The position numbers were made by a program, and so were the translations under genes. Below are positions 1 to 64,000 of a DNA stretch of 64,000 bases, piece after piece. Within the stretch, counting starts at the first letter, position 1; each line of letters begins with the position of its first letter. Under the pieces are notes generated by a model. It was not told where the DNA came from, searched no databases, and worked only from the letters and a program-made list of their open reading frames with translations. Origin of the DNA: Dokdonia sp. PRO95 (lineage in GTDB: Bacteria; Bacteroidota; Bacteroidia; Flavobacteriales; Flavobacteriaceae); assembly GCF_000355805.1 (NCBI RefSeq), contig NZ_CM001837.1, positions 532,409 through 596,408 of the forward strand, read 5' to 3'.

Positions 1-1
1 T

Positions 2-2236
2 GGGTCTGATGTAATTATTGATACTACCGGTGTTGCTATCACAGACGCTATTGCTGGTAACCCTATCGCAACAGTAACAAACGCAGATGGAACAGAAGTA
101 AAAATTAACGAAACAGTAACAGAACTAGCAATAGCAGCAGGTGCACTTACATATGCAAATGAAGATGCAACAAATGCAAACGTAAACTTGATTTCTACAG
201 ATACAGACAACGCAGTAATTGCAGGAGCAGATGGAGCACTATTTGTAGCACAACCAGCAGCAGATGTCGTAACAGATGTGACGGACCTTAACGCTACAGG
301 AAACTTAATCGGAACTTATAACAATGAAGAAGGAGATCCTTTTGCTATTAACGAAACTGTAACAACAGTAACGGCAACAGCAGCAACAGGAAATACCATT
401 GCTACCTACACTAACGAAGATCCAGCAGCAACTCCAGTAAACATTAATGAAACAATAACTGAATTAGCAATATCTGCAGGAGCTCTTACATATGCAAATG
501 AAGACGCAACAAATACAGATATAAAACTAATATCAGGAGATACAAACAATGCACTAATTGCTGGCACAGATGGATCATTATTTGTAGCACAACCAGCAGC
601 AGATATTGTAACTGATGTAACAGACTTAAATACCGCAGCAGACACAAACCTTATTGGAACATATAATAATGAAGAAGGTAATACTTTTGCCATCAACGAG
701 ACTGCGACTACCATAAGTAATCTTAATGCAGCCACCAACAAAAATCTTATCGGAACCTACAATAATGAAGGTGCTACTTCTTTTGCTATTGAAGAGACAG
801 TAACGTCAATAACTTTTGACGACACTACAAACGAGTTAGAATACATAGATGAAACTGGAACCCCAAATCCAGTAGATTTAAGTTCGCTCGAACATACAGG
901 AACTGAAGGCTCTATTTTCTTTGCAGGAGCAGACGAAACTCCTACTGAAGATAATGACCAATTATTTTGGGATGCTGCAAATAATAGATTGGGAGTTGGT
1001 ACAAATACACCAGATAACAAGCTACAAGTATCAGGAGCAATTCGTTCTGCTGGATTTTTAAATTCTGATGGTAATGCCGGCGAGCCTTCTTATAGATTTA
1101 CAGATGATACAAATACTGGAATATACAGTCCAGCCGCAGACGAAATAGGTCTTACTGTTGGAGGTTTTGAAGCTCTAAGAATTGATGAAGAAACAACAGG
1201 CAACACTGTGGTGATAGTTAACCAAACACTAGACTTAGACGGCCCTGTTCTTGACGAAAATGATTTACCTGGAATAGCAGGACAAGTACTCACAGCTACT
1301 GCAACAGGCACAGAATGGGCAGATGCCGCAGCAGAAACAGTAACAACTTTCGCTCAAGACGACACCCCTACTACTACAGATGCTACGGCAACAGGAGAAA
1401 TCACTTACACAGATGAAGCAGGAGATGAATTTAAAGCACAAGTAGTAAGTGCAGATGCAGATAACAAATTAAGCGTGGGTACTGATGGTGGTGCATTCTT
1501 TGCTGGACCTACTATTTGTGCAGCTGGAAAGATTGCTGCTGGAGGATCGGCAGTGGCTGGATTTAATGCAACTGCTAGTTTAATCAATACTGGAGATTAT
1601 CAAATTACTTTTGATAATGACCTTGGGACCTCAAGCTATGTTATTCAGCTTACTATTACAGATTTATTAGGCGTAGGAAACGATGATCCCAACATTAGTT
1701 ATTATGATCAACAAAGCGATGGTTTTAAAGTAAATGTAGGAGATAATGACAATGGAGGTTCTGACCGTGCAGATTTTAACTCAGAGTTTATGTTTAGTGT
1801 TATCTGTCTTCCAGGTTTTGGGAATGGTGGCTCTACGGCAACAGGAGGAACAGGAGGAGGAACTCCTACTAATACTGCTTCTCCTACCCTTACGGAAAAC
1901 CAAAGTATTAATGCAAACAACTTTGCAGACATTAATACTTTCATTATTAATTTTAACCCTGGAAATGCTAATGCAGGATCAGCCTTTGAAATATTAATTG
2001 AAGACAGACCTTATGCCAATTTACCTGCTAATTTAACAGCATCCTCGAATCAAGGTCCTATAAACTTTACGGTAACTTCTGAGGATAATGGAGATGGAAC
2101 TTACAATCATCTTATTACAGGAATAGATCCGTTGCCATCTAATAATGATCCTGTAACATTTAGTGGTGATCAACCTTCACCCCAAGGCACTACATTTGGT
2201 GGCGCCTGTTCTTGTGTATCATTCTTTACCAACTAA
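2..2236 (+). CDS. Repetitive adhesin-like surface protein, 5' end outside window
   Basis: The reading frame is open from base 2 with no stop, so the gene starts left of the window and only its last 744 codons are visible. It is rich in Thr, Ala, Asn, Asp and Glu and is built of repeats such as GTYNNEEG and ITEL-type blocks; one block containing ALTYANEDATN and LFVAQPAAD occurs twice, 339 bp apart. A central part (GVGTNTPDNKLQVSG followed by RFTDDTNTGIYSP) resembles the region found in tail-fibre-like or S74-like surface proteins of Bacteroidetes. The C-terminal part is Gly/Thr-rich and has no type B sorting signature. It leads the plus-strand surface-protein run that ends at 6071. Function is inferred only as extracellular structure or adhesion. 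Confidence 0.7.
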   Translation, partial: GSDVIIDTTGVAITDAIAGNPIATVTNADGTEVKINETVTELAIAAGALTYANEDATNANVNLISTDTDNAVIAGADGALFVAQPAADVVTDVTDLNATGNLIGTYNNEEGDPFAINETVTTVTATAATGNTIATYTNEDPAATPVNINETITELAISAGALTYANEDATNTDIKLISGDTNNALIAGTDGSLFVAQPAADIVTDVTDLNTAADTNLIGTYNNEEGNTFAINETATTISNLNAATNKNLIGTYNNEGATSFAIEETVTSITFDDTTNELEYIDETGTPNPVDLSSLEHTGTEGSIFFAGADETPTEDNDQLFWDAANNRLGVGTNTPDNKLQVSGAIRSAGFLNSDGNAGEPSYRFTDDTNTGIYSPAADEIGLTVGGFEALRIDEETTGNTVVIVNQTLDLDGPVLDENDLPGIAGQVLTATATGTEWADAAAETVTTFAQDDTPTTTDATATGEITYTDEAGDEFKAQVVSADADNKLSVGTDGGAFFAGPTICAAGKIAAGGSAVAGFNATASLINTGDYQITFDNDLGTSSYVIQLTITDLLGVGNDDPNISYYDQQSDGFKVNVGDNDNGGSDRADFNSEFMFSVICLPGFGNGGSTATGGTGGGTPTNTASPTLTENQSINANNFADINTFIINFNPGNANAGSAFEILIEDRPYANLPANLTASSNQGPINFTVTSEDNGDGTYNHLITGIDPLPSNNDPVTFSGDQPSPQGTTFGGACSCVSFFTN
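122..707 (+). repeat. Two-copy in-frame repeat, period 339 bp
   Basis: A block beginning at 122 (ELAIAAGALTYANEDATN) recurs at 461 (ELAISAGALTYANEDATN), exactly 339 bp or 113 codons later. Each copy continues through LFVAQPAAD and GTYNNEEG. The copies differ at scattered third and first codon positions, so the duplication is not very recent. Confidence 0.75.
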
Positions 2237-2257
2237 TTATTTCTAAATTTTTCTAAA

Positions 2258-3526
2258 ATGAAAAAATTTATAAACATAATAATCTTAATGTTAGTTTGCA
2301 GTGTCGGTTATTCACAAACCACAGACCCTGCCCTATTAGTAAACATCCAAAAGGCATCTCAATCAGAAATTGATGCCTATGACCCGGCAGATCTAGAAAT
2401 AGGTATGCTAGTATACAATACAGATGTAAATAGAATATTCGAATATACGACATCAGGCTTTTTAGTAATACTAACCGATGTCGATGTATCTGAAACAGTA
2501 ACTACTTTTGTAGATAATGGTAATGGTACGGCTACGTACACAAATGAAAACAACACCGCTGTCACTGTAGGAATTGTAGGTCCACAGGGACCAGCAGGCG
2601 CAGATGGTGCAACGGGTGCAACTGGACCGCAAGGACCGGCAGGTGCAGATGGAGCAACAGGTGCAATTGGACCGCAAGGACCAGCAGGTGCAGATGGAGC
2701 AACAGGTGCAATTGGACCGCAAGGACCAGCAGGCGCAGACGGAGCAACGGGCGCAACTGGACCGCAAGGACCTATAGGTCCAAAAGGAGCTGACGGTGCG
2801 ACTGGGGCTACAGGTCCGCAAGGACCAGCCGGTGCAGACGGAGCGACAGGTGCCACTGGCCCGCAAGGAGATACTGGACCGCAGGGACCTACTGGTGCAG
2901 CAGGAGCAGATGGCGCAACAGGACCTACTGGACCTACTGGAGCACAAGGCCCTGTAGGACCTCAAGGACCAGCTGGACCCACAGGCGCTCAAGGAGTAGA
3001 AGGACCACAGGGACCCGTAGGACCATCAGGAGCATACACCGGATTTTTTATTATAGACAACAGCACATTAACCACCACTGGAACATATAGCCAGAGTATC
3101 ACAGGTATCCCTTTTGAGCCTTCGCAAGTTACTTTTAAGGCGCATCCTAATATAGGGACATTTAATATTAATGACGATAATGCGCTAGGAGCAAATAATA
3201 CTGGATTGCTAGAAAATACGTTTGGCGCAATGAATGGGTTTGCTCGAGCAGGTAGTCCTATTGCACAAGCGGTTATTTTTTCTGGCGGAAGTGGTAGCTC
3301 TATTAATAACATATCTAGATATGCAAATAACACGCAATGTATAGGCTTAAGATATACTAACAATAACGGTAATAATCTAGGTGTTATCTCAGCATCTCTA
3401 GCGAGCTTTACGGCTACAGGTTTTAATCTTAATGTAACTTATACCATAGGAACAACAGGAGGCCCTGCTTTTAGTGATGACATACTTGATGAGTCTGTTA
3501 TTGTGTTATTTACCGCCTACGAATAA
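2258..3526 (+). CDS. Secreted collagen-like (Gly-X-Y) repeat protein
   Basis: A 422-residue protein with an N-terminal signal peptide ending near GYSQ. Residues about 23-70 form a module ([30 protein letters not shown]) shared almost unchanged with the next gene. Residues about 108-258 are uninterrupted Gly-X-Y triplets dominated by [13 protein letters not shown], which should form a collagen-like triple helix. The last 160 residues form a domain shared with the product at 3533 (SQVTF, GFAR, CIG.RY blocks). It is followed after 6 bp by that paralogue, suggesting an operon. Likely exported and surface-associated; export route and partner are unknown. No hydroxylation or assembly factor is visible nearby. 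Confidence 0.85.
2582..3030 (+). repeat. Collagen-type triplet repeat with 45-bp higher-order unit
   Basis: The Gly-X-Y tract is organised at DNA level as near-identical 45-bp units encoding [15 protein letters not shown] or [15 protein letters not shown]. About four units follow each other from 2585 to 2764, then the tract becomes more varied. Such units are prone to copy-number change by slippage or recombination. Confidence 0.85.
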
Positions 3527-3532
3527 AAAACT

Positions 3533-4261
3533 ATGAAAAACAACCCTTTATATATAACTATACTTCTTGTTTTTGTTTACGCTTTCGCGAAAGCGCAAAC
3601 CACAGATCCTTCATATTTAGTTAATGTACAGAAGGCATCACAGTTAGAAATTGACGCATACGATCCGGCAGATTTAGAGATTGGTATGCTGGTTTATAAT
3701 ACAGATGAAAATAGGATTTTTGAATATACAAATAATGGGTTTTTGGAACTTCTTACAGAGAAGAATATATACACTGGATGGTTTATCATCTCTGGCGAAG
3801 GAGTGGTAACAGTAAGCGACATTCCATTTACACCATCACAGGTAACCTTCTCGGCAGCAGCAAATGTGGAGAGTCGGGATATTGATTCTGATAATGGCGT
3901 AGGAGACAATGATAGAGGTATTGACAACTCTTTTGGGTCAATGAAAGGGTTTGCAAGAGATGATGACGGCACAATAACGCAACAAGTGATGTATTCTGGA
4001 GGACACGGAAATTCTATAAATGACAACTCTAGATATGCCAGCAGTAGCAACTGTATAGGTATACGTTATGGTGACCAGAATGGAAGTAGTCTCGGAAAAA
4101 TAGAAGGAGCATTTACATCATTTACTGCAGATGGGTTTACTATTACTGTAAATTATACAGATGGTATAGTGACCGCAAATAGTACTAACCCATTAGTAGA
4201 CGTTCAACCTGGAGATGTAAATAATGAAGCATTACTAGTCATTTTTACGGCATATAAATAA
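3533..4261 (+). CDS. Secreted protein, collagen-free paralogue of the upstream gene
   Basis: A 242-residue protein. The signal peptide ends in A17-F-A-K-A21 followed by Gln22, a good signal peptidase I site. It then carries the same [30 protein letters not shown] module as the gene at 2258 and, directly after it, the same C-terminal domain (PSQVTF, SMKGFARD, YSGGHGNSIN, CIGIRYG). The collagen triplets that separate the two modules in the upstream protein are absent here. It lies 6 bp after the upstream gene and 3 bp before the next. Tandem duplication with gain or loss of the collagen stalk is the simple reading. No enzymatic motif is recognised. Confidence 0.8.
   Translation: MKNNPLYITILLVFVYAFAKAQTTDPSYLVNVQKASQLEIDAYDPADLEIGMLVYNTDENRIFEYTNNGFLELLTEKNIYTGWFIISGEGVVTVSDIPFTPSQVTFSAAANVESRDIDSDNGVGDNDRGIDNSFGSMKGFARDDDGTITQQVMYSGGHGNSINDNSRYASSSNCIGIRYGDQNGSSLGKIEGAFTSFTADGFTITVNYTDGIVTANSTNPLVDVQPGDVNNEALLVIFTAYK
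3580..3595. repeat. Palindrome copy 1 (16 bp)
   Basis: Perfect CGCTTTCGCGAAAGCG. It reads as A17-F-A-K-A21 at the end of the signal peptide of the gene at 3533. Confidence 0.95.
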
Positions 4262-4264
4262 AGT

Positions 4265-4918
4265 ATGAAACAAATATCCCTATATATTACAGCTTGCTTT
4301 TTTTTATTTTTTGCTTTCGCGAAAGCGCAAACATTAAATCCACAATTACTATTAAAATTGAATAATGGTACGACAGCAGAAATAAATAATACGACTGGCG
4401 CAGAAGCCGGTGTTATGGCTTATGACAGTGACCAAAAAATTGCAAAAATTTATGATGGCGCTACATGGCAAGAAATGAGTACACCATCTAGAGGAAGTAT
4501 AATCCTCAATAGAAATGGAGGGTCTGGAATACTTACCACCGCTAATAACACTTACTTTGACATGCCTATTAATGCATCACACATACAAGCAAACGAAGGA
4601 GGTTTATTTACTGTAGTTGGTACAGGCAAAATCAGAATTGAGCAAGATGGAATATATGCAATATCTGCATCTCTATCCACTAGCAATATGCCCATAGGCA
4701 ACACTAAATACATTTTGGCAGCACGCCGTAATAATTCTCTTATAGGATATTTATCTAGAGGCTCTGTCACATTAACGGGCCAAGATTATTGGGGATCATC
4801 CGGCACCATAACGTACGCTTTGAGCACAGGAGATGTTATAAATTTTCAATATGTGATTAACGCTGGAGGATCTAGCCTCAATGCAGTATTCACAAACGCG
4901 TCAATAACGAAATTGTAA
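4265..4918 (+). CDS. Secreted protein with a C1q/TNF-like jelly-roll domain
   Basis: A 217-residue protein with a signal peptide ending A17-F-A-K-A21 before Gln22. Residues about 23-65 are a shorter form of the N-terminal module of the two preceding genes (NPQLLLKLNNGTTAEI, MAYDSDQKIAKIYDGATW). The rest has the alternating strand pattern of the C1q/TNF fold: a DGIYAISASLS segment, then LSTGDVINFQYV near the C-terminus, which match the strand-and-turn positions of C1q-like domains. This fold call rests on pattern only. It sits in the same operon as its neighbours (3-4 bp gaps). Probably a trimeric surface or secreted component alongside the collagen-like protein. Confidence 0.6.
   Translation: MKQISLYITACFFLFFAFAKAQTLNPQLLLKLNNGTTAEINNTTGAEAGVMAYDSDQKIAKIYDGATWQEMSTPSRGSIILNRNGGSGILTTANNTYFDMPINASHIQANEGGLFTVVGTGKIRIEQDGIYAISASLSTSNMPIGNTKYILAARRNNSLIGYLSRGSVTLTGQDYWGSSGTITYALSTGDVINFQYVINAGGSSLNAVFTNASITKL
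4313..4326. repeat. Palindrome copy 2 (14 bp)
   Basis: GCTTTCGCGAAAGC; the left outer base is T, so the symmetry stops at 14 bp. It reads A17-F-A-K-A21, at the same residue numbers as in the preceding gene. Confidence 0.95.
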
Positions 4919-4922
4919 TACA

Positions 4923-6071
4923 ATGAAAAATATATTAATAATAATCATGGCTTGTTGTGGTTTCGCTTTCGCGAAAGCGCAAGACACCGCACATAATTTT
5001 GGTAATGTTCAGATTCATCAAAGTGGATCAATAGGCTTTCATGGTGATCTTGTGAATGACGGAGACTTTGATAATAATTTAGGTCTAGCGGGTTTTTACA
5101 ACCAAGACGAAGAACTATTTATTTTAGGAAACAATAAACCTGTTTTCTTTAACATGGAGGTAGATGTTCCAGAAGATCTCAACTTTGAGGTCTCTGTAGG
5201 TGTTACAAACTTTTTAGATTTTATAAACGGGAGAATCACAACCCCAAGAGAAGACTTAGGAATTAATCTTGACTTTACTAATGATGCAATTTACTTAGGA
5301 GAAAGTGATGACAACCATGTGGACGGTTATGTTACAAATCAAGGTAATCTAGAGTTTGACTTCCCTATAGGTGATGATTTTAAAATACGCCAACTCACAG
5401 TAGTCCCTCTAGATCCTGCTGGGGACGTGTATCAAGCAGCATATTTCTTTGAAGATCCTAATACTCCAAGTACGCTTTCTGGATCTTTTGATAGGGATTC
5501 TTTTCAAAATACATTATCTATTATTGATCCTAATGAATATTGGGATTTAAATGGTACGCTACCAGTACAAGCTAGGCTTACTTGGGATGAAGAAACACAA
5601 GTACCAGTACTTGCAGACGGCATTGAGTCTTTACGAGTTGTGGGCTTCTCTGAAGTTCTAAATAGATGGGTTGACTTAGGAAATACACAGATTACAGGAA
5701 ATGAAACTAATGGCCAGATTACATCTGACATTTTTGAACCAAATGGTTTTTCTGCGCTTACGCTTGGGTCTGTTTTGAGAGGAGGAAGCTCTATAAATGT
5801 TTACACTTTCTTTTCTCCTAATGGTGATGGGATTAATGAAACTTTTGTCATAGAAGGATTAGCTACCAGTCCAGACAATGAACTATTTATTTTTAACAGA
5901 TGGGGTGTAGAAGTTTTCTCGATGAAAAACTACGACAACTCTTTTGATGGAACCTCACAGGGAAGGGCAACTGTGTCTCAAGACGATAAACTGCCAGTGG
6001 GAACTTACTATTATGTACTCAAACTTAAAGATCAAAAAGATCTAGCAGGTGCATTTTATATAAATCGCTAA
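4923..6071 (+). CDS. T9SS cargo protein with type B (gliding motility-associated) C-terminal domain
   Basis: A 382-residue protein with a signal peptide ending A15-F-A-K-A19 before Gln20. The middle region is a beta-rich segment of unknown fold (VQIHQSGSIGFHGDLVNDGDF onward). Residues about 292-382 are a typical type B sorting domain: FFSPNGDGINETF, then ELFIFNRWGVEVF, and PVGTYYYVLKLKD near the end. Such domains direct proteins through the type IX secretion system, whose PorU, PorV and GldJ components are encoded at 38437-45367. Last gene of the surface-protein run. Its specific role outside the cell is unknown. Confidence 0.88.
   Translation: MKNILIIIMACCGFAFAKAQDTAHNFGNVQIHQSGSIGFHGDLVNDGDFDNNLGLAGFYNQDEELFILGNNKPVFFNMEVDVPEDLNFEVSVGVTNFLDFINGRITTPREDLGINLDFTNDAIYLGESDDNHVDGYVTNQGNLEFDFPIGDDFKIRQLTVVPLDPAGDVYQAAYFFEDPNTPSTLSGSFDRDSFQNTLSIIDPNEYWDLNGTLPVQARLTWDEETQVPVLADGIESLRVVGFSEVLNRWVDLGNTQITGNETNGQITSDIFEPNGFSALTLGSVLRGGSSINVYTFFSPNGDGINETFVIEGLATSPDNELFIFNRWGVEVFSMKNYDNSFDGTSQGRATVSQDDKLPVGTYYYVLKLKDQKDLAGAFYINR
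4964..4979. repeat. Palindrome copy 3 (16 bp)
   Basis: Perfect CGCTTTCGCGAAAGCG coding A15-F-A-K-A19 at the signal peptide end of the T9SS cargo gene. It is the third consecutive gene with the repeat in this position. Confidence 0.95.
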
Positions 6072-6138
6072 ATATTTCCCAAAAACGGACTTTGTTAGGC
6101 TGCTTTGCGCTTTATTTATATTTTTAAATAAAAAAGTG

Positions 6139-6420
6139 ATGACCATACAGCATAAAGAAAGAGAGGATAGAGGTGTCTTTTACATAAAGGGTGAAAATGG
6201 TATTATATCTGAACTCACATACTCTAAAGATGACAACTCTGTTATTACTATAGACCACACAGAGACAAAAATCCCACAAGAAGGGCAAGGTTATGCATCA
6301 AAACTTGTTGCTCGTACAGTAGCATTTGCAAGAGAACATAATCTTAAAATAAATCCGCTATGTCCGTTTGCAGAGGTTCAATTTGATCGTAACCCAGAAT
6401 TTAAAGACGTGCTTGCTTAA
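6139..6420 (+). CDS. Small GNAT-like N-acetyltransferase (YjdJ/COG2388 type)
   Basis: A 93-residue protein if it starts at the ATG at 6139; a GTG three bases earlier is possible but less likely. The sequence GQGYASKLVARTVAFAREHNLKINPLCPFA matches the short single-domain acetyltransferases that keep only the acetyl-CoA binding loop (Q/G-x-G-x-A/S) and the following helix. The substrate is unknown. Its stop codon overlaps the start of the next gene by one base, so the two are translated together. Confidence 0.75.
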   Translation: MTIQHKEREDRGVFYIKGENGIISELTYSKDDNSVITIDHTETKIPQEGQGYASKLVARTVAFAREHNLKINPLCPFAEVQFDRNPEFKDVLA

Positions 6421-7385
6421 TGACTTCTATTCTGGAAACAGAACGTTTGTATTTAAGAGCATTTACCTATAAAGATGCTATGCATCTTTATGCAATGAAT
6501 AATGATCCAGAGGTCATTAAATATACTGGAGATAGGGCATTCAAGAGTCTCAAGGAAGCCCAAGATTTCGTATGTGAATATATTAGGTTGCGCACTATTA
6601 AAGCAACCAAAAATTCATCAAAAGAATCTTTAGCGAGATATGCTGTGATTAGAAAAGAAGATGATGCTTTTTTAGGATGGTGTGGGCTTAAGCTTCACAA
6701 AGAAAAAGGAGCAGTAGATATAGGTTTTCGATTTTATAAAAAATACTGGAAGCAAGGATATGCTACAGAAAGTGCCAGAGGTTGTATAAGCTATGCTTTT
6801 TCTAATCTACAACTACCATTTCTAATTGCCCACGCACATGTAGATAATGCACAATCTCGCAAGGTTTTAGAGAAATGCAACATGATTGAAATAGAGAAAA
6901 TTGATTACGACAATAATCCTTCAATCTTATATCGTCTAGACAATGAGGATTACACGCTTCGGGAAATTGTTGCTCAAGATACTTGGCCGGTAAGACATCC
7001 AGTTTTACGAGCTGGAAGACCACTTAAAGATGTATATATGGAGGCAGATGAAAAAGCTTCTACCTTTCACCTAGGTATGTATCATAAGCACACCATTGTT
7101 GGTGTAGCAAGCTTTATGGAAGACACTCATGAGGCATTTACAGGCGTCCAAACACGTTTACGAGGAATGGCTGTATTACCAGAATATCGCAATAAAGGAA
7201 TAGCCGCACAAATACTTAATAAGGGTGAAGAAATCTTAAAGGGAAGAAAACGCACCATCTTATGGTTTAACGCTCGTACGGTAGCACTAGACTTTTATAA
7301 AAATCTAGGCTATACTATGATAGGAGAACAATTTGATATTCCGCAAGTAGGCCCTCATGTTAGAATGAAAAAAGACTTAATATGA
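6420..7385 (+). CDS. Tandem GNAT protein: RimJ/RimL-like domain plus second GNAT domain
   Basis: A 321-residue protein, about twice a single acetyltransferase. Residues 1-175 resemble RimJ/RimL enzymes (LETERLYLRAFTYKDA, then a YWKQGYATESARG acetyl-CoA loop and VDNAQSRKVLEKCNM). Residues about 180-321 form a second GNAT fold with its own loop (GMAVLPEYRNKGIAAQIL) and a terminal ALDFYKNLGYTMIGEQF segment. Both loops look intact. It overlaps the genes on both sides (TAATG upstream, ATGA downstream). The fusion suggests two related acetylations or one catalytic and one structural domain; substrates cannot be told from sequence. Confidence 0.8.
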   Translation: MTSILETERLYLRAFTYKDAMHLYAMNNDPEVIKYTGDRAFKSLKEAQDFVCEYIRLRTIKATKNSSKESLARYAVIRKEDDAFLGWCGLKLHKEKGAVDIGFRFYKKYWKQGYATESARGCISYAFSNLQLPFLIAHAHVDNAQSRKVLEKCNMIEIEKIDYDNNPSILYRLDNEDYTLREIVAQDTWPVRHPVLRAGRPLKDVYMEADEKASTFHLGMYHKHTIVGVASFMEDTHEAFTGVQTRLRGMAVLPEYRNKGIAAQILNKGEEILKGRKRTILWFNARTVALDFYKNLGYTMIGEQFDIPQVGPHVRMKKDLI

Positions 7386-8119
7386 ACAGACGCACATTTT
7401 CAAAATTAACATTACTAGGAGCCGTTGCTGCTTCCCTCCCACTTCCCGCAACGACTTCAATTTTTCAAGGTATTTCTGAAGATGAATTACTTGGTAAAGG
7501 TGCTCCACTTCTTACTAAGACCTCAGCATACCGACTTCGGCCGGAAGCTGCGGTTGCTTATGAAGAGATGAAAAGTGCGGCGCTTAAGGAAGGAATCAAA
7601 TTCCAGGTAGTATCTAGCTATAGAGATTATAACCACCAAAATAGAATCTGGGAACGCAAGTACAAACGCTTTCGCGAAAGCGGACTCAAACCTACTGCGG
7701 CAATTGAAAAAATAATTAAATACTCTACCATCCCTGGAACTTCAAGACATCACTGGGGCACAGATATAGATATTGTAGACGCCACTCCAAAAGTTTCTGG
7801 AGGACTACTCGTACCATCTAAATTTCATGGCAATGGTCCCTTCTGCAAGTTTAAAGAATGGATGGATAAGAACGCAAATACCTACGGCTTTTACTTGGTC
7901 TACACAGATGACCAAAATCGTAAAGGTTTTAACTATGAGCCTTGGCATTACAGTTTTAAAAGCTTATCCCTTAACTATCTTAAGAAATATCAAGAGTTGC
8001 CTATTAAAAACAAATTACAATCGGCTAAACTATTAGGAAGTGAGCATTTTACAGAGGCGTTTATAGATCGCTATCTTCAGGATAATGTAATGGATATTAA
8101 TCCAGCTTTACTCACTTAA
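7382..8119 (+). CDS. M15 family D-alanyl-D-alanine carboxypeptidase (VanY-like)
   Basis: A 245-residue exported peptidase that should trim the terminal D-Ala of peptidoglycan stem peptides. The N-terminus (MNRRTFSKLTLLGAVAASLPLPA) looks like a twin-arginine or Sec signal. The zinc site is visible as SRHHWGTDIDI, matching SxHxxGxAxD, with a second histidine in EPWHYSF; SSYRDYNHQ is the usual family block. The start overlaps the previous stop as ATGA. The 3' end overlaps the convergent TPR gene by 4 bp. A palindrome copy lies inside as R96-F-R-E-S100. Confidence 0.85.
   Translation: MNRRTFSKLTLLGAVAASLPLPATTSIFQGISEDELLGKGAPLLTKTSAYRLRPEAAVAYEEMKSAALKEGIKFQVVSSYRDYNHQNRIWERKYKRFRESGLKPTAAIEKIIKYSTIPGTSRHHWGTDIDIVDATPKVSGGLLVPSKFHGNGPFCKFKEWMDKNANTYGFYLVYTDDQNRKGFNYEPWHYSFKSLSLNYLKKYQELPIKNKLQSAKLLGSEHFTEAFIDRYLQDNVMDINPALLT
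7667..7682. repeat. Palindrome copy 4 (16 bp)
   Basis: Perfect copy in the VanY-like gene, read in the frame Arg-Phe-Arg-Glu-Ser (residues 96-100). It is the only intact copy in this frame. Confidence 0.95.
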
Positions 8120-9078
8120 AGCAACTGGATCTCCTTGCGTTCTAGCAATGCTTCCTTAAAGTCAGAGCGGCTAGCTAAGGCTTTGCCTATCCATTGCTGT
8201 GCTTTTATTTTATCTCCTTTATGCTTGTAAATCTGCGCTAGACGCAAGTAAGCCCAGTCTTTTGGGACTCCGTCTTTGGCTGTATAATTATCAATATATT
8301 TATGTAAACAAGATATTCCTTGATCTAGGCCTATACCGTATTGACCAGCGATTTTTCCAAACTGATAATGCAATCTATTATCTTCCTTATGCTTGCTCTG
8401 AGCAGCCTGCACTGTAGCAAGTGCATCTTCTGGTTTATTGTTTTTTTCGTAATGCTCCTGTAATTTTTGGTAGCAGGTTACAGAACCACCTACTTGAACT
8501 GCCTTTCTATAATTCACCTCTGCATCATTAGGACGATCATTATATTCTGCAATATACCCATGCGCTAGATACCCGTCTACTGGTGATATATTTGCAAGCT
8601 GATCTGCATATTTCATGGCTTTATCTTCACTTCCACCTATAATACTTGGTAACTGGATGTAAAACTCAATAAGCGCCCATCTGGCTTCAATATGTTTTGG
8701 GTCTAGTGAAGCGGCCGTTTCAAACGACTTCTTTATATCACCTATCATGGTCGCCGCTCTCAATTTATTTACCGCTAGCGCTTTCATACCCATCACACCA
8801 CCATATTTATAATGATAGTTTGCATTCTTAGGAGACTGCTCAACTAGTTGCTCATAATATGATATTGCTTCATTCCAGTTTTCGGCATAGCCTTCTATAT
8901 CGCCTAGATATTCGATAGTTTTTGCATGAGTGGGATGCGTAGATAAGTATGTTTTGAAAAATGGCTTTGCTTGTTGATATTGTTCTTTCTTAAAAAGAGT
9001 TTCCGCTTTCGCGAAAGCGGTATCATTTTGCGCTACCACAAAAAGAGGAAAACACAATAAGAGAATCCATTTTATCAT
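8116..9078 (-). CDS. Secreted TPR-repeat protein
   Basis: The ATG at 9078 gives a good signal peptide (MIKWILLLCFPLFVVAQ); a longer frame to 9117 adds an unlikely N-terminus. The mature part, 320 residues, is made of helical tetratricopeptide-like pairs, for example AETLFKKEQYQQAKPFFKTYLSTHP, WNEAISYYEQLVEQSPKNA and WAYLRLAQIYKHKGDKIKAQQW. Such proteins act as periplasmic scaffolds; partners are unknown. The adjacent lipoprotein gene upstream (start 9649) is in the same direction with a 46-bp gap. Confidence 0.8.
   Translation of the reverse strand: MIKWILLLCFPLFVVAQNDTAFAKAETLFKKEQYQQAKPFFKTYLSTHPTHAKTIEYLGDIEGYAENWNEAISYYEQLVEQSPKNANYHYKYGGVMGMKALAVNKLRAATMIGDIKKSFETAASLDPKHIEARWALIEFYIQLPSIIGGSEDKAMKYADQLANISPVDGYLAHGYIAEYNDRPNDAEVNYRKAVQVGGSVTCYQKLQEHYEKNNKPEDALATVQAAQSKHKEDNRLHYQFGKIAGQYGIGLDQGISCLHKYIDNYTAKDGVPKDWAYLRLAQIYKHKGDKIKAQQWIGKALASRSDFKEALLERKEIQLL
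9004..9019. repeat. Palindrome copy 5 (16 bp)
   Basis: Perfect copy in the TPR gene, coding A21-F-A-K-A25 four residues after the predicted signal cleavage. Confidence 0.95.
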
Positions 9079-9124
9079 TTTCAAATTTTTATCAAATATA
9101 TACCAATATGATGCCAAAACTGAT

Positions 9125-9649
9125 TTACTTCTGAGGTGGATATTTACTTAAAATCTTTTCGGCAAGCTTCTTAAAATGAGCTTCCTTTTTCTCAGGAGAT
9201 GCTTTTACCTTTACATCGCTCTCGCTCGTTGCCTCCCATAAGGTAGCTTGCGTATTTTGAGCTTCATAAATGGTAAGAATAAGCTGTAAGTGCCTTTCGG
9301 CTCCTCCTATAGGAATCCCACCACTTACGCCAACTCCAACATTTCCTCCACCTCCACCAAGACCTACGCCAATGGTGTTTCTAGAGTTAGTCTCAAATTC
9401 GTCAGTTTTTATTTTGATGAAAATATCATTTTCTAGCGTTTTTACAAAACCTCGAGACTGCAATATGCTATCTGTATATTTTATGAATCTACGCTCGTCA
9501 AACTCTGATAAGCCCGATGGCTCAGAGAAGTCGTAATCGTAATTTTTATAACTAGCAATATCTTTCTTAGTATCGTAATCATAATCTACATACATCGTCC
9601 CGCAGCTAGTGAGCATTAATGAGACGATAAGACATAAAAAAAACCGCAT
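9125..9649 (-). CDS. DUF4136 family lipoprotein
   Basis: Start placed at the ATG at 9649, which gives the lipoprotein signal MRFFLCLIVSLMLTSC with Cys16 as lipidation site; the frame extends to 9676 without adding a plausible N-terminus. The mature protein (about 158 residues) has the DUF4136 pattern: YDYDTKKDIASYKNYDY near the start, then RFIKYTDSILQSRGF, a glycine-rich stretch and LILTIYEAQNTQATLWEA. The function of this family is not known; members sit in the cell envelope. Confidence 0.75.
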   Translation of the reverse strand: MRFFLCLIVSLMLTSCGTMYVDYDYDTKKDIASYKNYDYDFSEPSGLSEFDERRFIKYTDSILQSRGFVKTLENDIFIKIKTDEFETNSRNTIGVGLGGGGGNVGVGVSGGIPIGGAERHLQLILTIYEAQNTQATLWEATSESDVKVKASPEKKEAHFKKLAEKILSKYPPQK

Positions 9650-9713
9650 ATCCTTTGTTTTGTATAAAGATAACAAAGGATTATGCAGATTGTTGTATTT
9701 AAACAGTTCTTAA

Positions 9714-10712
9714 CTACTCATTCATCATTTTCCACAATGCATCTTTAAGCTCTACAAGACCTTGTTGTGCAACAGAAGAGATGAATAAGTATGGAATTGG
9801 AAGTTCTCTATCAAGCTCTTCAGAGACTTCTGCTTTAAGTTCTTCATCGAGCATGTCGCTTTTTGTGATTGCGATGAGTCTGCTTTTATCAAGTAATTCT
9901 GGATTGTACTTTTGAAGCTCGTTGAGAAGTACCTCATACTGCTCTGCAATACTATCTGCATCTGCAGGAATCATAAACAGCAGTGTAGAGTTACGTTCTA
10001 TGTGACGTAAGAAACGATGTCCTAACCCTCTACCCTCTGCAGCTCCTTCTATAATACCAGGAATATCTGCCATTACAAAAGATCTAAAATCCCTGTAAGC
10101 CACAATACCTAAGTTAGGCTTAAGTGTAGTAAATTCATAATTGGCAATTTTAGGCTTTGCCGCTGTGATTGCCGCGAGCAATGTAGATTTTCCTACATTA
10201 GGAAACCCTACAAGACCTACATCTGCAAGCACTTTAAGTTCTAAAGTAAGGTGTACCTCATAACCGTCTATTCCTGGCTGTGAGTGCCTAGGAGTCTGGT
10301 TAGTACTACTTTTAAAGTGCCAGTTACCACGACCTCCCATACCACCTCTAGCGGCAATAAACTCTTGACCGTCTTCAGTGATTTCAAAAAGCACCTTATC
10401 AGTTTCTGTGTCTTTAATAGTTGTTCCTAGTGGCACCTCGATATACTCATCTACTCCGTCATGACCCGTAGATCTTGATTTTGCACCATTACCTCCGTGA
10501 CCGGCACGCAGGTGTTTCTTAAATTTTAAGTGTATGAGTGTCCACAGGTTACTATTTCCTTTGATAATGATATGACCTCCACGACCTCCATCACCACCAT
10601 CTGGGCCACCCTTCTCAATAAACTTCTCACGGTGTAAATGCGCAGATCCAGAACCTCCATTTCCTGAGGTTGTGTGAATCTTAACGTAGTCTACAAAATT
10701 TCCTTCTGTCAT
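9714..10712 (-). CDS. obgE: Obg family GTPase
   Basis: A 332-residue essential ribosome-associated GTPase involved in 50S maturation and stress control. Residues 1-158 are the glycine-rich Obg fold ([33 protein letters not shown]). The G domain follows with the P-loop GFPNVGKST, switch motif [16 protein letters not shown] and the ITKSD nucleotide specificity motif. The C-terminal extension seen in some Obg proteins is absent, as is common in Bacteroidetes. It lies 52 bp after the Hpt-Adk gene in the same direction, so co-transcription is likely. Confidence 0.95.
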
Positions 10713-10764
10713 CTTTCGGCTAGCCTTTAATTTCTTTAATAATATATAAGTACACTAGTACTTT

Positions 10765-11880
10765 TTATAAGGTGTCAATCACCTTACTTAATCTGTCTGT
10801 AATCTCACTTACTGTACCCACGCCATCAACTCCGTGATACTTATTTTGCTTCTCGTAGTATCCTTTTAAGATAGCAGTTTCTGCATAGTATACTTTAATA
10901 CGGTTGCGTATCACTGCCTCATCTGCATCATCTGCACGCCCAGAAGTCTTACCTCTTTCTAGTAAACGTTGTACTAGCACCTCATCATCCACCTCTAAAG
11001 CAACCATTCCAGAAACCTCAGTATTCTTACTTTCAAGTAATTCTGCTAGTGCTTCTGCCTGTGCCTCTGTACGAGGAAAACCATCAAAAATAAATCCCTT
11101 AGCATCGGCATTTTTCTCCACCTCTGCATTAAGCATTTTTATAGTTACGCTATCTGGAACAAGCTGTCCTTTATCAATGTATGATTTTGCTAAGGTCCCT
11201 AGCTCTGTAGCATTTTTAATGTTGTATCTAAAAACATCTCCAGTACTTATATGTACTAGATTATACTTTTCTTTTAAAACTTCGGCTTGTGTTCCTTTAC
11301 CGGCACCTGGAGGGCCAAATAAAACCAGATTAGTCATTGTAGATTCTTTAAGTTTATAAATGGATGTAAGATTACGTCCTAGACCATTATAGTCTAGACC
11401 ATATCCTACTACAAAATCATTAGGTACTTCTAGCCCTATATAATCTATTTTATAAGGCTTTTTATAAGCCGCTGGCTTATAAAGTAAGGATGCTATCGTA
11501 AAAGAAGCAACCTCTTCGTCTTTAAGTATTTTTATGATGGTTTCAACAGTGTTTCCAGAGTCTACTATATCTTCTACCACAATCACATCGCGTCCTTTAA
11601 GTGATGGTTCTGCTCCCATTACGGTATGAATCTCATCACTTTGCTGTGTTCCTTCATAACTCGCTACCTTAATAAAGCTCAATTCACAATCATGATCAAA
11701 CTTTTTAATAAGCTCTGAGCTAAATAGAAATGCGCCGTTAAGCACTGTAAGAAAGACAGGGCATTTACCCTTGTAATCTTCATTAAGACGCACAGCTACA
11801 CCATTTACGGCATGTTGCACATTTGTTTTTGTAATAAATTCCTCAAACGAGAGGTCGTGTAGTGTGATGGTATTTTTCAT
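10765..11880 (-). CDS. Fusion of hypoxanthine phosphoribosyltransferase and adenylate kinase
   Basis: A 371-residue protein from the ATG at 11880. Residues 1-180 are a hypoxanthine phosphoribosyltransferase (PVFLTVLNGAFLFSSEL, PRPP loop VVEDIVDSGNT), salvaging hypoxanthine or guanine to IMP or GMP. Residues 182-371 are a full adenylate kinase starting at an internal methionine (MTNLVLFGPPGAGKGTQAE, FDGFPRT, LLERGKTSGRADD), interconverting AMP, ATP and ADP. No stop or frameshift separates the two. The kinase has the short lid, so no zinc site. The fusion couples purine salvage to nucleotide phosphorylation. I believe hpt and adk are adjacent in many flavobacteria; how common the fusion is was not checked. 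Confidence 0.92.
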   Translation of the reverse strand: MKNTITLHDLSFEEFITKTNVQHAVNGVAVRLNEDYKGKCPVFLTVLNGAFLFSSELIKKFDHDCELSFIKVASYEGTQQSDEIHTVMGAEPSLKGRDVIVVEDIVDSGNTVETIIKILKDEEVASFTIASLLYKPAAYKKPYKIDYIGLEVPNDFVVGYGLDYNGLGRNLTSIYKLKESTMTNLVLFGPPGAGKGTQAEVLKEKYNLVHISTGDVFRYNIKNATELGTLAKSYIDKGQLVPDSVTIKMLNAEVEKNADAKGFIFDGFPRTEAQAEALAELLESKNTEVSGMVALEVDDEVLVQRLLERGKTSGRADDADEAVIRNRIKVYYAETAILKGYYEKQNKYHGVDGVGTVSEITDRLSKVIDTL

Positions 11881-11892
11881 AATAACAAAGGG

Positions 11893-11927
11893 CAAAGATA
11901 CCAAGAGGAAATGACAATTTGCTCAAA
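11893..11927 (-). promoter_or_regulatory. Promoter of the Hpt-Adk gene (Bacteroidetes type)
   Basis: On the minus strand TTTG (11927-11924), a 23-bp spacer and TATCTTTG (11900-11893) match the TTTG / TAnnTTTG consensus of Bacteroidetes. The -7 box ends 12 bp upstream of the chosen ATG, supporting the start at 11880. Confidence 0.5.
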
Positions 11928-11993
11928 CCCAAAACCCAAATATCAAAAGGAGTTTTTTAAACCACTTCTCAAACTCCATCCTAAGGAAATTTG

Positions 11994-12001
11994 TACTTTT
12001 G
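11994..12001 (+). promoter_or_regulatory. Possible -7 element for purK
   Basis: TACTTTTG matches TAnnTTTG, but no clear TTG lies at the right distance upstream. If used, the purK mRNA has a leader of about 120 nt that ends with a small C/G-rich hairpin (CCCCT/AGAGGG) just before the ATG. I do not recognise a known riboswitch in it. Confidence 0.3.
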
Positions 12002-12129
12002 AAAACAGTAATTAGATGCTATAAAAAATCGAGCTTTGGTGGTTAGTCTGCTGTGTTTGATCAAAGAAATAACTTTTAATTAGATCTCATAGGTCTGCAC
12101 ATAAAACCCCTTGAGAGGGATTTAATATT

Positions 12130-13293
12130 ATGACAAACTACTTTTCTTCACAGTTTAAACTTGGAATTTTAGGCGGTGGCCAGCTCGGCAAGATGATGCT
12201 TTATGACACTAGAAAATATGATATCCAGACATATGTGCTTGACCCTAGTGATGATGCTCCTAGCAAGATTGCTTGTGATCATTTTGAGCAAGGAAGTCTT
12301 ATGGATTATGACACGGTACTCGCTTTTGGCAAAAAAGTAGATGTACTTACCTTTGAGATAGAAAGTGTAAATATAGATGCCCTTGAAGCACTAGAAAAAG
12401 AAGGGGTAAAAGTGTTTCCGCAGCCATCTGTGTTGCGTAACATACAAGATAAAGGAGTACAAAAAGACTTTTATGCACAACATGATATTCCAACAGCGGG
12501 GTATACAAAGTACGCTTTCGCGAAAGCGGTAAAAGAAAACTTAAACACAGCATCAAGTGATATCGAGTTTCCATTTATCTGGAAATCATGCACGGGAGGA
12601 TATGATGGAAAAGGAGTCTCTGTTGTAAGAACCGCCGAAGATTTAGACCACCTACCTCAAGTACCATGCATCGCCGAAAAAATGATCCCATTTAAAAATG
12701 AGCTTGCAGTAATTGTAGCTCGTAGTGTATCTGGCGAAGTAAAGACATACCCTGTGGTAGAAATGGAATTTCACCCAGAAGCAAACCAAGTGGAGTATGT
12801 AATTTGCCCCGCTCGTATAGATGAGAATGTTGCAAATAAAGCTCGCGCAATAGCAGAGCAGGTTTCAAAAGCATTTGGCCATGTAGGTCTGCTTGCTGTT
12901 GAGATGTTTCAAACAGAAGATGATGAGATTCTTGTAAATGAAGTGGCTCCTAGACCACACAATAGTGGTCATTATAGTATAGAGGGAAGTTTTACAAATC
13001 AGTTTGAGCAACATCTTAGAGCTATTTTAGACTTACCGTTAGGAAACACAGATAGTAAAGTAGCATCTGTAATGGTAAATCTAGTAGGTGATGAGGGACA
13101 TACAGGCGCAGTAAAATATAAGAACATAGAACAAATTATGGCAATGGATGGTGTAACACCACACATTTATGGCAAGAAGGAAACAAGACCTTTCCGTAAG
13201 ATGGGACACGTTACCATTGTAAATCACAATCTTGTAAAGGCAAGACAAGTAGCTCAAGAGGTTAAAGAAAACATACGTGTAATTGCACAATAA
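12130..13293 (+). CDS. purK: 5-(carboxyamino)imidazole ribonucleotide synthase PurK
   Basis: A 387-residue ATP-grasp enzyme that carboxylates aminoimidazole ribonucleotide with ATP and bicarbonate in purine synthesis. The N-terminus LGILGGGQLGKMM is diagnostic, as are FIWKSCTGGYDGKG (ATP-grasp loop) and VNEVAPRPHNSGHYSIEG. It is followed after 13 bp by purE, the next enzyme. A palindrome copy codes A129-F-A-K-A133 in a variable linker before the ATP-grasp loop. Confidence 0.95.
   Translation: MTNYFSSQFKLGILGGGQLGKMMLYDTRKYDIQTYVLDPSDDAPSKIACDHFEQGSLMDYDTVLAFGKKVDVLTFEIESVNIDALEALEKEGVKVFPQPSVLRNIQDKGVQKDFYAQHDIPTAGYTKYAFAKAVKENLNTASSDIEFPFIWKSCTGGYDGKGVSVVRTAEDLDHLPQVPCIAEKMIPFKNELAVIVARSVSGEVKTYPVVEMEFHPEANQVEYVICPARIDENVANKARAIAEQVSKAFGHVGLLAVEMFQTEDDEILVNEVAPRPHNSGHYSIEGSFTNQFEQHLRAILDLPLGNTDSKVASVMVNLVGDEGHTGAVKYKNIEQIMAMDGVTPHIYGKKETRPFRKMGHVTIVNHNLVKARQVAQEVKENIRVIAQ
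12513..12528. repeat. Palindrome copy 6 (16 bp)
   Basis: Perfect copy in purK, reading A129-F-A-K-A133. Confidence 0.95.
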
Positions 13294-13306
13294 AAAATTA
13301 GATATT

Positions 13307-13786
13307 ATGAAAGTAGGAATCATAATGGGAAGCACTAGCGACCTGCCAGTAATGCAAGAAGCTATAGACTTCTTAAAAGAAATGAATATTGATACAGAAG
13401 TAGATATTGTGAGCGCACACCGCACACCAGAGAAGCTTTTTGATTATGGTAAAAATGCCCATACTCGCGGTATTAATGTGATTATAGCTGGGGCTGGAGG
13501 TGCTGCACACTTACCTGGAATGGTAGCATCATTATCACCACTACCAGTAATAGGTGTTCCTGTAAAATCTCGTAACTCTATAGATGGATGGGATTCTGTC
13601 CTTTCCATATTACAAATGCCAGGAGGTGTACCTGTTGCAACTGTCGCGCTAGACGGAGCAAAAAATGCAGGTATTCTTGCTGCTCAGATTCTAGGGGCTA
13701 GAGATGGCGCAGTACAAGATAAAATAATAGCTTATAAAGAAGGGCTTAAGCAGAAGGTTATAGAAGGTGCAAAAAGCATTACATAG
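13307..13786 (+). CDS. purE: 5-(carboxyamino)imidazole ribonucleotide mutase PurE
   Basis: A 159-residue enzyme starting at the ATG at 13307 (an upstream TTG is less plausible). It converts N5-CAIR to CAIR, directly after PurK in the pathway. Family motifs are GIIMGSTSDLPVM, SAHRTPE with the active-site histidine, and AGAGGAAHLPGMVAS. Length and motifs are those of the bacterial class I form. It closes the purK-purE operon. Confidence 0.95.
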   Translation: MKVGIIMGSTSDLPVMQEAIDFLKEMNIDTEVDIVSAHRTPEKLFDYGKNAHTRGINVIIAGAGGAAHLPGMVASLSPLPVIGVPVKSRNSIDGWDSVLSILQMPGGVPVATVALDGAKNAGILAAQILGARDGAVQDKIIAYKEGLKQKVIEGAKSIT

Positions 13787-13789
13787 AAA

Positions 13790-13810
13790 AGACCACCTAA
13801 AAGGTGGTCT
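13790..13810 (+). terminator. Hairpin after purE
   Basis: A 9-bp perfect stem (AGACCACCT / AGGTGGTCT) with a 3-nt loop lies 4 bp after the purE stop. It has no T-run, so termination may need help or the hairpin may stabilise the 3' end. Confidence 0.5.
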
Positions 13811-14038
13811 CTAACAATGCAGTATACTGGGAAATGATAACGTATTTATTAACCATTCTAAATATTAACCAAACCTTTTCTACACATTGATGGGGGAAAT
13901 ATCGTTTTAAACTAAAGTGAAAGTACTCTAGTTTTTTTCTATGTAAACAAACTTAAAAAATTCATTCTATTTATCGACAACATCACTACTTTTTTCGATA
14001 AAGTACATGTTTTCAAAAAATTACAAAATTAAAAGTCC

Positions 14039-16066
14039 ATGTCGCTTACAAACAATCCGCTATTACAAGATTTTGATGAAGCTCCTTTTTCTTCAATTAA
14101 AGACGAGCATTTTAAGCCAGCCTTTGAAGAAGCAATACGCTTAAGTCGTAAAGAAATAGACGATATCGCTACCAGCGACGAGCCTGCTACTTTTACAAAT
14201 ACCATCGCAGCCTTAGACTACGCAGGACAGCAACTAGATCGTATTTCAAGTATCTTTTTTAACTTAAATAGCGCCGAAACCTCTGAAGCTATTCAGAAAA
14301 TAGCACAAGAAGTTTCTCCACTGCTTACAGCTTTTAACAATGACATTACTCTTAACGAGCAGTTATTTGCTAGAATTCAAGATATATACGCTCAAAAAGA
14401 CAGTTTAGACCTTACCGTAGAAGAAAAAACACTTCTCGATAAAAAATACAAGAGTTTCTCTCGAAATGGAGCCAACTTACCAGAGGATAAAAAATCCCGC
14501 TTACGCGAAATTGATACTGCGCTAGCACAATTAAAACTGAGTTTTGGCGAAAACATTCTAGCCGAAACAAACAGCTACGAGCTGCACATCACCGATGAAA
14601 AAGACCTAGCAGGAATACCTGATAGTGCAAAAGAAGCATTTGCTGCCGAAGCAGTCTCTAGAGAAAAAGATGGATGGGTAGTAACACTTGATTACCCTAG
14701 CTACATTCCGTTTATGAAGTATGCAGATAATCGTGAGCTACGTAAGGAGCTATCACTTGCATTTGGGAGTAGAGCATTTAAAAACAACGAGCACGATAAT
14801 CAAAAGAACACGCTGGAGATTGCAAATCTACGTCATGAGCGTGCACAGTTACTTGGGTATGCTACACACGCACATTTTGTACTAGAAGAGCGCATGGCAA
14901 AAACGCCAGAAAAAGTAATAAACTTTTTAAACGAATTGCTAGAAAAAGCAAAACCTGCTGCCCAGAAAGAATTTGAACAACTAGAAAAATTTGCAAATGA
15001 GCTTGATAACATCGCCCGCTTAGAAAAGTGGGATGGTTCGTATTATGCTGAGAAGCTTAAGAAAAAACTCTTTAGCCTAGATGACGAGCAACTCAAACCT
15101 TATTTCAAGTTAGAAAATGTAATTGACGGAGTTTTTGAAATTGCGACACGATTGTTTGGACTTCAGTTTAAACAAGTATATGATGTAGATGTTTACCACA
15201 AAGAGGTGAAAACTTATCGTGTTACAGATGCAGATGGCAACTATGTATCGCTATTCTATGCAGATTTCCACCCACGTAAAGGAAAGCGTGGTGGAGCGTG
15301 GATGACTTCTTTTAAAGGACAGAAAATTGAGAATGGTATAAATGATCGCCCGCATATATCTAATGTATGCAACTTCACTCCTTCTACACCTAGCAAACCA
15401 TCACTACTTACATTTAATGAGGTAACTACGCTCTTTCACGAGTTTGGACACGGGCTACACGGTATGCTTGCAAATACTACCTACCCTAGCCTCTCAGGAA
15501 CTTCTGTATACTGGGATTTTGTTGAGTTACCAAGTCAAGTACTAGAGAATTGGTGTTATGAGAAAGAAGCTTTAGAGCTTTTTGCAACACATTATGAGAC
15601 CGGTGAAGTAATCCCAATGGATTTAGTTCAAAAAATAAAGGATGCTGCTACCTTCCAAGAAGGAATGGCAACACTGCGCCAACTAAGCTTTGGCTTACTC
15701 GATATGTCTTGGCATGGTCAAGACCCGAGTGAGATTAAGGATGTAAAAGCATTTGAAACAAAAGCATTTGGAGATACTTCTTTATATCCTGACACTCCAG
15801 AGACGTGTATGAGTACAGCATTTGCACACATCTTTCAAGGAGGGTATTCTTCTGGATATTACAGCTACAAATGGGCAGAAGTACTAGATGCAGATGCGTT
15901 TGAATACTTTAAAGAAGAAGGGATTTTTAACAAAGATGTGGCAGCTAAGTTTAAGGATCACGTACTCTCAAAAGGAGGAATAGAGGACCCTATGATATTG
16001 TATAAACGTTTCCGTGGTCAAGAGCCTAAACCAGAAGCATTATTACGACGTGCAGGACTTATTTAA
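14039..16066 (+). CDS. M3 family oligopeptidase (Dcp/oligopeptidase A type)
   Basis: A 675-residue cytoplasmic zinc metallopeptidase of the thimet oligopeptidase family. The zinc motif is H467-E-F-G-H471 in TTLFHEFGHGLHGML, with the third ligand expected in the following FVELPSQVLENW segment. The C-terminal FAHIFQGGYSSGYYSYKWAEVL block is typical. No signal peptide is present. The start NPLLQDFDEAPFSSIKDEHFKPAFEEAI resembles peptidyl-dipeptidase Dcp of Bacteroidetes, but sequence alone does not separate Dcp from oligopeptidase A. It likely degrades short peptides from protein turnover. Confidence 0.9.
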   Translation: MSLTNNPLLQDFDEAPFSSIKDEHFKPAFEEAIRLSRKEIDDIATSDEPATFTNTIAALDYAGQQLDRISSIFFNLNSAETSEAIQKIAQEVSPLLTAFNNDITLNEQLFARIQDIYAQKDSLDLTVEEKTLLDKKYKSFSRNGANLPEDKKSRLREIDTALAQLKLSFGENILAETNSYELHITDEKDLAGIPDSAKEAFAAEAVSREKDGWVVTLDYPSYIPFMKYADNRELRKELSLAFGSRAFKNNEHDNQKNTLEIANLRHERAQLLGYATHAHFVLEERMAKTPEKVINFLNELLEKAKPAAQKEFEQLEKFANELDNIARLEKWDGSYYAEKLKKKLFSLDDEQLKPYFKLENVIDGVFEIATRLFGLQFKQVYDVDVYHKEVKTYRVTDADGNYVSLFYADFHPRKGKRGGAWMTSFKGQKIENGINDRPHISNVCNFTPSTPSKPSLLTFNEVTTLFHEFGHGLHGMLANTTYPSLSGTSVYWDFVELPSQVLENWCYEKEALELFATHYETGEVIPMDLVQKIKDAATFQEGMATLRQLSFGLLDMSWHGQDPSEIKDVKAFETKAFGDTSLYPDTPETCMSTAFAHIFQGGYSSGYYSYKWAEVLDADAFEYFKEEGIFNKDVAAKFKDHVLSKGGIEDPMILYKRFRGQEPKPEALLRRAGLI

Positions 16067-16087
16067 GTTCAAACATTAATCAGATTA

Positions 16088-16115
16088 CAAAAGGAGTTCA
16101 TTATATGGGCTCCTT
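16088..16115. terminator. Terminator-like hairpin between convergent genes
   Basis: AAAGGAG and CTCCTTT pair across a 13-nt loop and are followed by a T-rich stretch, placed after the M3 peptidase stop and overlapping the last codons of the opposing glycosyltransferase gene. Confidence 0.5.
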
Positions 16116-17327
16116 TTTATTTTTCTCCTCAATCCACTTAGACATAAACTTGGTACTACGCATCGAGTGATGTAATAACATCTGCCCTGTGAAATTATTG
16201 AGTCGGCTGGTTTCTAGATTAGCCTTAAGAGTATTGATTCTTGTTATGAAATCTTCTTCGAAGTCTTCTTTTTGAAAATTTTTATTGACAATTTCTTTTC
16301 CTTGCTCCTGAGCTTTGCTCCAAACTAGCTCATCACTATATAAGGTAATCGCCTCTCTTGCAAAAGTCGCATCATCATCAGTTATCGCACCACTCCACGG
16401 CAAGCCTTGTTGCATTCCTTCTGCACCTATTGTTGTGGTCACAGATGGGGTTCCACACTGCATCGCATCGATAAACTTTCCTTTTAAACCTGCCCCAAAA
16501 CGTAGCGGAGCAAGTAATACACGTGCATTTAATATCACTTCATGCGCATCTTCTGCTCTTCCTTTTACAATAAATCCATCCTTCCTATTATGAAGTTGCA
16601 TCACTTTTTCTGACGGATAAGCTCCATAGATATGTAACTCTGCAGCAGGAATTGCTTTCCTAATTAATGGCCAGATATTCTTTTTGAGCGCTAGCGTAGC
16701 ATCCCAGTTAGGGAGATGTATAAAATTACCTATCGCTATAAAATGTTGCCGCTCATCAAAAGGCTTAAAATTGGCTGGGGCTTTTGGTAACAAAAAAGGT
16801 ACGTAATGTAAGAGTGAGCTAGGTACTTTAAAAAAGTCTTGCAATAATGCAATCTCTACTTGAGAAATCATTAACGTGAGATCACATCTATATATGGACG
16901 CTATTTCTCTTTTGGCAACATCAGACACAAGATCTTGTTCCCTGAAATCTCTATCCTCTTTTACTGCTTGCTGGCGTGCTTTTCTCAGGCAATGTAAATC
17001 TTCGGTGTCTAGTATTTTAATGGCTTCTGGACATTGTTCTGCGATGCGCCATCCAAATTGCTCTTCGGCCATAAATCGGTCAAAAAGGACGATATTGGGT
17101 TGGTACGCTTTCGCGAAAGCGTTAAAAGATTCATCATTTACACGTATCTCTTGGGTAGCAATGCCGAGTGTTTCTAAATCAAAAGCATTTTCTGAAACTC
17201 CCGCCGTGCTAGCATAAGTAATCTTCCAACCCTTTGCTAGCATTATATCTAATAGCTGCAACATCCTACTTCCCGCTGCCGAAGAGGTAGGCTCAACCCA
17301 TACTGTAGAGATCACTAATACGTTCAT
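16101..17327 (-). CDS. Glycosyltransferase (GT-B, family 4-like)
   Basis: A 408-residue protein with the two Rossmann-like halves of GT-B enzymes: MNVLVISTVWVEPTSSAAGSRM at the N-terminus and, in the second half, FIAIGNFIHLPNWDA, AELHIYGAYPSEKV and the donor-site region LLAPLRFGAGLKGKFIDAMQCGTPSVTT, where E/D-x7-E-like family 4 features are partly kept. No signal peptide. It stands alone on the minus strand, divergent from the GbsR-type regulator. Acceptor and donor are unknown. Palindrome copy 7 codes residues 70-74. Confidence 0.8.
   Translation of the reverse strand: MNVLVISTVWVEPTSSAAGSRMLQLLDIMLAKGWKITYASTAGVSENAFDLETLGIATQEIRVNDESFNAFAKAYQPNIVLFDRFMAEEQFGWRIAEQCPEAIKILDTEDLHCLRKARQQAVKEDRDFREQDLVSDVAKREIASIYRCDLTLMISQVEIALLQDFFKVPSSLLHYVPFLLPKAPANFKPFDERQHFIAIGNFIHLPNWDATLALKKNIWPLIRKAIPAAELHIYGAYPSEKVMQLHNRKDGFIVKGRAEDAHEVILNARVLLAPLRFGAGLKGKFIDAMQCGTPSVTTTIGAEGMQQGLPWSGAITDDDATFAREAITLYSDELVWSKAQEQGKEIVNKNFQKEDFEEDFITRINTLKANLETSRLNNFTGQMLLHHSMRSTKFMSKWIEEKNKKEPI
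17106..17121. repeat. Palindrome copy 7 (16 bp)
   Basis: Perfect copy in the glycosyltransferase gene, coding A70-F-A-K-A74. Confidence 0.95.
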
Positions 17328-17373
17328 AAAATCAAAAATACAGATAAGAATATTGCTTTGATTAAAAATAATA

Positions 17374-17391
17374 TTTCATTTATTATTGAAA
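17374..17391. promoter_or_regulatory. Operator-like inverted repeat TTTCA-N8-TGAAA (site A)
   Basis: This 18-bp site overlaps the -33 box of the promoter of the GbsR-type regulator at 17419. An identical geometry occurs at 17981-17998 before the next gene, so both are probably bound by that regulator. Confidence 0.5.
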
Positions 17392-17414
17392 CTACAATAA
17401 CATTCGTATATTTG
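17386..17414 (+). promoter_or_regulatory. Promoter of the GbsR-type regulator
   Basis: TTG (17386-17388), 18-bp spacer and TATATTTG (17407-17414), a full TAnnTTTG match. It ends only 4 bp before the ATG at 17419, so the transcript should have almost no leader. Confidence 0.6.
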
Positions 17415-17418
17415 ATGT

Positions 17419-17922
17419 ATGGAATTTAGTCAAGCAAAAAATAAGTTTATACAAACGTGGGGAGCCTTAGGATCTCAATGGGGAATTAATAAAACTATGG
17501 CACAAATTCATGCATTATTAATGGTCTCACCAGAAGCACTTAGCATGGAAGACATCATGGGTGAGCTTCATATCTCCCGCGGTAACGCGAGTATGAATTT
17601 ACGCTCACTTATAGACTGGGGTATTATTTTTAAAGAATATAAAGCCGGTGAACGAAGGGAATACTTTGTAGCCGAAAGTAATATAGACGAGCTGGCAAGG
17701 AAGATTGCAAAGGAACGCAGCAAGCGAGAAATCAAACCAACGCTGAGAGTTTTAGAGGAAGTAAGCAATCTACAAGATACTGATTCTAAGGAAGCGGCTC
17801 ACTTTAAAGCAAAAACAGCCGAGCTCCATGAGTTTGTCTCTAGAGCCGACAGCATGCTTGAAAAAATCACCGATTATAAAGAGAACTGGATTACTAAGAC
17901 CATCTTAAAACTGATGAAGTAA
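17419..17922 (+). CDS. GbsR/MarR family transcriptional regulator
   Basis: A 167-residue DNA-binding protein. The winged helix-turn-helix is visible as LSMEDIMGELHISRGNASMNLRSLIDWGIIFKEYKAGERREYF (about residues 38-82), close to the GbsR branch of MarR-like repressors. The C-terminal half is charged and helical, likely the dimerisation part. Inverted repeats of the form TTTCA-N8-TGAAA lie before this gene and before the next, suggesting autoregulation and control of the genes at 18009-19734. The effector is unknown. Confidence 0.85.
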   Translation: MEFSQAKNKFIQTWGALGSQWGINKTMAQIHALLMVSPEALSMEDIMGELHISRGNASMNLRSLIDWGIIFKEYKAGERREYFVAESNIDELARKIAKERSKREIKPTLRVLEEVSNLQDTDSKEAAHFKAKTAELHEFVSRADSMLEKITDYKENWITKTILKLMK

Positions 17923-17944
17923 TACTTCTCAAACTCTACATAAC

Positions 17945-17968
17945 AAGCACTGAAACATGTGCTTTTTA
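17945..17968 (+). terminator. Weak terminator after the GbsR-type gene
   Basis: A 6-bp stem (AAGCAC / GTGCTT) with an 8-nt loop followed by TTTATT, 22 bp after the stop. Confidence 0.35.
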
Positions 17969-17980
17969 TTGAATTAAATG

Positions 17981-17998
17981 TTTCATTTTTTTCTGAAA
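17981..17998. promoter_or_regulatory. Operator-like inverted repeat TTTCA-N8-TGAAA (site B)
   Basis: It ends 10 bp before the ATG at 18009 and has the same arms and spacing as site A. Its position would block transcription of the 18009-19734 operon when occupied. Confidence 0.5.
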
Positions 17999-18008
17999 GT
18001 ATAATATT

Positions 18009-18383
18009 ATGGAAACCATCTACAAGATTAACAAAGTCATTGTAATCATTAACTTAATTCTAGCGTTAACCATATACTTTGGTATGCTGTTTTTACCTAT
18101 TACTGGGATAGTACAAATAGCTTCTTTTGTTTACTTCTTATGCCATTGGAAAAACATCAATCCTAGATTAAAAAATCATTTTATTGGTTACGGGATATCA
18201 GTAGTAATTACACTATCTATCGTAAGTTGTATTAACTTTTTCAAATCTTCGAGTTTCTTTATTTGGATGCCTATGATTAGTGGAATTTGCCTTGCTATTT
18301 ACTTTCTACTTCTTTCTAAATGGCAAATGGAGTATACATACACTCATCACAAACCTCAACAATTTAATACTACATCATCATGA
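18009..18383 (+). CDS. Small four-helix membrane protein, unknown function
   Basis: A 124-residue protein with four hydrophobic segments (about residues 9-30, 32-45, 55-75 and 80-100) and short loops, ending in a polar tail. I recognise no family motif. Its 3' end overlaps the epimerase start by 4 bp (ATCATGA type), so it belongs to the operon 18009-19734 predicted to be controlled by the regulator at 17419. Confidence 0.7.
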   Translation: METIYKINKVIVIINLILALTIYFGMLFLPITGIVQIASFVYFLCHWKNINPRLKNHFIGYGISVVITLSIVSCINFFKSSSFFIWMPMISGICLAIYFLLLSKWQMEYTYTHHKPQQFNTTSS

Positions 18384-19291
18384 AAAAATTAATTATATCA
18401 GGTGGGAGCGGCTTTTTAGGGTCGCTCTTAACTCATTATTTTGGGAATAGCTTTGAGGAGATTGTTTTGCTTTCGCGAAAGCAAAAACCACAGCATAACA
18501 ACGTGCGAACAGTATTATGGGACGCAAAAAATTTCTCTGGCTGGGAGCGAGAATTTGAAGACGCAGATGTAGTTATTAATATGGCTGGACGCTCTGTAGA
18601 CTGTCGTTATAACAAGAAAAACAAAGACCTCATCATGAACTCGCGTGTAGATACTACCACGATTATAGGTAAGGCAATTGCACAATGCAAAAATCCTCCT
18701 TCCACTTGGCTCAATTCATCTACAGCAACCATATATCGTCACTCGCTCGATAAGGAAATGACCGAACGTACTGGAGAAATAGGCGCTGGGTTTTCTGTGA
18801 GTGTGGCAAAAGCATGGGAAGATGCATTATTCTCAAGCACGACTCCACAAACGCGTAAGATTGCGTTGCGCACATCTATTGTGCTTGGCAAAAATGGCGG
18901 AGCATTGCAACCCATTAAAAAAATCACCCAACTAGGACTAGGGGGAAAACAAGGTGACGGGAAGCAGAAATTCAGTTGGATTCATGAAGAAGACTTTTTA
19001 CGAAGTCTTGACTTTCTAATCAATCATTCCCATATAAAAGGACCAATTAATATAGTGGCACCAAAGCCCACCACAAATGCACATCTTATGTCATTGATGC
19101 GTGATAATCTTAGAATACCTTTTGGCATCCCTTCTCCTAAACCACTGCTGGAAGTGGGCGCCTTTGTTATAAGAACAGAAACCGAATTATTACTTAAAAG
19201 CCGAAATGTAATCCCAGAACGATTACTAGAAGAGGGTTTTACATTTAAGTACGACCAACTAGACAAGGCTTTAAAAGATTTATTAATATGA
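18380..19291 (+). CDS. TIGR01777 family NAD(P)-dependent epimerase/dehydratase
   Basis: A 303-residue extended SDR protein of the YfcH/TIGR01777 group. The nucleotide-binding loop is ISGGSGFLGSLL near the N-terminus; VINMAGRSVDCRY and LRTSIVLGKNGGALQ are group hallmarks, and the C-terminal DUF1731 region ends in FTFKYDQLDKALKDL. The substrate of the family is not established. Palindrome copy 8 codes L31-S-R-K34, right after the second beta strand, where an arginine usually contacts the NADP phosphate. It overlaps both neighbours by 4 bp. Confidence 0.88.
   Translation: MKKLIISGGSGFLGSLLTHYFGNSFEEIVLLSRKQKPQHNNVRTVLWDAKNFSGWEREFEDADVVINMAGRSVDCRYNKKNKDLIMNSRVDTTTIIGKAIAQCKNPPSTWLNSSTATIYRHSLDKEMTERTGEIGAGFSVSVAKAWEDALFSSTTPQTRKIALRTSIVLGKNGGALQPIKKITQLGLGGKQGDGKQKFSWIHEEDFLRSLDFLINHSHIKGPINIVAPKPTTNAHLMSLMRDNLRIPFGIPSPKPLLEVGAFVIRTETELLLKSRNVIPERLLEEGFTFKYDQLDKALKDLLI
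18469..18482. repeat. Palindrome copy 8 (14 bp)
   Basis: GCTTTCGCGAAAGC, read in the frame Leu-Ser-Arg-Lys (residues 31-34 of the epimerase). Confidence 0.95.
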
Positions 19292-19734
19292 CCACTATAC
19301 GCCTCACAACTAAAATAAATGCCTCTATAAAGAATGTCTTTGATAGATCACGTGATATTGATTTTCACAAAAAATCTGCGTCACAAACACAAGAAAAGGT
19401 AATAGGTGGCATAACATCTGGACTTATAAATAAAGGGGAAACTGTTACTTGGCAAGGCAAACACTTAGGATTATGGCTTACTCATCAGAGTCTGATAACT
19501 GAGCTTAAGTCACCCAGTTATTTTGTGGACGAAATGATTACAGGCAATTTCAAGAACTTTAAACATGAACATTACTTTAAAGAAGTGGGCAACACCACAG
19601 TAATGACAGATGTACTTACATATAAAGTTCCCTTTGGTTTCTTAGGAGAAATTTTTGACTACTTATTCATAAAAAGACACCTTACTCGCTTTTTGAAAGT
19701 ACGTAATCATTCTATAAAAAATAGTTTTATCTAA
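19288..19734 (+). CDS. SRPBCC family protein
   Basis: A 148-residue protein of the START-like ligand-binding superfamily: TTKINASIKNVFDRSRDIDFHKKSA at the N-terminus, VTWQGKHLGLWLTHQSLIT in the middle strands and DVLTYKVPFGFLGEIFDYLFIKRHLTRFL in the C-terminal helix. Pairing of such proteins with TIGR01777 epimerases is a recurrent bacterial arrangement, and the two genes overlap here. The ligand is unknown. Confidence 0.82.
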   Translation: MTTIRLTTKINASIKNVFDRSRDIDFHKKSASQTQEKVIGGITSGLINKGETVTWQGKHLGLWLTHQSLITELKSPSYFVDEMITGNFKNFKHEHYFKEVGNTTVMTDVLTYKVPFGFLGEIFDYLFIKRHLTRFLKVRNHSIKNSFI

Positions 19735-19820
19735 ATAGATAAGTGGCAATTACCGCTATTCACAAATGAGGTATCTGGTCTTGATTGCTCTAAAAATCAA
19801 TATGCTAATCAGTTTTATGT

Positions 19821-19828
19821 TATTTTTG
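19821..19828 (+). promoter_or_regulatory. Possible -7 element of the ECF sigma gene
   Basis: TATTTTTG matches TAnnTTTG 23 bp before the ATG at 19852; no clear -33 TTG accompanies it. Confidence 0.35.
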
Positions 19829-19851
19829 AAAAAATATACGACAGATTACTT

Positions 19852-20403
19852 ATGTCCACTAACCAAATAGACCCCACAAAATGGGTAGACCAGTACTCGG
19901 ACTACCTATTTAATTATACCATCGCCCGCGTGAATGATCGCGACATGGCAAGAGACTTAATTTCTGAGACTTTTCTCGCAGGCCTTAAGTCAATGAAAAA
20001 CTTTAAAGGGGAAGCTACAGAACGCACGTGGCTCATTTCCATTTTAAAGCGTAAAATCATTGATCACTACCGCAAGACAAACTCCAAGAAAGGAAAGGCA
20101 GAAGTACATATTAACTATAAAGATGACGAAAGCGAGGGCGACTGGCTAGAAGAGCGCGTTGCAGATCCCTTTGACAAAACTGCAGAGGATAGCATAGAAA
20201 ATGAGGAACTAGGCGAGGCTATTTTTAACTGCTTAGGTAAATTACCAGAAAAGCAAGCTCGCATTTTTAAGATGAAAACAATAGACGACTTTGATACTGA
20301 AGCAATTTGTAATGAATTTGATATTACTCCGTCTAACTTTTGGGTAATTATCCACAGAGCCCGTACAGCCATGGCAAGTTGTATGGAGAAAAATTGGCTA
20401 TAA
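19852..20403 (+). CDS. ECF-type RNA polymerase sigma factor
   Basis: A 183-residue sigma-70 family protein of ECF type. Region 2 covers about residues 10-75 (YLFNYTIARVNDRDMARDLISETFLAGL, then the TERTWLISILKRKIIDHYRK recognition helix). Region 4 covers about residues 120-175 (LPEKQARIFKMKTIDDFDTEAICNEFDITPSNFWVIIHRARTAM). The gene is followed after 26 bp by a small Cys/His-containing protein, the usual place for an anti-sigma partner. The regulon is unknown. Confidence 0.9.
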   Translation: MSTNQIDPTKWVDQYSDYLFNYTIARVNDRDMARDLISETFLAGLKSMKNFKGEATERTWLISILKRKIIDHYRKTNSKKGKAEVHINYKDDESEGDWLEERVADPFDKTAEDSIENEELGEAIFNCLGKLPEKQARIFKMKTIDDFDTEAICNEFDITPSNFWVIIHRARTAMASCMEKNWL

Positions 20404-20429
20404 GTATCTAAAAAATAAAAGTAAAAAAA

Positions 20430-20681
20430 ATGAAATTTAAAACTGAATGTCAAGAGGCTAACCACATCTGCGACAAGAACCAGTATAAAGAAGCTTCCTT
20501 GCTAGAAAAGATAAAACTAAGCTTTCATCTTATCTACTGTAGAGCTTGTAGAAAATATTCTGCACGTAATGGAAAACTTAGTAAAGCTATAAAAAATCCA
20601 TCGGTAGAAACAGTTTCTATGTCCGAAAAAGAACTCATGAAGCAACGCCTTCAAGAGCAACTTAAGCAAGTAAATAATTAA
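20430..20681 (+). CDS. Small Cys/His protein, candidate anti-sigma factor
   Basis: An 83-residue protein with CQEANHICDKNQY near the start and HLIYCRACRKYSARN in the middle; the H-x3-C-x2-C pattern is that of zinc-binding anti-sigma factors. It has no membrane segment. Position directly behind the ECF sigma gene supports the role, but this is inference. Its 3' end overlaps the convergent UbiA-like gene by 20 bp. Confidence 0.7.
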   Translation: MKFKTECQEANHICDKNQYKEASLLEKIKLSFHLIYCRACRKYSARNGKLSKAIKNPSVETVSMSEKELMKQRLQEQLKQVNN

Positions 20682-21516
20682 ATAACAACGATAGACCTAA
20701 CCAAAATAGCGGGATTCCCTCTACCCAAAAGGATGTAAAATAACTCTTAGCTGCATTACGCTTTCGCGAAAGCGTAATGCAAACCACCACCACTGCAACA
20801 ATTATTGAGTGTGTAATTAACATCGGCATAGATAAGTCGTCCTTTAAGAAGTCTAGAATTAAAAATAAGAAAAGCCAAATCACACCAATGATTTTGGCTT
20901 TTTTTATGCCTACTACTTGAGGTAATGTACGTAAAGAGGCGAGGTCATAACTCGTATCTCTTATCTCAAATGGAATCATGAGAGCGATTACAAAAAGAAA
21001 GCGTTGTACACAAACAATCCACACATCCCAGTACATGGAGAGACCTTGTTCTAAAACAGGCAATAACACCGTCACTCCTGCCCACACAAAACCTATGATG
21101 TAAATTTTTACACCAGAGATGCTTCTCAAATTTCCCTTACTATTATTTGTGCTTGTTGCTGGGAGAAAAAATGGAACTGCATACAGTAGCGTGATTAACC
21201 CCAAAATACCACAAGCCACCCACACTTCTAGTGGCAAAGAAAAAGCAGTGATAATCATCCCAATCCCGCAAAAAACAGAAAAAACTTGTATTGATTTTAA
21301 TGATTTCGCTAGGCTTCGATGGTGTAAACCAGCTATTTCGGCATATTTTACAAAATTATAGCCAGTCACTGTGCTAAAAAATAAAAACGCAAGCAACTCG
21401 TAATTAACGTTTATGTCTAAAGATAAGCAAGTCACCCACCCTAATGCAACTACGGCTAAGCTCACGTGGATACTACTGTTTATATAAAAGTCAAAAACAC
21501 GTTTAAACAACTGCAT
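20662..21516 (-). CDS. UbiA-like integral membrane protein
   Basis: A 284-residue protein with about eight membrane helices. The segment IRDTSYDLASLRTLPQVVGIKKAKIIG matches the second Asp-rich motif of UbiA prenyltransferases (DxxxD followed by TLP..G). The first motif region, near TVTGYNFVKYAEIAG, lacks the expected NDxxD aspartates, so typical prenyl transfer is doubtful. The gene is alone on this strand, divergent from gcvP. A 30-bp perfect palindrome lies near the 3' end, coding C246 to A255. Confidence 0.65.
   Translation of the reverse strand: MQLFKRVFDFYINSSIHVSLAVVALGWVTCLSLDINVNYELLAFLFFSTVTGYNFVKYAEIAGLHHRSLAKSLKSIQVFSVFCGIGMIITAFSLPLEVWVACGILGLITLLYAVPFFLPATSTNNSKGNLRSISGVKIYIIGFVWAGVTVLLPVLEQGLSMYWDVWIVCVQRFLFVIALMIPFEIRDTSYDLASLRTLPQVVGIKKAKIIGVIWLFLFLILDFLKDDLSMPMLITHSIIVAVVVVCITLSRKRNAAKSYFTSFWVEGIPLFWLGLSLLFNYLLA
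20752..20781. repeat. Palindrome copy 9, extended to 30 bp
   Basis: The core repeat is here extended by seven further complementary base pairs on each side, giving a 30-bp perfect inverted repeat without a loop. It is coding: Ile-Thr-Leu-Ser-Arg-Lys-Arg-Asn in the UbiA-like gene. Confidence 0.95.
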
Positions 21517-21614
21517 TAGACAAAAATACTACAACTGTTAATAAGGTTGCATTTCGGTTGAAAACATTAGCTCGCTATGAGGCAAATAAGTCGTAAAAAT
21601 CGATTTCGTTGCCT

Positions 21615-21622
21615 TATTTTTG
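21615..21622 (+). promoter_or_regulatory. Possible -7 element of gcvP
   Basis: TATTTTTG matches TAnnTTTG 24 bp before the ATG at 21647. No convincing TTG is seen upstream. Confidence 0.35.
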
Positions 21623-21646
21623 TTGCACCTAAAAATATTCAATACG

Positions 21647-24497
21647 ATGAATACAGATTCGTTTGCATTACGCCATATAGGCCCGCGTAGAAGTGATCTT
21701 AACGAGATGCTTAAAACCGTAGGCGCTGAAACTATCGAGCAACTCATTTTTGAGACTATTCCTGATAACATTAGACTTGAGAATAACCTTACGCTAGACC
21801 CTGCGCTAAGCGAGCATGAGTTTGCTGCACATATCACAGCACTGTCTAATAAAAACAAAGTTTTTAGATCTTTTATAGGTCTAGGATACAACCAAGCGAT
21901 TACACCAGCGGTAATACAGCGTAATATTCTAGAAAATCCGGGATGGTACACGGCTTACACTCCTTACCAAGCAGAGATTGCTCAAGGACGTCTAGAAGCA
22001 TTGCTTAACTACCAGACCATGATCACAGATCTTACAGGTATGGAGCTTGCAAATGCATCTTTACTTGACGAGTCTACCGCAGCTGCAGAAGCAATGGCAT
22101 TGCTATTTTCTGTACGTAGCCGTGATCAGAAAAAGGCAGACGTAAATAAATTCTTTGTATCTGAAGAGATTTTACCTCAAACGCTTTCTTTATTACAAAC
22201 TCGTGCAACACCAATAGGTGTAGAACTAGTAGTAGGGAATCATGAGGAATTTAATTTTTCTAATGAGTTCTTTGGAGCCATCTTACAATATCCAGGTGTA
22301 TCTGGTAAAGTATTTGACTACGCAGGTTTTGTAGCAAATGCAAATGCAGCAGATATTAAAGTAGCTGTAGCAGCAGATATATTGAGCCTTGTAAAACTAC
22401 GCGCTCCAGGAGAATTTGGAGTAGACGTTGTAGTTGGTACTACGCAACGCTTTGGTATTCCACTAGGATACGGAGGTCCTCACGCAGCATACTTTGCTAC
22501 TAAGGAAGCATATAAAAGAAGTATCCCTGGACGTATCATTGGAGTAACTAAAGATACTGATGGTAAGCGTGCCCTGCGTATGGCGCTTCAAACACGTGAG
22601 CAACACATCAAACGTGATAAGGCAACTTCAAACATTTGTACTGCTCAGGTATTACTTGCTGTTATGGCGGGAATGTACGGTGTATATCACGGTCCAGAAG
22701 GATTAAAAAATATAGCAAATAAGGTTCACAACACTGCAGCTACTGTTGCAGATGCACTTGAACAACTAGGATTGTATCAAACTAACGAGAGTTATTTTGA
22801 CACTATCCAAATAAAAGCAGATGCTGCCAAAGTTGCTGCCGTAGCGCAAGAAATGGAAATCAACTTCCATTACCCAGACGCAGAGACTGTAGCCATCTCT
22901 ATACATGAAGCTACCACCTTACAAGATGTAAATGATATCGTTTCCGCTTTCGCGAAAGCGTACTCAAAAGAAACTATCGTTGTATCTGAAATTGCCGAAG
23001 GAAATGCGATTCCTGCAAGTGTAGCTCGTGAGACTTCATTCTTACAACTTCCAGTATTTTAACAGCTATCATTCTGAAACAGAATTGATGCGTTACATCA
23101 AAAAACTAGAACGTAAAGATTTATCATTAAATCACTCAATGATATCTCTAGGTTCTTGTACGATGAAGCTTAATGCAGCGTCTGAGATGCTACCACTTTC
23201 TGATCCGCAGTGGGGGAATATGCACCCTTTTGCACCATTAGATCAGGCAGAAGGATACCAGACTATGCTCAAAAAACTTGAAGATCAACTTACGGAGATC
23301 ACTGGTTTTGCGGGCACATCACTACAACCTAACTCTGGCGCTCAAGGAGAATATGCTGGACTTATGGTAATACGTGCATACCATGAATCTCGTGGAGATA
23401 GCCACAGAAACATCTGCCTTATCCCATCTTCTGCACATGGAACAAATCCTGCAAGTGCGGTAATGGCTGGTATGAAAGTAGTAGTTACAAAAGCACTAGA
23501 AAACGGAAACATCGATGTAGATGATTTACGTGAAAAAGCAGAAAAGCATAAAGACAATCTCGCTGCACTTATGATCACATACCCATCTACGCATGGAGTA
23601 TATGAAAGTGCTGTAAAAGAAATCACATCACTCATACATGAGCATGGTGGTCAAGTATATATGGATGGTGCAAACATGAATGCACAAGTTGCCCTTACAA
23701 ACCCAGGAGCAATTGGTGCAGATGTATGTCACTTAAACTTACACAAAACTTTTGCTATTCCTCACGGAGGTGGTGGCCCAGGAGTAGGACCTATATGTGT
23801 TGCAAAACAACTAGTTCCTTTCTTACCTACTAACCCAGTAGTTACTACTGGCGGTGAGCAGGCGATTACAGCAATAAGCGCAGCTCCATGGGGATCTGCA
23901 CTTGCATGTCTTATATCTTACGCATACATCACTATGCTAGGTGAGCCAGGGTTGCGTCACTCTACAGAGTATGCCATTCTTAATGCAAACTACATCAAAG
24001 AGCGTCTTGACGGCGCTTATCAATGTTTATATGTAGGAGAACGCGGTCGTGCTGCACATGAGATGATTATAGACTGTCGTCCATTTAAAGCTCATGGAAT
24101 CGAGGTTACAGATATCGCAAAGCGTCTTATGGATTATGGTTTCCACGCTCCTACGGTTTCTTTCCCAGTAGCAGGAACTATGATGATAGAACCTACCGAG
24201 AGTGAAAGCAAAGAGGAACTAGATCGTTTTTGTGAAGCGATGCTTTCTATCAGAAAGGAAATAGACACAGCAAGTTCTGATGAGCCTAACCACATCATGA
24301 AGAATGCTCCGCATACCCTAGCAATGCTTACCGCAGACACTTGGGAGTTCACATATTCTCGAGAGCAAGCAGCTTACCCACTAAGCTACGTTACAGAAAA
24401 CAAATTCTGGCCTACTGTGCGTCGTGTAGATGACGCTTATGGTGATCGTAATTTAATATGTACTTGTGCTCCTATTGAGGAATACATGGAAGCATAA
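21647..24497 (+). pseudogene. gcvP: Glycine dehydrogenase (glycine cleavage P protein), frameshifted
   Basis: Together the two frames encode a full-length (about 950-residue) PLP-dependent P protein, which decarboxylates glycine in the glycine cleavage system. The first frame starts at the ATG at 21647 (MNTDSFALRHIGPR) and ends at TAA 23060-23062 after SFLQLPVF. The second continues from 23061 with [38 protein letters not shown], which is the normal continuation. Removing one T from TTTT at 23057-23060 restores the frame. The PLP lysine region ([17 protein letters not shown]) and all other blocks are intact, so the change is recent, a sequencing error, or bypassed by +1 slippage at TTT-TAA-C. 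Confidence 0.9.
22945..22960. repeat. Palindrome copy 10 (16 bp)
   Basis: Perfect copy in gcvP, coding A434-F-A-K-A438. Confidence 0.95.
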
Positions 24498-24566
24498 ATG
24501 CACAATAATTGAAACATCTATTATTTTGATAAAAACATCGTCAAAATTGAGATGATCCCACTAAGT

Positions 24567-24595
24567 AAAGGTCAAAATCTAGTATTTTGACCTTT
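24567..24595 (+). terminator. Terminator hairpin after gcvP
   Basis: A 12-bp perfect stem (AAAGGTCAAAAT / ATTTTGACCTTT) with a 5-nt loop, followed by GCTATTTTA. The remaining sequence up to 24763 shows no further feature I can support. Confidence 0.65.
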
Positions 24596-24763
24596 GCTAT
24601 TTTATACATACATCAAGATTAATTTAATAACGGTAAAGTTCTCGCCGATAAGTAGCCAAAAACAGCTAATTATTATGGATTTCACAAAATAAGTAGGAAC
24701 AGTAATCATCTCGGGCATTCCCATTCTGTTTCATTAACTTTACCTCCTTTCAAAATACCCTAT

Positions 24764-25822
24764 ATGGCAATTAAAATAACAGGTCTAGGCAGCTACATCC
24801 CAGAAGTCATTACAAAAAATGACAATTTTCAAAAACATCAATTTTTGAACATGGACGGCTCTGCCATTACATCTGAAAATGGTATTATCATAGAGAAATT
24901 TAAAGCGATTACTGGCATTTCAGAACGACGTTATGCACCTGCTGGCATGCAATCCTCAGATATGGGAACGCAAGCAGCACTAAACGCTATTAAAGACTCA
25001 GGAGTAGATCCTGAAACATTAGACTACATTATATGCGCTCACAATTATGGTGATGTGCAAAAAGGATCAAACTTTAGCGATATTGTACCTAGTCTTGCAT
25101 CACGTATTAAACACAACTTACGTATTCAAAACCCTAAGTGCGTTGCATATGATATTCTCTTTGGATGTCCAGGCTGGATAGAGGGTGTAATTCAAGCACA
25201 AGCTTATATCAAGGCAGGAATGGCCAAGAAATGTCTTGTAATTGGTACTGAGATGCTTTCTCGCGTGGTAGATGATCACGACAGAGACAGTATGATTTAT
25301 AGTGATGGTGCTGGAGCATCTATCATTGAGCAAGATGATAGTGACACTGGCATATTATCTTTTGAGACAGCTACATTCACTTATGATGAGGCATATTTTC
25401 TTTTTAACGGATCTTCTTATAACACTGAAGCAGAACAGCAAACTAAGTACATAAAAATGTATGGTCGCAAGATTTATAACTTTGCGCTTACACAAGTACC
25501 TCAAGCCATGAAAACATGCCTTGAAAATAGTGGCTGTACAATAGCAGACATTAAGAAAATATTTATTCATCAAGCAAACGAAAAGATGGATGAGGCAATC
25601 GTAAGTCGTTTTTATAAACTTCACGACTTAGAAATGCCTGAGCATATCATGCCTATGAGCATAAATACATTAGGTAATAGCTCTGTTGCGACGGTTCCTA
25701 CAGTATTTGACTTAGTACGTCAAGGAGCTCTAGAAAATCACGAAATCAACAAAGGTGATGTCGTTATTTTTGCAAGTGTAGGTGCTGGAATGAACATCAA
25801 CGCCATGGTATATCGCTACTAA
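24764..25822 (+). CDS. Ketoacyl-ACP synthase III family protein
   Basis: A 352-residue thiolase-fold condensing enzyme. The triad is in place: Cys135 in LFGCPGW, His269 in IHQANEKM and Asn305 in NTLGNSS. The N-terminus ITGLGSYIPEVI and the C-terminal GDVVIFASVGAGMNINAMVYRY are typical. The inserted N-terminal segment (FLNMDGSAITSENGIIIEK) makes it differ from housekeeping FabH, so it may belong to a branch using other acyl starters. Next to a methyltransferase and a glycosyltransferase, it may serve a lipid or envelope pathway; this is inference. Confidence 0.88.
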   Translation: MAIKITGLGSYIPEVITKNDNFQKHQFLNMDGSAITSENGIIIEKFKAITGISERRYAPAGMQSSDMGTQAALNAIKDSGVDPETLDYIICAHNYGDVQKGSNFSDIVPSLASRIKHNLRIQNPKCVAYDILFGCPGWIEGVIQAQAYIKAGMAKKCLVIGTEMLSRVVDDHDRDSMIYSDGAGASIIEQDDSDTGILSFETATFTYDEAYFLFNGSSYNTEAEQQTKYIKMYGRKIYNFALTQVPQAMKTCLENSGCTIADIKKIFIHQANEKMDEAIVSRFYKLHDLEMPEHIMPMSINTLGNSSVATVPTVFDLVRQGALENHEINKGDVVIFASVGAGMNINAMVYRY

Positions 25823-25878
25823 TAAAAGAAGCAACAAGGCTCTTTTCAAGTGTTACTAACTGTAAATCTTTATTAAAC

Positions 25879-26406
25879 GTGTACGAAAACACTTTTCCAA
25901 ACAAACGGTACAAGCACACCATCGATTTTCTCAAGGAAGTAATTCCTAATACAAATGAGCATATTCTTGATCTTGGTGTACGTAACCCATTTGTTGAATT
26001 TATGGAACGTGAAGGATACACTGTACAAAATACGTCGGGAGAAGATCTGGATATAAACACGAGTGCCGTACAAGAGTCAGACGCTTCGGTGATAACTGCT
26101 TTTGAGATTTTTGAACACCTACTCGCCCCCTTCAATGTCTTGCGTGATATAAAAGCAGATAAAATTGTAGCCAGTATACCCTTAAAATTATGGTTCTCCC
26201 CTGCCTATCGTTCTAAAACAGATATGTGGGACAGACATTATCATGAATTTGAAGATTGGCAATTTGACTGGCTTTTTGAAAAAGCGGGCTGGGAAATTAA
26301 GAAACGTGAGAAGTTTACAAATCCCGTTAAAAAAATAGGCATAAGGCCACTACTTAGAATGATTACTCCCCGCTATTACTTGATTTACGCCGAACGCAAA
26401 TCATAA
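25879..26406 (+). CDS. Class I SAM-dependent methyltransferase-like protein
   Basis: A 175-residue protein with a GTG start at 25879. The SAM site is reduced but visible: HILDLGVRNPFVEFME, then SGEDLDIN as the acidic loop and ASVITAFEIFEHLLAP after strand 4. The DMWDRHYHEFEDWQFDWLFEKAGW block is common in glycan- or lipid-linked methyltransferases. Its stop overlaps the start of the following glycosyltransferase by one base, so both probably modify the same product. Confidence 0.75.
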   Translation: MYENTFPNKRYKHTIDFLKEVIPNTNEHILDLGVRNPFVEFMEREGYTVQNTSGEDLDINTSAVQESDASVITAFEIFEHLLAPFNVLRDIKADKIVASIPLKLWFSPAYRSKTDMWDRHYHEFEDWQFDWLFEKAGWEIKKREKFTNPVKKIGIRPLLRMITPRYYLIYAERKS

Positions 26407-27257
26407 TGAATTTCTACATCGTCATACCTTGTCACAATGAGGCCGAGTTTATAAAACAAACACTAGACTCCCTAGTTGCACAAACTTTGCTTCCTAAAAA
26501 GGTAGTTGTGGTCAATGACCAAAGTACAGATAACAGTGAGAAGATAATTTCCGCTTTCGCGAAAGCGCACTCTTTCATAGAACTTCTCAATACAACCAGC
26601 AGCGATATACATCTACCTGGCAGTAAAGTAATACAAGCCGTTCAAAAAGGTATAAACACGCTTGATGAAGACTATGACATCTTTTGCAAATTTGATGCAG
26701 ATCTTATTTTCCCGGTGAATTACCTAGAGACTATTGCTCATGAATTTGAAAAAAATTCTCGCATCGGAATGGTTGGCGGATTTTGTTATGTTGAAAAAAA
26801 TGGAGATTGGGTTCTTGAAAACCTAACTAACAAAGACCATATACGTGGTGCACTTAAAGCGTATAGAAAAGAATGTTTTAAAGAAATAGGCGGTCTGAAA
26901 CCAGCAATGGGATGGGACACCATCGATGAGCTTCTTGCAAAATATTATAACTGGCAGGTTATCACAAACGACACCCTGCATGTAAAACACCTGAAACCAA
27001 CAGGCAATACCTACAACAAAGCAGCACAATTCAAACAAGGAGAAGCATTCTATGGAATGAGATACGGCTTTTGGCTCACTTTGATAGCCTCAATCAAGCT
27101 AGCAAATCGTAAAGGAAACCTGCTTTTAACTAATGATTATTTGCTTGGATATTTTCGCGCAAAGCGATCTAAAAAAGATCATCTTGTAAGTGCACAAGAA
27201 GGCACATTTATAAGAAAATTACGATGGAAAGGAATAAGATCTAAGCTTGGTGTCTAA
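26406..27257 (+). CDS. Family 2 glycosyltransferase
   Basis: A 283-residue GT-A enzyme: MNFYIVIPCHNEAEFIKQTLDSL start, VVVVNDQSTDNSEKII nucleotide-sugar loop, FDADLIFP as the DxD-type metal site, and GGLKPAMGWDTIDELLAKYY in the acceptor half with an ED-like acid. No membrane segment is obvious. It is coupled to the methyltransferase gene by a one-base overlap. Palindrome copy 11 codes residues 50-54. Confidence 0.88.
   Translation: MNFYIVIPCHNEAEFIKQTLDSLVAQTLLPKKVVVVNDQSTDNSEKIISAFAKAHSFIELLNTTSSDIHLPGSKVIQAVQKGINTLDEDYDIFCKFDADLIFPVNYLETIAHEFEKNSRIGMVGGFCYVEKNGDWVLENLTNKDHIRGALKAYRKECFKEIGGLKPAMGWDTIDELLAKYYNWQVITNDTLHVKHLKPTGNTYNKAAQFKQGEAFYGMRYGFWLTLIASIKLANRKGNLLLTNDYLLGYFRAKRSKKDHLVSAQEGTFIRKLRWKGIRSKLGV
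26552..26567. repeat. Palindrome copy 11 (16 bp)
   Basis: Perfect copy in the family 2 glycosyltransferase gene, coding A50-F-A-K-A54. Confidence 0.95.
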
Positions 27258-27278
27258 TTCTTAACCTAATCTTTAAAA

Positions 27279-27305
27279 TTGTCACTGAGACATTAATTAC
27301 TTTTG
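27279..27305 (+). promoter_or_regulatory. Promoter of the alkaline phosphatase gene
   Basis: TTG (27279-27281), 16-bp spacer, TACTTTTG (27298-27305), 17 bp before the ATG at 27323. No Pho-box-like repeat is apparent. Confidence 0.5.
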
Positions 27306-27322
27306 CTTAAATCTTTACTACA

Positions 27323-28417
27323 ATGAATATACAGTCTATATCAAAATATCTATCGCTATGTGTAATAGGTATGACCATATCTTGTGCATCTGTAAGCAGT
27401 ACCGCACAAAATAAAAAACCTAAGAACATTATACTTATGATAGCAGATGGTACTGGTTTGAGCCAGATTTCTGCTAGTCAATATTACAATACGCAGCCGT
27501 CTAATTATGATCGTTTTAAAACAATAGGACTCATTAAAACTTCTTCGGCGAGTGATTTGATTACAGACTCGGCTAGTGGTGCTACGGCTTTTTCTACAGG
27601 TTTAAAAACTTATAATGGAGCCATTGGAGTTAATACAGACACCATCGCTGCACCAACTATTCTTGAAGATCTAGAAAAAAGAGGTTTTGCTACAGGTGTT
27701 ATAGCAACTTCAACCATCACTCATGCAACCCCTGCAAGTTTCTATGCTCATCAAAAGTTTAGAAAAATGGAGTTAGAAATTGCCGAAGACATCGTCAACT
27801 CTGGCGTTGACTTTTTTGCTGGTGGAGGACGCAAATATTTTGAAAATAGAGAAGATGGAAATAATCTCGTAGCAACACTTGAATCTAAGGGGTACGAAAT
27901 GTATTTAGACAGACTAGATCCAGCGTTATCAATGAAGAAAGATAAAAATTATGGTTTCTTACTAGCAGACAGTGGGATGCCTAAATTTTTAGATGGTCGT
28001 GGTTCCTTTTTATATGATGCTACTCAACTTGGTATCAAGAAACTTTCTCAAAACAAGAAAGGGTTTTTCTTAATGGTAGAAGGTTCTCAAGTAGATTGGG
28101 GTGGACATAATAACGACAGCGAGTATTTAATAAGCGAACTAATAGACTTTGACACGGTGATAGGTCAAGTGCTTGATTATGCTGAAAAGGATGGCAACAC
28201 ACTCGTTATTGTAACTGCAGATCATGAGACGGGCGGATTTACACTAGCATCAAAAGCGGGAGATTATAACACAATAGAACCATCATTTTCTACAGGTGGA
28301 CACAGTGCTACGATGGTACCGGTTTTTGCTTATGGTCCTGGTGCTTCTGAGTTCATGGGAATCTATGAGAATACTGCTATTCATACCAAAATGAAAAAAT
28401 TACTCAAACAGCAGTAG
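27323..28417 (+). CDS. Alkaline phosphatase (PhoA-type)
   Basis: A 364-residue exported phosphomonoesterase. The N-terminus has a signal with a possible lipobox (MTISC), so it may be a lipoprotein. Metal and active-site blocks are intact: NIILMIADGTGLSQ (first metal Asp), D82-S83-A-S-G-A-T with Ser83 as nucleophile, FFLMVEGSQVDWGGHNND, and VTADHETGGF with the final STGGHSA histidine. It would release phosphate from organic esters outside the cytoplasm. Confidence 0.92.
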   Translation: MNIQSISKYLSLCVIGMTISCASVSSTAQNKKPKNIILMIADGTGLSQISASQYYNTQPSNYDRFKTIGLIKTSSASDLITDSASGATAFSTGLKTYNGAIGVNTDTIAAPTILEDLEKRGFATGVIATSTITHATPASFYAHQKFRKMELEIAEDIVNSGVDFFAGGGRKYFENREDGNNLVATLESKGYEMYLDRLDPALSMKKDKNYGFLLADSGMPKFLDGRGSFLYDATQLGIKKLSQNKKGFFLMVEGSQVDWGGHNNDSEYLISELIDFDTVIGQVLDYAEKDGNTLVIVTADHETGGFTLASKAGDYNTIEPSFSTGGHSATMVPVFAYGPGASEFMGIYENTAIHTKMKKLLKQQ

Positions 28418-28487
28418 TCATAAACCTATCTTAAATACTATTTTAACAATCGTATTAATACCTACATTAGCCACTTAAACACAGTCA

Positions 28488-29225
28488 ATGTCATACCTAC
28501 ACTCTATAGGTGAATATTTCTTAATGATAAAAAACACCTTTGTAAAACCTACAAAGGGTAGAGTGTTGCGTGATCTTATTTTTAAGGAAATTGACGATTT
28601 GATTATAGGCTCTCTTGGTATTGTTGCATTTATCTCCTTTTTTGTAGGAGCCGTTGTTGCTATACAAACAGCGCTTAATCTTACTAATCCGTTATTACCA
28701 AAGTCACTCATTGGGTTTGCAGCAAGACAATCTATAATACTAGAGTTTGCTCCTACTTTTGTATCAGTAATTATGGCTGGAAAAGTAGGATCTTTTATCA
28801 CTTCTAGTATAGGTACAATGCGCGTGACAGAACAGATAGATGCTCTAGAAGTTATGGGTATCAACTCCCTAAACTACCTCATCTTCCCGAAGATTGTGGC
28901 GATGTGCATCTACCCATTCTTAATTGCAATAGGAATGTTCTTAGGAGTCATAGGAGCATATACGGCAGCTGTTTATGGAGGTTTTGCACCTAGTAATGAC
29001 TTTTTATCAGGACTTCAACAAGATTTTATTCCTTTTCAGCTTTTCTACGCATTTTTTAAGACGTTCTTATTTGCATTTTTACTAGCTACTATTCCCGCAT
29101 ACCATGGATACTACATGCGAGGCGGTGCTTTAGAAGTAGGTAAAGCAAGTACAACTTCGTTTGTATGGACCAGTGTTGCTATTATTCTCGTAAACTTTAT
29201 AGTCACTCAATTATTATTAAGCTAG
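28488..29225 (+). CDS. mlaE: MlaE family ABC transporter permease
   Basis: A 245-residue inner-membrane permease of the lipid-transporting MCE/Mla system. It has about five hydrophobic segments, the conserved EFAPTFVSVIMAGKVGSFITSSIGTMRVTEQIDALEVMGIN block and the C-terminal GGALEVGKASTTSFVWTS. It is followed with no spacing by the ATPase gene. The MCE-domain protein MlaD expected as third partner is not in this window. Confidence 0.92.
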   Translation: MSYLHSIGEYFLMIKNTFVKPTKGRVLRDLIFKEIDDLIIGSLGIVAFISFFVGAVVAIQTALNLTNPLLPKSLIGFAARQSIILEFAPTFVSVIMAGKVGSFITSSIGTMRVTEQIDALEVMGINSLNYLIFPKIVAMCIYPFLIAIGMFLGVIGAYTAAVYGGFAPSNDFLSGLQQDFIPFQLFYAFFKTFLFAFLLATIPAYHGYYMRGGALEVGKASTTSFVWTSVAIILVNFIVTQLLLS

Positions 29226-29984
29226 ATGATAGAAGTAAAAGAAATACGAAAGTCATTTGGTGACAACGAAGTTTTAAAAGGCTTCTCAACCAAGTTTGAA
29301 TCTGGTAAGACTAATCTTATCATAGGTACTTCTGGATCTGGTAAAACGGTATTCTTAAAAACTATGTTAGGCCTTTTTAAGCCCGACAGTGGACAAATAA
29401 TTTATGACGGTAATCCATACTCACAACTTGACGATGAGCATCAACGAGAGCTTAGAGAGCAAATAGGGATGGTTTTTCAAGGTAGCGCCTTGTTTGACTC
29501 AATGACTGTGGAAGAGAACATCGCTTTCCCGCTCAAGATGTTTACAAAGATGAAAAAGAAAGAACGCATAGAAAGAGCAAATGTGGTCATCAACCGCGTT
29601 AATCTAGAAAATGCAAACCACAAGCTACCTTCAGAAATATCTGGAGGAATGCAAAAGCGTGTCGCTATCGCAAGAAGTATCGTAAACAATCCAAAATATC
29701 TTTTTTGTGATGAGCCTAACTCTGGGTTAGACCCTAATACTGCTACCGTAATTGATAATCTCATTAGAGAGATTACCATTGAGCAAAATATCACAACCAT
29801 CATCAACACTCATGATATGAATTCTGTGATGGAAATAGGAGATCATATTGTATACCTTCAGAAAGGACACTTAGCCTGGGAAGGAACTAAAGATGAAATT
29901 TTTAAAACAGATAATGAGGACGTAACCAACTTTGTGTATTCCTCAAATCTTTTTAAAATGGTACGAGAAGCACAAAACTCTTAG
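29226..29984 (+). CDS. mlaF: MlaF family ABC transporter ATP-binding protein
   Basis: A 252-residue ATPase with Walker A GTSGSGKT, signature SGGMQKR (the SGGM form typical of MlaF), Walker B YLFCDEPNSGLDP and switch histidine NTHDMNS. It energises the adjacent MlaE permease in phospholipid traffic between inner and outer membrane. The ATG follows directly on the mlaE stop codon. Confidence 0.93.
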   Translation: MIEVKEIRKSFGDNEVLKGFSTKFESGKTNLIIGTSGSGKTVFLKTMLGLFKPDSGQIIYDGNPYSQLDDEHQRELREQIGMVFQGSALFDSMTVEENIAFPLKMFTKMKKKERIERANVVINRVNLENANHKLPSEISGGMQKRVAIARSIVNNPKYLFCDEPNSGLDPNTATVIDNLIREITIEQNITTIINTHDMNSVMEIGDHIVYLQKGHLAWEGTKDEIFKTDNEDVTNFVYSSNLFKMVREAQNS

Positions 29985-29988
29985 AAGT

Positions 29989-30008
29989 TACGCTTTCGCG
30001 AAAGCGTA
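29989..30008. repeat. Palindrome copy 12, extended to 20 bp, intergenic
   Basis: The core plus two extra base pairs on each side, 4 bp after the mlaF stop. One of three copies outside coding sequence; no T-run follows, so it does not look like a terminator. Confidence 0.95.
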
Positions 30009-30053
30009 CTTATTACCTTAAGCAATATCAATAGCCGGTTAACAGTCTCTCTC

Positions 30054-30082
30054 ACATACTGAAATCAAGTATGTTATTTTTT
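30054..30082 (+). terminator. Terminator after mlaF
   Basis: A 7-bp stem (ACATACT / AGTATGT) with a 7-nt loop followed by TATTTTTT. It touches the stop codon of the opposing DUF389 gene at 30074. Confidence 0.55.
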
Positions 30083-31564
30083 ACTCCACACATTACCATT
30101 TACAACTACAGTATCAAGACTAAAACGCTCTTTCATCCATTGTCCGAGCTTCTGTTGTTGTTTATCTCTAACGCTTTGCGATAAGCTATCTGCCCACTCT
30201 ACTCGCACTACCGTTAAGGTATCAATCCCTCCAGAAAAGTCTGTAGTAATCTCTGTAGCATAACCAAATCGCTTAAGACCATCATAATTAATCTTTGCCT
30301 CATTGCGCATAGAAGCAAATGGCAGTGCTGTGCCTCGGAGCTGTGTAACTTCATTCTCTAAAAGACGTATTTGCTCATCCTTAGAACTCATTGCTTCTTG
30401 ATTTTTTACATATAGATCCTCAAGAATACCAGAACGAACCTCTGTACTTAATCTTGCTGCCAGCTCACCACTTTGATCTGCGCCTTGATGCACAACTAAA
30501 GTACAATTCTCGCAGTCTTCGGTCTTCTTAAACTCATCCTCCCATTGAGCAATGAGGTTTTGAGGTACTAACTTCCCTATGAGATAAATATCAATGCGGC
30601 GCTTCTCGGCATCATCGGTTTCTTTTACAATTTCTGCTCCTTCGTATTTAATTGTATTTGTAACAAAGGCCTTTGCTTTAGTTATAAAAATTTGCTGATT
30701 AAGCAATCTTAAAAACGTCCATACACTTGGCACTAAAACGAGTATAGCAATAAGCGTTGCCATACGTGTAGTACGCTTTCTATTTTTCTGGTTTGCATAT
30801 TTAACCAGCGGAAACTTAAGAAGTTTTGATACTGTAAACGTCGCTAGCGCTATAAACACAGCATTAATAGAGAAAAGATATAATGCCCCTAACGCCCAGT
30901 AAAGTCCTTCGCTATTGCCTATTATGGATTGAGAAAGACCATATCCTACAGTACATAAAGGCGGCATTAATGCGGTAGCAATTGCAACTCCAAAAATCAC
31001 ACTCGCTATGGTTCCAGACTTGGTCTTTGCAACAATAAGTGCAAGACCACCAAAAATCGCAATAAATACATCTAATATAGTAGGCCAAGTACGCGCCATC
31101 AATTCTGGCGTTACTTCTTTAACCGGTGATAAACTAAAATATAAGGTAGCCGTAAGCACACTTAGCACTATCATCACTGCAAGGTTTACAAATGATCGCT
31201 TCATCATGATAGCGTCATTGATAGCTATAGAAAGCCCTATACCAACTATAGGCCCCATAAGCGGACTTATAAGCATGGCGCCTATTACTACAGCGGTACT
31301 ACTCACGTTGAGTCCAATACTCGCAACAAAAATGGAAAAAATAAGAATCCACGCGTTATGCCCCTTAAAAGGTATGTCTTTACGAATAGCCTCTACCGTG
31401 GTAGATCGATCTGTATCCTCTCTTATATCAAGAAGGTCACTTAAGAACTCTTTTATGCTTTGCCAGAGACCCTTTGCCTCATCTCTCATATCCTCGTTAG
31501 GATCAATATTGAGTTCGCTGGGCTTTGGATCTGGATTTGCCCCTATATTATCTTTGTTTTCCAC
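30074..31564 (-). CDS. DUF389 family (TIGR00341-like) membrane protein
   Basis: A 496-residue protein. After a polar N-terminus of about 70 residues come six or more membrane helices with the family block ISPLMGPIVGIGLSIAINDAIMMKRS and a second half TASVIFGVAIATALMPPLCTVGYGLS. The last 190 residues are soluble and include a coiled-coil-like stretch (MSSKDEQIRLLENEVTQLRG). The family's role is not established. It is the last gene of the minus-strand operon beginning at 34962; its ATG overlaps the manC stop. Confidence 0.85.
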   Translation of the reverse strand: MENKDNIGANPDPKPSELNIDPNEDMRDEAKGLWQSIKEFLSDLLDIREDTDRSTTVEAIRKDIPFKGHNAWILIFSIFVASIGLNVSSTAVVIGAMLISPLMGPIVGIGLSIAINDAIMMKRSFVNLAVMIVLSVLTATLYFSLSPVKEVTPELMARTWPTILDVFIAIFGGLALIVAKTKSGTIASVIFGVAIATALMPPLCTVGYGLSQSIIGNSEGLYWALGALYLFSINAVFIALATFTVSKLLKFPLVKYANQKNRKRTTRMATLIAILVLVPSVWTFLRLLNQQIFITKAKAFVTNTIKYEGAEIVKETDDAEKRRIDIYLIGKLVPQNLIAQWEDEFKKTEDCENCTLVVHQGADQSGELAARLSTEVRSGILEDLYVKNQEAMSSKDEQIRLLENEVTQLRGTALPFASMRNEAKINYDGLKRFGYATEITTDFSGGIDTLTVVRVEWADSLSQSVRDKQQQKLGQWMKERFSLDTVVVNGNVWSKK

Positions 31565-32649
31565 TATCCTAAGTTATTACCAAATTTAGATTGCACCTCA
31601 TTGCGTATTTCTTTAATGTCTTGTTCTTTACTTTTAGGCACAATAACGAGAACATCTTCTTTTTCGACGATAATATAATCTTTAAGTCCGTCTACTACTA
31701 CCACTTTATTACTTGCAGTTCTAATGATATTTCCTGAGGTATTTGTTGCGATGATACGCGCATTTACAACGGCATCCTTTCCAGAATCTCCCTCCATTTT
31801 ATCATAGAGAGATCCCCAAGTACCTAGATCATTCCAGTCAAAAGTTGCTGGAACCACTTTTACATTTTGATGCTTCTCCATCACTCCAAAATCGATACTT
31901 ATATTTTCTGCTTTTGGATATGCCTCATTTATAAAATCTTGCTCTTCTGGCAAATTGTACACCTCATTACCCTCGTTAAGTAAATTGTACATCTCTGGTA
32001 AGAAAGATTTAAAACTGTTTACAACCGTTTTTACGCTCCATATAAACATTCCTGCGTTCCAGAGATATTCTCCACTGGCAACAAACTCCTTAGCAGTAGG
32101 ATAGTCCGGTTTTTCTGTAAAACGTTTTACCGCTTTCGCGAAAGCGTTATCACTTTTATCATAGTTTATATAACCATATCCAGTATTAGGAAAGCTAGGC
32201 TGTATACCTAATGTCACAATGGTCTCTTCTTGTTGTGCTGCATCAAAAGCTTTCTGAAGATCTTCAACAAAGGCATCTTCATCTTCTATCCACGCATCAC
32301 TAGGAGCGACAACCATCACGGCATCTGGGTTTTCTTTCTCCACCTTTAATGCAGAAAGAAGAATACACGGTGCTGTGTTGCGCATAGCTGGCTCAAGTAC
32401 GATGTTTTTTTGTTTGATAGAAGGCAATTGCTCTTTTACAAGATCATTATAATCTGTATTAGTTAGTATGAGAATTTGGTCTTCTGGAACAATCTTAGCT
32501 AGACGATTAAATGTCTTTTGCAACAAGGTTTCCCCAGTACCCAGCATATCGTGAAACTGCTTTGGAAATGATTGTGTGCTCACTGGCCAAAACCTTGAAC
32601 CTACTCCTCCTGCCATTAACAATGCGTAATAATTCTTAGTGTTCTCCAT
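31564..32649 (-). CDS. manC: Mannose-1-phosphate guanylyltransferase
   Basis: A 361-residue nucleotidyltransferase making GDP-mannose from mannose-1-phosphate and GTP for glycan synthesis. The signature LMAGGVGSRFWPVSTQSFPKQF is near the N-terminus, with PAMRNTAPCILLSAL, FTEKPD and NAGMFIW following. It lacks the isomerase domain of bifunctional enzymes, so it is the short form. It starts 5 bp after the SprT-like gene. Palindrome copy 13 codes residues 169-173, just before the FTEKPD motif. Confidence 0.92.
   Translation of the reverse strand: MENTKNYYALLMAGGVGSRFWPVSTQSFPKQFHDMLGTGETLLQKTFNRLAKIVPEDQILILTNTDYNDLVKEQLPSIKQKNIVLEPAMRNTAPCILLSALKVEKENPDAVMVVAPSDAWIEDEDAFVEDLQKAFDAAQQEETIVTLGIQPSFPNTGYGYINYDKSDNAFAKAVKRFTEKPDYPTAKEFVASGEYLWNAGMFIWSVKTVVNSFKSFLPEMYNLLNEGNEVYNLPEEQDFINEAYPKAENISIDFGVMEKHQNVKVVPATFDWNDLGTWGSLYDKMEGDSGKDAVVNARIIATNTSGNIIRTASNKVVVVDGLKDYIIVEKEDVLVIVPKSKEQDIKEIRNEVQSKFGNNLG
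32131..32146. repeat. Palindrome copy 13 (16 bp)
   Basis: Perfect copy in manC, coding A169-F-A-K-A173. Confidence 0.95.
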
Positions 32650-32654
32650 ACTAT

Positions 32655-33251
32655 TTAATCTATGATTTCTACCTCGGCGTTAGGCTGAAATAGATATGTT
32701 CTACCTGTACTTATCTCTATACATTCATAACGTTTTACACGCTTTCTGCCTTTTTTAAATATTTTCCCATTGTAAATCTTGAATGTAGATCCCGTGGGCA
32801 ACTCAAATATATAATTTTTATTACTAGGTGGGTCATAGTTCTTTAGCGCTACAGAAAGATGAGCATCTGTATCACTACTCGCTCTAGGATTTTTAAAATG
32901 TCGAGCTAAATAAGGTAATAAATCTGCTGGAAATATCTCTGGTCTTATAAAAGGTAACATCAGGTATTGAAAAGTATGTTTCCATTCTTTACCATGAGGT
33001 TTGATTGCTCTACCATATTTTTTAAAAGCAACTAGATGCGCTATTTCATGAACTAAAGTGACTAAAAACCTGTATTTATTGAGACTTACGTTTACTGTGA
33101 TTTGGTGCTGCCCATCTGCAAGTATTCTATAATCCCCGTGTCTTGTTACTCGTTCATTTACAATCTTGAGATAAACAGCATGCTCTTTTATCAAAGCAAA
33201 GACAGGAGCAGCCGCTCTTTCTGGAATATATTTTTTGAGGACTTCTACCAC
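32655..33251 (-). CDS. SprT-like zinc metalloprotease-fold protein
   Basis: A 198-residue cytoplasmic protein with the SprT metal motif H68-E-I-A-H72 in LVTLVHEIAHLVAF, followed by a third-ligand histidine in PHGKEWKHTF. The C-terminal half (KIYNGKIFKKGRKRVKRYECIEISTGRTYLFQPNAEV) resembles the small beta domain that follows SprT cores but lacks obvious zinc cysteines. Its substrate is unknown. Confidence 0.85.
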   Translation of the reverse strand: MVEVLKKYIPERAAAPVFALIKEHAVYLKIVNERVTRHGDYRILADGQHQITVNVSLNKYRFLVTLVHEIAHLVAFKKYGRAIKPHGKEWKHTFQYLMLPFIRPEIFPADLLPYLARHFKNPRASSDTDAHLSVALKNYDPPSNKNYIFELPTGSTFKIYNGKIFKKGRKRVKRYECIEISTGRTYLFQPNAEVEIID

Positions 33252-33286
33252 GTAAATTACAAATCGTTTTAAAGATCACTTAGCAC

Positions 33287-33967
33287 TTACGGTGTACTAG
33301 CAGAAACCTGCAATACTTTACCGTTATAGAACTGATTTCCTGTTAAGGCAAAATTAGATAGATAATCTGCCATTTGCATAGCCGTTAAGGGCGCCTCATA
33401 GCCAGGAAATGCTTCTTCTAACATTTCTGTCTGCACGGCACCTAGAGCCAGTACATTAAATGCTATGCCCTGTTCCTTGTATTCTTCGGCTAAGAGTTCG
33501 CTCCATGTAATAACCGCTCCTTTACTTGAGCTATATGCAGCTAGACCCGGAAACTTCATGCTTCCTTGGATTCCGCCCATACTAGACACCGTTACTACAT
33601 GTGCACCAGCTGTCATATATGGAAGTACCGTACGCGTTAACTCGGCAACGCCAAACACGTTTACTTTGTACACCATTTCAAAATCTGCAACGGTAGTCTC
33701 TGCAAATGGCTTATTAAGTAAAGCACCCGCATTATTTATCAGCACATCTACTCCTTCCCAATCACTTTCAATAAAATCTATGACTTTTTGAAAATGTGAT
33801 TGGTCTGTAATATCAAATGGAAAAGCAGTGAGATTCTGTAAATTTAAATCTGCACAAGGAGTATGCTTTCGCGAAAGCGCAAGTACTTGGTGCCCTTCTT
33901 TTGCAAACTTCTTTGCAAGCTCAAAACCTATCCCTCTACTCGTACCTGTAATTATGATTCTTTTCAT
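33287..33967 (-). CDS. Short-chain dehydrogenase/reductase
   Basis: A 226-residue classical SDR: TGTSRGIG at residues 7-14, NNAG after strand 4, catalytic Ser in VSSMGG and AYSSSKGA with Tyr and Lys. Palindrome copy 14 codes L31-S-R-K34 after strand 2, where the Arg suggests NADP(H) preference. The start overlaps the stop of the upstream M28 peptidase by one base. Confidence 0.9.
   Translation of the reverse strand: MKRIIITGTSRGIGFELAKKFAKEGHQVLALSRKHTPCADLNLQNLTAFPFDITDQSHFQKVIDFIESDWEGVDVLINNAGALLNKPFAETTVADFEMVYKVNVFGVAELTRTVLPYMTAGAHVVTVSSMGGIQGSMKFPGLAAYSSSKGAVITWSELLAEEYKEQGIAFNVLALGAVQTEMLEEAFPGYEAPLTAMQMADYLSNFALTGNQFYNGKVLQVSASTP
33865..33878. repeat. Palindrome copy 14 (14 bp)
   Basis: GCTTTCGCGAAAGC in the SDR gene, Leu-Ser-Arg-Lys at residues 31-34: the same residue numbers and the same fold position as copy 8 in the TIGR01777 epimerase. 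Confidence 0.95.
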
Positions 33968-34962
33968 TAGTTCATTTTAATCTCTTTGTTAGGGCTATTT
34001 GCCATTCCCGTGATCCCTGGGATTAACTTTTTAATAAGTCCTTCCATAAAGTCGATATCCATTTTATCTGCTTCATCACCTACGCCATGATAGTGATCAT
34101 AATTTGTAAAGTCAAATGAAGAAATAGTATGTGCAGGAATATTAAAATCTAAAAAGAAAGGATAGTTATCACTACGCTTGAAAAGATTAAATTCTTTTGC
34201 CTTTGGAAGAAAACCAATAACCTTTTCACCTGCATATTGATTGAATTTTTCTGCAAAGTTAGATTTTTCATAACCTGAGGCATATAACGAGTGGTCTTTA
34301 TCCACCATAGGCACTCCAACCATCTCAATACTGATCATTGTGTATAAATCAATACCTGCAGCCTTGAGCCTACTAGATAAGTCTTTTGACCCCAACAAGC
34401 CTTTTTCTTCGGCAGAATAAAGAGTAAATATAATGGTACGTTTATTACTTTTTGCTTTAGTAAAATGATCTGTAAGCGCAAGTACCGTAGTGGTACCAGC
34501 AGCATTATCGTTTGCTCCGTTTGCTATAGTATCATCACCAACAGCTTTTGCAGTACCAATATGATCATAATGTGCGCCTATGATAATTACCTCATCTTTG
34601 AGCTTAGGATCATTTCCTTCCAGCACGCCTACAATATTAAATGCCTCAACACCATTTGCGTCAAACGGATCACGATAATTCTCAAAATAAGGTTTTATTC
34701 CAGCGTCTTTAAAGCGAGCTTCTATAAACTGTGCCGCCATCTCAATTCCTTTACTTCCCGTATCACGACCTTGAAGCTCATCTGAAGCTAGAAACTCCAT
34801 CGTGCTTTTTACAGACTTCATTTTTTTGATGTCTGGCATAACCATCGTTACTTGGCTCGCTGGTGCAGTACTCACGTTTTCTCCCTTTACACCTACTAAA
34901 GGAGAGGGTGACCCACAGCCCACTAAAACAAGGGCTCCTACTAATACTAAGATATTTTTCAT
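33967..34962 (-). CDS. M28 family zinc peptidase, lipoprotein
   Basis: A 331-residue protein from the ATG at 34962, which gives the lipoprotein signal MKNILVLVGALVLVGC. It is an M28-type aminopeptidase: IIGAHYDHIG gives the first zinc His and Asp region, NGANDNAAGTTTVL the bridging Asp, LYSAEEKGLLGS the catalytic and zinc-binding Glu pair, and FDFTNYDHYHGVGDEADKMD the final His. First gene of the operon running to 30074. Confidence 0.9.
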   Translation of the reverse strand: MKNILVLVGALVLVGCGSPSPLVGVKGENVSTAPASQVTMVMPDIKKMKSVKSTMEFLASDELQGRDTGSKGIEMAAQFIEARFKDAGIKPYFENYRDPFDANGVEAFNIVGVLEGNDPKLKDEVIIIGAHYDHIGTAKAVGDDTIANGANDNAAGTTTVLALTDHFTKAKSNKRTIIFTLYSAEEKGLLGSKDLSSRLKAAGIDLYTMISIEMVGVPMVDKDHSLYASGYEKSNFAEKFNQYAGEKVIGFLPKAKEFNLFKRSDNYPFFLDFNIPAHTISSFDFTNYDHYHGVGDEADKMDIDFMEGLIKKLIPGITGMANSPNKEIKMN

Positions 34963-34971
34963 AAAGCTAAA

Positions 34972-35003
34972 GATAAAAAAACCCACGCAGTTGCGTGGGT
35001 TTA
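34972..35003 (-). terminator. Terminator of the porU-to-pdhC operon
   Basis: Stem AAACCCACGC / GCGTGGGTTT with a 4-nt loop at 34979-35002; on the minus strand it is followed by a run of T. It lies 22 bp after the pdhC stop. Confidence 0.8.
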
Positions 35004-35024
35004 TCATTCTATATTTGTTATTGA

Positions 35025-36713
35025 CTACGCCAGCATTAATACTGGGTTTTCAATATACGTTTTAAGTGTTTGTAAAAATTGTGCTCCAGTTGCGCCATCT
35101 ACAGTACGGTGATCACAAGCAAGTGTAAGCTTCATAGTGTGTCCCACAGCAAGCTTTCCATCTTTTACCACAGGCTTCTCTACAATTGCTCCTACAGATA
35201 GGATAGCAGAGTTAGGCTGATTGATAATTGAAGTAAAATCTGTGATACCAAACATTCCTAAATTTGAAATAGTGAAGGTAGAACCTTCCATTTCTGGAAG
35301 AGTAAGCTTCTTATCACGTGCTTTTCCTGCTAGTACTTTTACCTCAGCATTAATTTGCTGCAATGTCTTTTCATTTGCAAATTCCACAACAGGGACAACA
35401 AGGCCATCTGGAACTGCTACCGCCACACCAATATGTACATGGTGATTGAGACGCATTTTATCATCAAACCACTGAGAGTTTACTTGCGGATGCTGTTTTA
35501 ATGCGATAGACGTTGCTTTAATGATCATATCATTAAAAGATACTTTTGTATCTGGTAGTGCATTAAACTGCTTACGGAAGCTCATCATATTCTCCATATT
35601 GAACTCTACGTTCAAGTAGTAATGAGGCGCTGTAAACTTAGATTTACCAAGTCCGCGAGCGATTGCTTTACGCATTTGAGAGTTTTCAACCTCTTCAAAA
35701 CTCTCTTCACCTGTAGCAACAAATTGCTGCACTCCTGCTCCAGAAGATTGACTAGCACCAGGCGTGAAGTTTTCAACATCGCTTTTTACGATACGTCCAT
35801 TTTCACCAGAACCTTTTACTTGTGCTAGGTTTATTCCTTTCTCCTCTGCTATTTTCTTTGCTAGTGGAGAAGCAAATATGCGTCCTCCGTTAGTATTTGT
35901 TGCAGGTTTTGAAGAACCAGAAGCAGAGTTTGTATTATTATCTTTCTTAGGCGCTGCCTTTGGAGCATCTGCCTTTTTATCAGCTTTTGGAGCCTCTTTC
36001 TTTTCTTCTTTCTTTGGAGCTTCTTTTTTAGTAACTCCGCCGCTTTTTACCACACCAGAAACATCTGTTCCTTCTGGGCCTATGATTGCAAGTAGCGCAT
36101 CAACATTTGCCGTCTCACCTTCATTAATACCTATGTGTAATAAAGTACCAGACTGGAATGATTCAAACTCCATAGTCGCCTTGTCGGTTTCTATTTCAGC
36201 AAGAATATCTCCCTCTTCCACTTTATCACCTATGGCTTTTAACCAAGTAGCAACTGTCCCTTCCTCCATCGTATCAGACAGACGTGGCATAGTTACTACG
36301 ACAACTCCTTCAGGAATATCTGATCCAGCATCGGCAGATTCTTCTTCATCAGAAGATTCGTCATTGGCTTTATCTTGAGCTGCAGTCTCTTCTTTCTCAT
36401 CAGAAGATGATGCTTGGTCTTCTCCACTTTTCGCGGAAGCGTCACCACCATTTAATAATCCAGAAATGTCTTCTCCTTCTTCACCAATGATAGCTAAAAG
36501 AACATCAACTTTTGCGGTTTGACCTTCTTCAATCCCGATGTGTAATAGCACACCTTCGTTAAAAGATTCAAACTCCATGGTTGCCTTATCTGTTTCGATT
36601 TCAGCAAGGATATCTCCTTCTTCTACTTTGTCACCTACTTTTTTAAGCCAAGTAGCAACTGTTCCTTCTTCCATCGTGTCGCTTAGACGCGGCATATTTA
36701 TTACTTCTGCCAT
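35025..36713 (-). CDS. pdhC: Dihydrolipoamide acetyltransferase E2 of pyruvate dehydrogenase, two lipoyl domains
   Basis: A 562-residue E2 subunit transferring acetyl groups to CoA. Two nearly identical lipoyl domains (about residues 1-77 and 138-215) each carry the lipoylated lysine in IETDKATMEFES. A charged linker follows, then the E1/E3-binding domain (FASPLAKKIAEEKGINLAQVKGSGENGRI) and the catalytic domain ending with DHRTVDGATGAQFL, the active-site His and Asp. It starts 3 bp after pdhA and ends before a strong terminator. A decayed palindrome lies in the first linker. Confidence 0.95.
   Translation of the reverse strand: MAEVINMPRLSDTMEEGTVATWLKKVGDKVEEGDILAEIETDKATMEFESFNEGVLLHIGIEEGQTAKVDVLLAIIGEEGEDISGLLNGGDASAKSGEDQASSSDEKEETAAQDKANDESSDEEESADAGSDIPEGVVVVTMPRLSDTMEEGTVATWLKAIGDKVEEGDILAEIETDKATMEFESFQSGTLLHIGINEGETANVDALLAIIGPEGTDVSGVVKSGGVTKKEAPKKEEKKEAPKADKKADAPKAAPKKDNNTNSASGSSKPATNTNGGRIFASPLAKKIAEEKGINLAQVKGSGENGRIVKSDVENFTPGASQSSGAGVQQFVATGEESFEEVENSQMRKAIARGLGKSKFTAPHYYLNVEFNMENMMSFRKQFNALPDTKVSFNDMIIKATSIALKQHPQVNSQWFDDKMRLNHHVHIGVAVAVPDGLVVPVVEFANEKTLQQINAEVKVLAGKARDKKLTLPEMEGSTFTISNLGMFGITDFTSIINQPNSAILSVGAIVEKPVVKDGKLAVGHTMKLTLACDHRTVDGATGAQFLQTLKTYIENPVLMLA
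36426..36441. repeat. Decayed palindrome copy in pdhC
   Basis: Twelve of 16 bases match, with TTTTCGCGG at the centre. The frame gives Ala-Ser-Ala-Lys-Ser instead of Ala-Phe-Ala-Lys-Ala, in the linker between the lipoyl domains. Confidence 0.4.
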
Positions 36714-36716
36714 AAC

Positions 36717-37715
36717 TTAAAGTCTATGAGGTATAAATGGATATTCTTCTTGATCGTACACTACATCGTACATCACGTTTACATCTGGGAACGGACTTTC
36801 TTCGGCAAATTTTTCACATTCTGCCACACGTGATTTTACACGTTTGTCCATTACCTTGATCTCTTCTTCGGTTGCGTATCCCTTTTCAAGAATAGTCTCT
36901 TTAACCTGAGTAATAGGATCTATTTTTTGATACTCTGCTACTTCGTCTTTAGTACGATAGTGCTGAGCATCAGACATAGAGTGACCTCTATATCTATATG
37001 TTTTAAGTTCTAAAAATGTAGGACCATCACCACGACGAGCACGCTCTATAGCCTCGTCCATAGCTTCGGCTACAGCAACTGGATTCATAGCATCTACAGG
37101 GCCACAAGGCATTTCATATCCTAATCCTAGTTTCCAGATATCTTCATGGTTTGCAGTACGAGCTACAGATGTTCCCATCGCATACCCGTTATTCTCTACA
37201 CAAAATACTACTGGAAGTTTCCAGAGCATTGCCATGTTAAACGTTTCATGCAAAGATCCTTGACGAGCTGCACCATCTCCAAAATAACAAAGTGTTACCG
37301 CTCCAGTTTTATTGTACTTATCTCCAAAAGCCATTCCAGCCCCCAAAGGTATCTGACCTCCTACAATCCCGTGACCTCCATAAAATCCTTTCTCACGAGA
37401 GAAGATATGCATAGAACCACCAAGACCTTGAGATGTACCCGTCGCTTTACCAAACAACTCTGCCATCACTCGCTTAGGGTCTACACCCATACCGATAGGT
37501 TGGACGTGATTACGATATGCAGTAATCATTTTATCCTTAGATAAATCCATTGCATGCAATGAACCGGCAAGGATTGCTTCTTGACCATTATAAAGGTGAA
37601 GAAATCCGCGGACTTTCTGCTGTATATATACTTGAGCTAGCTTATCTTCAAACTTGCGCCAGAAGAGCATTTCCTCGTACCAATTAAGGTATGTTTCTTT
37701 GGTTATCTTTTTCAT
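36717..37715 (-). CDS. pdhA: Pyruvate dehydrogenase E1 component, alpha subunit
   Basis: A 332-residue thiamine diphosphate enzyme subunit. Motifs: MLFWRKFEDKLAQVYIQQKVRGFLHLYNGQEA at the N-terminus, the TPP/Mg motif GDGAARQGSLHETFNMA with the distal CVENNGYAMGTS, and the phosphorylation-loop-like YRGHSMSDAQHYRTKDEV. The beta subunit is not adjacent and must lie elsewhere. Translationally coupled to pdhC and transcribed with porU-porV-cdd upstream. Confidence 0.95.
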   Translation of the reverse strand: MKKITKETYLNWYEEMLFWRKFEDKLAQVYIQQKVRGFLHLYNGQEAILAGSLHAMDLSKDKMITAYRNHVQPIGMGVDPKRVMAELFGKATGTSQGLGGSMHIFSREKGFYGGHGIVGGQIPLGAGMAFGDKYNKTGAVTLCYFGDGAARQGSLHETFNMAMLWKLPVVFCVENNGYAMGTSVARTANHEDIWKLGLGYEMPCGPVDAMNPVAVAEAMDEAIERARRGDGPTFLELKTYRYRGHSMSDAQHYRTKDEVAEYQKIDPITQVKETILEKGYATEEEIKVMDKRVKSRVAECEKFAEESPFPDVNVMYDVVYDQEEYPFIPHRL

Positions 37716-37733
37716 TTAAAAGCGTATAAATGC

Positions 37734-37749
37734 CGCTCATTTTTGAGCG
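37734..37749. other. Small hairpin and possible -7 box upstream of pdhA
   Basis: CGCTCA and TGAGCG pair over a T4 loop in the presumed 5' leader of pdhA. Just upstream on the minus strand, TATTTTTG at 37762-37755 matches TAnnTTTG, so pdhA may have its own promoter in the 207-bp gap behind cdd. Confidence 0.3.
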
Positions 37750-37843
37750 AGTAACAAAAATAACCAATTAAGAAGATATGGTAAAATTGAATGCAAGGAA
37801 AAGTTACGCAAACGCTATCGTAAATTTATAGTAGCACTTTTTA

Positions 37844-37857
37844 GCTTTCGCGAAAGC
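37844..37857. repeat. Palindrome copy 15 (14 bp), intergenic
   Basis: GCTTTCGCGAAAGC in the gap between cdd and pdhA, about 130 bp upstream of the pdhA start. Confidence 0.95.
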
Positions 37858-37922
37858 GTACTTTACACAAAAACAACCGCTTACTTAAGTCGATCACGAA
37901 GCCTAGCAACGTCCAACAGGAA

Positions 37923-38405
37923 CTACAAATATTTTGAAGTAAACAATAGTGGAAGTATATTTTCTAAAGAATCACTTTTTAAAACCTCTCCACGCTCTCC
38001 CATAAAATAGAGTGAAATAGGCATTTTTTGCTTTATTTCATACTCTGCAATTGCTTGTCTACAAATACCGCATGGTGGAATAGGCACCGTAGTCTCCTTA
38101 TCTTTTGCTCTTGCCGTGATTGCCATAGAGACCATCGCTGCATCTGGATATTGTGAAGATGCATAAAAAATAGCCGTACGCTCTGCACACAGACCACCAG
38201 GATAGCAGGCATTTTCTTGATTATTTCCTGTGACTACCACTCCATTATCTAAAAGTAACGCGGCTCCAACTAAGAATTCTGAATATGGCGCATAGGCTTT
38301 TTCTCTTGCCTCAAAAGCAGCATCCATTAATGATGAAATCGCTTCTGGAAGTGAATCTTTTGAAGGGTACACATCTAGAAACGATTCAATTTTTATTTTT
38401 TTCAT
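37923..38405 (-). CDS. cdd: Cytidine deaminase
   Basis: A 160-residue homotetrameric-type zinc enzyme deaminating cytidine to uridine. The start at 38405 (MKKIKIESFLDVY) is preferred over a short upstream extension. Active-site motifs are CAERTAIFYAS (first zinc Cys and catalytic Glu) and PPCGICRQAIAEY (second and third zinc Cys). It sits 31 bp after porV, the arrangement known from other flavobacteria. Confidence 0.93.
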   Translation of the reverse strand: MKKIKIESFLDVYPSKDSLPEAISSLMDAAFEAREKAYAPYSEFLVGAALLLDNGVVVTGNNQENACYPGGLCAERTAIFYASSQYPDAAMVSMAITARAKDKETTVPIPPCGICRQAIAEYEIKQKMPISLYFMGERGEVLKSDSLENILPLLFTSKYL

Positions 38406-38436
38406 AAGCTTTTTTTGCTTTCGCAAATATCATGTT

Positions 38437-39636
38437 TTAATACTCGTCGTACTCATCTCCAAAATGAAAGGTAAGTCCAAAACGCAGCGTACTTTCTAGA
38501 GGACTAATAACAGATCCCGTTGAGAAAAGATAAGAAAGATCTACATCTATTGCGTTAAACTCAAAACCTGCTCCTAGTGTTGCAAACTTACGAGAACCTT
38601 TTAACTCACTTTCATTAAAATAACCAGCCCTCAACGCAAAAACATCGTTATAAGTATATTCTGTAGCAAGAGACCAAGTAACCTCCTTAAGCTCTTCACT
38701 AAATCCATCTGGCGCATCACCAAAAGATTGAAAGATTCCTGAGAAGAAGTTTACATCATCATCTTGACCCGCTATAACAGAATCATCATTTTCCACACCA
38801 TTGCCATTAATATCTCCTCCAAAACCAGGATCGCCCTCTCTTCTTGGCGGTGTAGGCACTAGTAATTTATTAAATTCAAGACCTACAAATATCTTATTAT
38901 AACTATCTAGTATAAAATCAAACCCACCACCTAACTTTAGGTTTGTAGGTATAAAATTTTCTTGCCCAGCATCGTCATATTTGACCTTAGGTCCTATGTT
39001 TGAAATATTAAAACCTGCTCTCCACCTACCATCAAAATTACTATACACTTGCTCTTCAGACTGGTAATAACCTGAGATATCTACTCCAAAAGAACTCGCC
39101 GGACTAGCATCTGCAAACTCATCAAGTTGCTGTATACGTAAGTTACTCTGTAAAAAACGTCCAGAAACCGCCATAGAGAACTGATCATCAAGTTTAAGCG
39201 CATAGGTTGCATCTATAGAAAATTCATTAGGTTTTACATCAAGACCAGGATCTTGAGCACTATTTCTCGTGTTGATGGTACCAAGACTAAAATATCTTAC
39301 ACTAGCCGCAAAAGCACTACGATCATCAATACGATTTGCATAAACCGCCTGCAGTAAACCTATGTCGTTTACTAAGTTACCGAGATAAGGTGTATAGTTA
39401 ATACCTACGTTATGTTTGTTAGGCAAGAATGCAAGTTTAGCTGGGTTCCACTGCACAGCATATGCATCTGGACTAGTAGCAACACCTTGCTCTCCCATTC
39501 CAGCCGCTCGCGCGTCTCCCGCTATTACCAAGAATGGCACTGCCGTTGTAATAGTATTAGGTTGATCTTGCGCTTGAAGGCTTGAGCCCAGTACGCTACA
39601 TAAAACTACTCCTAATAGTGTAAAAACTTTATTCAT
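38437..39636 (-). CDS. porV: T9SS outer membrane protein PorV
   Basis: A 399-residue beta-barrel protein from the ATG at 39636, with signal peptide ending SSLQAQ. The hallmark stretch TAVPFLVIAGDARAAGMGEQGVATSPDAYAVQWNPAKLAF at the mature N-terminus, followed by alternating barrel strands and a final FGLTFHFGDEYDEY, identifies PorV (LptO). PorV collects cargo from the translocon and presents it to PorU. It follows porU by 45 bp. Confidence 0.93.
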   Translation of the reverse strand: MNKVFTLLGVVLCSVLGSSLQAQDQPNTITTAVPFLVIAGDARAAGMGEQGVATSPDAYAVQWNPAKLAFLPNKHNVGINYTPYLGNLVNDIGLLQAVYANRIDDRSAFAASVRYFSLGTINTRNSAQDPGLDVKPNEFSIDATYALKLDDQFSMAVSGRFLQSNLRIQQLDEFADASPASSFGVDISGYYQSEEQVYSNFDGRWRAGFNISNIGPKVKYDDAGQENFIPTNLKLGGGFDFILDSYNKIFVGLEFNKLLVPTPPRREGDPGFGGDINGNGVENDDSVIAGQDDDVNFFSGIFQSFGDAPDGFSEELKEVTWSLATEYTYNDVFALRAGYFNESELKGSRKFATLGAGFEFNAIDVDLSYLFSTGSVISPLESTLRFGLTFHFGDEYDEY

Positions 39637-39681
39637 ATGTTGAGGCATTTAAAACAAATATAGACTTTTCTATGATTATGA

Positions 39682-42600
39682 TTAGAGGATCACGAGCTTC
39701 TCTATTTTCTCCACTCGCTTGTTAGTTAACGTGGATTTAACAGTTATCTTATATACATACACACCTTTTCCTAGAGCCTGACCAAAATCATCAAGACCAT
39801 CCCACGTTATTGAACGTGACAAGAAACCTTCTGTAACAACTGTTTGATTAATGGTTTTTACCACTTTACCGCTTACGGTAAAAATTTGAACCTGTACATC
39901 AAGAGGTTCAAAAGGGCGATTATGATTGAACCAAAATTCTGTATAATTAACAAATGGATTAGGATAGTTAAGTACATTTTCCAGCTCTAACTCTTCATCT
40001 CCCAAAACCACAAACTGCAGCTCTGCCGTAGATGAATTATTATACACATCCCATGCCTTGAATGACAACGTATGTGGTCCAGGCTCTAAGTTTCTAATCT
40101 TACGAGCAGCAGTACCTTTCATAAAGTCATCTACATCTGTCTCATAAAAGTCATTCATTATAATAGGATTGGTCTCATCACCATCTATTATTGCCACAAT
40201 ATCATGACCTATACCACTAGCAGTATTGATCCCGTTTTCATCTTCTAGCTTTGCAAGTATAATAGGTGAGTCGTTTGTGATGCCTCCGTTTACAAAGTTT
40301 TCATCATTCATAAACAACTTAATCCTAGGGCCTAGGTTATCTTCTGGTGCATTCTCATTAAGACCTCCTACAATTATAGTTTCATCTACGCCCGTTTGAT
40401 CTTCTAATACCCCTAATCGTTCTGAATAGAAATTAAGCCGACCATTACCTAGTGGTATTGCGGTATCTCGTGGCATTCTAAATGTAAATTCAAAATTACC
40501 GTTTTTCACAGATGCCTGCCCTCTATAAAGAATAGCACCTAGCGTTGTAAAATCCATAATTGCGAGCTCTCCACCTATTACCACACCATCATTACCCAGC
40601 GTCCGCCTATCTATACGTTTGTCATACAAAGTAACTGCTAGTGTACCATTATAATCTGTAAGCGTCTGACCTACTTGCGAAGTAACCCGACCACCTACCT
40701 TAACTAGGTCAAGCGCCTTTAACACAGGAAGCTCAGCCCCTACTGGCACATCATTAATCGCAGATAGTTGTATGTCTGGCTTAGGGAATGCAAGCTTCAT
40801 CGCTGGATCACCTACAAAGAAAATTACCCTACGTAGCGGATCTGATATTCCGTTTTTTGAGGCTCTAATATTCTCGGCTACACTTTTAACTTCGTTTGTA
40901 CCAAAGGAAAATAGCTGCTCTACCAATGAGTTATTAAAATTAACTCCAAGAGTTACCGTGATTTCTCTTGTAGTTGTTACAAGACCTACTGCCCCACCAT
41001 CGGCATTCCAAAACAAGGCTTCTCCTCCTGTAGGACGTTCAGGATTGTCAAACTTTCCAAACTCACACGTAACAGTTACCACAAGCGGCAAACGTGCGCC
41101 ATTATCTAGGTTGTTAATTTCGTTTTGTGTCACTATAGCTTCGGCCGCGAGAAGTTCTTCCCCACCGTGACCTAGATAAGTCACTACAAGCGAACCTACC
41201 TCAACGGCATTTTCAATAGCTTCGTTTACTTGAGGATATCTGTCTCCCCCAGCAGATGATTGCTGCTGAAACGCATCACTATGTATTTTTATAACATTTA
41301 CAAAAGGTTTCTCTACACTAATTTGATCTCCCAGATTATCTAAAGTCCCTTGCAACTGAGCAAATTCAAAAACCTCATCCACATCATCAGACACTAACAC
41401 AAAATTATTACGCCAGCGTCCATAAGACTCACGAGCATCATAATTAATGATTTTATCAACTACCGTAGAGGCAAGACTCGGCGAGTCTGCAACAATACGT
41501 CCCACGGCCACGTCTAATTTATCTGACGCAATCATTGTACCCTCAGATGGATCTAATGAGCCATAAAAATCATCACTCATAAATGAACGCACCAGACTAA
41601 AACTATCAAAAGTTTGATAGGTAGGCATCACATTATTATTCCCCGTAATTCGGTCTTTATAATCTACAGAAGTATCACCAAAAAGGCATACATATTTTAA
41701 TCGTCCAGCATCTGAGGATGTATTATCATAGACATATTTTATGAAGTTTCTAATCGCCCCTATATCTGCCTTACCTCCACCAAATTCATTATAAATTTGC
41801 TCAAGTGTAACTGTCTTTACATTGAGTCCTCTAAAATTTCTATTATGTTGCGCTAGTCTTTCCGCTTGAGACAACAAGGCACTACCTGTAATCATTAAGT
41901 AATCTACATCTTCAAAATCACCACTATTGTTTTGGAAAATAGTTCCTTTCAAATTTTGATTAGCTAACTGCGTATTTCCGCTTTCGCGAAAAGGTATCAA
42001 GTAATCAGATGGGGGAACTGCCACAAATGATTTTTCTGTACCTAGCAAACTTTTGAAAGAGACATTCTGCTCCCCATCTAGCTCCAAAGCTCTTATTTCG
42101 GTTTGATTTGTTACATCCCAGATTTGAGTATAATCTTGCATATTACTCAATGAATACGCACCCACTCCTGACTGCATGCCTGCATCTGGATTTCTAAACG
42201 TAAATTGTTTTCCAGTACCACTTAAGCGTGAGTCTACGTCGAGACTTATAAAATCAAGGTATCCCACACTAGACGGGTTACCATTATTATCATAAACTAA
42301 CGTCACCACCATCTCACTACTTGAAACAGGCACCTCTACATTAAGAGAGGCGCCTCTAGCTAGTACAATATCATTAATGGCAAGAATATTTACAGACCCT
42401 ACAGAAGCACCATTTACAAGCACATCAAAAGATGTTACACTTTCTGATGTAGCGGCCACTTCAACCCTCAAAATGGCTGTTTGTCCAAGCAATGCGTTTT
42501 CAAAATCAAACTCAAAAGACTGCTCATTCTCAAAACTAAAGCGCTCTCCAAACCAGCGCCTACCTATTTTAACTAAGCTTACCTCATCCTCCTCATGAAA

Positions 42601-43491
42601 CTGATACTCTTTATAGGTATCATAAGTTACAGTCTCAACTCCAGATGGCTCTGCATAAGGACGTACACGCTGTCCATTTGCCCCACTAGTTGTTATGTAG
42701 TAATATGATCTATCCTCGTATGGATTTATATGAGTATCTAACTCTTCATGATATTTTCTTGTACTTTCCCCATAAAAGAGTATGCGATCATCATTATCAA
42801 AAGTTCCATCGCCTCCTCCCAACACTTGAATAGGAATTTCTCTAAGATCAAAATTCTCATTATCACTATTGCGTAATGGCAAAGGAGAACCTCCGTAACC
42901 ATACACTTTTATCTGCTCAGGATTAATTCCATTAACATCGACCCCTAAACTATGCAAAAAACTTCTATCAATAGTATGTATACCGGACTCTTCAACGTAA
43001 AATTTATAGTAGTCTCCAGTAGCTAATAATGAATTACTTATCACAAGCGGTGCTCGTTGGAATTGTTGCGCTTTCGCGAAAGCGAATATCACATCACCAG
43101 AAACCACCCTCATGATCTGGCCATTCTTTTTTACAAAAGGCGTGATCTCTAATACACCATAATTCTGATTACGAGCTTTAGATGTATAAAATTGATAACT
43201 CACTTCTGAGGATAGTTGCTTTTTATCAATCGCATTGAGCCAAGACTGAGGAACCGTCTCAAATCTTATATTTATGAATTTTGAAGATTGGGGATCAATC
43301 ACATTTCTAGCATCCCACTGCATACTATACGTATACTCACCTCCCTCACTTACCACAAGATTCATTACCTCTACAGAGCTGCCTTCCTGAGTGATTTTTA
43401 AAGCACCTTCCCAGTTTATAATCATTTGCTCTGATTGTGCAGATGTACAAATCGTAATAAAAATTAAAAAAAAAGAGAGAAAAGTTTTCAT
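39682..43491 (-). CDS. porU: T9SS sortase PorU (C25-type cysteine peptidase)
   Basis: A 1269-residue exported protein with signal peptide MKTFLSFFLIFITICTSAQS. The gingipain-like C25 domain in the middle has the catalytic pair His775 (TYLGHGGEEL) and Cys809 (TVTCEFGKFDNPERPTGGE). The C-terminal part has a type A-like sorting region (VLNYPNPFVNYTEFWF, then VQIFTVSGKVVKTI). PorU removes the sorting domain of T9SS substrates at the cell surface. First gene of the porU-porV-cdd-pdhA-pdhC run, divergent from gldJ. Palindrome copy 16 codes residues 137-141; a decayed copy lies at 41979. Confidence 0.95.
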   Translation of the reverse strand: MKTFLSFFLIFITICTSAQSEQMIINWEGALKITQEGSSVEVMNLVVSEGGEYTYSMQWDARNVIDPQSSKFINIRFETVPQSWLNAIDKKQLSSEVSYQFYTSKARNQNYGVLEITPFVKKNGQIMRVVSGDVIFAFAKAQQFQRAPLVISNSLLATGDYYKFYVEESGIHTIDRSFLHSLGVDVNGINPEQIKVYGYGGSPLPLRNSDNENFDLREIPIQVLGGGDGTFDNDDRILFYGESTRKYHEELDTHINPYEDRSYYYITTSGANGQRVRPYAEPSGVETVTYDTYKEYQFHEEDEVSLVKIGRRWFGERFSFENEQSFEFDFENALLGQTAILRVEVAATSESVTSFDVLVNGASVGSVNILAINDIVLARGASLNVEVPVSSSEMVVTLVYDNNGNPSSVGYLDFISLDVDSRLSGTGKQFTFRNPDAGMQSGVGAYSLSNMQDYTQIWDVTNQTEIRALELDGEQNVSFKSLLGTEKSFVAVPPSDYLIPFRESGNTQLANQNLKGTIFQNNSGDFEDVDYLMITGSALLSQAERLAQHNRNFRGLNVKTVTLEQIYNEFGGGKADIGAIRNFIKYVYDNTSSDAGRLKYVCLFGDTSVDYKDRITGNNNVMPTYQTFDSFSLVRSFMSDDFYGSLDPSEGTMIASDKLDVAVGRIVADSPSLASTVVDKIINYDARESYGRWRNNFVLVSDDVDEVFEFAQLQGTLDNLGDQISVEKPFVNVIKIHSDAFQQQSSAGGDRYPQVNEAIENAVEVGSLVVTYLGHGGEELLAAEAIVTQNEINNLDNGARLPLVVTVTCEFGKFDNPERPTGGEALFWNADGGAVGLVTTTREITVTLGVNFNNSLVEQLFSFGTNEVKSVAENIRASKNGISDPLRRVIFFVGDPAMKLAFPKPDIQLSAINDVPVGAELPVLKALDLVKVGGRVTSQVGQTLTDYNGTLAVTLYDKRIDRRTLGNDGVVIGGELAIMDFTTLGAILYRGQASVKNGNFEFTFRMPRDTAIPLGNGRLNFYSERLGVLEDQTGVDETIIVGGLNENAPEDNLGPRIKLFMNDENFVNGGITNDSPIILAKLEDENGINTASGIGHDIVAIIDGDETNPIIMNDFYETDVDDFMKGTAARKIRNLEPGPHTLSFKAWDVYNNSSTAELQFVVLGDEELELENVLNYPNPFVNYTEFWFNHNRPFEPLDVQVQIFTVSGKVVKTINQTVVTEGFLSRSITWDGLDDFGQALGKGVYVYKITVKSTLTNKRVEKIEKLVIL
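41979..41994. repeat. Decayed palindrome copy in porU
   Basis: CGCTTTCGCGAAAAGG: 14 of 16 bases match and the left half is intact. It is read as Pro-Phe-Arg-Glu-Ser, the same frame as copy 4. Confidence 0.6.
43069..43084. repeat. Palindrome copy 16 (16 bp)
   Basis: Perfect copy in porU, coding A137-F-A-K-A141. Confidence 0.95.
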
Positions 43492-43684
43492 TAGTAGGAT
43501 AACGAAAGCCTGTGCGGCTTATTATTAACTTATAGTAATAGTGTAGTTTTTTTACTGTAAACAATAATAAAGAATAAATAGCGCCGTTACTAATGAGTTA
43601 ACCATAAGAATCGAACTTTTTTTTGGGCTCGCCATAGCAAAATGCTTGCACTTTAACGAGTTATTACTATCTTGCAACCCCAAA

Positions 43685-43692
43685 TACATTTG
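43685..43692 (+). promoter_or_regulatory. Possible -7 element of gldJ
   Basis: TACATTTG, a TAnnTTTG match 13 bp before the gldJ ATG. The nearest TTG (43672-43674) is only 10 bp upstream, too close for the consensus. Confidence 0.4.
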
Positions 43693-43705
43693 AACATAAT
43701 TACCT

Positions 43706-45367
43706 ATGAAACTACACTTTGCATTAAAAATGCTGGCACTTGCCGTGATTTCGATTACAGTCTCAAGTTGTAGCAAATCAAACGATTACAAAGACAGCTC
43801 TAGAGGAACAGGCTGGAAAGTCGACGGTAAAAACGGAGGATTTAAGCTTAAAACAGACTACGAAGAGCAAGCCACTGGACCTGGACTTGTGTTTGTAGAA
43901 GGAGGTACTTTTACCATGGGTAAAGTACAAGATGATGTAATGCATGACTGGAATAACTCTCCAAACCAGCAGCACGTCCAATCTTTTTACATAGATGAAA
44001 CTGAGGTTACTAACGGTATGTATCTAGAATACCTAGATTACTTAAAGAAAGTATTTCCTCCAGAAGAAGAAAATTACCGCAATATTTACAAAGGTGCACT
44101 ACCTGATACGTTAGTATGGAGAAACCGTCTTGGTTTTAATGAAACTATGACAGAAAACTACCTGCGTCACCCTGCATATGCAAACTACCCAGTAGTAGGT
44201 GTAAGCTGGATACAGGCAGTAGAGTATGCAAACTGGAGATCAAACAGAGTTAATGAGCTTATCCTTGAAGAGCAAGGTTATACTGCAAGAGGTGCTCGTT
44301 TTGATGTAGATGCTGGCTCAACGTTTGACACAGAAACTTACTTAAATGCTCCTACACTTACCTATGGTGGAAGCGATAGTCTTGCAAGAGGTGGTCGTTC
44401 TAGTGAGCGCCGCATGAAACAAAATGATAGTACGAACATATTTGTACAGCGTACAGATGGAATACTTCTTCCTAAGTACAGACTACCTACAGAGGCAGAG
44501 TGGGAATATGCAGCTCTTGGCCTAACTGAATTAAGAAGCTACAATGTATACCGTGGTCGTAAGAAATATCCTTGGGATGGATCTTATACTAGATCTTCAG
44601 ATCGTCGTACACGTGGAGATCATTTAGCAAATTTTAAACAAGCAGATGGAGATTATGGTGGTATCGCAGGATGGTCTGATGATAACGCAGATATTACCGC
44701 TGAAGTAAAAACTTACGAACCTAACGATTTTGGACTTTACGATATGGCCGGAAACGTTTCTGAGTGGGTAGCAGATGTTTATCGCCCTATTGTAGATGAT
44801 GAGTTTAACGACTTTAACTACTACAGAGGTAACGTTTACACCAAAAATGCAATAGGTGAAGATGGTAAGGTAAAAATCGTTACTGTAGATTCTATCGTAT
44901 ATGACACACTAGCAAACGGAAGCATTGTCGCTAGAGATTTACCTGGAGAAATACTGCAAGTACCAGTAGATGAAGATGAGACTTACCTTAGAACACAATT
45001 CTCTACAAGTGACAACCGTAACTTTAGAGATGGTGACAGAAGATCTACAAGATATTTTGAATCTTTTAATGAAGATGTAGACAATCCAGACTCAGGTAAA
45101 AAAATGTACAACGCTCCACAACATAAAGTGGAGAGAGATGAAGAAGGAAACATGGAACGTCGCTATGACGAATCTAACAACAGAACATCGCTAGTAAACG
45201 ACGAAGTACGTGTTTATAAAGGAGGTTCTTGGAGAGATAGAGCATACTGGTTAGATCCAGCACAGAGAAGATTCCTTCCACAAGGAATGGCATCAGATGA
45301 TATTGGTTTCCGTTGTGCTATGTCAAGAGTGGGATCAAAATCTAAAAAAGGAAAAAGAGCTAGATAA
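43706..45367 (+). CDS. gldJ: Gliding motility lipoprotein GldJ
   Basis: A 553-residue lipoprotein with lipobox ending at Cys22 (ISITVSSC). The body is a formylglycine-generating-enzyme-like (SUMF1) domain: GPGLVFVEGGTFTMGKV, FYIDETEVTNGMYLEYLDYL, PVVGVSWIQAVEYANWRS, YRLPTEAEWEYAALG, LYDMAGNVSEWVADVY, and KGGSWRDRAYWLDPAQRRFLPQGMASDDIGFRCAMSRV at the C-terminus. GldJ is needed for gliding and type IX secretion. It is divergent from porU, and murF follows. Confidence 0.95.
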   Translation: MKLHFALKMLALAVISITVSSCSKSNDYKDSSRGTGWKVDGKNGGFKLKTDYEEQATGPGLVFVEGGTFTMGKVQDDVMHDWNNSPNQQHVQSFYIDETEVTNGMYLEYLDYLKKVFPPEEENYRNIYKGALPDTLVWRNRLGFNETMTENYLRHPAYANYPVVGVSWIQAVEYANWRSNRVNELILEEQGYTARGARFDVDAGSTFDTETYLNAPTLTYGGSDSLARGGRSSERRMKQNDSTNIFVQRTDGILLPKYRLPTEAEWEYAALGLTELRSYNVYRGRKKYPWDGSYTRSSDRRTRGDHLANFKQADGDYGGIAGWSDDNADITAEVKTYEPNDFGLYDMAGNVSEWVADVYRPIVDDEFNDFNYYRGNVYTKNAIGEDGKVKIVTVDSIVYDTLANGSIVARDLPGEILQVPVDEDETYLRTQFSTSDNRNFRDGDRRSTRYFESFNEDVDNPDSGKKMYNAPQHKVERDEEGNMERRYDESNNRTSLVNDEVRVYKGGSWRDRAYWLDPAQRRFLPQGMASDDIGFRCAMSRVGSKSKKGKRAR

Positions 45368-45389
45368 CATTCTCTTTTTACAGTATTTT

Positions 45390-45415
45390 TAAAAGCCCTC
45401 TTGTGAGGGCTTTTT
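45390..45415 (+). terminator. Terminator between gldJ and murF
   Basis: A 10-bp stem (AAAAGCCCTC / GAGGGCTTTT) with loop TTGT, followed by further T residues. A clear intrinsic terminator, so murF, starting 25 bp later, needs readthrough or its own promoter. Confidence 0.85.
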
Positions 45416-45439
45416 TCATATTAAAATTTTACTATCATT

Positions 45440-46713
45440 ATGACCATTGCAGAGCTACACTTCCATTTTTTAAACAGTAACGGTGTTTGTACTGACACCA
45501 GAACTTTACAAGAAAATCAGATTTACATCTCTTTGAAGGGAGACAATTTTAATGGTAACAAGTTTGCAAAACAAGCATTACTAGATGGCGCTAGACTCGC
45601 AGTGATAGATGAAAAAGAATATGAAGCTGATTATACTGTGCTGGTAGACGATGCTCTTAAAACATTACAACAACTAGCAAATTACCATCGTAAATACCTT
45701 AACCTACCTATAATAGGATTAACTGGAAGCAATGGCAAAACCACTACAAAGGAGCTTATAAACTCAGTACTTTCTGAAAAATATGTGACTGTAGCTACTA
45801 AAGGAAATCTTAACAACCACATAGGAGTGCCACTTACACTCTTATCTATGGATACTACTACAGATTTAGGAATTGTAGAGATGGGCGCAAACCATCAAGG
45901 AGAAATTGCCATGCTATGCGAGATTGCCCAACCTAACTTTGGCTATATCACAAACTTTGGAAAGGCACACCTCGAAGGTTTTGGAGGGTTTGAAGGTGTT
46001 ATAAAAGGCAAAAGTGAGCTTTATAATTATCTTAGAGATCACGAGGAAATGGCTTTTATAAACGACACAGACCAACTGCAAGTGGAAAAATCTAATGGCA
46101 TTACTTTACAAACATTTGGCTCTACAGAAAGCAACTTCCCTATCAGTTTAGTAGATGGATCTGAGAACCTCAAACTATTGTTTAAGGAAACCACTATCAA
46201 TAGCCAACTCATAGGTATCTATAACTATACAAATATTGCTGTTGCTATTGCAATGGGCACCTATTTTGACCTATCTATTGATCAGGTTAAGTCAGGAATT
46301 GAAAAATACATACCTGCAAATAATCGCTCTCAAATCATAAATAAAGATAATTATAGTATTATTCTCGACGCCTACAATGCAAACCCTACGAGCATGGTGG
46401 CAGCTTTAGAAAATTTAAAGGCTACAAACACCACAACCATTGCATTCATAGGTAATATGTTTGAAGTAGGTGCCACCTCAAAAGTCGAGCATCAAGCTAT
46501 GTTAGACTTAGCTAGTAATCTTAAGATTGACCAAGTATATGCCATAGTACAGATTTTGGCGCTTCGGCCCCTCATTTGAACCAAGAGGTTTATGAGGATT
46601 ATAACGCTTTCGCGAAAGCGTACTCAAACAAAATTCCAACTGGCGCAACGGTACTTATAAAAGGTTCTAGAGGCATGAAAATGGAGCGAATATTAAATCT
46701 CTTAGAAAATTAA
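45440..46713 (+). pseudogene. murF: UDP-N-acetylmuramoyl-tripeptide--D-alanyl-D-alanine ligase MurF, frameshifted
   Basis: A Mur ligase adding D-Ala-D-Ala to the UDP-MurNAc tripeptide. The N-terminal substrate domain (VCTDTRTLQENQIYISLKGDNFNGNKF), ATP loop GLTGSNGKTTTKELI, NHIGVPLTLL and YNANPTSMVAAL are intact. The frame runs to DQVYAIVQILALRPLI and stops at about 46577. In another frame the expected end continues: TDFGASAPHLNQEVYEDYN, then the palindrome as AFAKA, then ATVLIKGSRGMKMERILNLLEN and TAA at 46711-46713. Adding one G at 46547 (giving AIGTDFGAS) restores about 424 residues. Since MurF is essential, a sequencing error or recoding is more likely than true loss. Confidence 0.88.
46604..46621. 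repeat. Palindrome copy 17 (18 bp)
   Basis: The core plus one extra pair on each side, in the 3' part of murF downstream of the frameshift; read as Ala-Phe-Ala-Lys-Ala in the corrected frame. Confidence 0.95.
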
Positions 46714-46823
46714 CTCCAAAGATTCTCAATAGAGATAACTTTTGATTTTCTAAATATTAACTCTAGATCAATTAAAGATGTAATTCTTAACTTTAGGCGA
46801 CTTCATTAATGAAGTTTCTCTCT

Positions 46824-49800
46824 ATGGAAAAGAAATATATTATTGCATTTGATCAAGGCACAACGAGTACTAGAGCTATCATATTTGACCATCAAGGAAC
46901 CATAAAAAACATTGCCCAAAAGGAACTTAAACAACATTATCCGCAACACGGCTGGGTAGAACACAATCCTATAGAGATTTTTGAAGCACAGCAAGCTACC
47001 TTCAAAGAGGTTATCGAAACGTCTGATATATCTATAGACGAGATTGCTGCGATAGGTATTACTAACCAGCGAGAGACTACCGTAGTCTGGGATAAGAATA
47101 CTGGAAAACCTATATATAATGCTATTGTATGGCTCGATAAGCGTACTAAAAATATCTGTGAGCAATTAAAATCTCAAGATCTAGAAGAATATGTGAATAA
47201 GAATACGGGACTCATTATAGACTCCTACTTCTCAGGAACTAAGGTCAAATGGATCTTAGATAATGTAGATGACGCTTTCGCGAAAGCGCAACAAGGCGAC
47301 TTACTTTTTGGAACTATAGATACTTGGCTTATTTGGAAATTTACCAATGGTACTGTACATGCAACAGATCACTCTAATGCCAGCCGAACGCTACTCTACA
47401 ATATTATAGACCTCAAATGGGATGAAAAGATGCTTAAGGCATTAAACATCCCAGCGTCTATGTTACCTAAGGTTCAACATAGCGCCTCAAATTTTGGAAA
47501 TATAGTACTAGATGGTCACAGCATTCCTATTTGTGGAGTTTCTGGAGATCAACAAGCGTCGCTCTTTGGTCAGGGAGGTTACAAATCTGGAATAGCTAAA
47601 AACACCTACGGTACCGGTTGTTTCCTACTCATGAATACTGGAAAAAAACCTGTTACTTCAAAAAATGGATTGCTTACTACTTTATGTGCCAGCTTACCTA
47701 GTGGTAAAGTTAAATATGCTCTAGAAGGTTCCATTTTTGCGGGAGGCGCATCTGTACAATGGTTACGGGATAAACTTGACCTCATAGATCATGCAAGAGA
47801 CACAGAAGATATCTGTATGAATACGGCAGCTACAGATGATTTATATGTAGTTCCTGCTTTTGCAGGGTTAGGAGCTCCTTACTGGGACATGGATGCAAAA
47901 GGAGCAATTTATGGACTAACACTAGACTCAGGAAAAGACGATATTATAAAAGCTACCGTAGATTCGATTGCCTATCAAACACGAGATGTTCTCGATGCAA
48001 TGATTGAAGATTCTGGCAAGCAAATGAAAGCGCTAAGAGTAGATGGTGGAGCCACTGCAAATAATTATCTCATGCAATTTCAATCAGACATTCTTAACAT
48101 TGCTGTAGATCGTCCAGAGATGCTAGAAGTCACTGCATTGGGAGCTGCATTTTTAGCTGGAATTCAAGTGGGTATTTGGAACAAAAAAGATATTTCTAAA
48201 ATACGTCAAGTAGATTCCATTTTTGAACCAACGATTACTGAGTATGAGCGCAACAAGAAATACACAGGCTGGAAAAATGCCGTAGCACGCACAAAGAGCA
48301 CTACAATTCAGATGCTCGCCACACAAGAAGAAACACCTATGCGCTTCTCTGTGCTAGACAGGCAGCGCCAGATAAGCCGTGCTCAAAAAGAAAAATTTGA
48401 TCTTATTGTTATAGGAGGTGGAGTTACCGGAGCAGGGATTGCACTTGATGCGTCTTCTCGTGGTATGAATGTATGTCTTATAGAAAAGAATGATTTTGCT
48501 TCTGGAACAAGTAATAAATCTACAAAGCTTATTCACGGTGGACTGCGTTACCTTAAGCAAATGGAAATAGGACTTGTTCAAGAATCAGGTAGTGAAAGAG
48601 CCATAGTACACACCCTAGCTCCTCACCTTGTTGTACCAGAAAAAATGCTACTTCCACTTATAGAAGGTGGTACCTACGGAAAAATGATGACGGCAATAGG
48701 CTTAAAAGTCTATGACTTTCTTGCCAACGTAGAAGGCGATGATAAACGTAAAATGCTTAGCTCAGAAGAAACTGCTTCTAGAGAACCTTTACTTAACAAA
48801 AATCAACTAGTGGGTGGTGGTTATTATGCAGAGTATCGCACAGATGATGCACGACTTACCGTAGAGTTATTAAAAAAGGCTGCCAGCTACGGCGCTACTA
48901 TTATTAACTACTGCGAGATGAAAACCTTTAAGTACGATGAGCAAGGAAAGATAAAAAGCTTACAATGTTATGATCACAATACACAAAGGAGCTTCAAATT
49001 AAAATCACAGCACTATGTGTCTGCTGCAGGACCATGGGTGGATCTTTTAAGGAAAAAAGACCACTCCATGAATAATAAGTATTTACATCTCACAAAAGGG
49101 GTTCACATTGTTTTTTCTAGAGAGCGTTTTCCATTAACTCAATCTATTTATTTTGATGTACCAGATGGTCGTATGATTTTTGCCATCCCTCGCGGCAGGT
49201 CTACATACGTAGGAACAACAGACACCAACTATAACGGGAACCTCAACCGCGTAGTCGCCACTCAAGATGATGCAATCTACCTACTAGATGCGACCAATAA
49301 TATGTTTCCAAGTGTTAATCTCACTATAGACGATATAGAGTCTAACTGGGCTGGACTAAGACCACTTATACATGAAGATGGCAAGGACCCTTCTGAATTG
49401 AGTCGTAAAGATGAAATTTTTGTATCTGAAACAGGATTGATTTCTATTGCTGGAGGTAAACTTACTGGATATCGTAAAATGGCGCAAAGGGTTATAGATC
49501 GCGTACTTAAAGATGTACCAGAAAAGAAGAAAGCCCATCTGGTAAAATCGCATACTGAAAAAATACCTCTTACTTCTGAGCCTTTAAATAATACAGCAGA
49601 AGTTGATATTTACCAACAAGAGATTAAAAAGCGCCTTGAAGAGGTAGGTATAGTAGATGAGTATCAAAGTTGGTACCTAGCAACTACATACGGGAAGCAG
49701 AGTGACACCATCATTGATAAGATGAGTTATTTCTTAAATGAAAATCCAGAAGAGCGCTTAATACGCGCAGAGGTATGGTACAGCATACATCATGAAATGA

Positions 49801-50003
49801 CAAACAGTCTAGCTGACTTTTTTGTGAGACGTACGGGTAGATTATATTTTGACATATACTCTGTGCATCAATATCGTGACATTGTACAAGAGGACATGAT
49901 ACGATACTTAGGCTGGGATGAGAAAAGAGTAGTACAAGAAAATGAATATCTCCATATTCTCTTAAAAGATGCTAGTGAATACTATGAAGAAGAATTTGAA
50001 TAA
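46824..50003 (+). CDS. Fusion of glycerol kinase and glycerol-3-phosphate dehydrogenase
   Basis: A 1059-residue protein from the ATG at 46824 (MEKKYIIAFDQGTTSTRAII). Residues 1-500 are a complete FGGY glycerol kinase: NQRETTVVWDK, GTIDTWLIWKFT, SGDQQASLFGQ, and DGGATANNYLMQFQSD near its end. After a short linker an internal Met506 begins a complete FAD-dependent glycerol-3-phosphate dehydrogenase: FDLIVIGGGVTGAGIALDASSRG, KSTKLIHGGLRYLKQ, and the C-terminal helical domain. The product makes glycerol-3-phosphate and oxidises it to dihydroxyacetone phosphate. No stop lies at the junction. A lost stop codon or a natural fusion are both possible; no glycerol facilitator gene is adjacent. Confidence 0.92.
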   Translation: MEKKYIIAFDQGTTSTRAIIFDHQGTIKNIAQKELKQHYPQHGWVEHNPIEIFEAQQATFKEVIETSDISIDEIAAIGITNQRETTVVWDKNTGKPIYNAIVWLDKRTKNICEQLKSQDLEEYVNKNTGLIIDSYFSGTKVKWILDNVDDAFAKAQQGDLLFGTIDTWLIWKFTNGTVHATDHSNASRTLLYNIIDLKWDEKMLKALNIPASMLPKVQHSASNFGNIVLDGHSIPICGVSGDQQASLFGQGGYKSGIAKNTYGTGCFLLMNTGKKPVTSKNGLLTTLCASLPSGKVKYALEGSIFAGGASVQWLRDKLDLIDHARDTEDICMNTAATDDLYVVPAFAGLGAPYWDMDAKGAIYGLTLDSGKDDIIKATVDSIAYQTRDVLDAMIEDSGKQMKALRVDGGATANNYLMQFQSDILNIAVDRPEMLEVTALGAAFLAGIQVGIWNKKDISKIRQVDSIFEPTITEYERNKKYTGWKNAVARTKSTTIQMLATQEETPMRFSVLDRQRQISRAQKEKFDLIVIGGGVTGAGIALDASSRGMNVCLIEKNDFASGTSNKSTKLIHGGLRYLKQMEIGLVQESGSERAIVHTLAPHLVVPEKMLLPLIEGGTYGKMMTAIGLKVYDFLANVEGDDKRKMLSSEETASREPLLNKNQLVGGGYYAEYRTDDARLTVELLKKAASYGATIINYCEMKTFKYDEQGKIKSLQCYDHNTQRSFKLKSQHYVSAAGPWVDLLRKKDHSMNNKYLHLTKGVHIVFSRERFPLTQSIYFDVPDGRMIFAIPRGRSTYVGTTDTNYNGNLNRVVATQDDAIYLLDATNNMFPSVNLTIDDIESNWAGLRPLIHEDGKDPSELSRKDEIFVSETGLISIAGGKLTGYRKMAQRVIDRVLKDVPEKKKAHLVKSHTEKIPLTSEPLNNTAEVDIYQQEIKKRLEEVGIVDEYQSWYLATTYGKQSDTIIDKMSYFLNENPEERLIRAEVWYSIHHEMTNSLADFFVRRTGRLYFDIYSVHQYRDIVQEDMIRYLGWDEKRVVQENEYLHILLKDASEYYEEEFE
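47273..47288. repeat. Palindrome copy 18 (16 bp)
   Basis: Perfect copy in the kinase half, coding A151-F-A-K-A155. From memory of E. coli GlpK (DHVEGSRERARRGELLFGT), the segment aligns here without a gap, so the repeat replaces residues rather than adding any. Confidence 0.95.
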
Positions 50004-50134
50004 CACAAACGCTCAAAAACATTTCAAACTAACACACTAGCGAAAACGATATCGTAAAAAGGTTCGTAATAGAACTCATAATATTATATTAAAAAGTCAT
50101 ATTTTACACGCTATATTAATAAATACCTAATTAC

Positions 50135-51778
50135 ATGGGACTCATTTCATTTCTTGGATTTACTTTACTTGTAGCAGGATACGCTTGGTGGAAAACACGT
50201 GGTACTGATGAAAAAAGTGCAGACGGTTACTACCTAGGTGGCAGAAGTCTAGGCGCACTCACAATTGCAGGATCACTATTACTTACAAACCTCTCTGCAG
50301 AGCAAATTGTTGGGCTTAACGGTCAGGCTTTCTCAGAAGGGATACTTGTAATGGCGTGGGAAACACTAGCAGCAATCGCAATGGTGATTACTGCGGTTTA
50401 TTTCTTACCAAAATATATGCACAAAGGTATCACCACGATTCCAGAATTTATAGAAGAACGCTTTGATGAAAACACAAAAGCTATTCTCTCTGTATTATTT
50501 CTTATCGCTTTTAGTATTGTATTATTACCTACTATCCTCTACTCTGGATCTCTCGCCTTCAGCACTATGTTTGACTTACCTACTTTACTAGGCATGTCTG
50601 AAGGAGCAGTAATCTGGCTTTGTGTGTGGACAATAGGTGTTATAGGAATTATATATGCGATTTTTGGAGGTCTCAAGGCCGTAGCCGTATCAGACTTAGT
50701 AAATGCCGTTGGTCTATTAATAGGAGGATTACTAATCCCATATTTTGGTCTCAAAATGATAGGTGATGGTAGTGTAGGTGCTGGTCTGAACGAGTTATGG
50801 ACAGAAAATCAAGATAAATTTGATGTAACTGGAGATGTAACATCATCTATTCCTGTAGGGACTATTTTTACAGGTATGATGATTGCGCAGATGTATTACT
50901 GGGGAACAAATCAAGCTATTTTACAACGTGTTTTTGGAGCAAAAAGCCTTAAAGAAGGGCAAAAAGGGATGATGCTAGCGGCCTTTGTAAAGTTTTTAAT
51001 ACCAGTGATTGTAGTATTACCAGGTATCATAGCTTGGCACCTGTTTGAAGGGGATTTAAGCTCTGCAGATAAAGCTTATCCAGAACTTGTAAAAGAGGTG
51101 CTACCTCCAGCGCTTGTTGGTTTTTTTGCGGCTGTTTTATTTGGAGCTGTACTTAGTTCTTTTAATAGTTTATTAAATAGTAGTGCAACGCTATTTGGGT
51201 TTGATCTGTATAAAAAATTCTTTAACCGCGATGCTTCAGAGCATAATGCGGTAAAGGCTGGAAAGCTTTTTGGAGTTGTTGTTGCTATTATCGCAATGAT
51301 AATTGCCCCGTTTATTGCAAATGCACCTGCAGGGTTATTTGATTACATCCAGCAAGCCTTGGGAAGTCTTAGTGTTCCTATTCTTGCAGTAGTACTTGTA
51401 GGTATTGTAACAAAAAAAGTGCCCGCCATAGGTGCAAAAATTGTTTTAATAGCTGGTGTAATTATGTACGTATGTACCATATTTATGAGACCTAGCTATC
51501 AAGCAACTGCCCTTGCAGAGGCAGATGCAAATGGCATAACAGATGCTGCACAACTCGCAATCATAAAAGCGGAGGCATTCCCTCATTTCTTACATATTAT
51601 GGGAATTTTATTTGTGGTAAATGTGATTATCATGCTCATAGTAGGCGCTATAAAACCTAAAACAGATATTTACGTACCTAAGCAAACAGAAGCGATAGAT
51701 ACTACTCCGTGGAAATATGCATACATCGTAGGCGCATTAATCGTATTACTGGTATTAAGCACCTACCTAATTTTTTAA
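50135..51778 (+). CDS. Sodium:solute symporter family transporter
   Basis: A 547-residue membrane protein with 13-14 hydrophobic helices. The SSS (SLC5-like) features are YYLGGRSLGALTIAGSLLLTNLSAEQIVGLNGQAF in the first helices, GGLKAVAVSDLVNAVGLLIGG, and SSFNSLLNSSATLFGFDLYKKF. This branch is often linked to sugars or related polyols, but the substrate cannot be assigned. It lies 131 bp after the GlpK-GlpD gene and may form a carbon-uptake unit with it. Confidence 0.88.
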   Translation: MGLISFLGFTLLVAGYAWWKTRGTDEKSADGYYLGGRSLGALTIAGSLLLTNLSAEQIVGLNGQAFSEGILVMAWETLAAIAMVITAVYFLPKYMHKGITTIPEFIEERFDENTKAILSVLFLIAFSIVLLPTILYSGSLAFSTMFDLPTLLGMSEGAVIWLCVWTIGVIGIIYAIFGGLKAVAVSDLVNAVGLLIGGLLIPYFGLKMIGDGSVGAGLNELWTENQDKFDVTGDVTSSIPVGTIFTGMMIAQMYYWGTNQAILQRVFGAKSLKEGQKGMMLAAFVKFLIPVIVVLPGIIAWHLFEGDLSSADKAYPELVKEVLPPALVGFFAAVLFGAVLSSFNSLLNSSATLFGFDLYKKFFNRDASEHNAVKAGKLFGVVVAIIAMIIAPFIANAPAGLFDYIQQALGSLSVPILAVVLVGIVTKKVPAIGAKIVLIAGVIMYVCTIFMRPSYQATALAEADANGITDAAQLAIIKAEAFPHFLHIMGILFVVNVIIMLIVGAIKPKTDIYVPKQTEAIDTTPWKYAYIVGALIVLLVLSTYLIF

Positions 51779-51891
51779 ATATGGTAGATATCCGCTTTCG
51801 CAAAAATTGGAAGTGGCATCATTAAGTACTTAGTGTTAATAGAGGACTGACAAAATCAATTACTTTAGCAGATATCTAAATAGGATATAGA

Positions 51892-52908
51892 ATGAAAATT
51901 TTAGTAACAGGAGGTCTAGGTTTCATAGGGTCACACACAGTTGTTGAACTTCAACAAATTGGACACGATGTGGTAATTATTGACAACTGCTCAAATTCCT
52001 CAACAGAGGTGTTAAAAGGCATATCAAATATTACAGGTACGACTCCGCTTTTTGAAGAATTTGATCTGCGTGACAAGTCAAAAGTGCAAGACTTTTTTAG
52101 TCGTCATAATGATATCGCGGGTGTCATTCATTTTGCAGCATCAAAAGCGGTGGGTGAGAGCGTAAAGGAGCCTTTATTATACTATGAAAATAATCTTGTT
52201 ACCTTAATTTACATATTACAAGAGTTACAAAAAAAGGAGAAGGCTTCATTTATTTTTAGCTCTTCTTGCACTGTATATGGTCAAGCAGACGAGTTACCTA
52301 TAACAGAAAATGCACCTGTTAAACCAGCGGCTTCACCTTATGGAAACACAAAACAAGTAGGTGAAGAAATCATACGTGACACTTGCAGTATACAACCACA
52401 CCTTAACGCTATCTCTTTGCGATACTTTAATCCCATAGGGGCACACCCTACTGCAGAGATAGGTGAGTTACCACTAGGAGTACCTGCAAATCTAGTTCCT
52501 TTTATTACTCAAACAGGTATAGGCATAAGGGAGGAGCTCTCCGTTTTTGGTAATGACTACCCTACTCCAGATGGTACTGCTGTACGTGACTACATACATG
52601 TGGTAGATCTTGCAAAGGCACATGTTATTGCGCTAGAACGACTCATTAAAGAAAACAATACGACTAATTATGAAGTTTTTAACGTGGGCACAGGTACTGG
52701 TAGTTCTGTACTAGAAGTGATCAGATCTTATGAAAAAGTAGCCAATAAACCTCTTAAATATAAGATTGTAGATAAACGAGAAGGTGATGTCACGGCTGCT
52801 TATGCAGATACAGATAAGGCTAATAATGTGCTAGGCTGGAAGGCTGAAAGCACGCTAGATGAAGCAATGGATTCTGCCTGGAAATGGGAGCAAAAAATTA
52901 GATCCTAA
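51892..52908 (+). CDS. galE: UDP-glucose 4-epimerase
   Basis: A 338-residue extended SDR enzyme interconverting UDP-glucose and UDP-galactose. Residues 7-14 are the NAD loop GGLGFIGS; FIFSSSCTVYG and PYGNTKQ give the catalytic Ser and Tyr-x3-Lys; LRYFNPIGAHPTAEIGE and DGTAVRDYIHVVDLAKAH are GalE hallmarks. It ends before a strong terminator, so it is probably a single-gene unit. Confidence 0.94.
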   Translation: MKILVTGGLGFIGSHTVVELQQIGHDVVIIDNCSNSSTEVLKGISNITGTTPLFEEFDLRDKSKVQDFFSRHNDIAGVIHFAASKAVGESVKEPLLYYENNLVTLIYILQELQKKEKASFIFSSSCTVYGQADELPITENAPVKPAASPYGNTKQVGEEIIRDTCSIQPHLNAISLRYFNPIGAHPTAEIGELPLGVPANLVPFITQTGIGIREELSVFGNDYPTPDGTAVRDYIHVVDLAKAHVIALERLIKENNTTNYEVFNVGTGTGSSVLEVIRSYEKVANKPLKYKIVDKREGDVTAAYADTDKANNVLGWKAESTLDEAMDSAWKWEQKIRS

Positions 52909-52931
52909 TACATCAAACATAATATGATATC

Positions 52932-52965
52932 AAAAAGCTCTCAGTACTACTGAGAGCTTTTTTTG
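52932..52965 (+). terminator. Intrinsic terminator after galE
   Basis: A 13-bp perfect stem (AAAAAGCTCTCAG / CTGAGAGCTTTTT) with loop TACTA, continuing into T residues, 23 bp after the galE stop. Confidence 0.88.
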
Positions 52966-53003
52966 TTATGTAGATTTAAGTAAGCCTGCTATCTCTCTCT
53001 AGC

Positions 53004-53085
53004 CCCGATTGCAATGTAAATCCCTCAGCTGTCTGGCACAGCCAGGCGCGAGGAATTGCAATGTAAAGCGGGATACTACAATGCA
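53004..53085. repeat. Intergenic repeat: two TTGCAATGTAAA copies around a small hairpin
   Basis: TTGCAATGTAAA occurs twice about 50 bp apart, with CTGTCTGG and AGCCAGG-type complementary segments between. The region is richer in G+C than its surroundings. It resembles REP-like or decayed mobile debris common in flavobacterial gaps. The gap from 52909 to 53225 holds only this and the galE terminator. Confidence 0.4.
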
Positions 53086-53225
53086 AATACAAAATATCCA
53101 ATCGCTACTAAGTAAACTCTTTTAATATAAGGAAGGGAATAATATACCATAAGCGAGGAAGTATACACATTAAGGTTGCTTGTAACTGCTCGTCTATTGT
53201 TGTGTACCAAAAGAGTAACAACATT

Positions 53226-53366
53226 ATGAAAACAAAAAACAACTCCATTTTTAATCTCATTGAGATTTTTAGAAATACTACAAATCGCGTCTCAAAGCAA
53301 CTATTTAAAACCAATTGCGAGACCAACTTTAACGACGACTATTACTGCGACGCAGAAAAAATATAA
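53226..53366 (+). CDS. Possible small protein of 46 residues
   Basis: ATG at 53226 to TAA at 53364-53366, starting MKTKNNSIFNLIEIFRN and ending FNDDYYCDAEKI. It is preceded by a run of A/T and lies 42 bp before the AhpD-like gene in the same direction. I recognise no homologue; support is limited to the ORF, a plausible charge pattern (basic N-terminal half, acidic Cys-containing tail) and position. Confidence 0.35.
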   Translation: MKTKNNSIFNLIEIFRNTTNRVSKQLFKTNCETNFNDDYYCDAEKI

Positions 53367-53408
53367 ATACATCACACTAATAATATTCTAATTATAAAAA
53401 TTTAAATT

Positions 53409-53948
53409 ATGAGCACATTTAATGTACCTACAAGAGCAGAAGTAAGCGAGACAAACCAAGGAATTTTTGACAATCTTAAAAAAGCAGTGGGGTTTGTACC
53501 AAACTTATATGCAACATACGCACACTCAAACAATGCACTTAAAAACTACCTAGACTTTGCAAATGCACCAAGCTCGCTTAAGGCTAAGGAAAAGGAAGTG
53601 GTAAATCTTGCTGTGAGTGAGGTAAATGGTTGTGAGTACTGCCTCTCTGCACACACCGCTATTGCTGGTATGAATGGTTATACACCAGAGCAGATCTTAG
53701 AGTTAAGAGCTGGAAGAGCCTCTTTTGACACCAAGCTAGATGCGCTAGCTAGGCTATCTCAAAACATCACAGAAAATCGTGGCAACACGAGTGAAGAGGT
53801 TTTAGAAAACTTTTTTAACGCTGGATGGACAAAGGAAAATCTTATTGATACCATCTCATTAGTAGGAGATAAAACTATCTCAAACTACATTAATAATACT
53901 ACCAAAATTCCTGTAGATTTTCCTGCAGTAACATTATTAGATAAGTAA
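53409..53948 (+). CDS. Carboxymuconolactone decarboxylase / AhpD-like protein
   Basis: A 179-residue alkylhydroperoxidase-fold protein. The redox site is C-E-Y-C-L-S-A-H in VNLAVSEVNGCEYCLSAHTAIAGMNGY, with the proton-relay Glu upstream in KAKEKEVVNLAVSE. The N-terminal TRAEVSETNQGIFDNLKKAVGFVPNLYATYAHS is typical of the peroxidase-related subgroup. Likely an antioxidant disulfide protein. The opposing AraC-family gene next door may control it. Confidence 0.88.
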   Translation: MSTFNVPTRAEVSETNQGIFDNLKKAVGFVPNLYATYAHSNNALKNYLDFANAPSSLKAKEKEVVNLAVSEVNGCEYCLSAHTAIAGMNGYTPEQILELRAGRASFDTKLDALARLSQNITENRGNTSEEVLENFFNAGWTKENLIDTISLVGDKTISNYINNTTKIPVDFPAVTLLDK

Positions 53949-53975
53949 TAGGTTATTAGGTTGATTGTTTTAATT

Positions 53976-54001
53976 AAAGCTCACTTTACAGTGGGCTTTT
54001 T
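53976..54001. terminator. Bidirectional terminator between the AhpD-like and AraC genes
   Basis: AAAGCTCACT pairs with AGTGGGCTTT (one G-T pair) over loop TTAC, with T residues on the right and A residues on the left. It overlaps the stop codon of the AraC-family gene. Confidence 0.7.
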
Positions 54002-54825
54002 GACTTTTTAAAAGTTCCTGGCGGGACACCCGTGTGTTTTTTAAAAAATTTTGAAAAGTGACCAGCATCATTAAATCCAATGTCATAAGAGACTTCTTCA
54101 ACATTTTTATCTGAGTAAAGAAGTAAACGCTTTGCTTCTAAAATAATTCGATCATTAATCACTTTAAGAGGTGATGCATCACCCATATTTTTAAAATGAT
54201 TGGATAACGTTTTTGGCGACTTAAATAGCAGCTCTGCATAATCTGAGACTTTATGCAAGGTTCTAAAATGTTGTTCTACAAGAATGTGATATTGCCTCAC
54301 TAAATCAAACTGATTGCTAGGCAGCTCTGGTTCTGGTAACTGGCTTTTTATATGCCTGCTAGAAGCTATAAGCAACCTTTTGAGTAGTACTCGCAACATC
54401 TCTCCTTGTATATGATCTCGTGTCTCAAACTCTTCTTGAATCATTAAAAACATAGCATCATAACTTTTGAGCTCCTTATCACTCAACGTTATTACTGGCG
54501 GTTGTGACGACCCATAAAATAGAAAGCCGTTACAAGAAACCTCATCATCGTGCTCTCTTATGCAGTAAAATTCTCTATTAAAAACTAGCGCTAGTAGTCC
54601 ATCACTCTGTGCAATCTCTAATACGTTGAGTGGCGTGCAAAAGATAAGCTGCCCTTTTTCTAAACGAAGCGTGTATCCATCTATTACAATATCCCTAGAA
54701 GCGTCTTTTGCCCATAGTATTTTATACATTCCTTTGTCTGAAAGCATTTGCTGCGATGGCGCGCAATTAAAGTCAGTAAGCACTAATTTGCTATCCTCTT
54801 TTAAAGATGTATATGTGAGCTTCAT
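53986..54825 (-). CDS. AraC family transcriptional regulator
   Basis: A 279-residue regulator. The N-terminal 165 residues form a cupin-like sensing domain (WAKDASRDIVIDGYTLRLEKGQLIFCTPL). The C-terminal 100 residues carry two helix-turn-helix motifs (VSDYAELLFKSPKTLSNHFKNMGDASPLKVI and VEEVSYDIGFNDAGHFSKFFKKHTGVPPGTFK). The gap upstream holds two TGTACAAA copies 10 bp apart and one inverted copy, likely its own binding sites. The effector is unknown. Confidence 0.9.
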   Translation of the reverse strand: MKLTYTSLKEDSKLVLTDFNCAPSQQMLSDKGMYKILWAKDASRDIVIDGYTLRLEKGQLIFCTPLNVLEIAQSDGLLALVFNREFYCIREHDDEVSCNGFLFYGSSQPPVITLSDKELKSYDAMFLMIQEEFETRDHIQGEMLRVLLKRLLIASSRHIKSQLPEPELPSNQFDLVRQYHILVEQHFRTLHKVSDYAELLFKSPKTLSNHFKNMGDASPLKVINDRIILEAKRLLLYSDKNVEEVSYDIGFNDAGHFSKFFKKHTGVPPGTFKKSKSPL

Positions 54826-54843
54826 AAATATAAATTAAGACAA

Positions 54844-54861
54844 TGTACAAAATGTACAAAT
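54844..54861. promoter_or_regulatory. Tandem TGTACAAA operator candidates
   Basis: TGTACAAA at 54844-54851 and 54854-54861, a spacing of 10 bp or one helical turn, just upstream of the AraC-family start at 54825. An inverted copy lies at 54907-54914. Confidence 0.5.
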
Positions 54862-54902
54862 GGCTAGGAAGTATGTCCATACTATACCAGGCAACCTTAC
54901 GA

Positions 54903-54914
54903 TAACTTTGTACA
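54903..54914 (+). promoter_or_regulatory. -7 box overlapping an inverted TTTGTACA site
   Basis: TAACTTTG (54903-54910) matches TAnnTTTG and overlaps TTTGTACA (54907-54914), the reverse complement of the tandem sites. It could drive the gene at 54965 and be covered by the regulator. Confidence 0.4.
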
Positions 54915-54964
54915 ATCGTTAATCACAATAGCACTAACAGACTATTCTATAAAATAAATTTACT

Positions 54965-55390
54965 ATGAAAACACTATACATCACACTGCTATCCATATTA
55001 ATTACTGGCCAGACATTTTCACAAGATTACATCGCTAGTAATGGAAATAGGCTAACATCTTCTTCTAGATCATCTACCACTTTATCTTCATTTACTATTG
55101 AAGTGATAGATGACGAAAGCTTTAGTTACACAGAATTTTTAAATAAAAGCAAACAATCAAAATCTGTTTACAAAGTGGATGGAAAGCAAATCTCTAAAAA
55201 AGAATTGGTCAAAATTTTTAGAAAAGCAAGTAGAAAATCTAACGAGCAGCAGGAATTCAATAAGTATCTGGCTACTTATTACTCGAGCATTTATAGCCAA
55301 CTCACACCAATGGAACTTAATGCTTTATACAGTAAATTCAGTAAGAAGACGATTACAAAATATTTATCAACCTTGCCTAGTATTCTTTAA
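54965..55390 (+). CDS. Small secreted protein of unknown function
   Basis: A 141-residue protein with a clear signal peptide (MKTLYITLLSILITGQTFSQ). The mature part starts with a Ser-rich stretch (TSSSRSSTTLSS), then basic helical segments (KKELVKIFRKASRKSNEQQEFNKYLATYYSSIYSQLTPMELNALYSKF). No domain is recognised. It is divergent from the AraC-family gene and shares its regulatory region. Confidence 0.6.
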   Translation: MKTLYITLLSILITGQTFSQDYIASNGNRLTSSSRSSTTLSSFTIEVIDDESFSYTEFLNKSKQSKSVYKVDGKQISKKELVKIFRKASRKSNEQQEFNKYLATYYSSIYSQLTPMELNALYSKFSKKTITKYLSTLPSIL

Positions 55391-55395
55391 GTTTA

Positions 55396-55409
55396 GCTTT
55401 CGCGAAAGC
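55396..55409. repeat. Palindrome copy 19 (14 bp), intergenic
   Basis: GCTTTCGCGAAAGC, 5 bp after the stop of the secreted-protein gene and about 120 bp before the TetR gene. Confidence 0.95.
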
Positions 55410-55494
55410 GTCATTTAATAAAACCAAAAGTCTCGTCAAAGAATATTTATGGAGATGATAGTTGTATTTTCATAATAAATAGTTAAACTTTTTA

Positions 55495-55522
55495 TTGCAA
55501 TAGTATTACTATCATATCTTTG
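55495..55522 (+). promoter_or_regulatory. Promoter and operator of the TetR gene
   Basis: TTG (55495-55497), 17-bp spacer, TATCTTTG (55515-55522), a full consensus match. The spacer contains the inverted repeat ATAGTA-T-TACTAT (55500-55512), well placed for autorepression. The -7 box ends 4 bp before the ATG, so the transcript may be leaderless. Confidence 0.65.
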
Positions 55523-55526
55523 TTAC

Positions 55527-56195
55527 ATGGAACAACTGCATATACAAATCACTATTGACCCAGCCTTGTATACACGTAATCCCGAGACCACAGAACTGGG
55601 CCGGAATATCGTGAGTAAGAGTATCGAAATGATTGATGAGCTGGGCTTTGAAAAATTTACTTTTAAAAAACTAGGTGTAGCAATTAGCTCAAATGAAAGT
55701 TCTATTTATAGATACTTTGATAGTAAACACACATTACTGGTTTACCTGACAAGCTGGTACTGGAGCTGGGTAGAGTATAAACTTGTATTCTCTACTACAA
55801 ATGTTTCAGACCCCGAGGTAAAACTCGGAAGTGCACTAGCGCTCATCACTAAAGATGCTACTCAAGACAGTGCAATTTCTTACGTGAATGAGATGTTGCT
55901 GCATCGTATCATCATTTCAGAATCTTCAAAGGCATACCACACAAAAGATGTCGATAAGGAAAATGCAAAAGGGTATTATAAAACGTATAAGCGTGTTGTG
56001 CAACGCATAAGCGACATTGTACTTGAGATTAATCCAGATTATGCCTTTCCTCACATGCTTATCTCTACTGTAATAGAAGGAGCACACCATCAACGATACT
56101 TTTCTAAGCATCTACCTGCACTTACAAACGTAGAGGAAGGGCAGAATACAATAGAAAAATTTTATAGAGATATGGTATTTAAAGCCATTAACTAA
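55527..56195 (+). CDS. TetR family transcriptional regulator
   Basis: A 222-residue protein. The helix-turn-helix lies at about residues 40-75 (EMIDELGFEKFTFKKLGVAISSNESSIYRYFDSKHTLLVYL). The rest is helical ligand-binding and dimerisation region. It precedes an export operon in the same direction (54-bp gap) and has a palindrome in its own promoter, so it likely represses itself and the pump. The inducer is unknown. Confidence 0.88.
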   Translation: MEQLHIQITIDPALYTRNPETTELGRNIVSKSIEMIDELGFEKFTFKKLGVAISSNESSIYRYFDSKHTLLVYLTSWYWSWVEYKLVFSTTNVSDPEVKLGSALALITKDATQDSAISYVNEMLLHRIIISESSKAYHTKDVDKENAKGYYKTYKRVVQRISDIVLEINPDYAFPHMLISTVIEGAHHQRYFSKHLPALTNVEEGQNTIEKFYRDMVFKAIN

Positions 56196-56248
56196 GATAT
56201 TATTTAAACTAAAATCTCTGTTATGGAGATGAAAAACACCGTTTTTCA

Positions 56249-57907
56249 ATGAAAGAAATGACACCTTGGCAACGATTTGTAAATATGCTCGAACTAGACA
56301 GACGAGATATTAAGCAAATTTTATTTTATGCAATTTTCGCTGGACTTGTAGCGCTCACACTACCTTTAGGTATACAGGCTATTATTAACCTCATTCAAGG
56401 CGCTCAAGTGAGTACTTCATGGATTGTACTCGTTATTCTAGTAACGCTAGGAGTAGCCTTTCAAGGTATCTTGCAATTAATGCAAGTACGTATTCTTGAA
56501 AATATACAGCAAAAGATTTTCACTCGATCTTCCTTTGAGTTTGCATATCGCTTCCCTAAGTTAAAAATGAGCGAACTAGACAATTACTACCCGCCAGAAC
56601 TGGCAAATCGTTTTTTTGATACGCTTACAGTTCAAAAGGGATTGTCTAAAATCTTATTAGATTTTCCTGCAGCAATCTTACAGATTTTCTTTGGCTTAAT
56701 ATTACTTTCTTTTTACCATCCATTCTTCATCATTTATGGTTTCCTCCTAGTAATCCTTGTGTACTTAGTATTCAAGTTTACAGCAAGAAAAGGACTTGAA
56801 ACTAGCCTAGCAGAGTCTAAGAGTAAGTATAAAGTAGCACACTGGTTACAAGAGATCGCACGATCACTTATAAGTTTTAAGCTTTCTGGCCGTACTTCAC
56901 TTGCCATGAATCGCAATAATCAACTCACACAATCGTACCTAGAGTCACGAGAAAGTCACTTTAGGGTATTGATGTTACAGTTTATACAGATGATAGGTTT
57001 TAAAGTACTTGTTACTGCAGGGCTTTTAGTCATAGGTGGTTTACTAGTTCTCAACCAGCAAATGAATATAGGACAGTTTGTAGCGGCTGAGATTATAATA
57101 CTCTTAGTTATAAGCTCTGTTGAGAAGCTTATTTCTGGATTAGAGAGTTTTTATGATGTACTTACTTCTCTTGAAAAAATAGGTCAAGTAGTTGATAAAA
57201 AACTAGAGCCGCAAGAAGGTACAGATCCCTTTGACGTAAATGAGGATATGGATATCTACATGGATAGTGTAAGCTATAGCACTCCTGAGACAGGTACTAT
57301 TCTTAATAACATCACTTTAAATTTAAAAACTAGTGATCGCATTTTAATAACAGGCTTATCGGGATCTGGAAAAACCACATTGTTAAAGTTACTTTCTGGT
57401 GTTATACAACCTTCTTCTGGAGGAATCTATGTTAATAATTTCTCTTTTAAAGGAATGCGCCCCAACGCGTATCGTTCTAAAATAGGTCAGGTGCTTCCAG
57501 AGCAAAATCCATTTGAAGGAAGCATTTTAGAGAACATTAGTTTTGGCAACCCAGAGGTTTCATCGGCGAGAGTGAATGAAGTCATTAGAATTGTAGGTTT
57601 ACAAGAATTTGTGCGCACACAACCTAACGGGTTGCAAACAAAGCTATTTCCAGAAGGACAAAAAATACCACATACAATCTCTAAACGCATATTACTGGCA
57701 CGAGCTTTTGTTCATGAGCCTAAGGTGTTATTGCTCAAAGATGCTCTAGAGCATTTTGAAGAAACTCAAGCTAGAGAGATCATGGCTTACCTTGCCAGCC
57801 CAGAAAGACCATGGGCACTCATAGTAGCGAGCAACAATAAAGACTGGAGAGCTTTGTGTAATCAACACATAGAACTTGAAGAGGGTAATATTATTTCAAA
57901 ATCATAA
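56249..57907 (+). CDS. ABC transporter, membrane domain plus degenerate ATPase domain
   Basis: A 552-residue type IV exporter half (HlyB/MsbA-like, without peptidase domain). Six membrane helices occupy about residues 20-300. The nucleotide-binding domain has an intact Walker A (G369-LSGSGKTT) and Q-loop region (IGQVLPEQNPFEGSILENI). The LSGGQ signature is replaced by IPHTI before SKRILLARA, the Walker B Asp-Glu by Lys-Asp (KVLLLKDALEHFEE), and the switch His by Asn (IVASNNKDW). ATP binding may persist but hydrolysis is doubtful. It heads an operon with an HlyD-like adaptor and a TolC-like channel. Confidence 0.85.
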   Translation: MKEMTPWQRFVNMLELDRRDIKQILFYAIFAGLVALTLPLGIQAIINLIQGAQVSTSWIVLVILVTLGVAFQGILQLMQVRILENIQQKIFTRSSFEFAYRFPKLKMSELDNYYPPELANRFFDTLTVQKGLSKILLDFPAAILQIFFGLILLSFYHPFFIIYGFLLVILVYLVFKFTARKGLETSLAESKSKYKVAHWLQEIARSLISFKLSGRTSLAMNRNNQLTQSYLESRESHFRVLMLQFIQMIGFKVLVTAGLLVIGGLLVLNQQMNIGQFVAAEIIILLVISSVEKLISGLESFYDVLTSLEKIGQVVDKKLEPQEGTDPFDVNEDMDIYMDSVSYSTPETGTILNNITLNLKTSDRILITGLSGSGKTTLLKLLSGVIQPSSGGIYVNNFSFKGMRPNAYRSKIGQVLPEQNPFEGSILENISFGNPEVSSARVNEVIRIVGLQEFVRTQPNGLQTKLFPEGQKIPHTISKRILLARAFVHEPKVLLLKDALEHFEETQAREIMAYLASPERPWALIVASNNKDWRALCNQHIELEEGNIISKS

Positions 57908-57913
57908 ATAGCG

Positions 57914-59269
57914 ATGCTTAATATATCAAACAATCAACTTAATAAGAAGATAGATGTGGGTGGCTATTCGGCTTTTGCAAAGGCACACAAGACCAGGCAC
58001 TATAAATACTTCAATAGATTCTTACTAGCCTTTGCAATCATAGGTGTAATTGTACTCTTTTTACCATGGACTCAAAATGTTAATGGTAAAGGATATGTCA
58101 CTACATTAACTCCGGATCAAAGACCGCAAACTATACAATCTCCTATCCCTGGACGTGTAGAAGAGTGGTATGTACTAGAAGGAGACTACGTAGCAAAAGG
58201 AGATACTATTTTGCGCATTTCTGAGATTAAAAACGAGTATCAAGATCCTCTTCTTGCTGAGCGTACACGCCAGCAACGTGATGCAAAAAGTAATGCGGTA
58301 GGCTCTTACAAATCAAAGGTAATAGCGCTAGAGAATCAGCTCGGAGCTCTGCAGCGTGAGCGTGCACTAAAACTAGAACAAGCAGAAAACAAACTAAAAC
58401 AAGCTCGTTTTAAAGTACAGAGTGACAGCATTGACCTTGTTGCAGCAACTACTAATCGTGATATTGCCTTAAAACAATTTGAACGTACTGCCACGCTAGA
58501 GGCCGAAGGCTTAAAATCTACGGCAGATGTAGAAGATAAAAGATTAAAACTACAAGAGACTGAGGCAAAGCTTATCTCTCAAAACAATAAATTATTAGCT
58601 AGCCAAAATAATGTTCTCAACGCCTCTATAGATATCTCTAGAACAAGCGCAGAGTATGCCGAAAAAATAAGTAAAGCCCAAAGTGATAAGTTTAGCGCTT
58701 CAAGTGCGCAATACGACACAGAAGCTCAAGTAAGCAAACTCGCAAACGCAAGCACAAACTATGAACTGCGTAGTGCACTACAATATATAACAGCTCCTCA
58801 AAATGGATTTATTAATAAAGCTATTAAGGCAGGTATAGGTGAGACTTTTAAAGAAGGAGAACAACTAGTAGGCATTATGCCTGCAGACTATGACCTAGCT
58901 GTTGAAACTTACGTGAGACCCATAGACCTACCACTCATACACACAGGAGAACAAGTGCGTGTGCAGTTTGATGGGTGGCCGGCAATCGTTTTCAGCGGCT
59001 GGCCAGACGCATCATTCGGAACCTATGGAGGAACCGTAGTTGCTGTAGAAACCTTCATAAGCGCCAATGGTAAATTTAGAGTGCTTATTGCGCCAGATAA
59101 AGAAGCAGAGGCATGGCCTAAAAATGTACGGGTAGGCTCTGGAGCACAAACTATCGCCTTGTTACAAGATGTTCCTATATGGTACGAGTTATGGAGACAA
59201 CTCAACGGCTTTCCGCCAGATTACTATTTACCAGATGGTAGTTTAACGCCTAGAAAAGAGAAAAAATGA
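57914..59269 (+). CDS. HlyD-like membrane fusion protein
   Basis: A 451-residue periplasmic adaptor. One membrane helix at about residues 37-55 (FLLAFAIIGVIVLFLPW) follows a cytoplasmic N-terminus. A biotinyl-lipoyl half (IPGRVEEWYVLEGDYVAKGDTILRI), a long coiled coil (about residues 110-285) and the returning lipoyl and beta-barrel parts (YITAPQNGFINKAIKAGIGETFKEGEQLVGIMPADYDLAVETYV) follow. It joins the ABC protein and the TolC-like channel. A decayed palindrome codes AFAKA at residues 20-24. The start lies 6 bp after the ABC gene. Confidence 0.9.
   Translation: MLNISNNQLNKKIDVGGYSAFAKAHKTRHYKYFNRFLLAFAIIGVIVLFLPWTQNVNGKGYVTTLTPDQRPQTIQSPIPGRVEEWYVLEGDYVAKGDTILRISEIKNEYQDPLLAERTRQQRDAKSNAVGSYKSKVIALENQLGALQRERALKLEQAENKLKQARFKVQSDSIDLVAATTNRDIALKQFERTATLEAEGLKSTADVEDKRLKLQETEAKLISQNNKLLASQNNVLNASIDISRTSAEYAEKISKAQSDKFSASSAQYDTEAQVSKLANASTNYELRSALQYITAPQNGFINKAIKAGIGETFKEGEQLVGIMPADYDLAVETYVRPIDLPLIHTGEQVRVQFDGWPAIVFSGWPDASFGTYGGTVVAVETFISANGKFRVLIAPDKEAEAWPKNVRVGSGAQTIALLQDVPIWYELWRQLNGFPPDYYLPDGSLTPRKEKK
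57971..57984. repeat. Decayed palindrome copy in the HlyD-like gene
   Basis: GCTTTTGCAAAGGC differs from the core at three positions, two of them C-to-T and G-to-A at the central CpGs, yet the protein still reads Ala-Phe-Ala-Lys-Ala. Confidence 0.55.
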
Positions 59270-60669
59270 GGTTACTTATAAAATATACAATCCTTGTGTT
59301 GTGTTACGCTTTCGCGAAAGCGGGACTAGCTCAAACACCTGTACTTTCTCCACAAAATATTTCTTTTGAGGAATACTTAGGATATGTAAAGCAACATCAT
59401 CCATTAATCAAACAAGCCGAATTAGTATTAAGCACAGGAGAAGCTAATCTACTTAAAGCACGAGGAGGTTTTGATCCAAAAATTGAGGTAGACTATGATC
59501 GTAAGAAATTTAAAGACACCGAATATTTTGATCAGCTTAACGCTACTTTTAAAATTCCTACTTGGTACGGAATTGAGCTAAAAGGAAGTTTTGAAGAAAA
59601 CACAGGTGAGTTTCTCAACCCCAACCTTACCGTTCCCGAAGATGGATTATATAGCGCTGGAGTTTCATTTGCGCTGGCACAAGGTCTTCTTATTAATGAA
59701 CGCATGGCTACCTTAAAGAAAGCACGCTTTTTTGAACAGCAAACCATCGCAGATCGTGACTTACTCGTAAACAACTTAATTTATGAGGCTAGCTTAGCAT
59801 ATTTTGACTGGGTAGAAGCAGAAAATGAAAAAGCTATTTACGGTACTTTTTTAGAGAATGCTACCACCAGGCTAGACGCCGTAACAAGAAGCGTAGCAGA
59901 AGGTGACAAAGCGGCTATAGACATTACAGAAGCTAGAATCACTGCTCAAACAAGACGTCTTGATCTAGAAGCTGCCTCGCTTAAGGCTCAAAAGGCACGC
60001 CTAGTTGCGAGTAATTTTTTATGGATAGATGGTATTCCATTAGAAATACAAGAAACGGTATATCCAGAAAAACCTGAGCTTGCAGTACTGGACGCCTCTC
60101 TATTATTAGTGGGCATTACAGATACCTCGGTTTTTTTAAATAATCATCCTAAGCTTAAAAGTCTTGACGCAAAGATTGATGGACTAGAAGTAGATCGATT
60201 TTTAAAGAAAAACAAGTTGCTTCCTAAGGTAAACTTGCAATACAATTTTCTATCACCAGATGCAGATCGATTAGATGGTTTTAATACGGCAAATTACAAG
60301 GCTTTTGTAGATGTGAGCTTTCCTATTTTCTTGCGTAAGGAACGCGGAGATCTAAATCTTGCTAAGCTTAAAGTACAAGACGCCCAGTTTGAACGTACAG
60401 CCACTTCCCTTGCTATCAAAAACAAGCTTGACGCCACAGAAGCCGAGATTACATCCCTTTTAGAACAAAATAACCTCATCACTGAGATTGTGGTAGATTA
60501 TGAAGCCCTTGTAAAAGCTGAGGAGCGTAAATTTTTTCTAGGAGAAAGTTCACTATTCCTCATTAACTCCCGCGAGCAAAAGTTGATAGACGCAAGACTT
60601 AAAGCAAATGTCCTTTCTGTAAAGGAACTTACGGCAAAGGCAAAGTTGTATAATGCGGCAGGGCTATAA
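59266..60669 (+). CDS. TolC family outer membrane channel protein
   Basis: A 467-residue outer membrane efflux protein with a signal peptide containing A15-F-A-K-A19 and probably cut at GLA before Gln. Two long helical repeats typical of TolC are visible (KQAELVLSTGEANLLKARGGFDPKIEVDY; ELTAKAKLYNAAG at the end), with SVSFALAQGLLINERMATLKKAR and DVSFPIFLRKERGDLNLAKLKVQDA at the equivalent positions of each half. It overlaps the HlyD-like stop as ATGA and completes the tripartite exporter. Confidence 0.9.
   Translation: MRLLIKYTILVLCYAFAKAGLAQTPVLSPQNISFEEYLGYVKQHHPLIKQAELVLSTGEANLLKARGGFDPKIEVDYDRKKFKDTEYFDQLNATFKIPTWYGIELKGSFEENTGEFLNPNLTVPEDGLYSAGVSFALAQGLLINERMATLKKARFFEQQTIADRDLLVNNLIYEASLAYFDWVEAENEKAIYGTFLENATTRLDAVTRSVAEGDKAAIDITEARITAQTRRLDLEAASLKAQKARLVASNFLWIDGIPLEIQETVYPEKPELAVLDASLLLVGITDTSVFLNNHPKLKSLDAKIDGLEVDRFLKKNKLLPKVNLQYNFLSPDADRLDGFNTANYKAFVDVSFPIFLRKERGDLNLAKLKVQDAQFERTATSLAIKNKLDATEAEITSLLEQNNLITEIVVDYEALVKAEERKFFLGESSLFLINSREQKLIDARLKANVLSVKELTAKAKLYNAAGL
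59307..59322. repeat. Palindrome copy 20 (16 bp)
   Basis: Perfect copy in the signal peptide of the TolC-like gene, coding A15-F-A-K-A19. Confidence 0.95.
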
Positions 60670-60711
60670 ATCCATCATGACATTGCGATAACGACTTATT
60701 ATTAAGCATAA

Positions 60712-60746
60712 AAAAACCGTAATTCTATATAAGAATTACGGTTTTT
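60712..60746. terminator. Bidirectional terminator
   Basis: A 15-bp perfect stem including ACCGTAATTCT / AGAATTACGGT, flanked by A and T runs, with a 5-nt loop, between the TolC-like gene and the convergent permease/peptidase gene. Confidence 0.88.
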
Positions 60747-60767
60747 ACTTTTAAAAATCATCAGAAG

Positions 60768-63700
60768 TTATTCTTCCTTGTCGCTTCCGTTTTCTTTTAC
60801 TTTCTTACGGTTATCACTACCACGACGGTCTATCAATTTATTAAAAGGATCTATTCCAGCTTCTACTGGTTTCTCATCAACTATCACATCAAAACCATTG
60901 TTAATGTCGCTCACTTTCACTTTCTTTAGATACAGTACATTCTCTGCTCCTGTTTCCTCATCCTCTTCGCCAAAAACCCCTAGCTCAATATAATCTGCTA
61001 GTGGTAAGGATGCAATGGCATCCTCCTCACCTTCTGGAGTAAATGAAAGACTATCGCCCGCGATGGATTTATATTCTTTTTTTCCTTTCTTTTTAGAACG
61101 ATACTTACTTATAATCGCATCTATATGTACAGCATAACTACCATCTGGCAATTCTGTATAAGTGGCATCTTCTACTTTATTATCATAAAGTGTGATGGTC
61201 TCAAACATATCAGTAACTAGATATTTAAGCGAGTCTGGCGTCACCGCTTTTATATCTGCCACAAACTCTGTAGCTACTGGATAAGGACGTCCTTTAAATT
61301 GATACTTCTGGGCAAAGCGTTTTGCTACACCGTTAAAGACATCTTCTCCTAAGTAATCACTCATAGCATATAAAACTAATGACCCCTTTTGGTAATGAAT
61401 ATACTGTTGGTTTTCATTATACATTAATGGCTGCTCCTTAATCTGCTCACTAGTTCTACCTGTCAAGTATCCATCCATCGCGTCTTTTAAGAAACGGCGC
61501 ATCTGGTTTTTACCATAAGTTTTCTCAAGCACCTTGAGCGAACTATACTCAGACATACTTTCTGACAGTAATGTTGCTCCTTTAGCCTGTGCTCCTATTA
61601 CTTGGTGAGCCCACCACTGGTGTGCTAGCTCATGAGCAGTTATTGCCAGCGGATAATCTACTGCATCTTGATCATCATCATCTACATCTGCTACAAAACC
61701 TACTCCTTCACTAAAAGGGATTGTATTTGCAAAGGCCTGTGCAAAGCTTCCATAATCTTTAGGGAACTCTATGATACGCACTTGCTTATGCTGGTAAGGT
61801 GTATAATTCTCATTATAATAAGCGAGGCCCTTTTTCATACCATTCATCATACGATCAAGGTTATAAGTGTGACCAGGATTGTAATAAATCTCAAGATTAA
61901 TCCCCTGGTATTCTTCTCGCATCACTTCATATTCTGCACTTAAGAAAGAATAGAAGTTGAGCATTTTTGAATCCATTTTATAATGAAAATACTTTCTTCC
62001 ATCTTCTTCCCACTCCTTAATGAGATAGCCTGGCGCAATCGCTATTTGCTCCGGAGAAGTACTCAATGTAGCCTCAAAGTCTATCCAGTCACTATAACCT
62101 CCTATATAACTACGATCTCTTGCTCCAGGGGCATCTGGATCTGGTAAGCGGTCCTTAGGTGCTAGATCATACTTTTCACGTAGTTGTGTGTTTCTTAATT
62201 CAAAATTATCATTGTAACCTATAGAAGGAAACATACCATAATTTACAAAGGTTCCATTGGTAGAAATAGGCGACTTATCATCTAGAAATTTATTCTCCTC
62301 ATTATGCATGGTGAACTTAAACACTAAAGTATCTCCAGGCTGCATAGGCTTACTAAAAGCATACATTTTATAATAATAATCTTCGTTATCATAAACCACT
62401 TCTGCATCTCTGTCTAGCGTGATTTCTGTAGGGTAATCTGTGAGACTCACATGTAATGTATCTATAGCAACACTATCCTTATTAATCATGGTAAATGTTG
62501 CTCCTGCTTTAAAGTCTCTAGTTTTTGGATACATATCCATAAACGTATTTACAGCTACGAGTCTAGGTTGTGGTATTCCTGCATACTTTCCTAAATCTCT
62601 TTCGGCTTGCACACGTAATTCTTCACGTTCTTTTCCTGTGAGTAATTCATTCTCCACGTTATTTACATACCAAGAGTAGCTACCTATACTTAAAAATATC
62701 ACTAGAGAAACTACTGCCGTTGCTATGATGGGTGTAGATAATCTCGCTTTCGCGAAAGCGATACGACCTTTTACATTAGTCCCCATACCGCGTCTGTAAA
62801 ATAAAATAGCCGCCATTAAAAGAATAACACCAAATGAGATCCAATAGACCCTAAACGTATAGAAACGAGGTAATACAGAACCGTAACCATCAAAATCTGA
62901 TGGACTAGGTGTACCTCCAGAATTAAAATCATAGATAGCCTGCTCTACTCCAATTGCATTTTGCAATAATGGAATCGCAACAGCAAGCACTAATAAAGTT
63001 ACAAGGCCAAGCCATTTATTTTTAATCAATGTGTGCACAAGAAGCGCCATCAAAATCCACGGAATATACTTCCAGATATTGATTAAAAAAGCTTGGAATA
63101 CATAAAGATCTATCTGGTAATCATAAAAACCTTTGGCCGTTTGAAATGCAAGACCACAAAGGATAAGTACCACTTGCAGAAAACCTGTCATAAGTAATAG
63201 CGATATTCCTTTTGATACTAGAAACACCCAGTCCTTTGTAGGCGTTACATCGACTATCTGGTTAAGATGAGCCGCCCTAGAGCGATCCATTAAAAAACCG
63301 GCATATAAGTGAATAAGTAAAAATGAAAATAATATCACATATGCAGACGGCTCTGCAAGCATAGTCCACGTTTTAGGCAAAATAGCCGTGTTAAAAATGA
63401 GCTGAGAAAAACTCATCATTACAATGGTAAGTACAATGGCTAAGAAAGTTATAATTATGAATGGCCAGCCCGTAATGATATATTTAGTGTCACTTTTAAC
63501 CAATAACCACAATGTTTTTAACTGCCCAACGAGAGAGAAATCTGTAGATACTGCTGGCATTTCAATGTTTCTTACTTCACTAAAGTTTTTCTTAGTTGCT
63601 CTTACCGTCTTTTTCTTGAAAAGACGAATGGTCATTGCATGTTGAGAAAAATTAAAGCGTGCAATAATCCCAAATAAAATTGCAAATGAAATCCCAGCCC

Positions 63701-64000
63701 ATAATAAACGGTTATACAGTAATGCTCCTACCATAGGTATAGAACGACTATTTTGCTCAATTGGAGTCCAGTACTCTGTTGCATCTGCCAGTGCCACATT
63801 TGCCATAGGGTCTAATAATGAGAACCAAAATTTGTCATCTGCATTATCAGCCATGCTTGTAGCGATAAGCTGTATGATAATCATGGTAAGTATGGCCATG
63901 AAACCTATATTCATGTTACGTGTGAACACCACAATAGCAAAAACTATAGCACTATAAAAAAGTACGTTAGGAAAAATGATGAACGCAAATGGCTGCAAGT
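60768..64000 (-). CDS. ABC-2 permease / M1 aminopeptidase fusion protein, 5' end outside window
   Basis: The frame is open to the right edge; the first visible codons (CAG CCA TTT) show no credible start, so the gene is cut. About 1,077 residues are visible. The first 430 have many hydrophobic helices like the permease part of ABC-2 exporters. After a last helix (IATAVVSLVIFLSIGSYSW) comes an exported M1 peptidase domain with zinc motif H-E-L-A-H in ITAHELAHQWWAHQVIG and the downstream Glu in LLSESMSEYSSLKV. The tail is charged (SDNRKKVKENGSDKEE). This architecture occurs in Bacteroidetes; an ABC ATPase partner would be expected just right of the window. Confidence 0.88.
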   Translation of the reverse strand, partial: LQPFAFIIFPNVLFYSAIVFAIVVFTRNMNIGFMAILTMIIIQLIATSMADNADDKFWFSLLDPMANVALADATEYWTPIEQNSRSIPMVGALLYNRLLWAGISFAILFGIIARFNFSQHAMTIRLFKKKTVRATKKNFSEVRNIEMPAVSTDFSLVGQLKTLWLLVKSDTKYIITGWPFIIITFLAIVLTIVMMSFSQLIFNTAILPKTWTMLAEPSAYVILFSFLLIHLYAGFLMDRSRAAHLNQIVDVTPTKDWVFLVSKGISLLLMTGFLQVVLILCGLAFQTAKGFYDYQIDLYVFQAFLINIWKYIPWILMALLVHTLIKNKWLGLVTLLVLAVAIPLLQNAIGVEQAIYDFNSGGTPSPSDFDGYGSVLPRFYTFRVYWISFGVILLMAAILFYRRGMGTNVKGRIAFAKARLSTPIIATAVVSLVIFLSIGSYSWYVNNVENELLTGKEREELRVQAERDLGKYAGIPQPRLVAVNTFMDMYPKTRDFKAGATFTMINKDSVAIDTLHVSLTDYPTEITLDRDAEVVYDNEDYYYKMYAFSKPMQPGDTLVFKFTMHNEENKFLDDKSPISTNGTFVNYGMFPSIGYNDNFELRNTQLREKYDLAPKDRLPDPDAPGARDRSYIGGYSDWIDFEATLSTSPEQIAIAPGYLIKEWEEDGRKYFHYKMDSKMLNFYSFLSAEYEVMREEYQGINLEIYYNPGHTYNLDRMMNGMKKGLAYYNENYTPYQHKQVRIIEFPKDYGSFAQAFANTIPFSEGVGFVADVDDDDQDAVDYPLAITAHELAHQWWAHQVIGAQAKGATLLSESMSEYSSLKVLEKTYGKNQMRRFLKDAMDGYLTGRTSEQIKEQPLMYNENQQYIHYQKGSLVLYAMSDYLGEDVFNGVAKRFAQKYQFKGRPYPVATEFVADIKAVTPDSLKYLVTDMFETITLYDNKVEDATYTELPDGSYAVHIDAIISKYRSKKKGKKEYKSIAGDSLSFTPEGEEDAIASLPLADYIELGVFGEEDEETGAENVLYLKKVKVSDINNGFDVIVDEKPVEAGIDPFNKLIDRRGSDNRKKVKENGSDKEE
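62744..62761. repeat. Palindrome copy 21 (18 bp)
   Basis: The core plus one pair on each side, coding Ala-Phe-Ala-Lys-Ala just before the last membrane helix of the permease part. Confidence 0.95.

What the first reader, a model, noticed from the sequence alone, without database searches (positions are those of the whole stretch)
3580..62761. A highly iterated 14-16 bp palindrome, CGCTTTCGCGAAAGCG, about once every 3 kb
I count 21 perfect copies (at least GCTTTCGCGAAAGC): 3580, 4313, 4964, 7667, 9004, 12513, 17106, 18469, 20752, 22945, 26552, 29989, 32131, 33865, 37844, 43069, 46604, 47273, 55396, 59307, 62744. Decayed copies lie at 36426, 41979 and 57971, and left halves at 38417 and 51793. 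A given 14-mer is expected about 0.0002 times in 64 kb. Eighteen copies are coding, on both strands and in unrelated genes. None of the three frames gives a stop on either strand. The only other TCGCGA I noticed is at 19938, so nearly all TCGCGA sites sit inside this motif. Parallels are HIP1 in cyanobacteria, uptake sequences and parS/Noc-type sites; none has this sequence to my knowledge. It could be a binding site for a chromosome-organising, repair or modification protein.
Basis: partly seen in the sequence, partly recalled or inferred. Interest (0 to 1): 0.93.

Follow-up and report, generated by a model that had tools for sequence, protein, structure and literature searches.

The report
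Iterated 14-base palindrome in Dokdonia genomes
Some marine Flavobacteriaceae repeat one exact 14-letter DNA palindrome hundreds of times, evenly spaced and largely kept in place across species, as a genome-wide mark whose most likely use is recognising their own DNA during uptake or repair.

Summary
The window holds 21 exact GCTTTCGCGAAAGC. The whole genome holds 794, the reversed control 0. All 17 other genomes held of the genus have 369-905; kin with names place it in Dokdonia. Of 397 genomes drawn from the family, only three genera carry hundreds; on a PurK tree they do not group together. Outside the family no searched genome has more than one copy.

New here: each flank is G/T-rich and C-poor for about 20 bp. 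Single-mismatch copies are rare (13 against 121 exact). Sites closer than 1 kb are scarce. Most sites followed are kept at orthologous places or move within one intergenic interval. In genes they mostly encode AFAKA, often at signal-peptide ends. Phage contigs carry them too.

TCGCGA avoidance, two methyltransferase families, extra ParB copies and terminators do not explain it. Best reading: a palindromic DNA-uptake or self-recognition sequence (0.42); a chromosome-organising or repair-protein site is close behind (0.33). No binding protein was found. The 14-mer was in no paper of the library searched.

The parts
3581..3594 (.). exact copy 1, coding (3533-4261 +), by eye a signal-peptide end ...vyAFAKAQ
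4313..4326 (.). exact copy 2, coding (4265-4918 +), by eye a signal-peptide end ...ffAFAKAQ
4965..4978 (.). exact copy 3, coding (4923-6071 +, T9SS type B sorting-domain protein), by eye a signal-peptide end ...gfAFAKAQ
7668..7681 (.). exact copy 4, coding (7382-8119 +), frame RFRES
9005..9018 (.). exact copy 5, coding (8116-9117 -, TPR-like by sub-cut-off NCBIfam hits), AFAKAE
12514..12527 (.). exact copy 6, coding (12130-13293 +, PurK), in a loop of variable length
17107..17120 (.). exact copy 7, coding (16101-17327 -), AFAKAY
18469..18482 (.). exact copy 8, coding (18380-19291 +), frame LSRK
20760..20773 (.). exact copy 9, coding (20662-21516 -), frame LSRK
22946..22959 (.). exact copy 10, coding (21620-23062 +, N-terminal part of gcvP), AFAKAY
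26553..26566 (.). exact copy 11, coding (26406-27257 +); identical in 13 of 13 aligned genomes of the genus
29992..30005 (.). exact copy 12, intergenic between convergent genes; exact in 5 of 7 aligned genomes, in the other two 14 and 24 bp away; in G017 a copy lies in the unaligned gap here
32132..32145 (.). exact copy 13, coding (31564-32649 -); identical in 10 of 11 aligned genomes
33865..33878. exact copy 14, coding (33287-33967 -); the least conserved of the five followed: exact in 6 of 14 (one search prints 7 because it overlooks a one-base insertion in G001)
37844..37857 (.). exact copy 15, intergenic; exact in 6 of 10 aligned genomes, 29-35 bp away in three more; four further genomes have a copy in the unaligned gap here
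43070..43083 (.). exact copy 16, coding (39682-43491 -, peptidase C25), AFAKAQ
46606..46619 (.). exact copy 17, intergenic
47274..47287 (.). exact copy 18, coding (46809-50003 +, FGGY kinase domains joined to a FAD-dependent oxidoreductase)
55396..55409 (.). exact copy 19, intergenic
59308..59321 (.). exact copy 20, coding (59266-60669 +), by eye a signal-peptide end ...cyAFAKAG
62746..62759 (.). exact copy 21, coding (60768-63998 -), AFAKAR
41980..41993 (.). decayed copy, 2 mismatches
36427..36440 (.). possible decayed copy, 3 mismatches (chance level 1.8 per window for up to 3 mismatches)

Best explanation
The palindrome is the core of a self-recognition signal for natural transformation: an unidentified surface or periplasmic DNA receptor of these bacteria binds the 14-16 bp palindrome plus G/T-rich arms (about 54 bp in all) on DNA outside the cell and starts its uptake. 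DNA of the own group carries a site every 4 kb or so, so most fragments of several kilobases are accepted and foreign DNA mostly is not. Imported fragments recombine with the chromosome, which restores damaged sites and slowly adds sites in tolerant places (intergenic DNA, signal peptides, variable loops). Shown: over-representation, exactness, flank profile, even spacing, conservation, placement in genes, restriction to three genera among those searched, presence in phage contigs. Inferred: uptake, the receptor, and transformation as the force that keeps the sites. Natural transformation of Dokdonia was not tested here, and I saw no paper on it.
For: (1) A conserved core with longer, weaker flanks, as in the H. 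influenzae USS (core plus AT-rich flanks, PMC7811141 passages). (2) Exact copies far exceed single-mismatch copies (121 to 13 in 464 kb; 58 to 3; 37 to 11); PMC1939737 reports 92- and 82-fold drops in over-representation between 0 and 1 mismatch for the two known uptake sequences (passages). (3) Diminishing returns at short range: gaps under 1 kb 2 against 20.6 expected, CV 0.67 against 0.99, in the first 100 listed sites. (4) Copy number barely follows genome size (r 0.26 in 12 genomes of 2.9-5.5 Mb), as if accessory DNA were poor in it; USS are denser in core genes (PMC6776037 passages). (5) Phage contigs carry it with host-type flanks; phages that lysogenise Pasteurellaceae accumulate USS (PMC6776037 passages). 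(6) The order has natural transformation without pilus homologues (Riemerella, PMC8459023 passages and section 19), and R. columbina prefers its own DNA (PMC7965970 section 16). (7) ComEC is in 13 of 13 motif genomes tested, and so is a DUF5689 protein, the domain of a Riemerella gene essential for transformation.
Against: The uptake sequences known to me are non-palindromic. No receptor was found: the DUF5689 lipoprotein is in 31 of 32 genomes with and without the motif, and its tree needs 4 changes of the motif label; ComEC is in 27 of 28. Points 3, 4 and the conservation fit a chromosome-binding protein as well. In the loci followed in 17 genomes only one copy was seen at a place without a window counterpart, less turnover than a drive might give. 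One phage recorded from a Persicivirga (Nonlabens) host has no copy, but whether that host carries the motif is unknown. The R. columbina authors' own word count (7-10 bases) lists only A/T-rich words.
Confidence: 0.42

Rival explanations
1. A chromosome-organising or repair protein (a homodimer or a symmetric complex) binds the palindrome inside the cell and needs one site every few kilobases, for example as loop anchor, loading site or topology mark.
For: Two-fold symmetry of core and flanks over about 54 bp; even spacing; no uneven spread over the chromosome in 20 sampled stretches (2-7 per 20 kb); strong positional conservation.
Against: No candidate: ParB is present as one ordinary chromosomal copy in motif and non-motif genomes alike. 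Copy number not rising with genome size and copies in phage contigs are not predicted. The same exact 14-mer in three genera that do not group together on PurK needs transfer of the protein or many losses.
Confidence: 0.33
2. A two-way recombination signal, working like Chi: a resection enzyme arriving from either side recognises it, and the G/T-rich 5' flank becomes the 3'-ended single strand on which RecA loads.
For: The G/T-rich, C-poor arm lies on both sides on the strand that reads 5' to 3' into the motif, the strand a Chi-type enzyme would leave (recalled); phage contigs carry the motif.
Against: Chi sites known to me are short (5-8 bases), asymmetric and read as single strand; a 14-16 base palindrome could fold into a hairpin (-2.1 to -4.3 kcal/mol as DNA, though no more stable than many shuffles). 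RecBCD/AddAB was not compared here.
Confidence: 0.12
3. A HIP1-like by-product of DNA methylation and methyl-directed repair.
For: A palindrome repeated through the genome and restricted to certain taxa, as HIP1 (PMC4390886, abstract and first part of section 3.4).
Against: C5 (PF00145) methyltransferases are in 5 of 12 Dokdonia, 2 of 3 g11, 0 of 1 g219 and 7 of 16 others; N6/N4 (PF01555) above cut-off in 0 of 12, 1 of 3, 1 of 1 and 4 of 16. TCGCGA outside the motif is at expectation. A 14-16 bp core with 20-bp arms is far longer than methyltransferase sites known to me. Other methyltransferase families were not tested.
Confidence: 0.06
4. A mobile or selfish repeat (REP or MITE-like) or a set of transcription terminators.
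For: Hundreds of identical palindromes; outside ORFs about 4.4-fold enriched in G000 and 5-fold in g11, but hardly in g219 (4 of 37).
Against: Beyond about 20-30 bp the flanks show no shared composition; copies stay at orthologous places; even spacing; in-frame use in genes. The side after the hairpin is A-rich on both strands, the opposite of a terminator's T-run.
Confidence: 0.03

Closest known systems
DNA uptake sequences (USS of Pasteurellaceae, DUS of Neisseriaceae)
   Same: Hundreds of exact copies throughout the genome, taxon-restricted, strong drop from exact to mismatched copies, extended flanks, presence in phages of the group (literature passages).
   Different: Perfect 14-16 bp palindrome with symmetric arms; a different phylum, whose known transformable members lack pilus homologues (PMC8459023 passages); lower density, 0.13-0.27 per kb against about one per kb for USS; uptake not shown.
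HIP1 (GCGATCGC) and alternate HIPs of cyanobacteria
   Same: Highly iterated palindrome throughout the chromosome, restricted to certain taxa.
   Different: 14-16 bp, not 8; symmetric base-composition arms; no tracking methyltransferase among two families tested; rare single mismatches.
parS / Noc-binding sites
   Same: 16-bp palindromes read by a dimer (recalled).
   Different: About 800 evenly spread sites and no motif-specific ParB paralogue; the sequence and half-site spacing differ (recalled).
Chi sites
   Same: Genome-wide, exact, G/T-rich surroundings (recalled).
   Different: Palindromic and about twice as long; no orientation.

Membership tests
DNA uptake sequence | Preferential uptake of DNA carrying it by competent cells | not testable with these tools
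   needs an uptake or transformation assay
DNA uptake sequence | Strong genomic over-representation with exact copies dominating | tested here: met
   794 against 0 reversed controls; 121 exact to 13 single-mismatch in 464 kb
DNA uptake sequence | Extended weaker consensus beside the core | tested here: met
   C at -1, then about 20 bp G/T-rich and C-poor, in three genera, weaker in g219
DNA uptake sequence | A specific receptor present where the sequence is | tested here: not met
   not met for the one candidate tried: DUF5689 in 31 of 32 genomes, tree not tracking; other candidates not tested
DNA uptake sequence | Host has DNA-uptake genes | tested here: inconclusive
   ComEC in 27 of 28 genomes, all 13 motif genomes included; says nothing on specificity
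HIP1 / HIP | Short palindrome (HIP1: 8 bases) whose inner sequence is recognised by a resident methyltransferase | tested here: not met
   14-16 bp core; PF00145 and PF01555 do not track; other families not tested
HIP1 / HIP | Iterated palindrome throughout the chromosome | tested here: met
parS / Noc site | Read by a ParB-family protein | tested here: inconclusive
   one ordinary ParB per genome in all 28; a second, 599-616 aa open frame in 4 genomes and a shorter one with a stop inside in G047, not following the motif; binding not tested
parS / Noc site | Few to tens of sites, placed with respect to the origin | tested here: not met
   794 sites, 2-7 in each of 20 sampled 20-kb stretches
Chi site | Modulates the resident RecBCD/AddAB enzyme | not tested
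   no assay and no family search made
REP/MITE or terminator | Homologous flanks or mobility; T-run after the hairpin | tested here: not met

The most novel reading that the evidence does not exclude
The first palindromic DNA self-recognition sequence for transformation, in a phylum where none is known to me, shared letter for letter by three Flavobacteriaceae genera that do not group together on the one tree made, and read by an uptake machine without pili; the bases are kept by selection even inside signal peptides, which have been moulded to AFAKA-Q to hold it.
Probability: 0.35. Interest if true: 0.9.

Novelty: new variant of a known kind. Interest (0 to 1): 0.82.

Why it matters
It is one of the longest exact words known to me that a bacterial chromosome repeats hundreds of times. 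Its sharp limits (three genera among the hundreds searched) and its conservation make the search for the reader protein a concrete task: one bait, one pull-down. If it is an uptake sequence, it opens the poorly known Flavobacteria uptake machine to direct test and adds a third, independent case to the two families on which ideas about uptake specificity rest. If it is a chromosome-organising site, it is a new kind of evenly spaced genome mark.

Tried and rejected
Restriction avoidance of TCGCGA: rejected. In g11, GCGAAA and CGAAAG are depleted, but so are many other CG-containing words there, so I drew nothing from it.

C5 and N6/N4 methyltransferases as cause: not supported. ParB paralogue: not supported.

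Riemerella competence pair as specificity factor: the DUF5689 tree (30 of the 31 genomes with the gene; G027 had no locus) needs 4 changes of the motif label and puts G011 (Dokdonia) beside G254 (g219) with 99/92 support, away from other Dokdonia. The tree of the neighbouring C-terminal outer-membrane fragment (29 of 30 rows, one dropped for length) needs 2 changes, and the motif genomes do not form one side of a branch.

CTTCGGAAA as a 'dialect': enriched in other genera, but the core is an 8-9 base degenerate word with many single mismatches (259 to 81 in 200 kb of G029) and no long arms there, and one copy in PurK is kept by its protein. I do not claim it as the same system.

Large gaps as mobile islands: the two gaps fetched hold ORFs that I did not annotate, two of them over 1600 aa; not pursued.

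d(GCGAAAGC) mini-hairpin idea (recalled): the folding program gives no structure for it alone; dropped.

Literature: the exact 14-mer in 0 papers; TTTCGCGAAA in 10, judged unrelated from the listing; 'Dokdonia' with 'palindrom' in 5, judged unrelated from the listing. Searches were wider searches, seen as listings. Only this open-licence library was searched. From the papers cited I read abstracts, passages or single sections, none in full; for PMC8022716 one passage, which added nothing.

Window ORFs were searched only in part (26 of the 54 ORFs).
Full report
What is there. The window has 21 exact copies of GCTTTCGCGAAAGC, 17 in ORFs and 4 between genes. It lies at 532409-596408 of a single 3,305,093-bp contig that has 794 copies; the same word read backwards occurs 0 times. 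From base composition I reckon about 0.005 expected copies in the genome (GC 0.376).

Who has it. All 17 other genomes held of the genus have 369-905 copies. The genus is Dokdonia by named kin: the PurK search gave Dokdonia pacifica, other Dokdonia and one MAG labelled Cytophagaceae as best hits (L001-L004); these four carry 2-5 copies while the 76 other loci have no exact copy; the PurK of two handles, G010 and G013, is identical to that of named Dokdonia loci, and the labelled MAG groups with them. Of 397 genomes drawn from the family, hundreds of copies occur only in Dokdonia (g1), in g11 (G027 578, G305 664, G457 609) and in g219 (G254 408). All others have 0-19. On a PurK tree g11 lies far off and g219 does not join Dokdonia; this is one gene, with long branches for G254 and g11, not a species tree. 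Among 395 genomes drawn from the phylum, those outside the family have at most 1; 47 other members of the order had 0.

Low counts elsewhere are often clusters. In genera with a few copies these often lie within tens of kilobases, and a 933-bp spacing recurs in five genomes of five genera (G142, G151, G165, G278, G224). In L205 the copies lie in an AcrB-family transporter gene, in the outer-membrane efflux gene next to it (two copies 933 bp apart) and in a metal P-type ATPase gene; in L208 one of three lies in a fused transporter-efflux gene, in L212 they lie in a DUF3570 and a DsbD-like gene. I read them as DNA passed on from motif-bearing donors, which suggests that the word travels with genes; donors were not traced.

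The extended site. Averaged over both sides of 121 sites in 464 kb, position -1 is C in 87%, then for about 20 bp the strand reading into the motif is G/T-rich and poor in C (about 6% at 5-12 bp, background 19%), fading by 20-30 bp. The same is seen in g11 (58 sites in 220 kb) and more weakly in g219 (37 sites in 240 kb), in coding and in intergenic sites and on both sides of the motif relative to the gene (only 4 intergenic sites in g219). So the recognised object is about 54 bp with two-fold symmetry.

Exactness. Exact to single-mismatch copies: 121 to 13 (G000), 58 to 3 (G305), 37 to 11 (G254); six of the 13 in G000 are C to T at position 2, folded to one half.

Placement. In G000 53 of 121 sites are outside ORFs, though ORFs cover 90% of the bases; in g11 26 of 58 with 91% covered; in g219 only 4 of 37 with 93% covered. 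ORFs were called crudely. In frame 0 the word reads AFAKA (44 of 68 coding sites in G000, 20 of 33 in g219, 15 of 32 in g11); 25 of 68 in G000, 3 of 33 and 7 of 32 in the other two lie in the first 45 residues; in G000 about nine of these are by eye at the end of a signal peptide, and Q follows AFAKA in 13 of 44. No signal-peptide predictor was run. In PurK the word sits in a loop of variable length.

Spacing. Among the first 100 listed sites of G000 the gap CV is 0.67 against 0.99 for random placement (0 of 20,000 simulations as low), and 2 gaps are under 1 kb against 20.6 expected. The listed parts of three other Dokdonia and the window agree (P 0.021, 0.0002, 0.037, 0.011). Counts in the 20 sampled 20-kb stretches vary less than Poisson (P 0.006). 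A second copy close by seems to be of little use.

Conservation. In the 14.2-kb query stretch with its flanks, five window sites could be followed in 17 genomes, three of them at 90-92% identity and fourteen at 72-78%. In those fourteen, 1.6-6.1% of control 14-mers are identical. Exact at the orthologous place: 26553 in 13 of 13 genomes aligned there, 32132 in 10 of 11, 29992 in 5 of 7, 37844 in 6 of 10, 33865 in 6 of 14 (one search prints 7 for 33865 because it overlooks a one-base insertion in G001). G005 and G007 keep none at the exact place (0 of 3 and 0 of 1). At the two intergenic places five genomes have the motif 14-35 bp away instead. The loci fetched hold 53 copies (some loci overlap); 6 lie outside aligned blocks of 400 bp or more, of which 4 fall in the gap around 37844, 1 in the gap around 29992, and 1 (G004, L288:10781, between window 24497 and 24719) at a place without a window site. 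So the motif is mostly kept in place, or kept within the same intergenic interval, with one place gained or lost as a whole. This is what selection for a site in the neighbourhood would give; 33865 fits it least.

Copy number and genome size: r 0.26 over 12 genomes of 2.9-5.5 Mb (sizes as rounded).

Phages. Of 133 sites in these, 53 lie in contigs under 45% GC; many of these have the host-type flanks, others do not, and in high-GC contigs one and the same flank recurs 14 times. Contigs with host-type flanks include L190 (portal, major head and tape-measure genes, 2 copies in 13.3 kb) and L115 (integrase and tape-measure genes, 2 copies in 14.0 kb); L166, with ORFs of matching lengths, has 3 in 12.1 kb. 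The portal of L190 is closest to a Cellulophaga phage among the phage records (35% identity). The sample is conditioned on having the word. A phage recorded from Persicivirga (Nonlabens), with no integrase annotated, has none.

What it is not. TCGCGA is not avoided elsewhere. C5 and N6/N4 methyltransferase families do not follow the motif. ParB is ordinary. It is not a terminator: the strand after the hairpin is A-rich. It is not a repeat element, given orthologous positions and flanks without shared composition beyond the arms.

How it most likely works. Three readings remain. Uptake or self-recognition (0.42) fits flanks, exactness, diminishing returns, taxon limits, passage with genes, phage copies and the known self-preferring transformation without pilus homologues in Riemerella (PMC8459023, passages and section 19; PMC7965970, passages and section 16). 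A chromosome-binding protein (0.33) fits symmetry, spacing and conservation at least as well. A two-way recombination signal (0.12) fits the strand of the G/T-rich arms. None is shown. The reader protein is unknown, and the best-placed candidate, the DUF5689 lipoprotein, does not follow the motif.

Novelty. I know of no such word; the 14-mer is in no paper of the library. It is a new variant of the class 'highly iterated genome word', longer and more symmetric than HIP1 or uptake sequences.

Noticed in passing
whole-genome counts; L377-L391 (G029, G056): A second over-represented word, CTTCGGAAA (core CTTC[CG]GAA), in other Flavobacteriaceae: G029 921 against 91 reversed controls, G056 613/76, G024 494/130, G044 493/91, G062 425/80, but below its control in all 18 Dokdonia and in the one g11 genome of that search. 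Possibly a different genome word with a similar role.
   Followed up: partly
G047: The one genome of 28 without ComEC is also the one of 32 without the DUF5689 gene, which fits a shared role of the two in DNA uptake.
   Followed up: no
window 21620-24497: gcvP is split into two overlapping ORFs in different frames (21620-23062 and 23028-24497), together covering the model from end to end: a frameshift, real or a sequencing error.
   Followed up: no
window 2258-3526: A collagen-repeat protein (Pfam Collagen) between an ORF without Pfam or NCBIfam hit and three motif-bearing genes whose starts look like signal peptides, the last with a T9SS sorting domain.
   Followed up: no
L205 (annotated), L206, L209, L210, L218, L220 (by equal ORF length and flanks): A metal-efflux type cassette with the motif at the same places in a 405-aa outer-membrane efflux gene in several genera: a spread island.
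   Followed up: partly
L343:4547-6649 (G000 C1 2994546-2996633): Two adjacent C5 methyltransferase genes followed by a 944-aa ORF: perhaps a restriction-modification system, without any motif in the 12 kb fetched.
   Followed up: no
L364 and L367: The DUF5689 lipoprotein of G254 (g219) groups with that of G011 (Dokdonia) at 99/92 support, away from other Dokdonia: possibly gene exchange between two motif-bearing genera.
   Followed up: no
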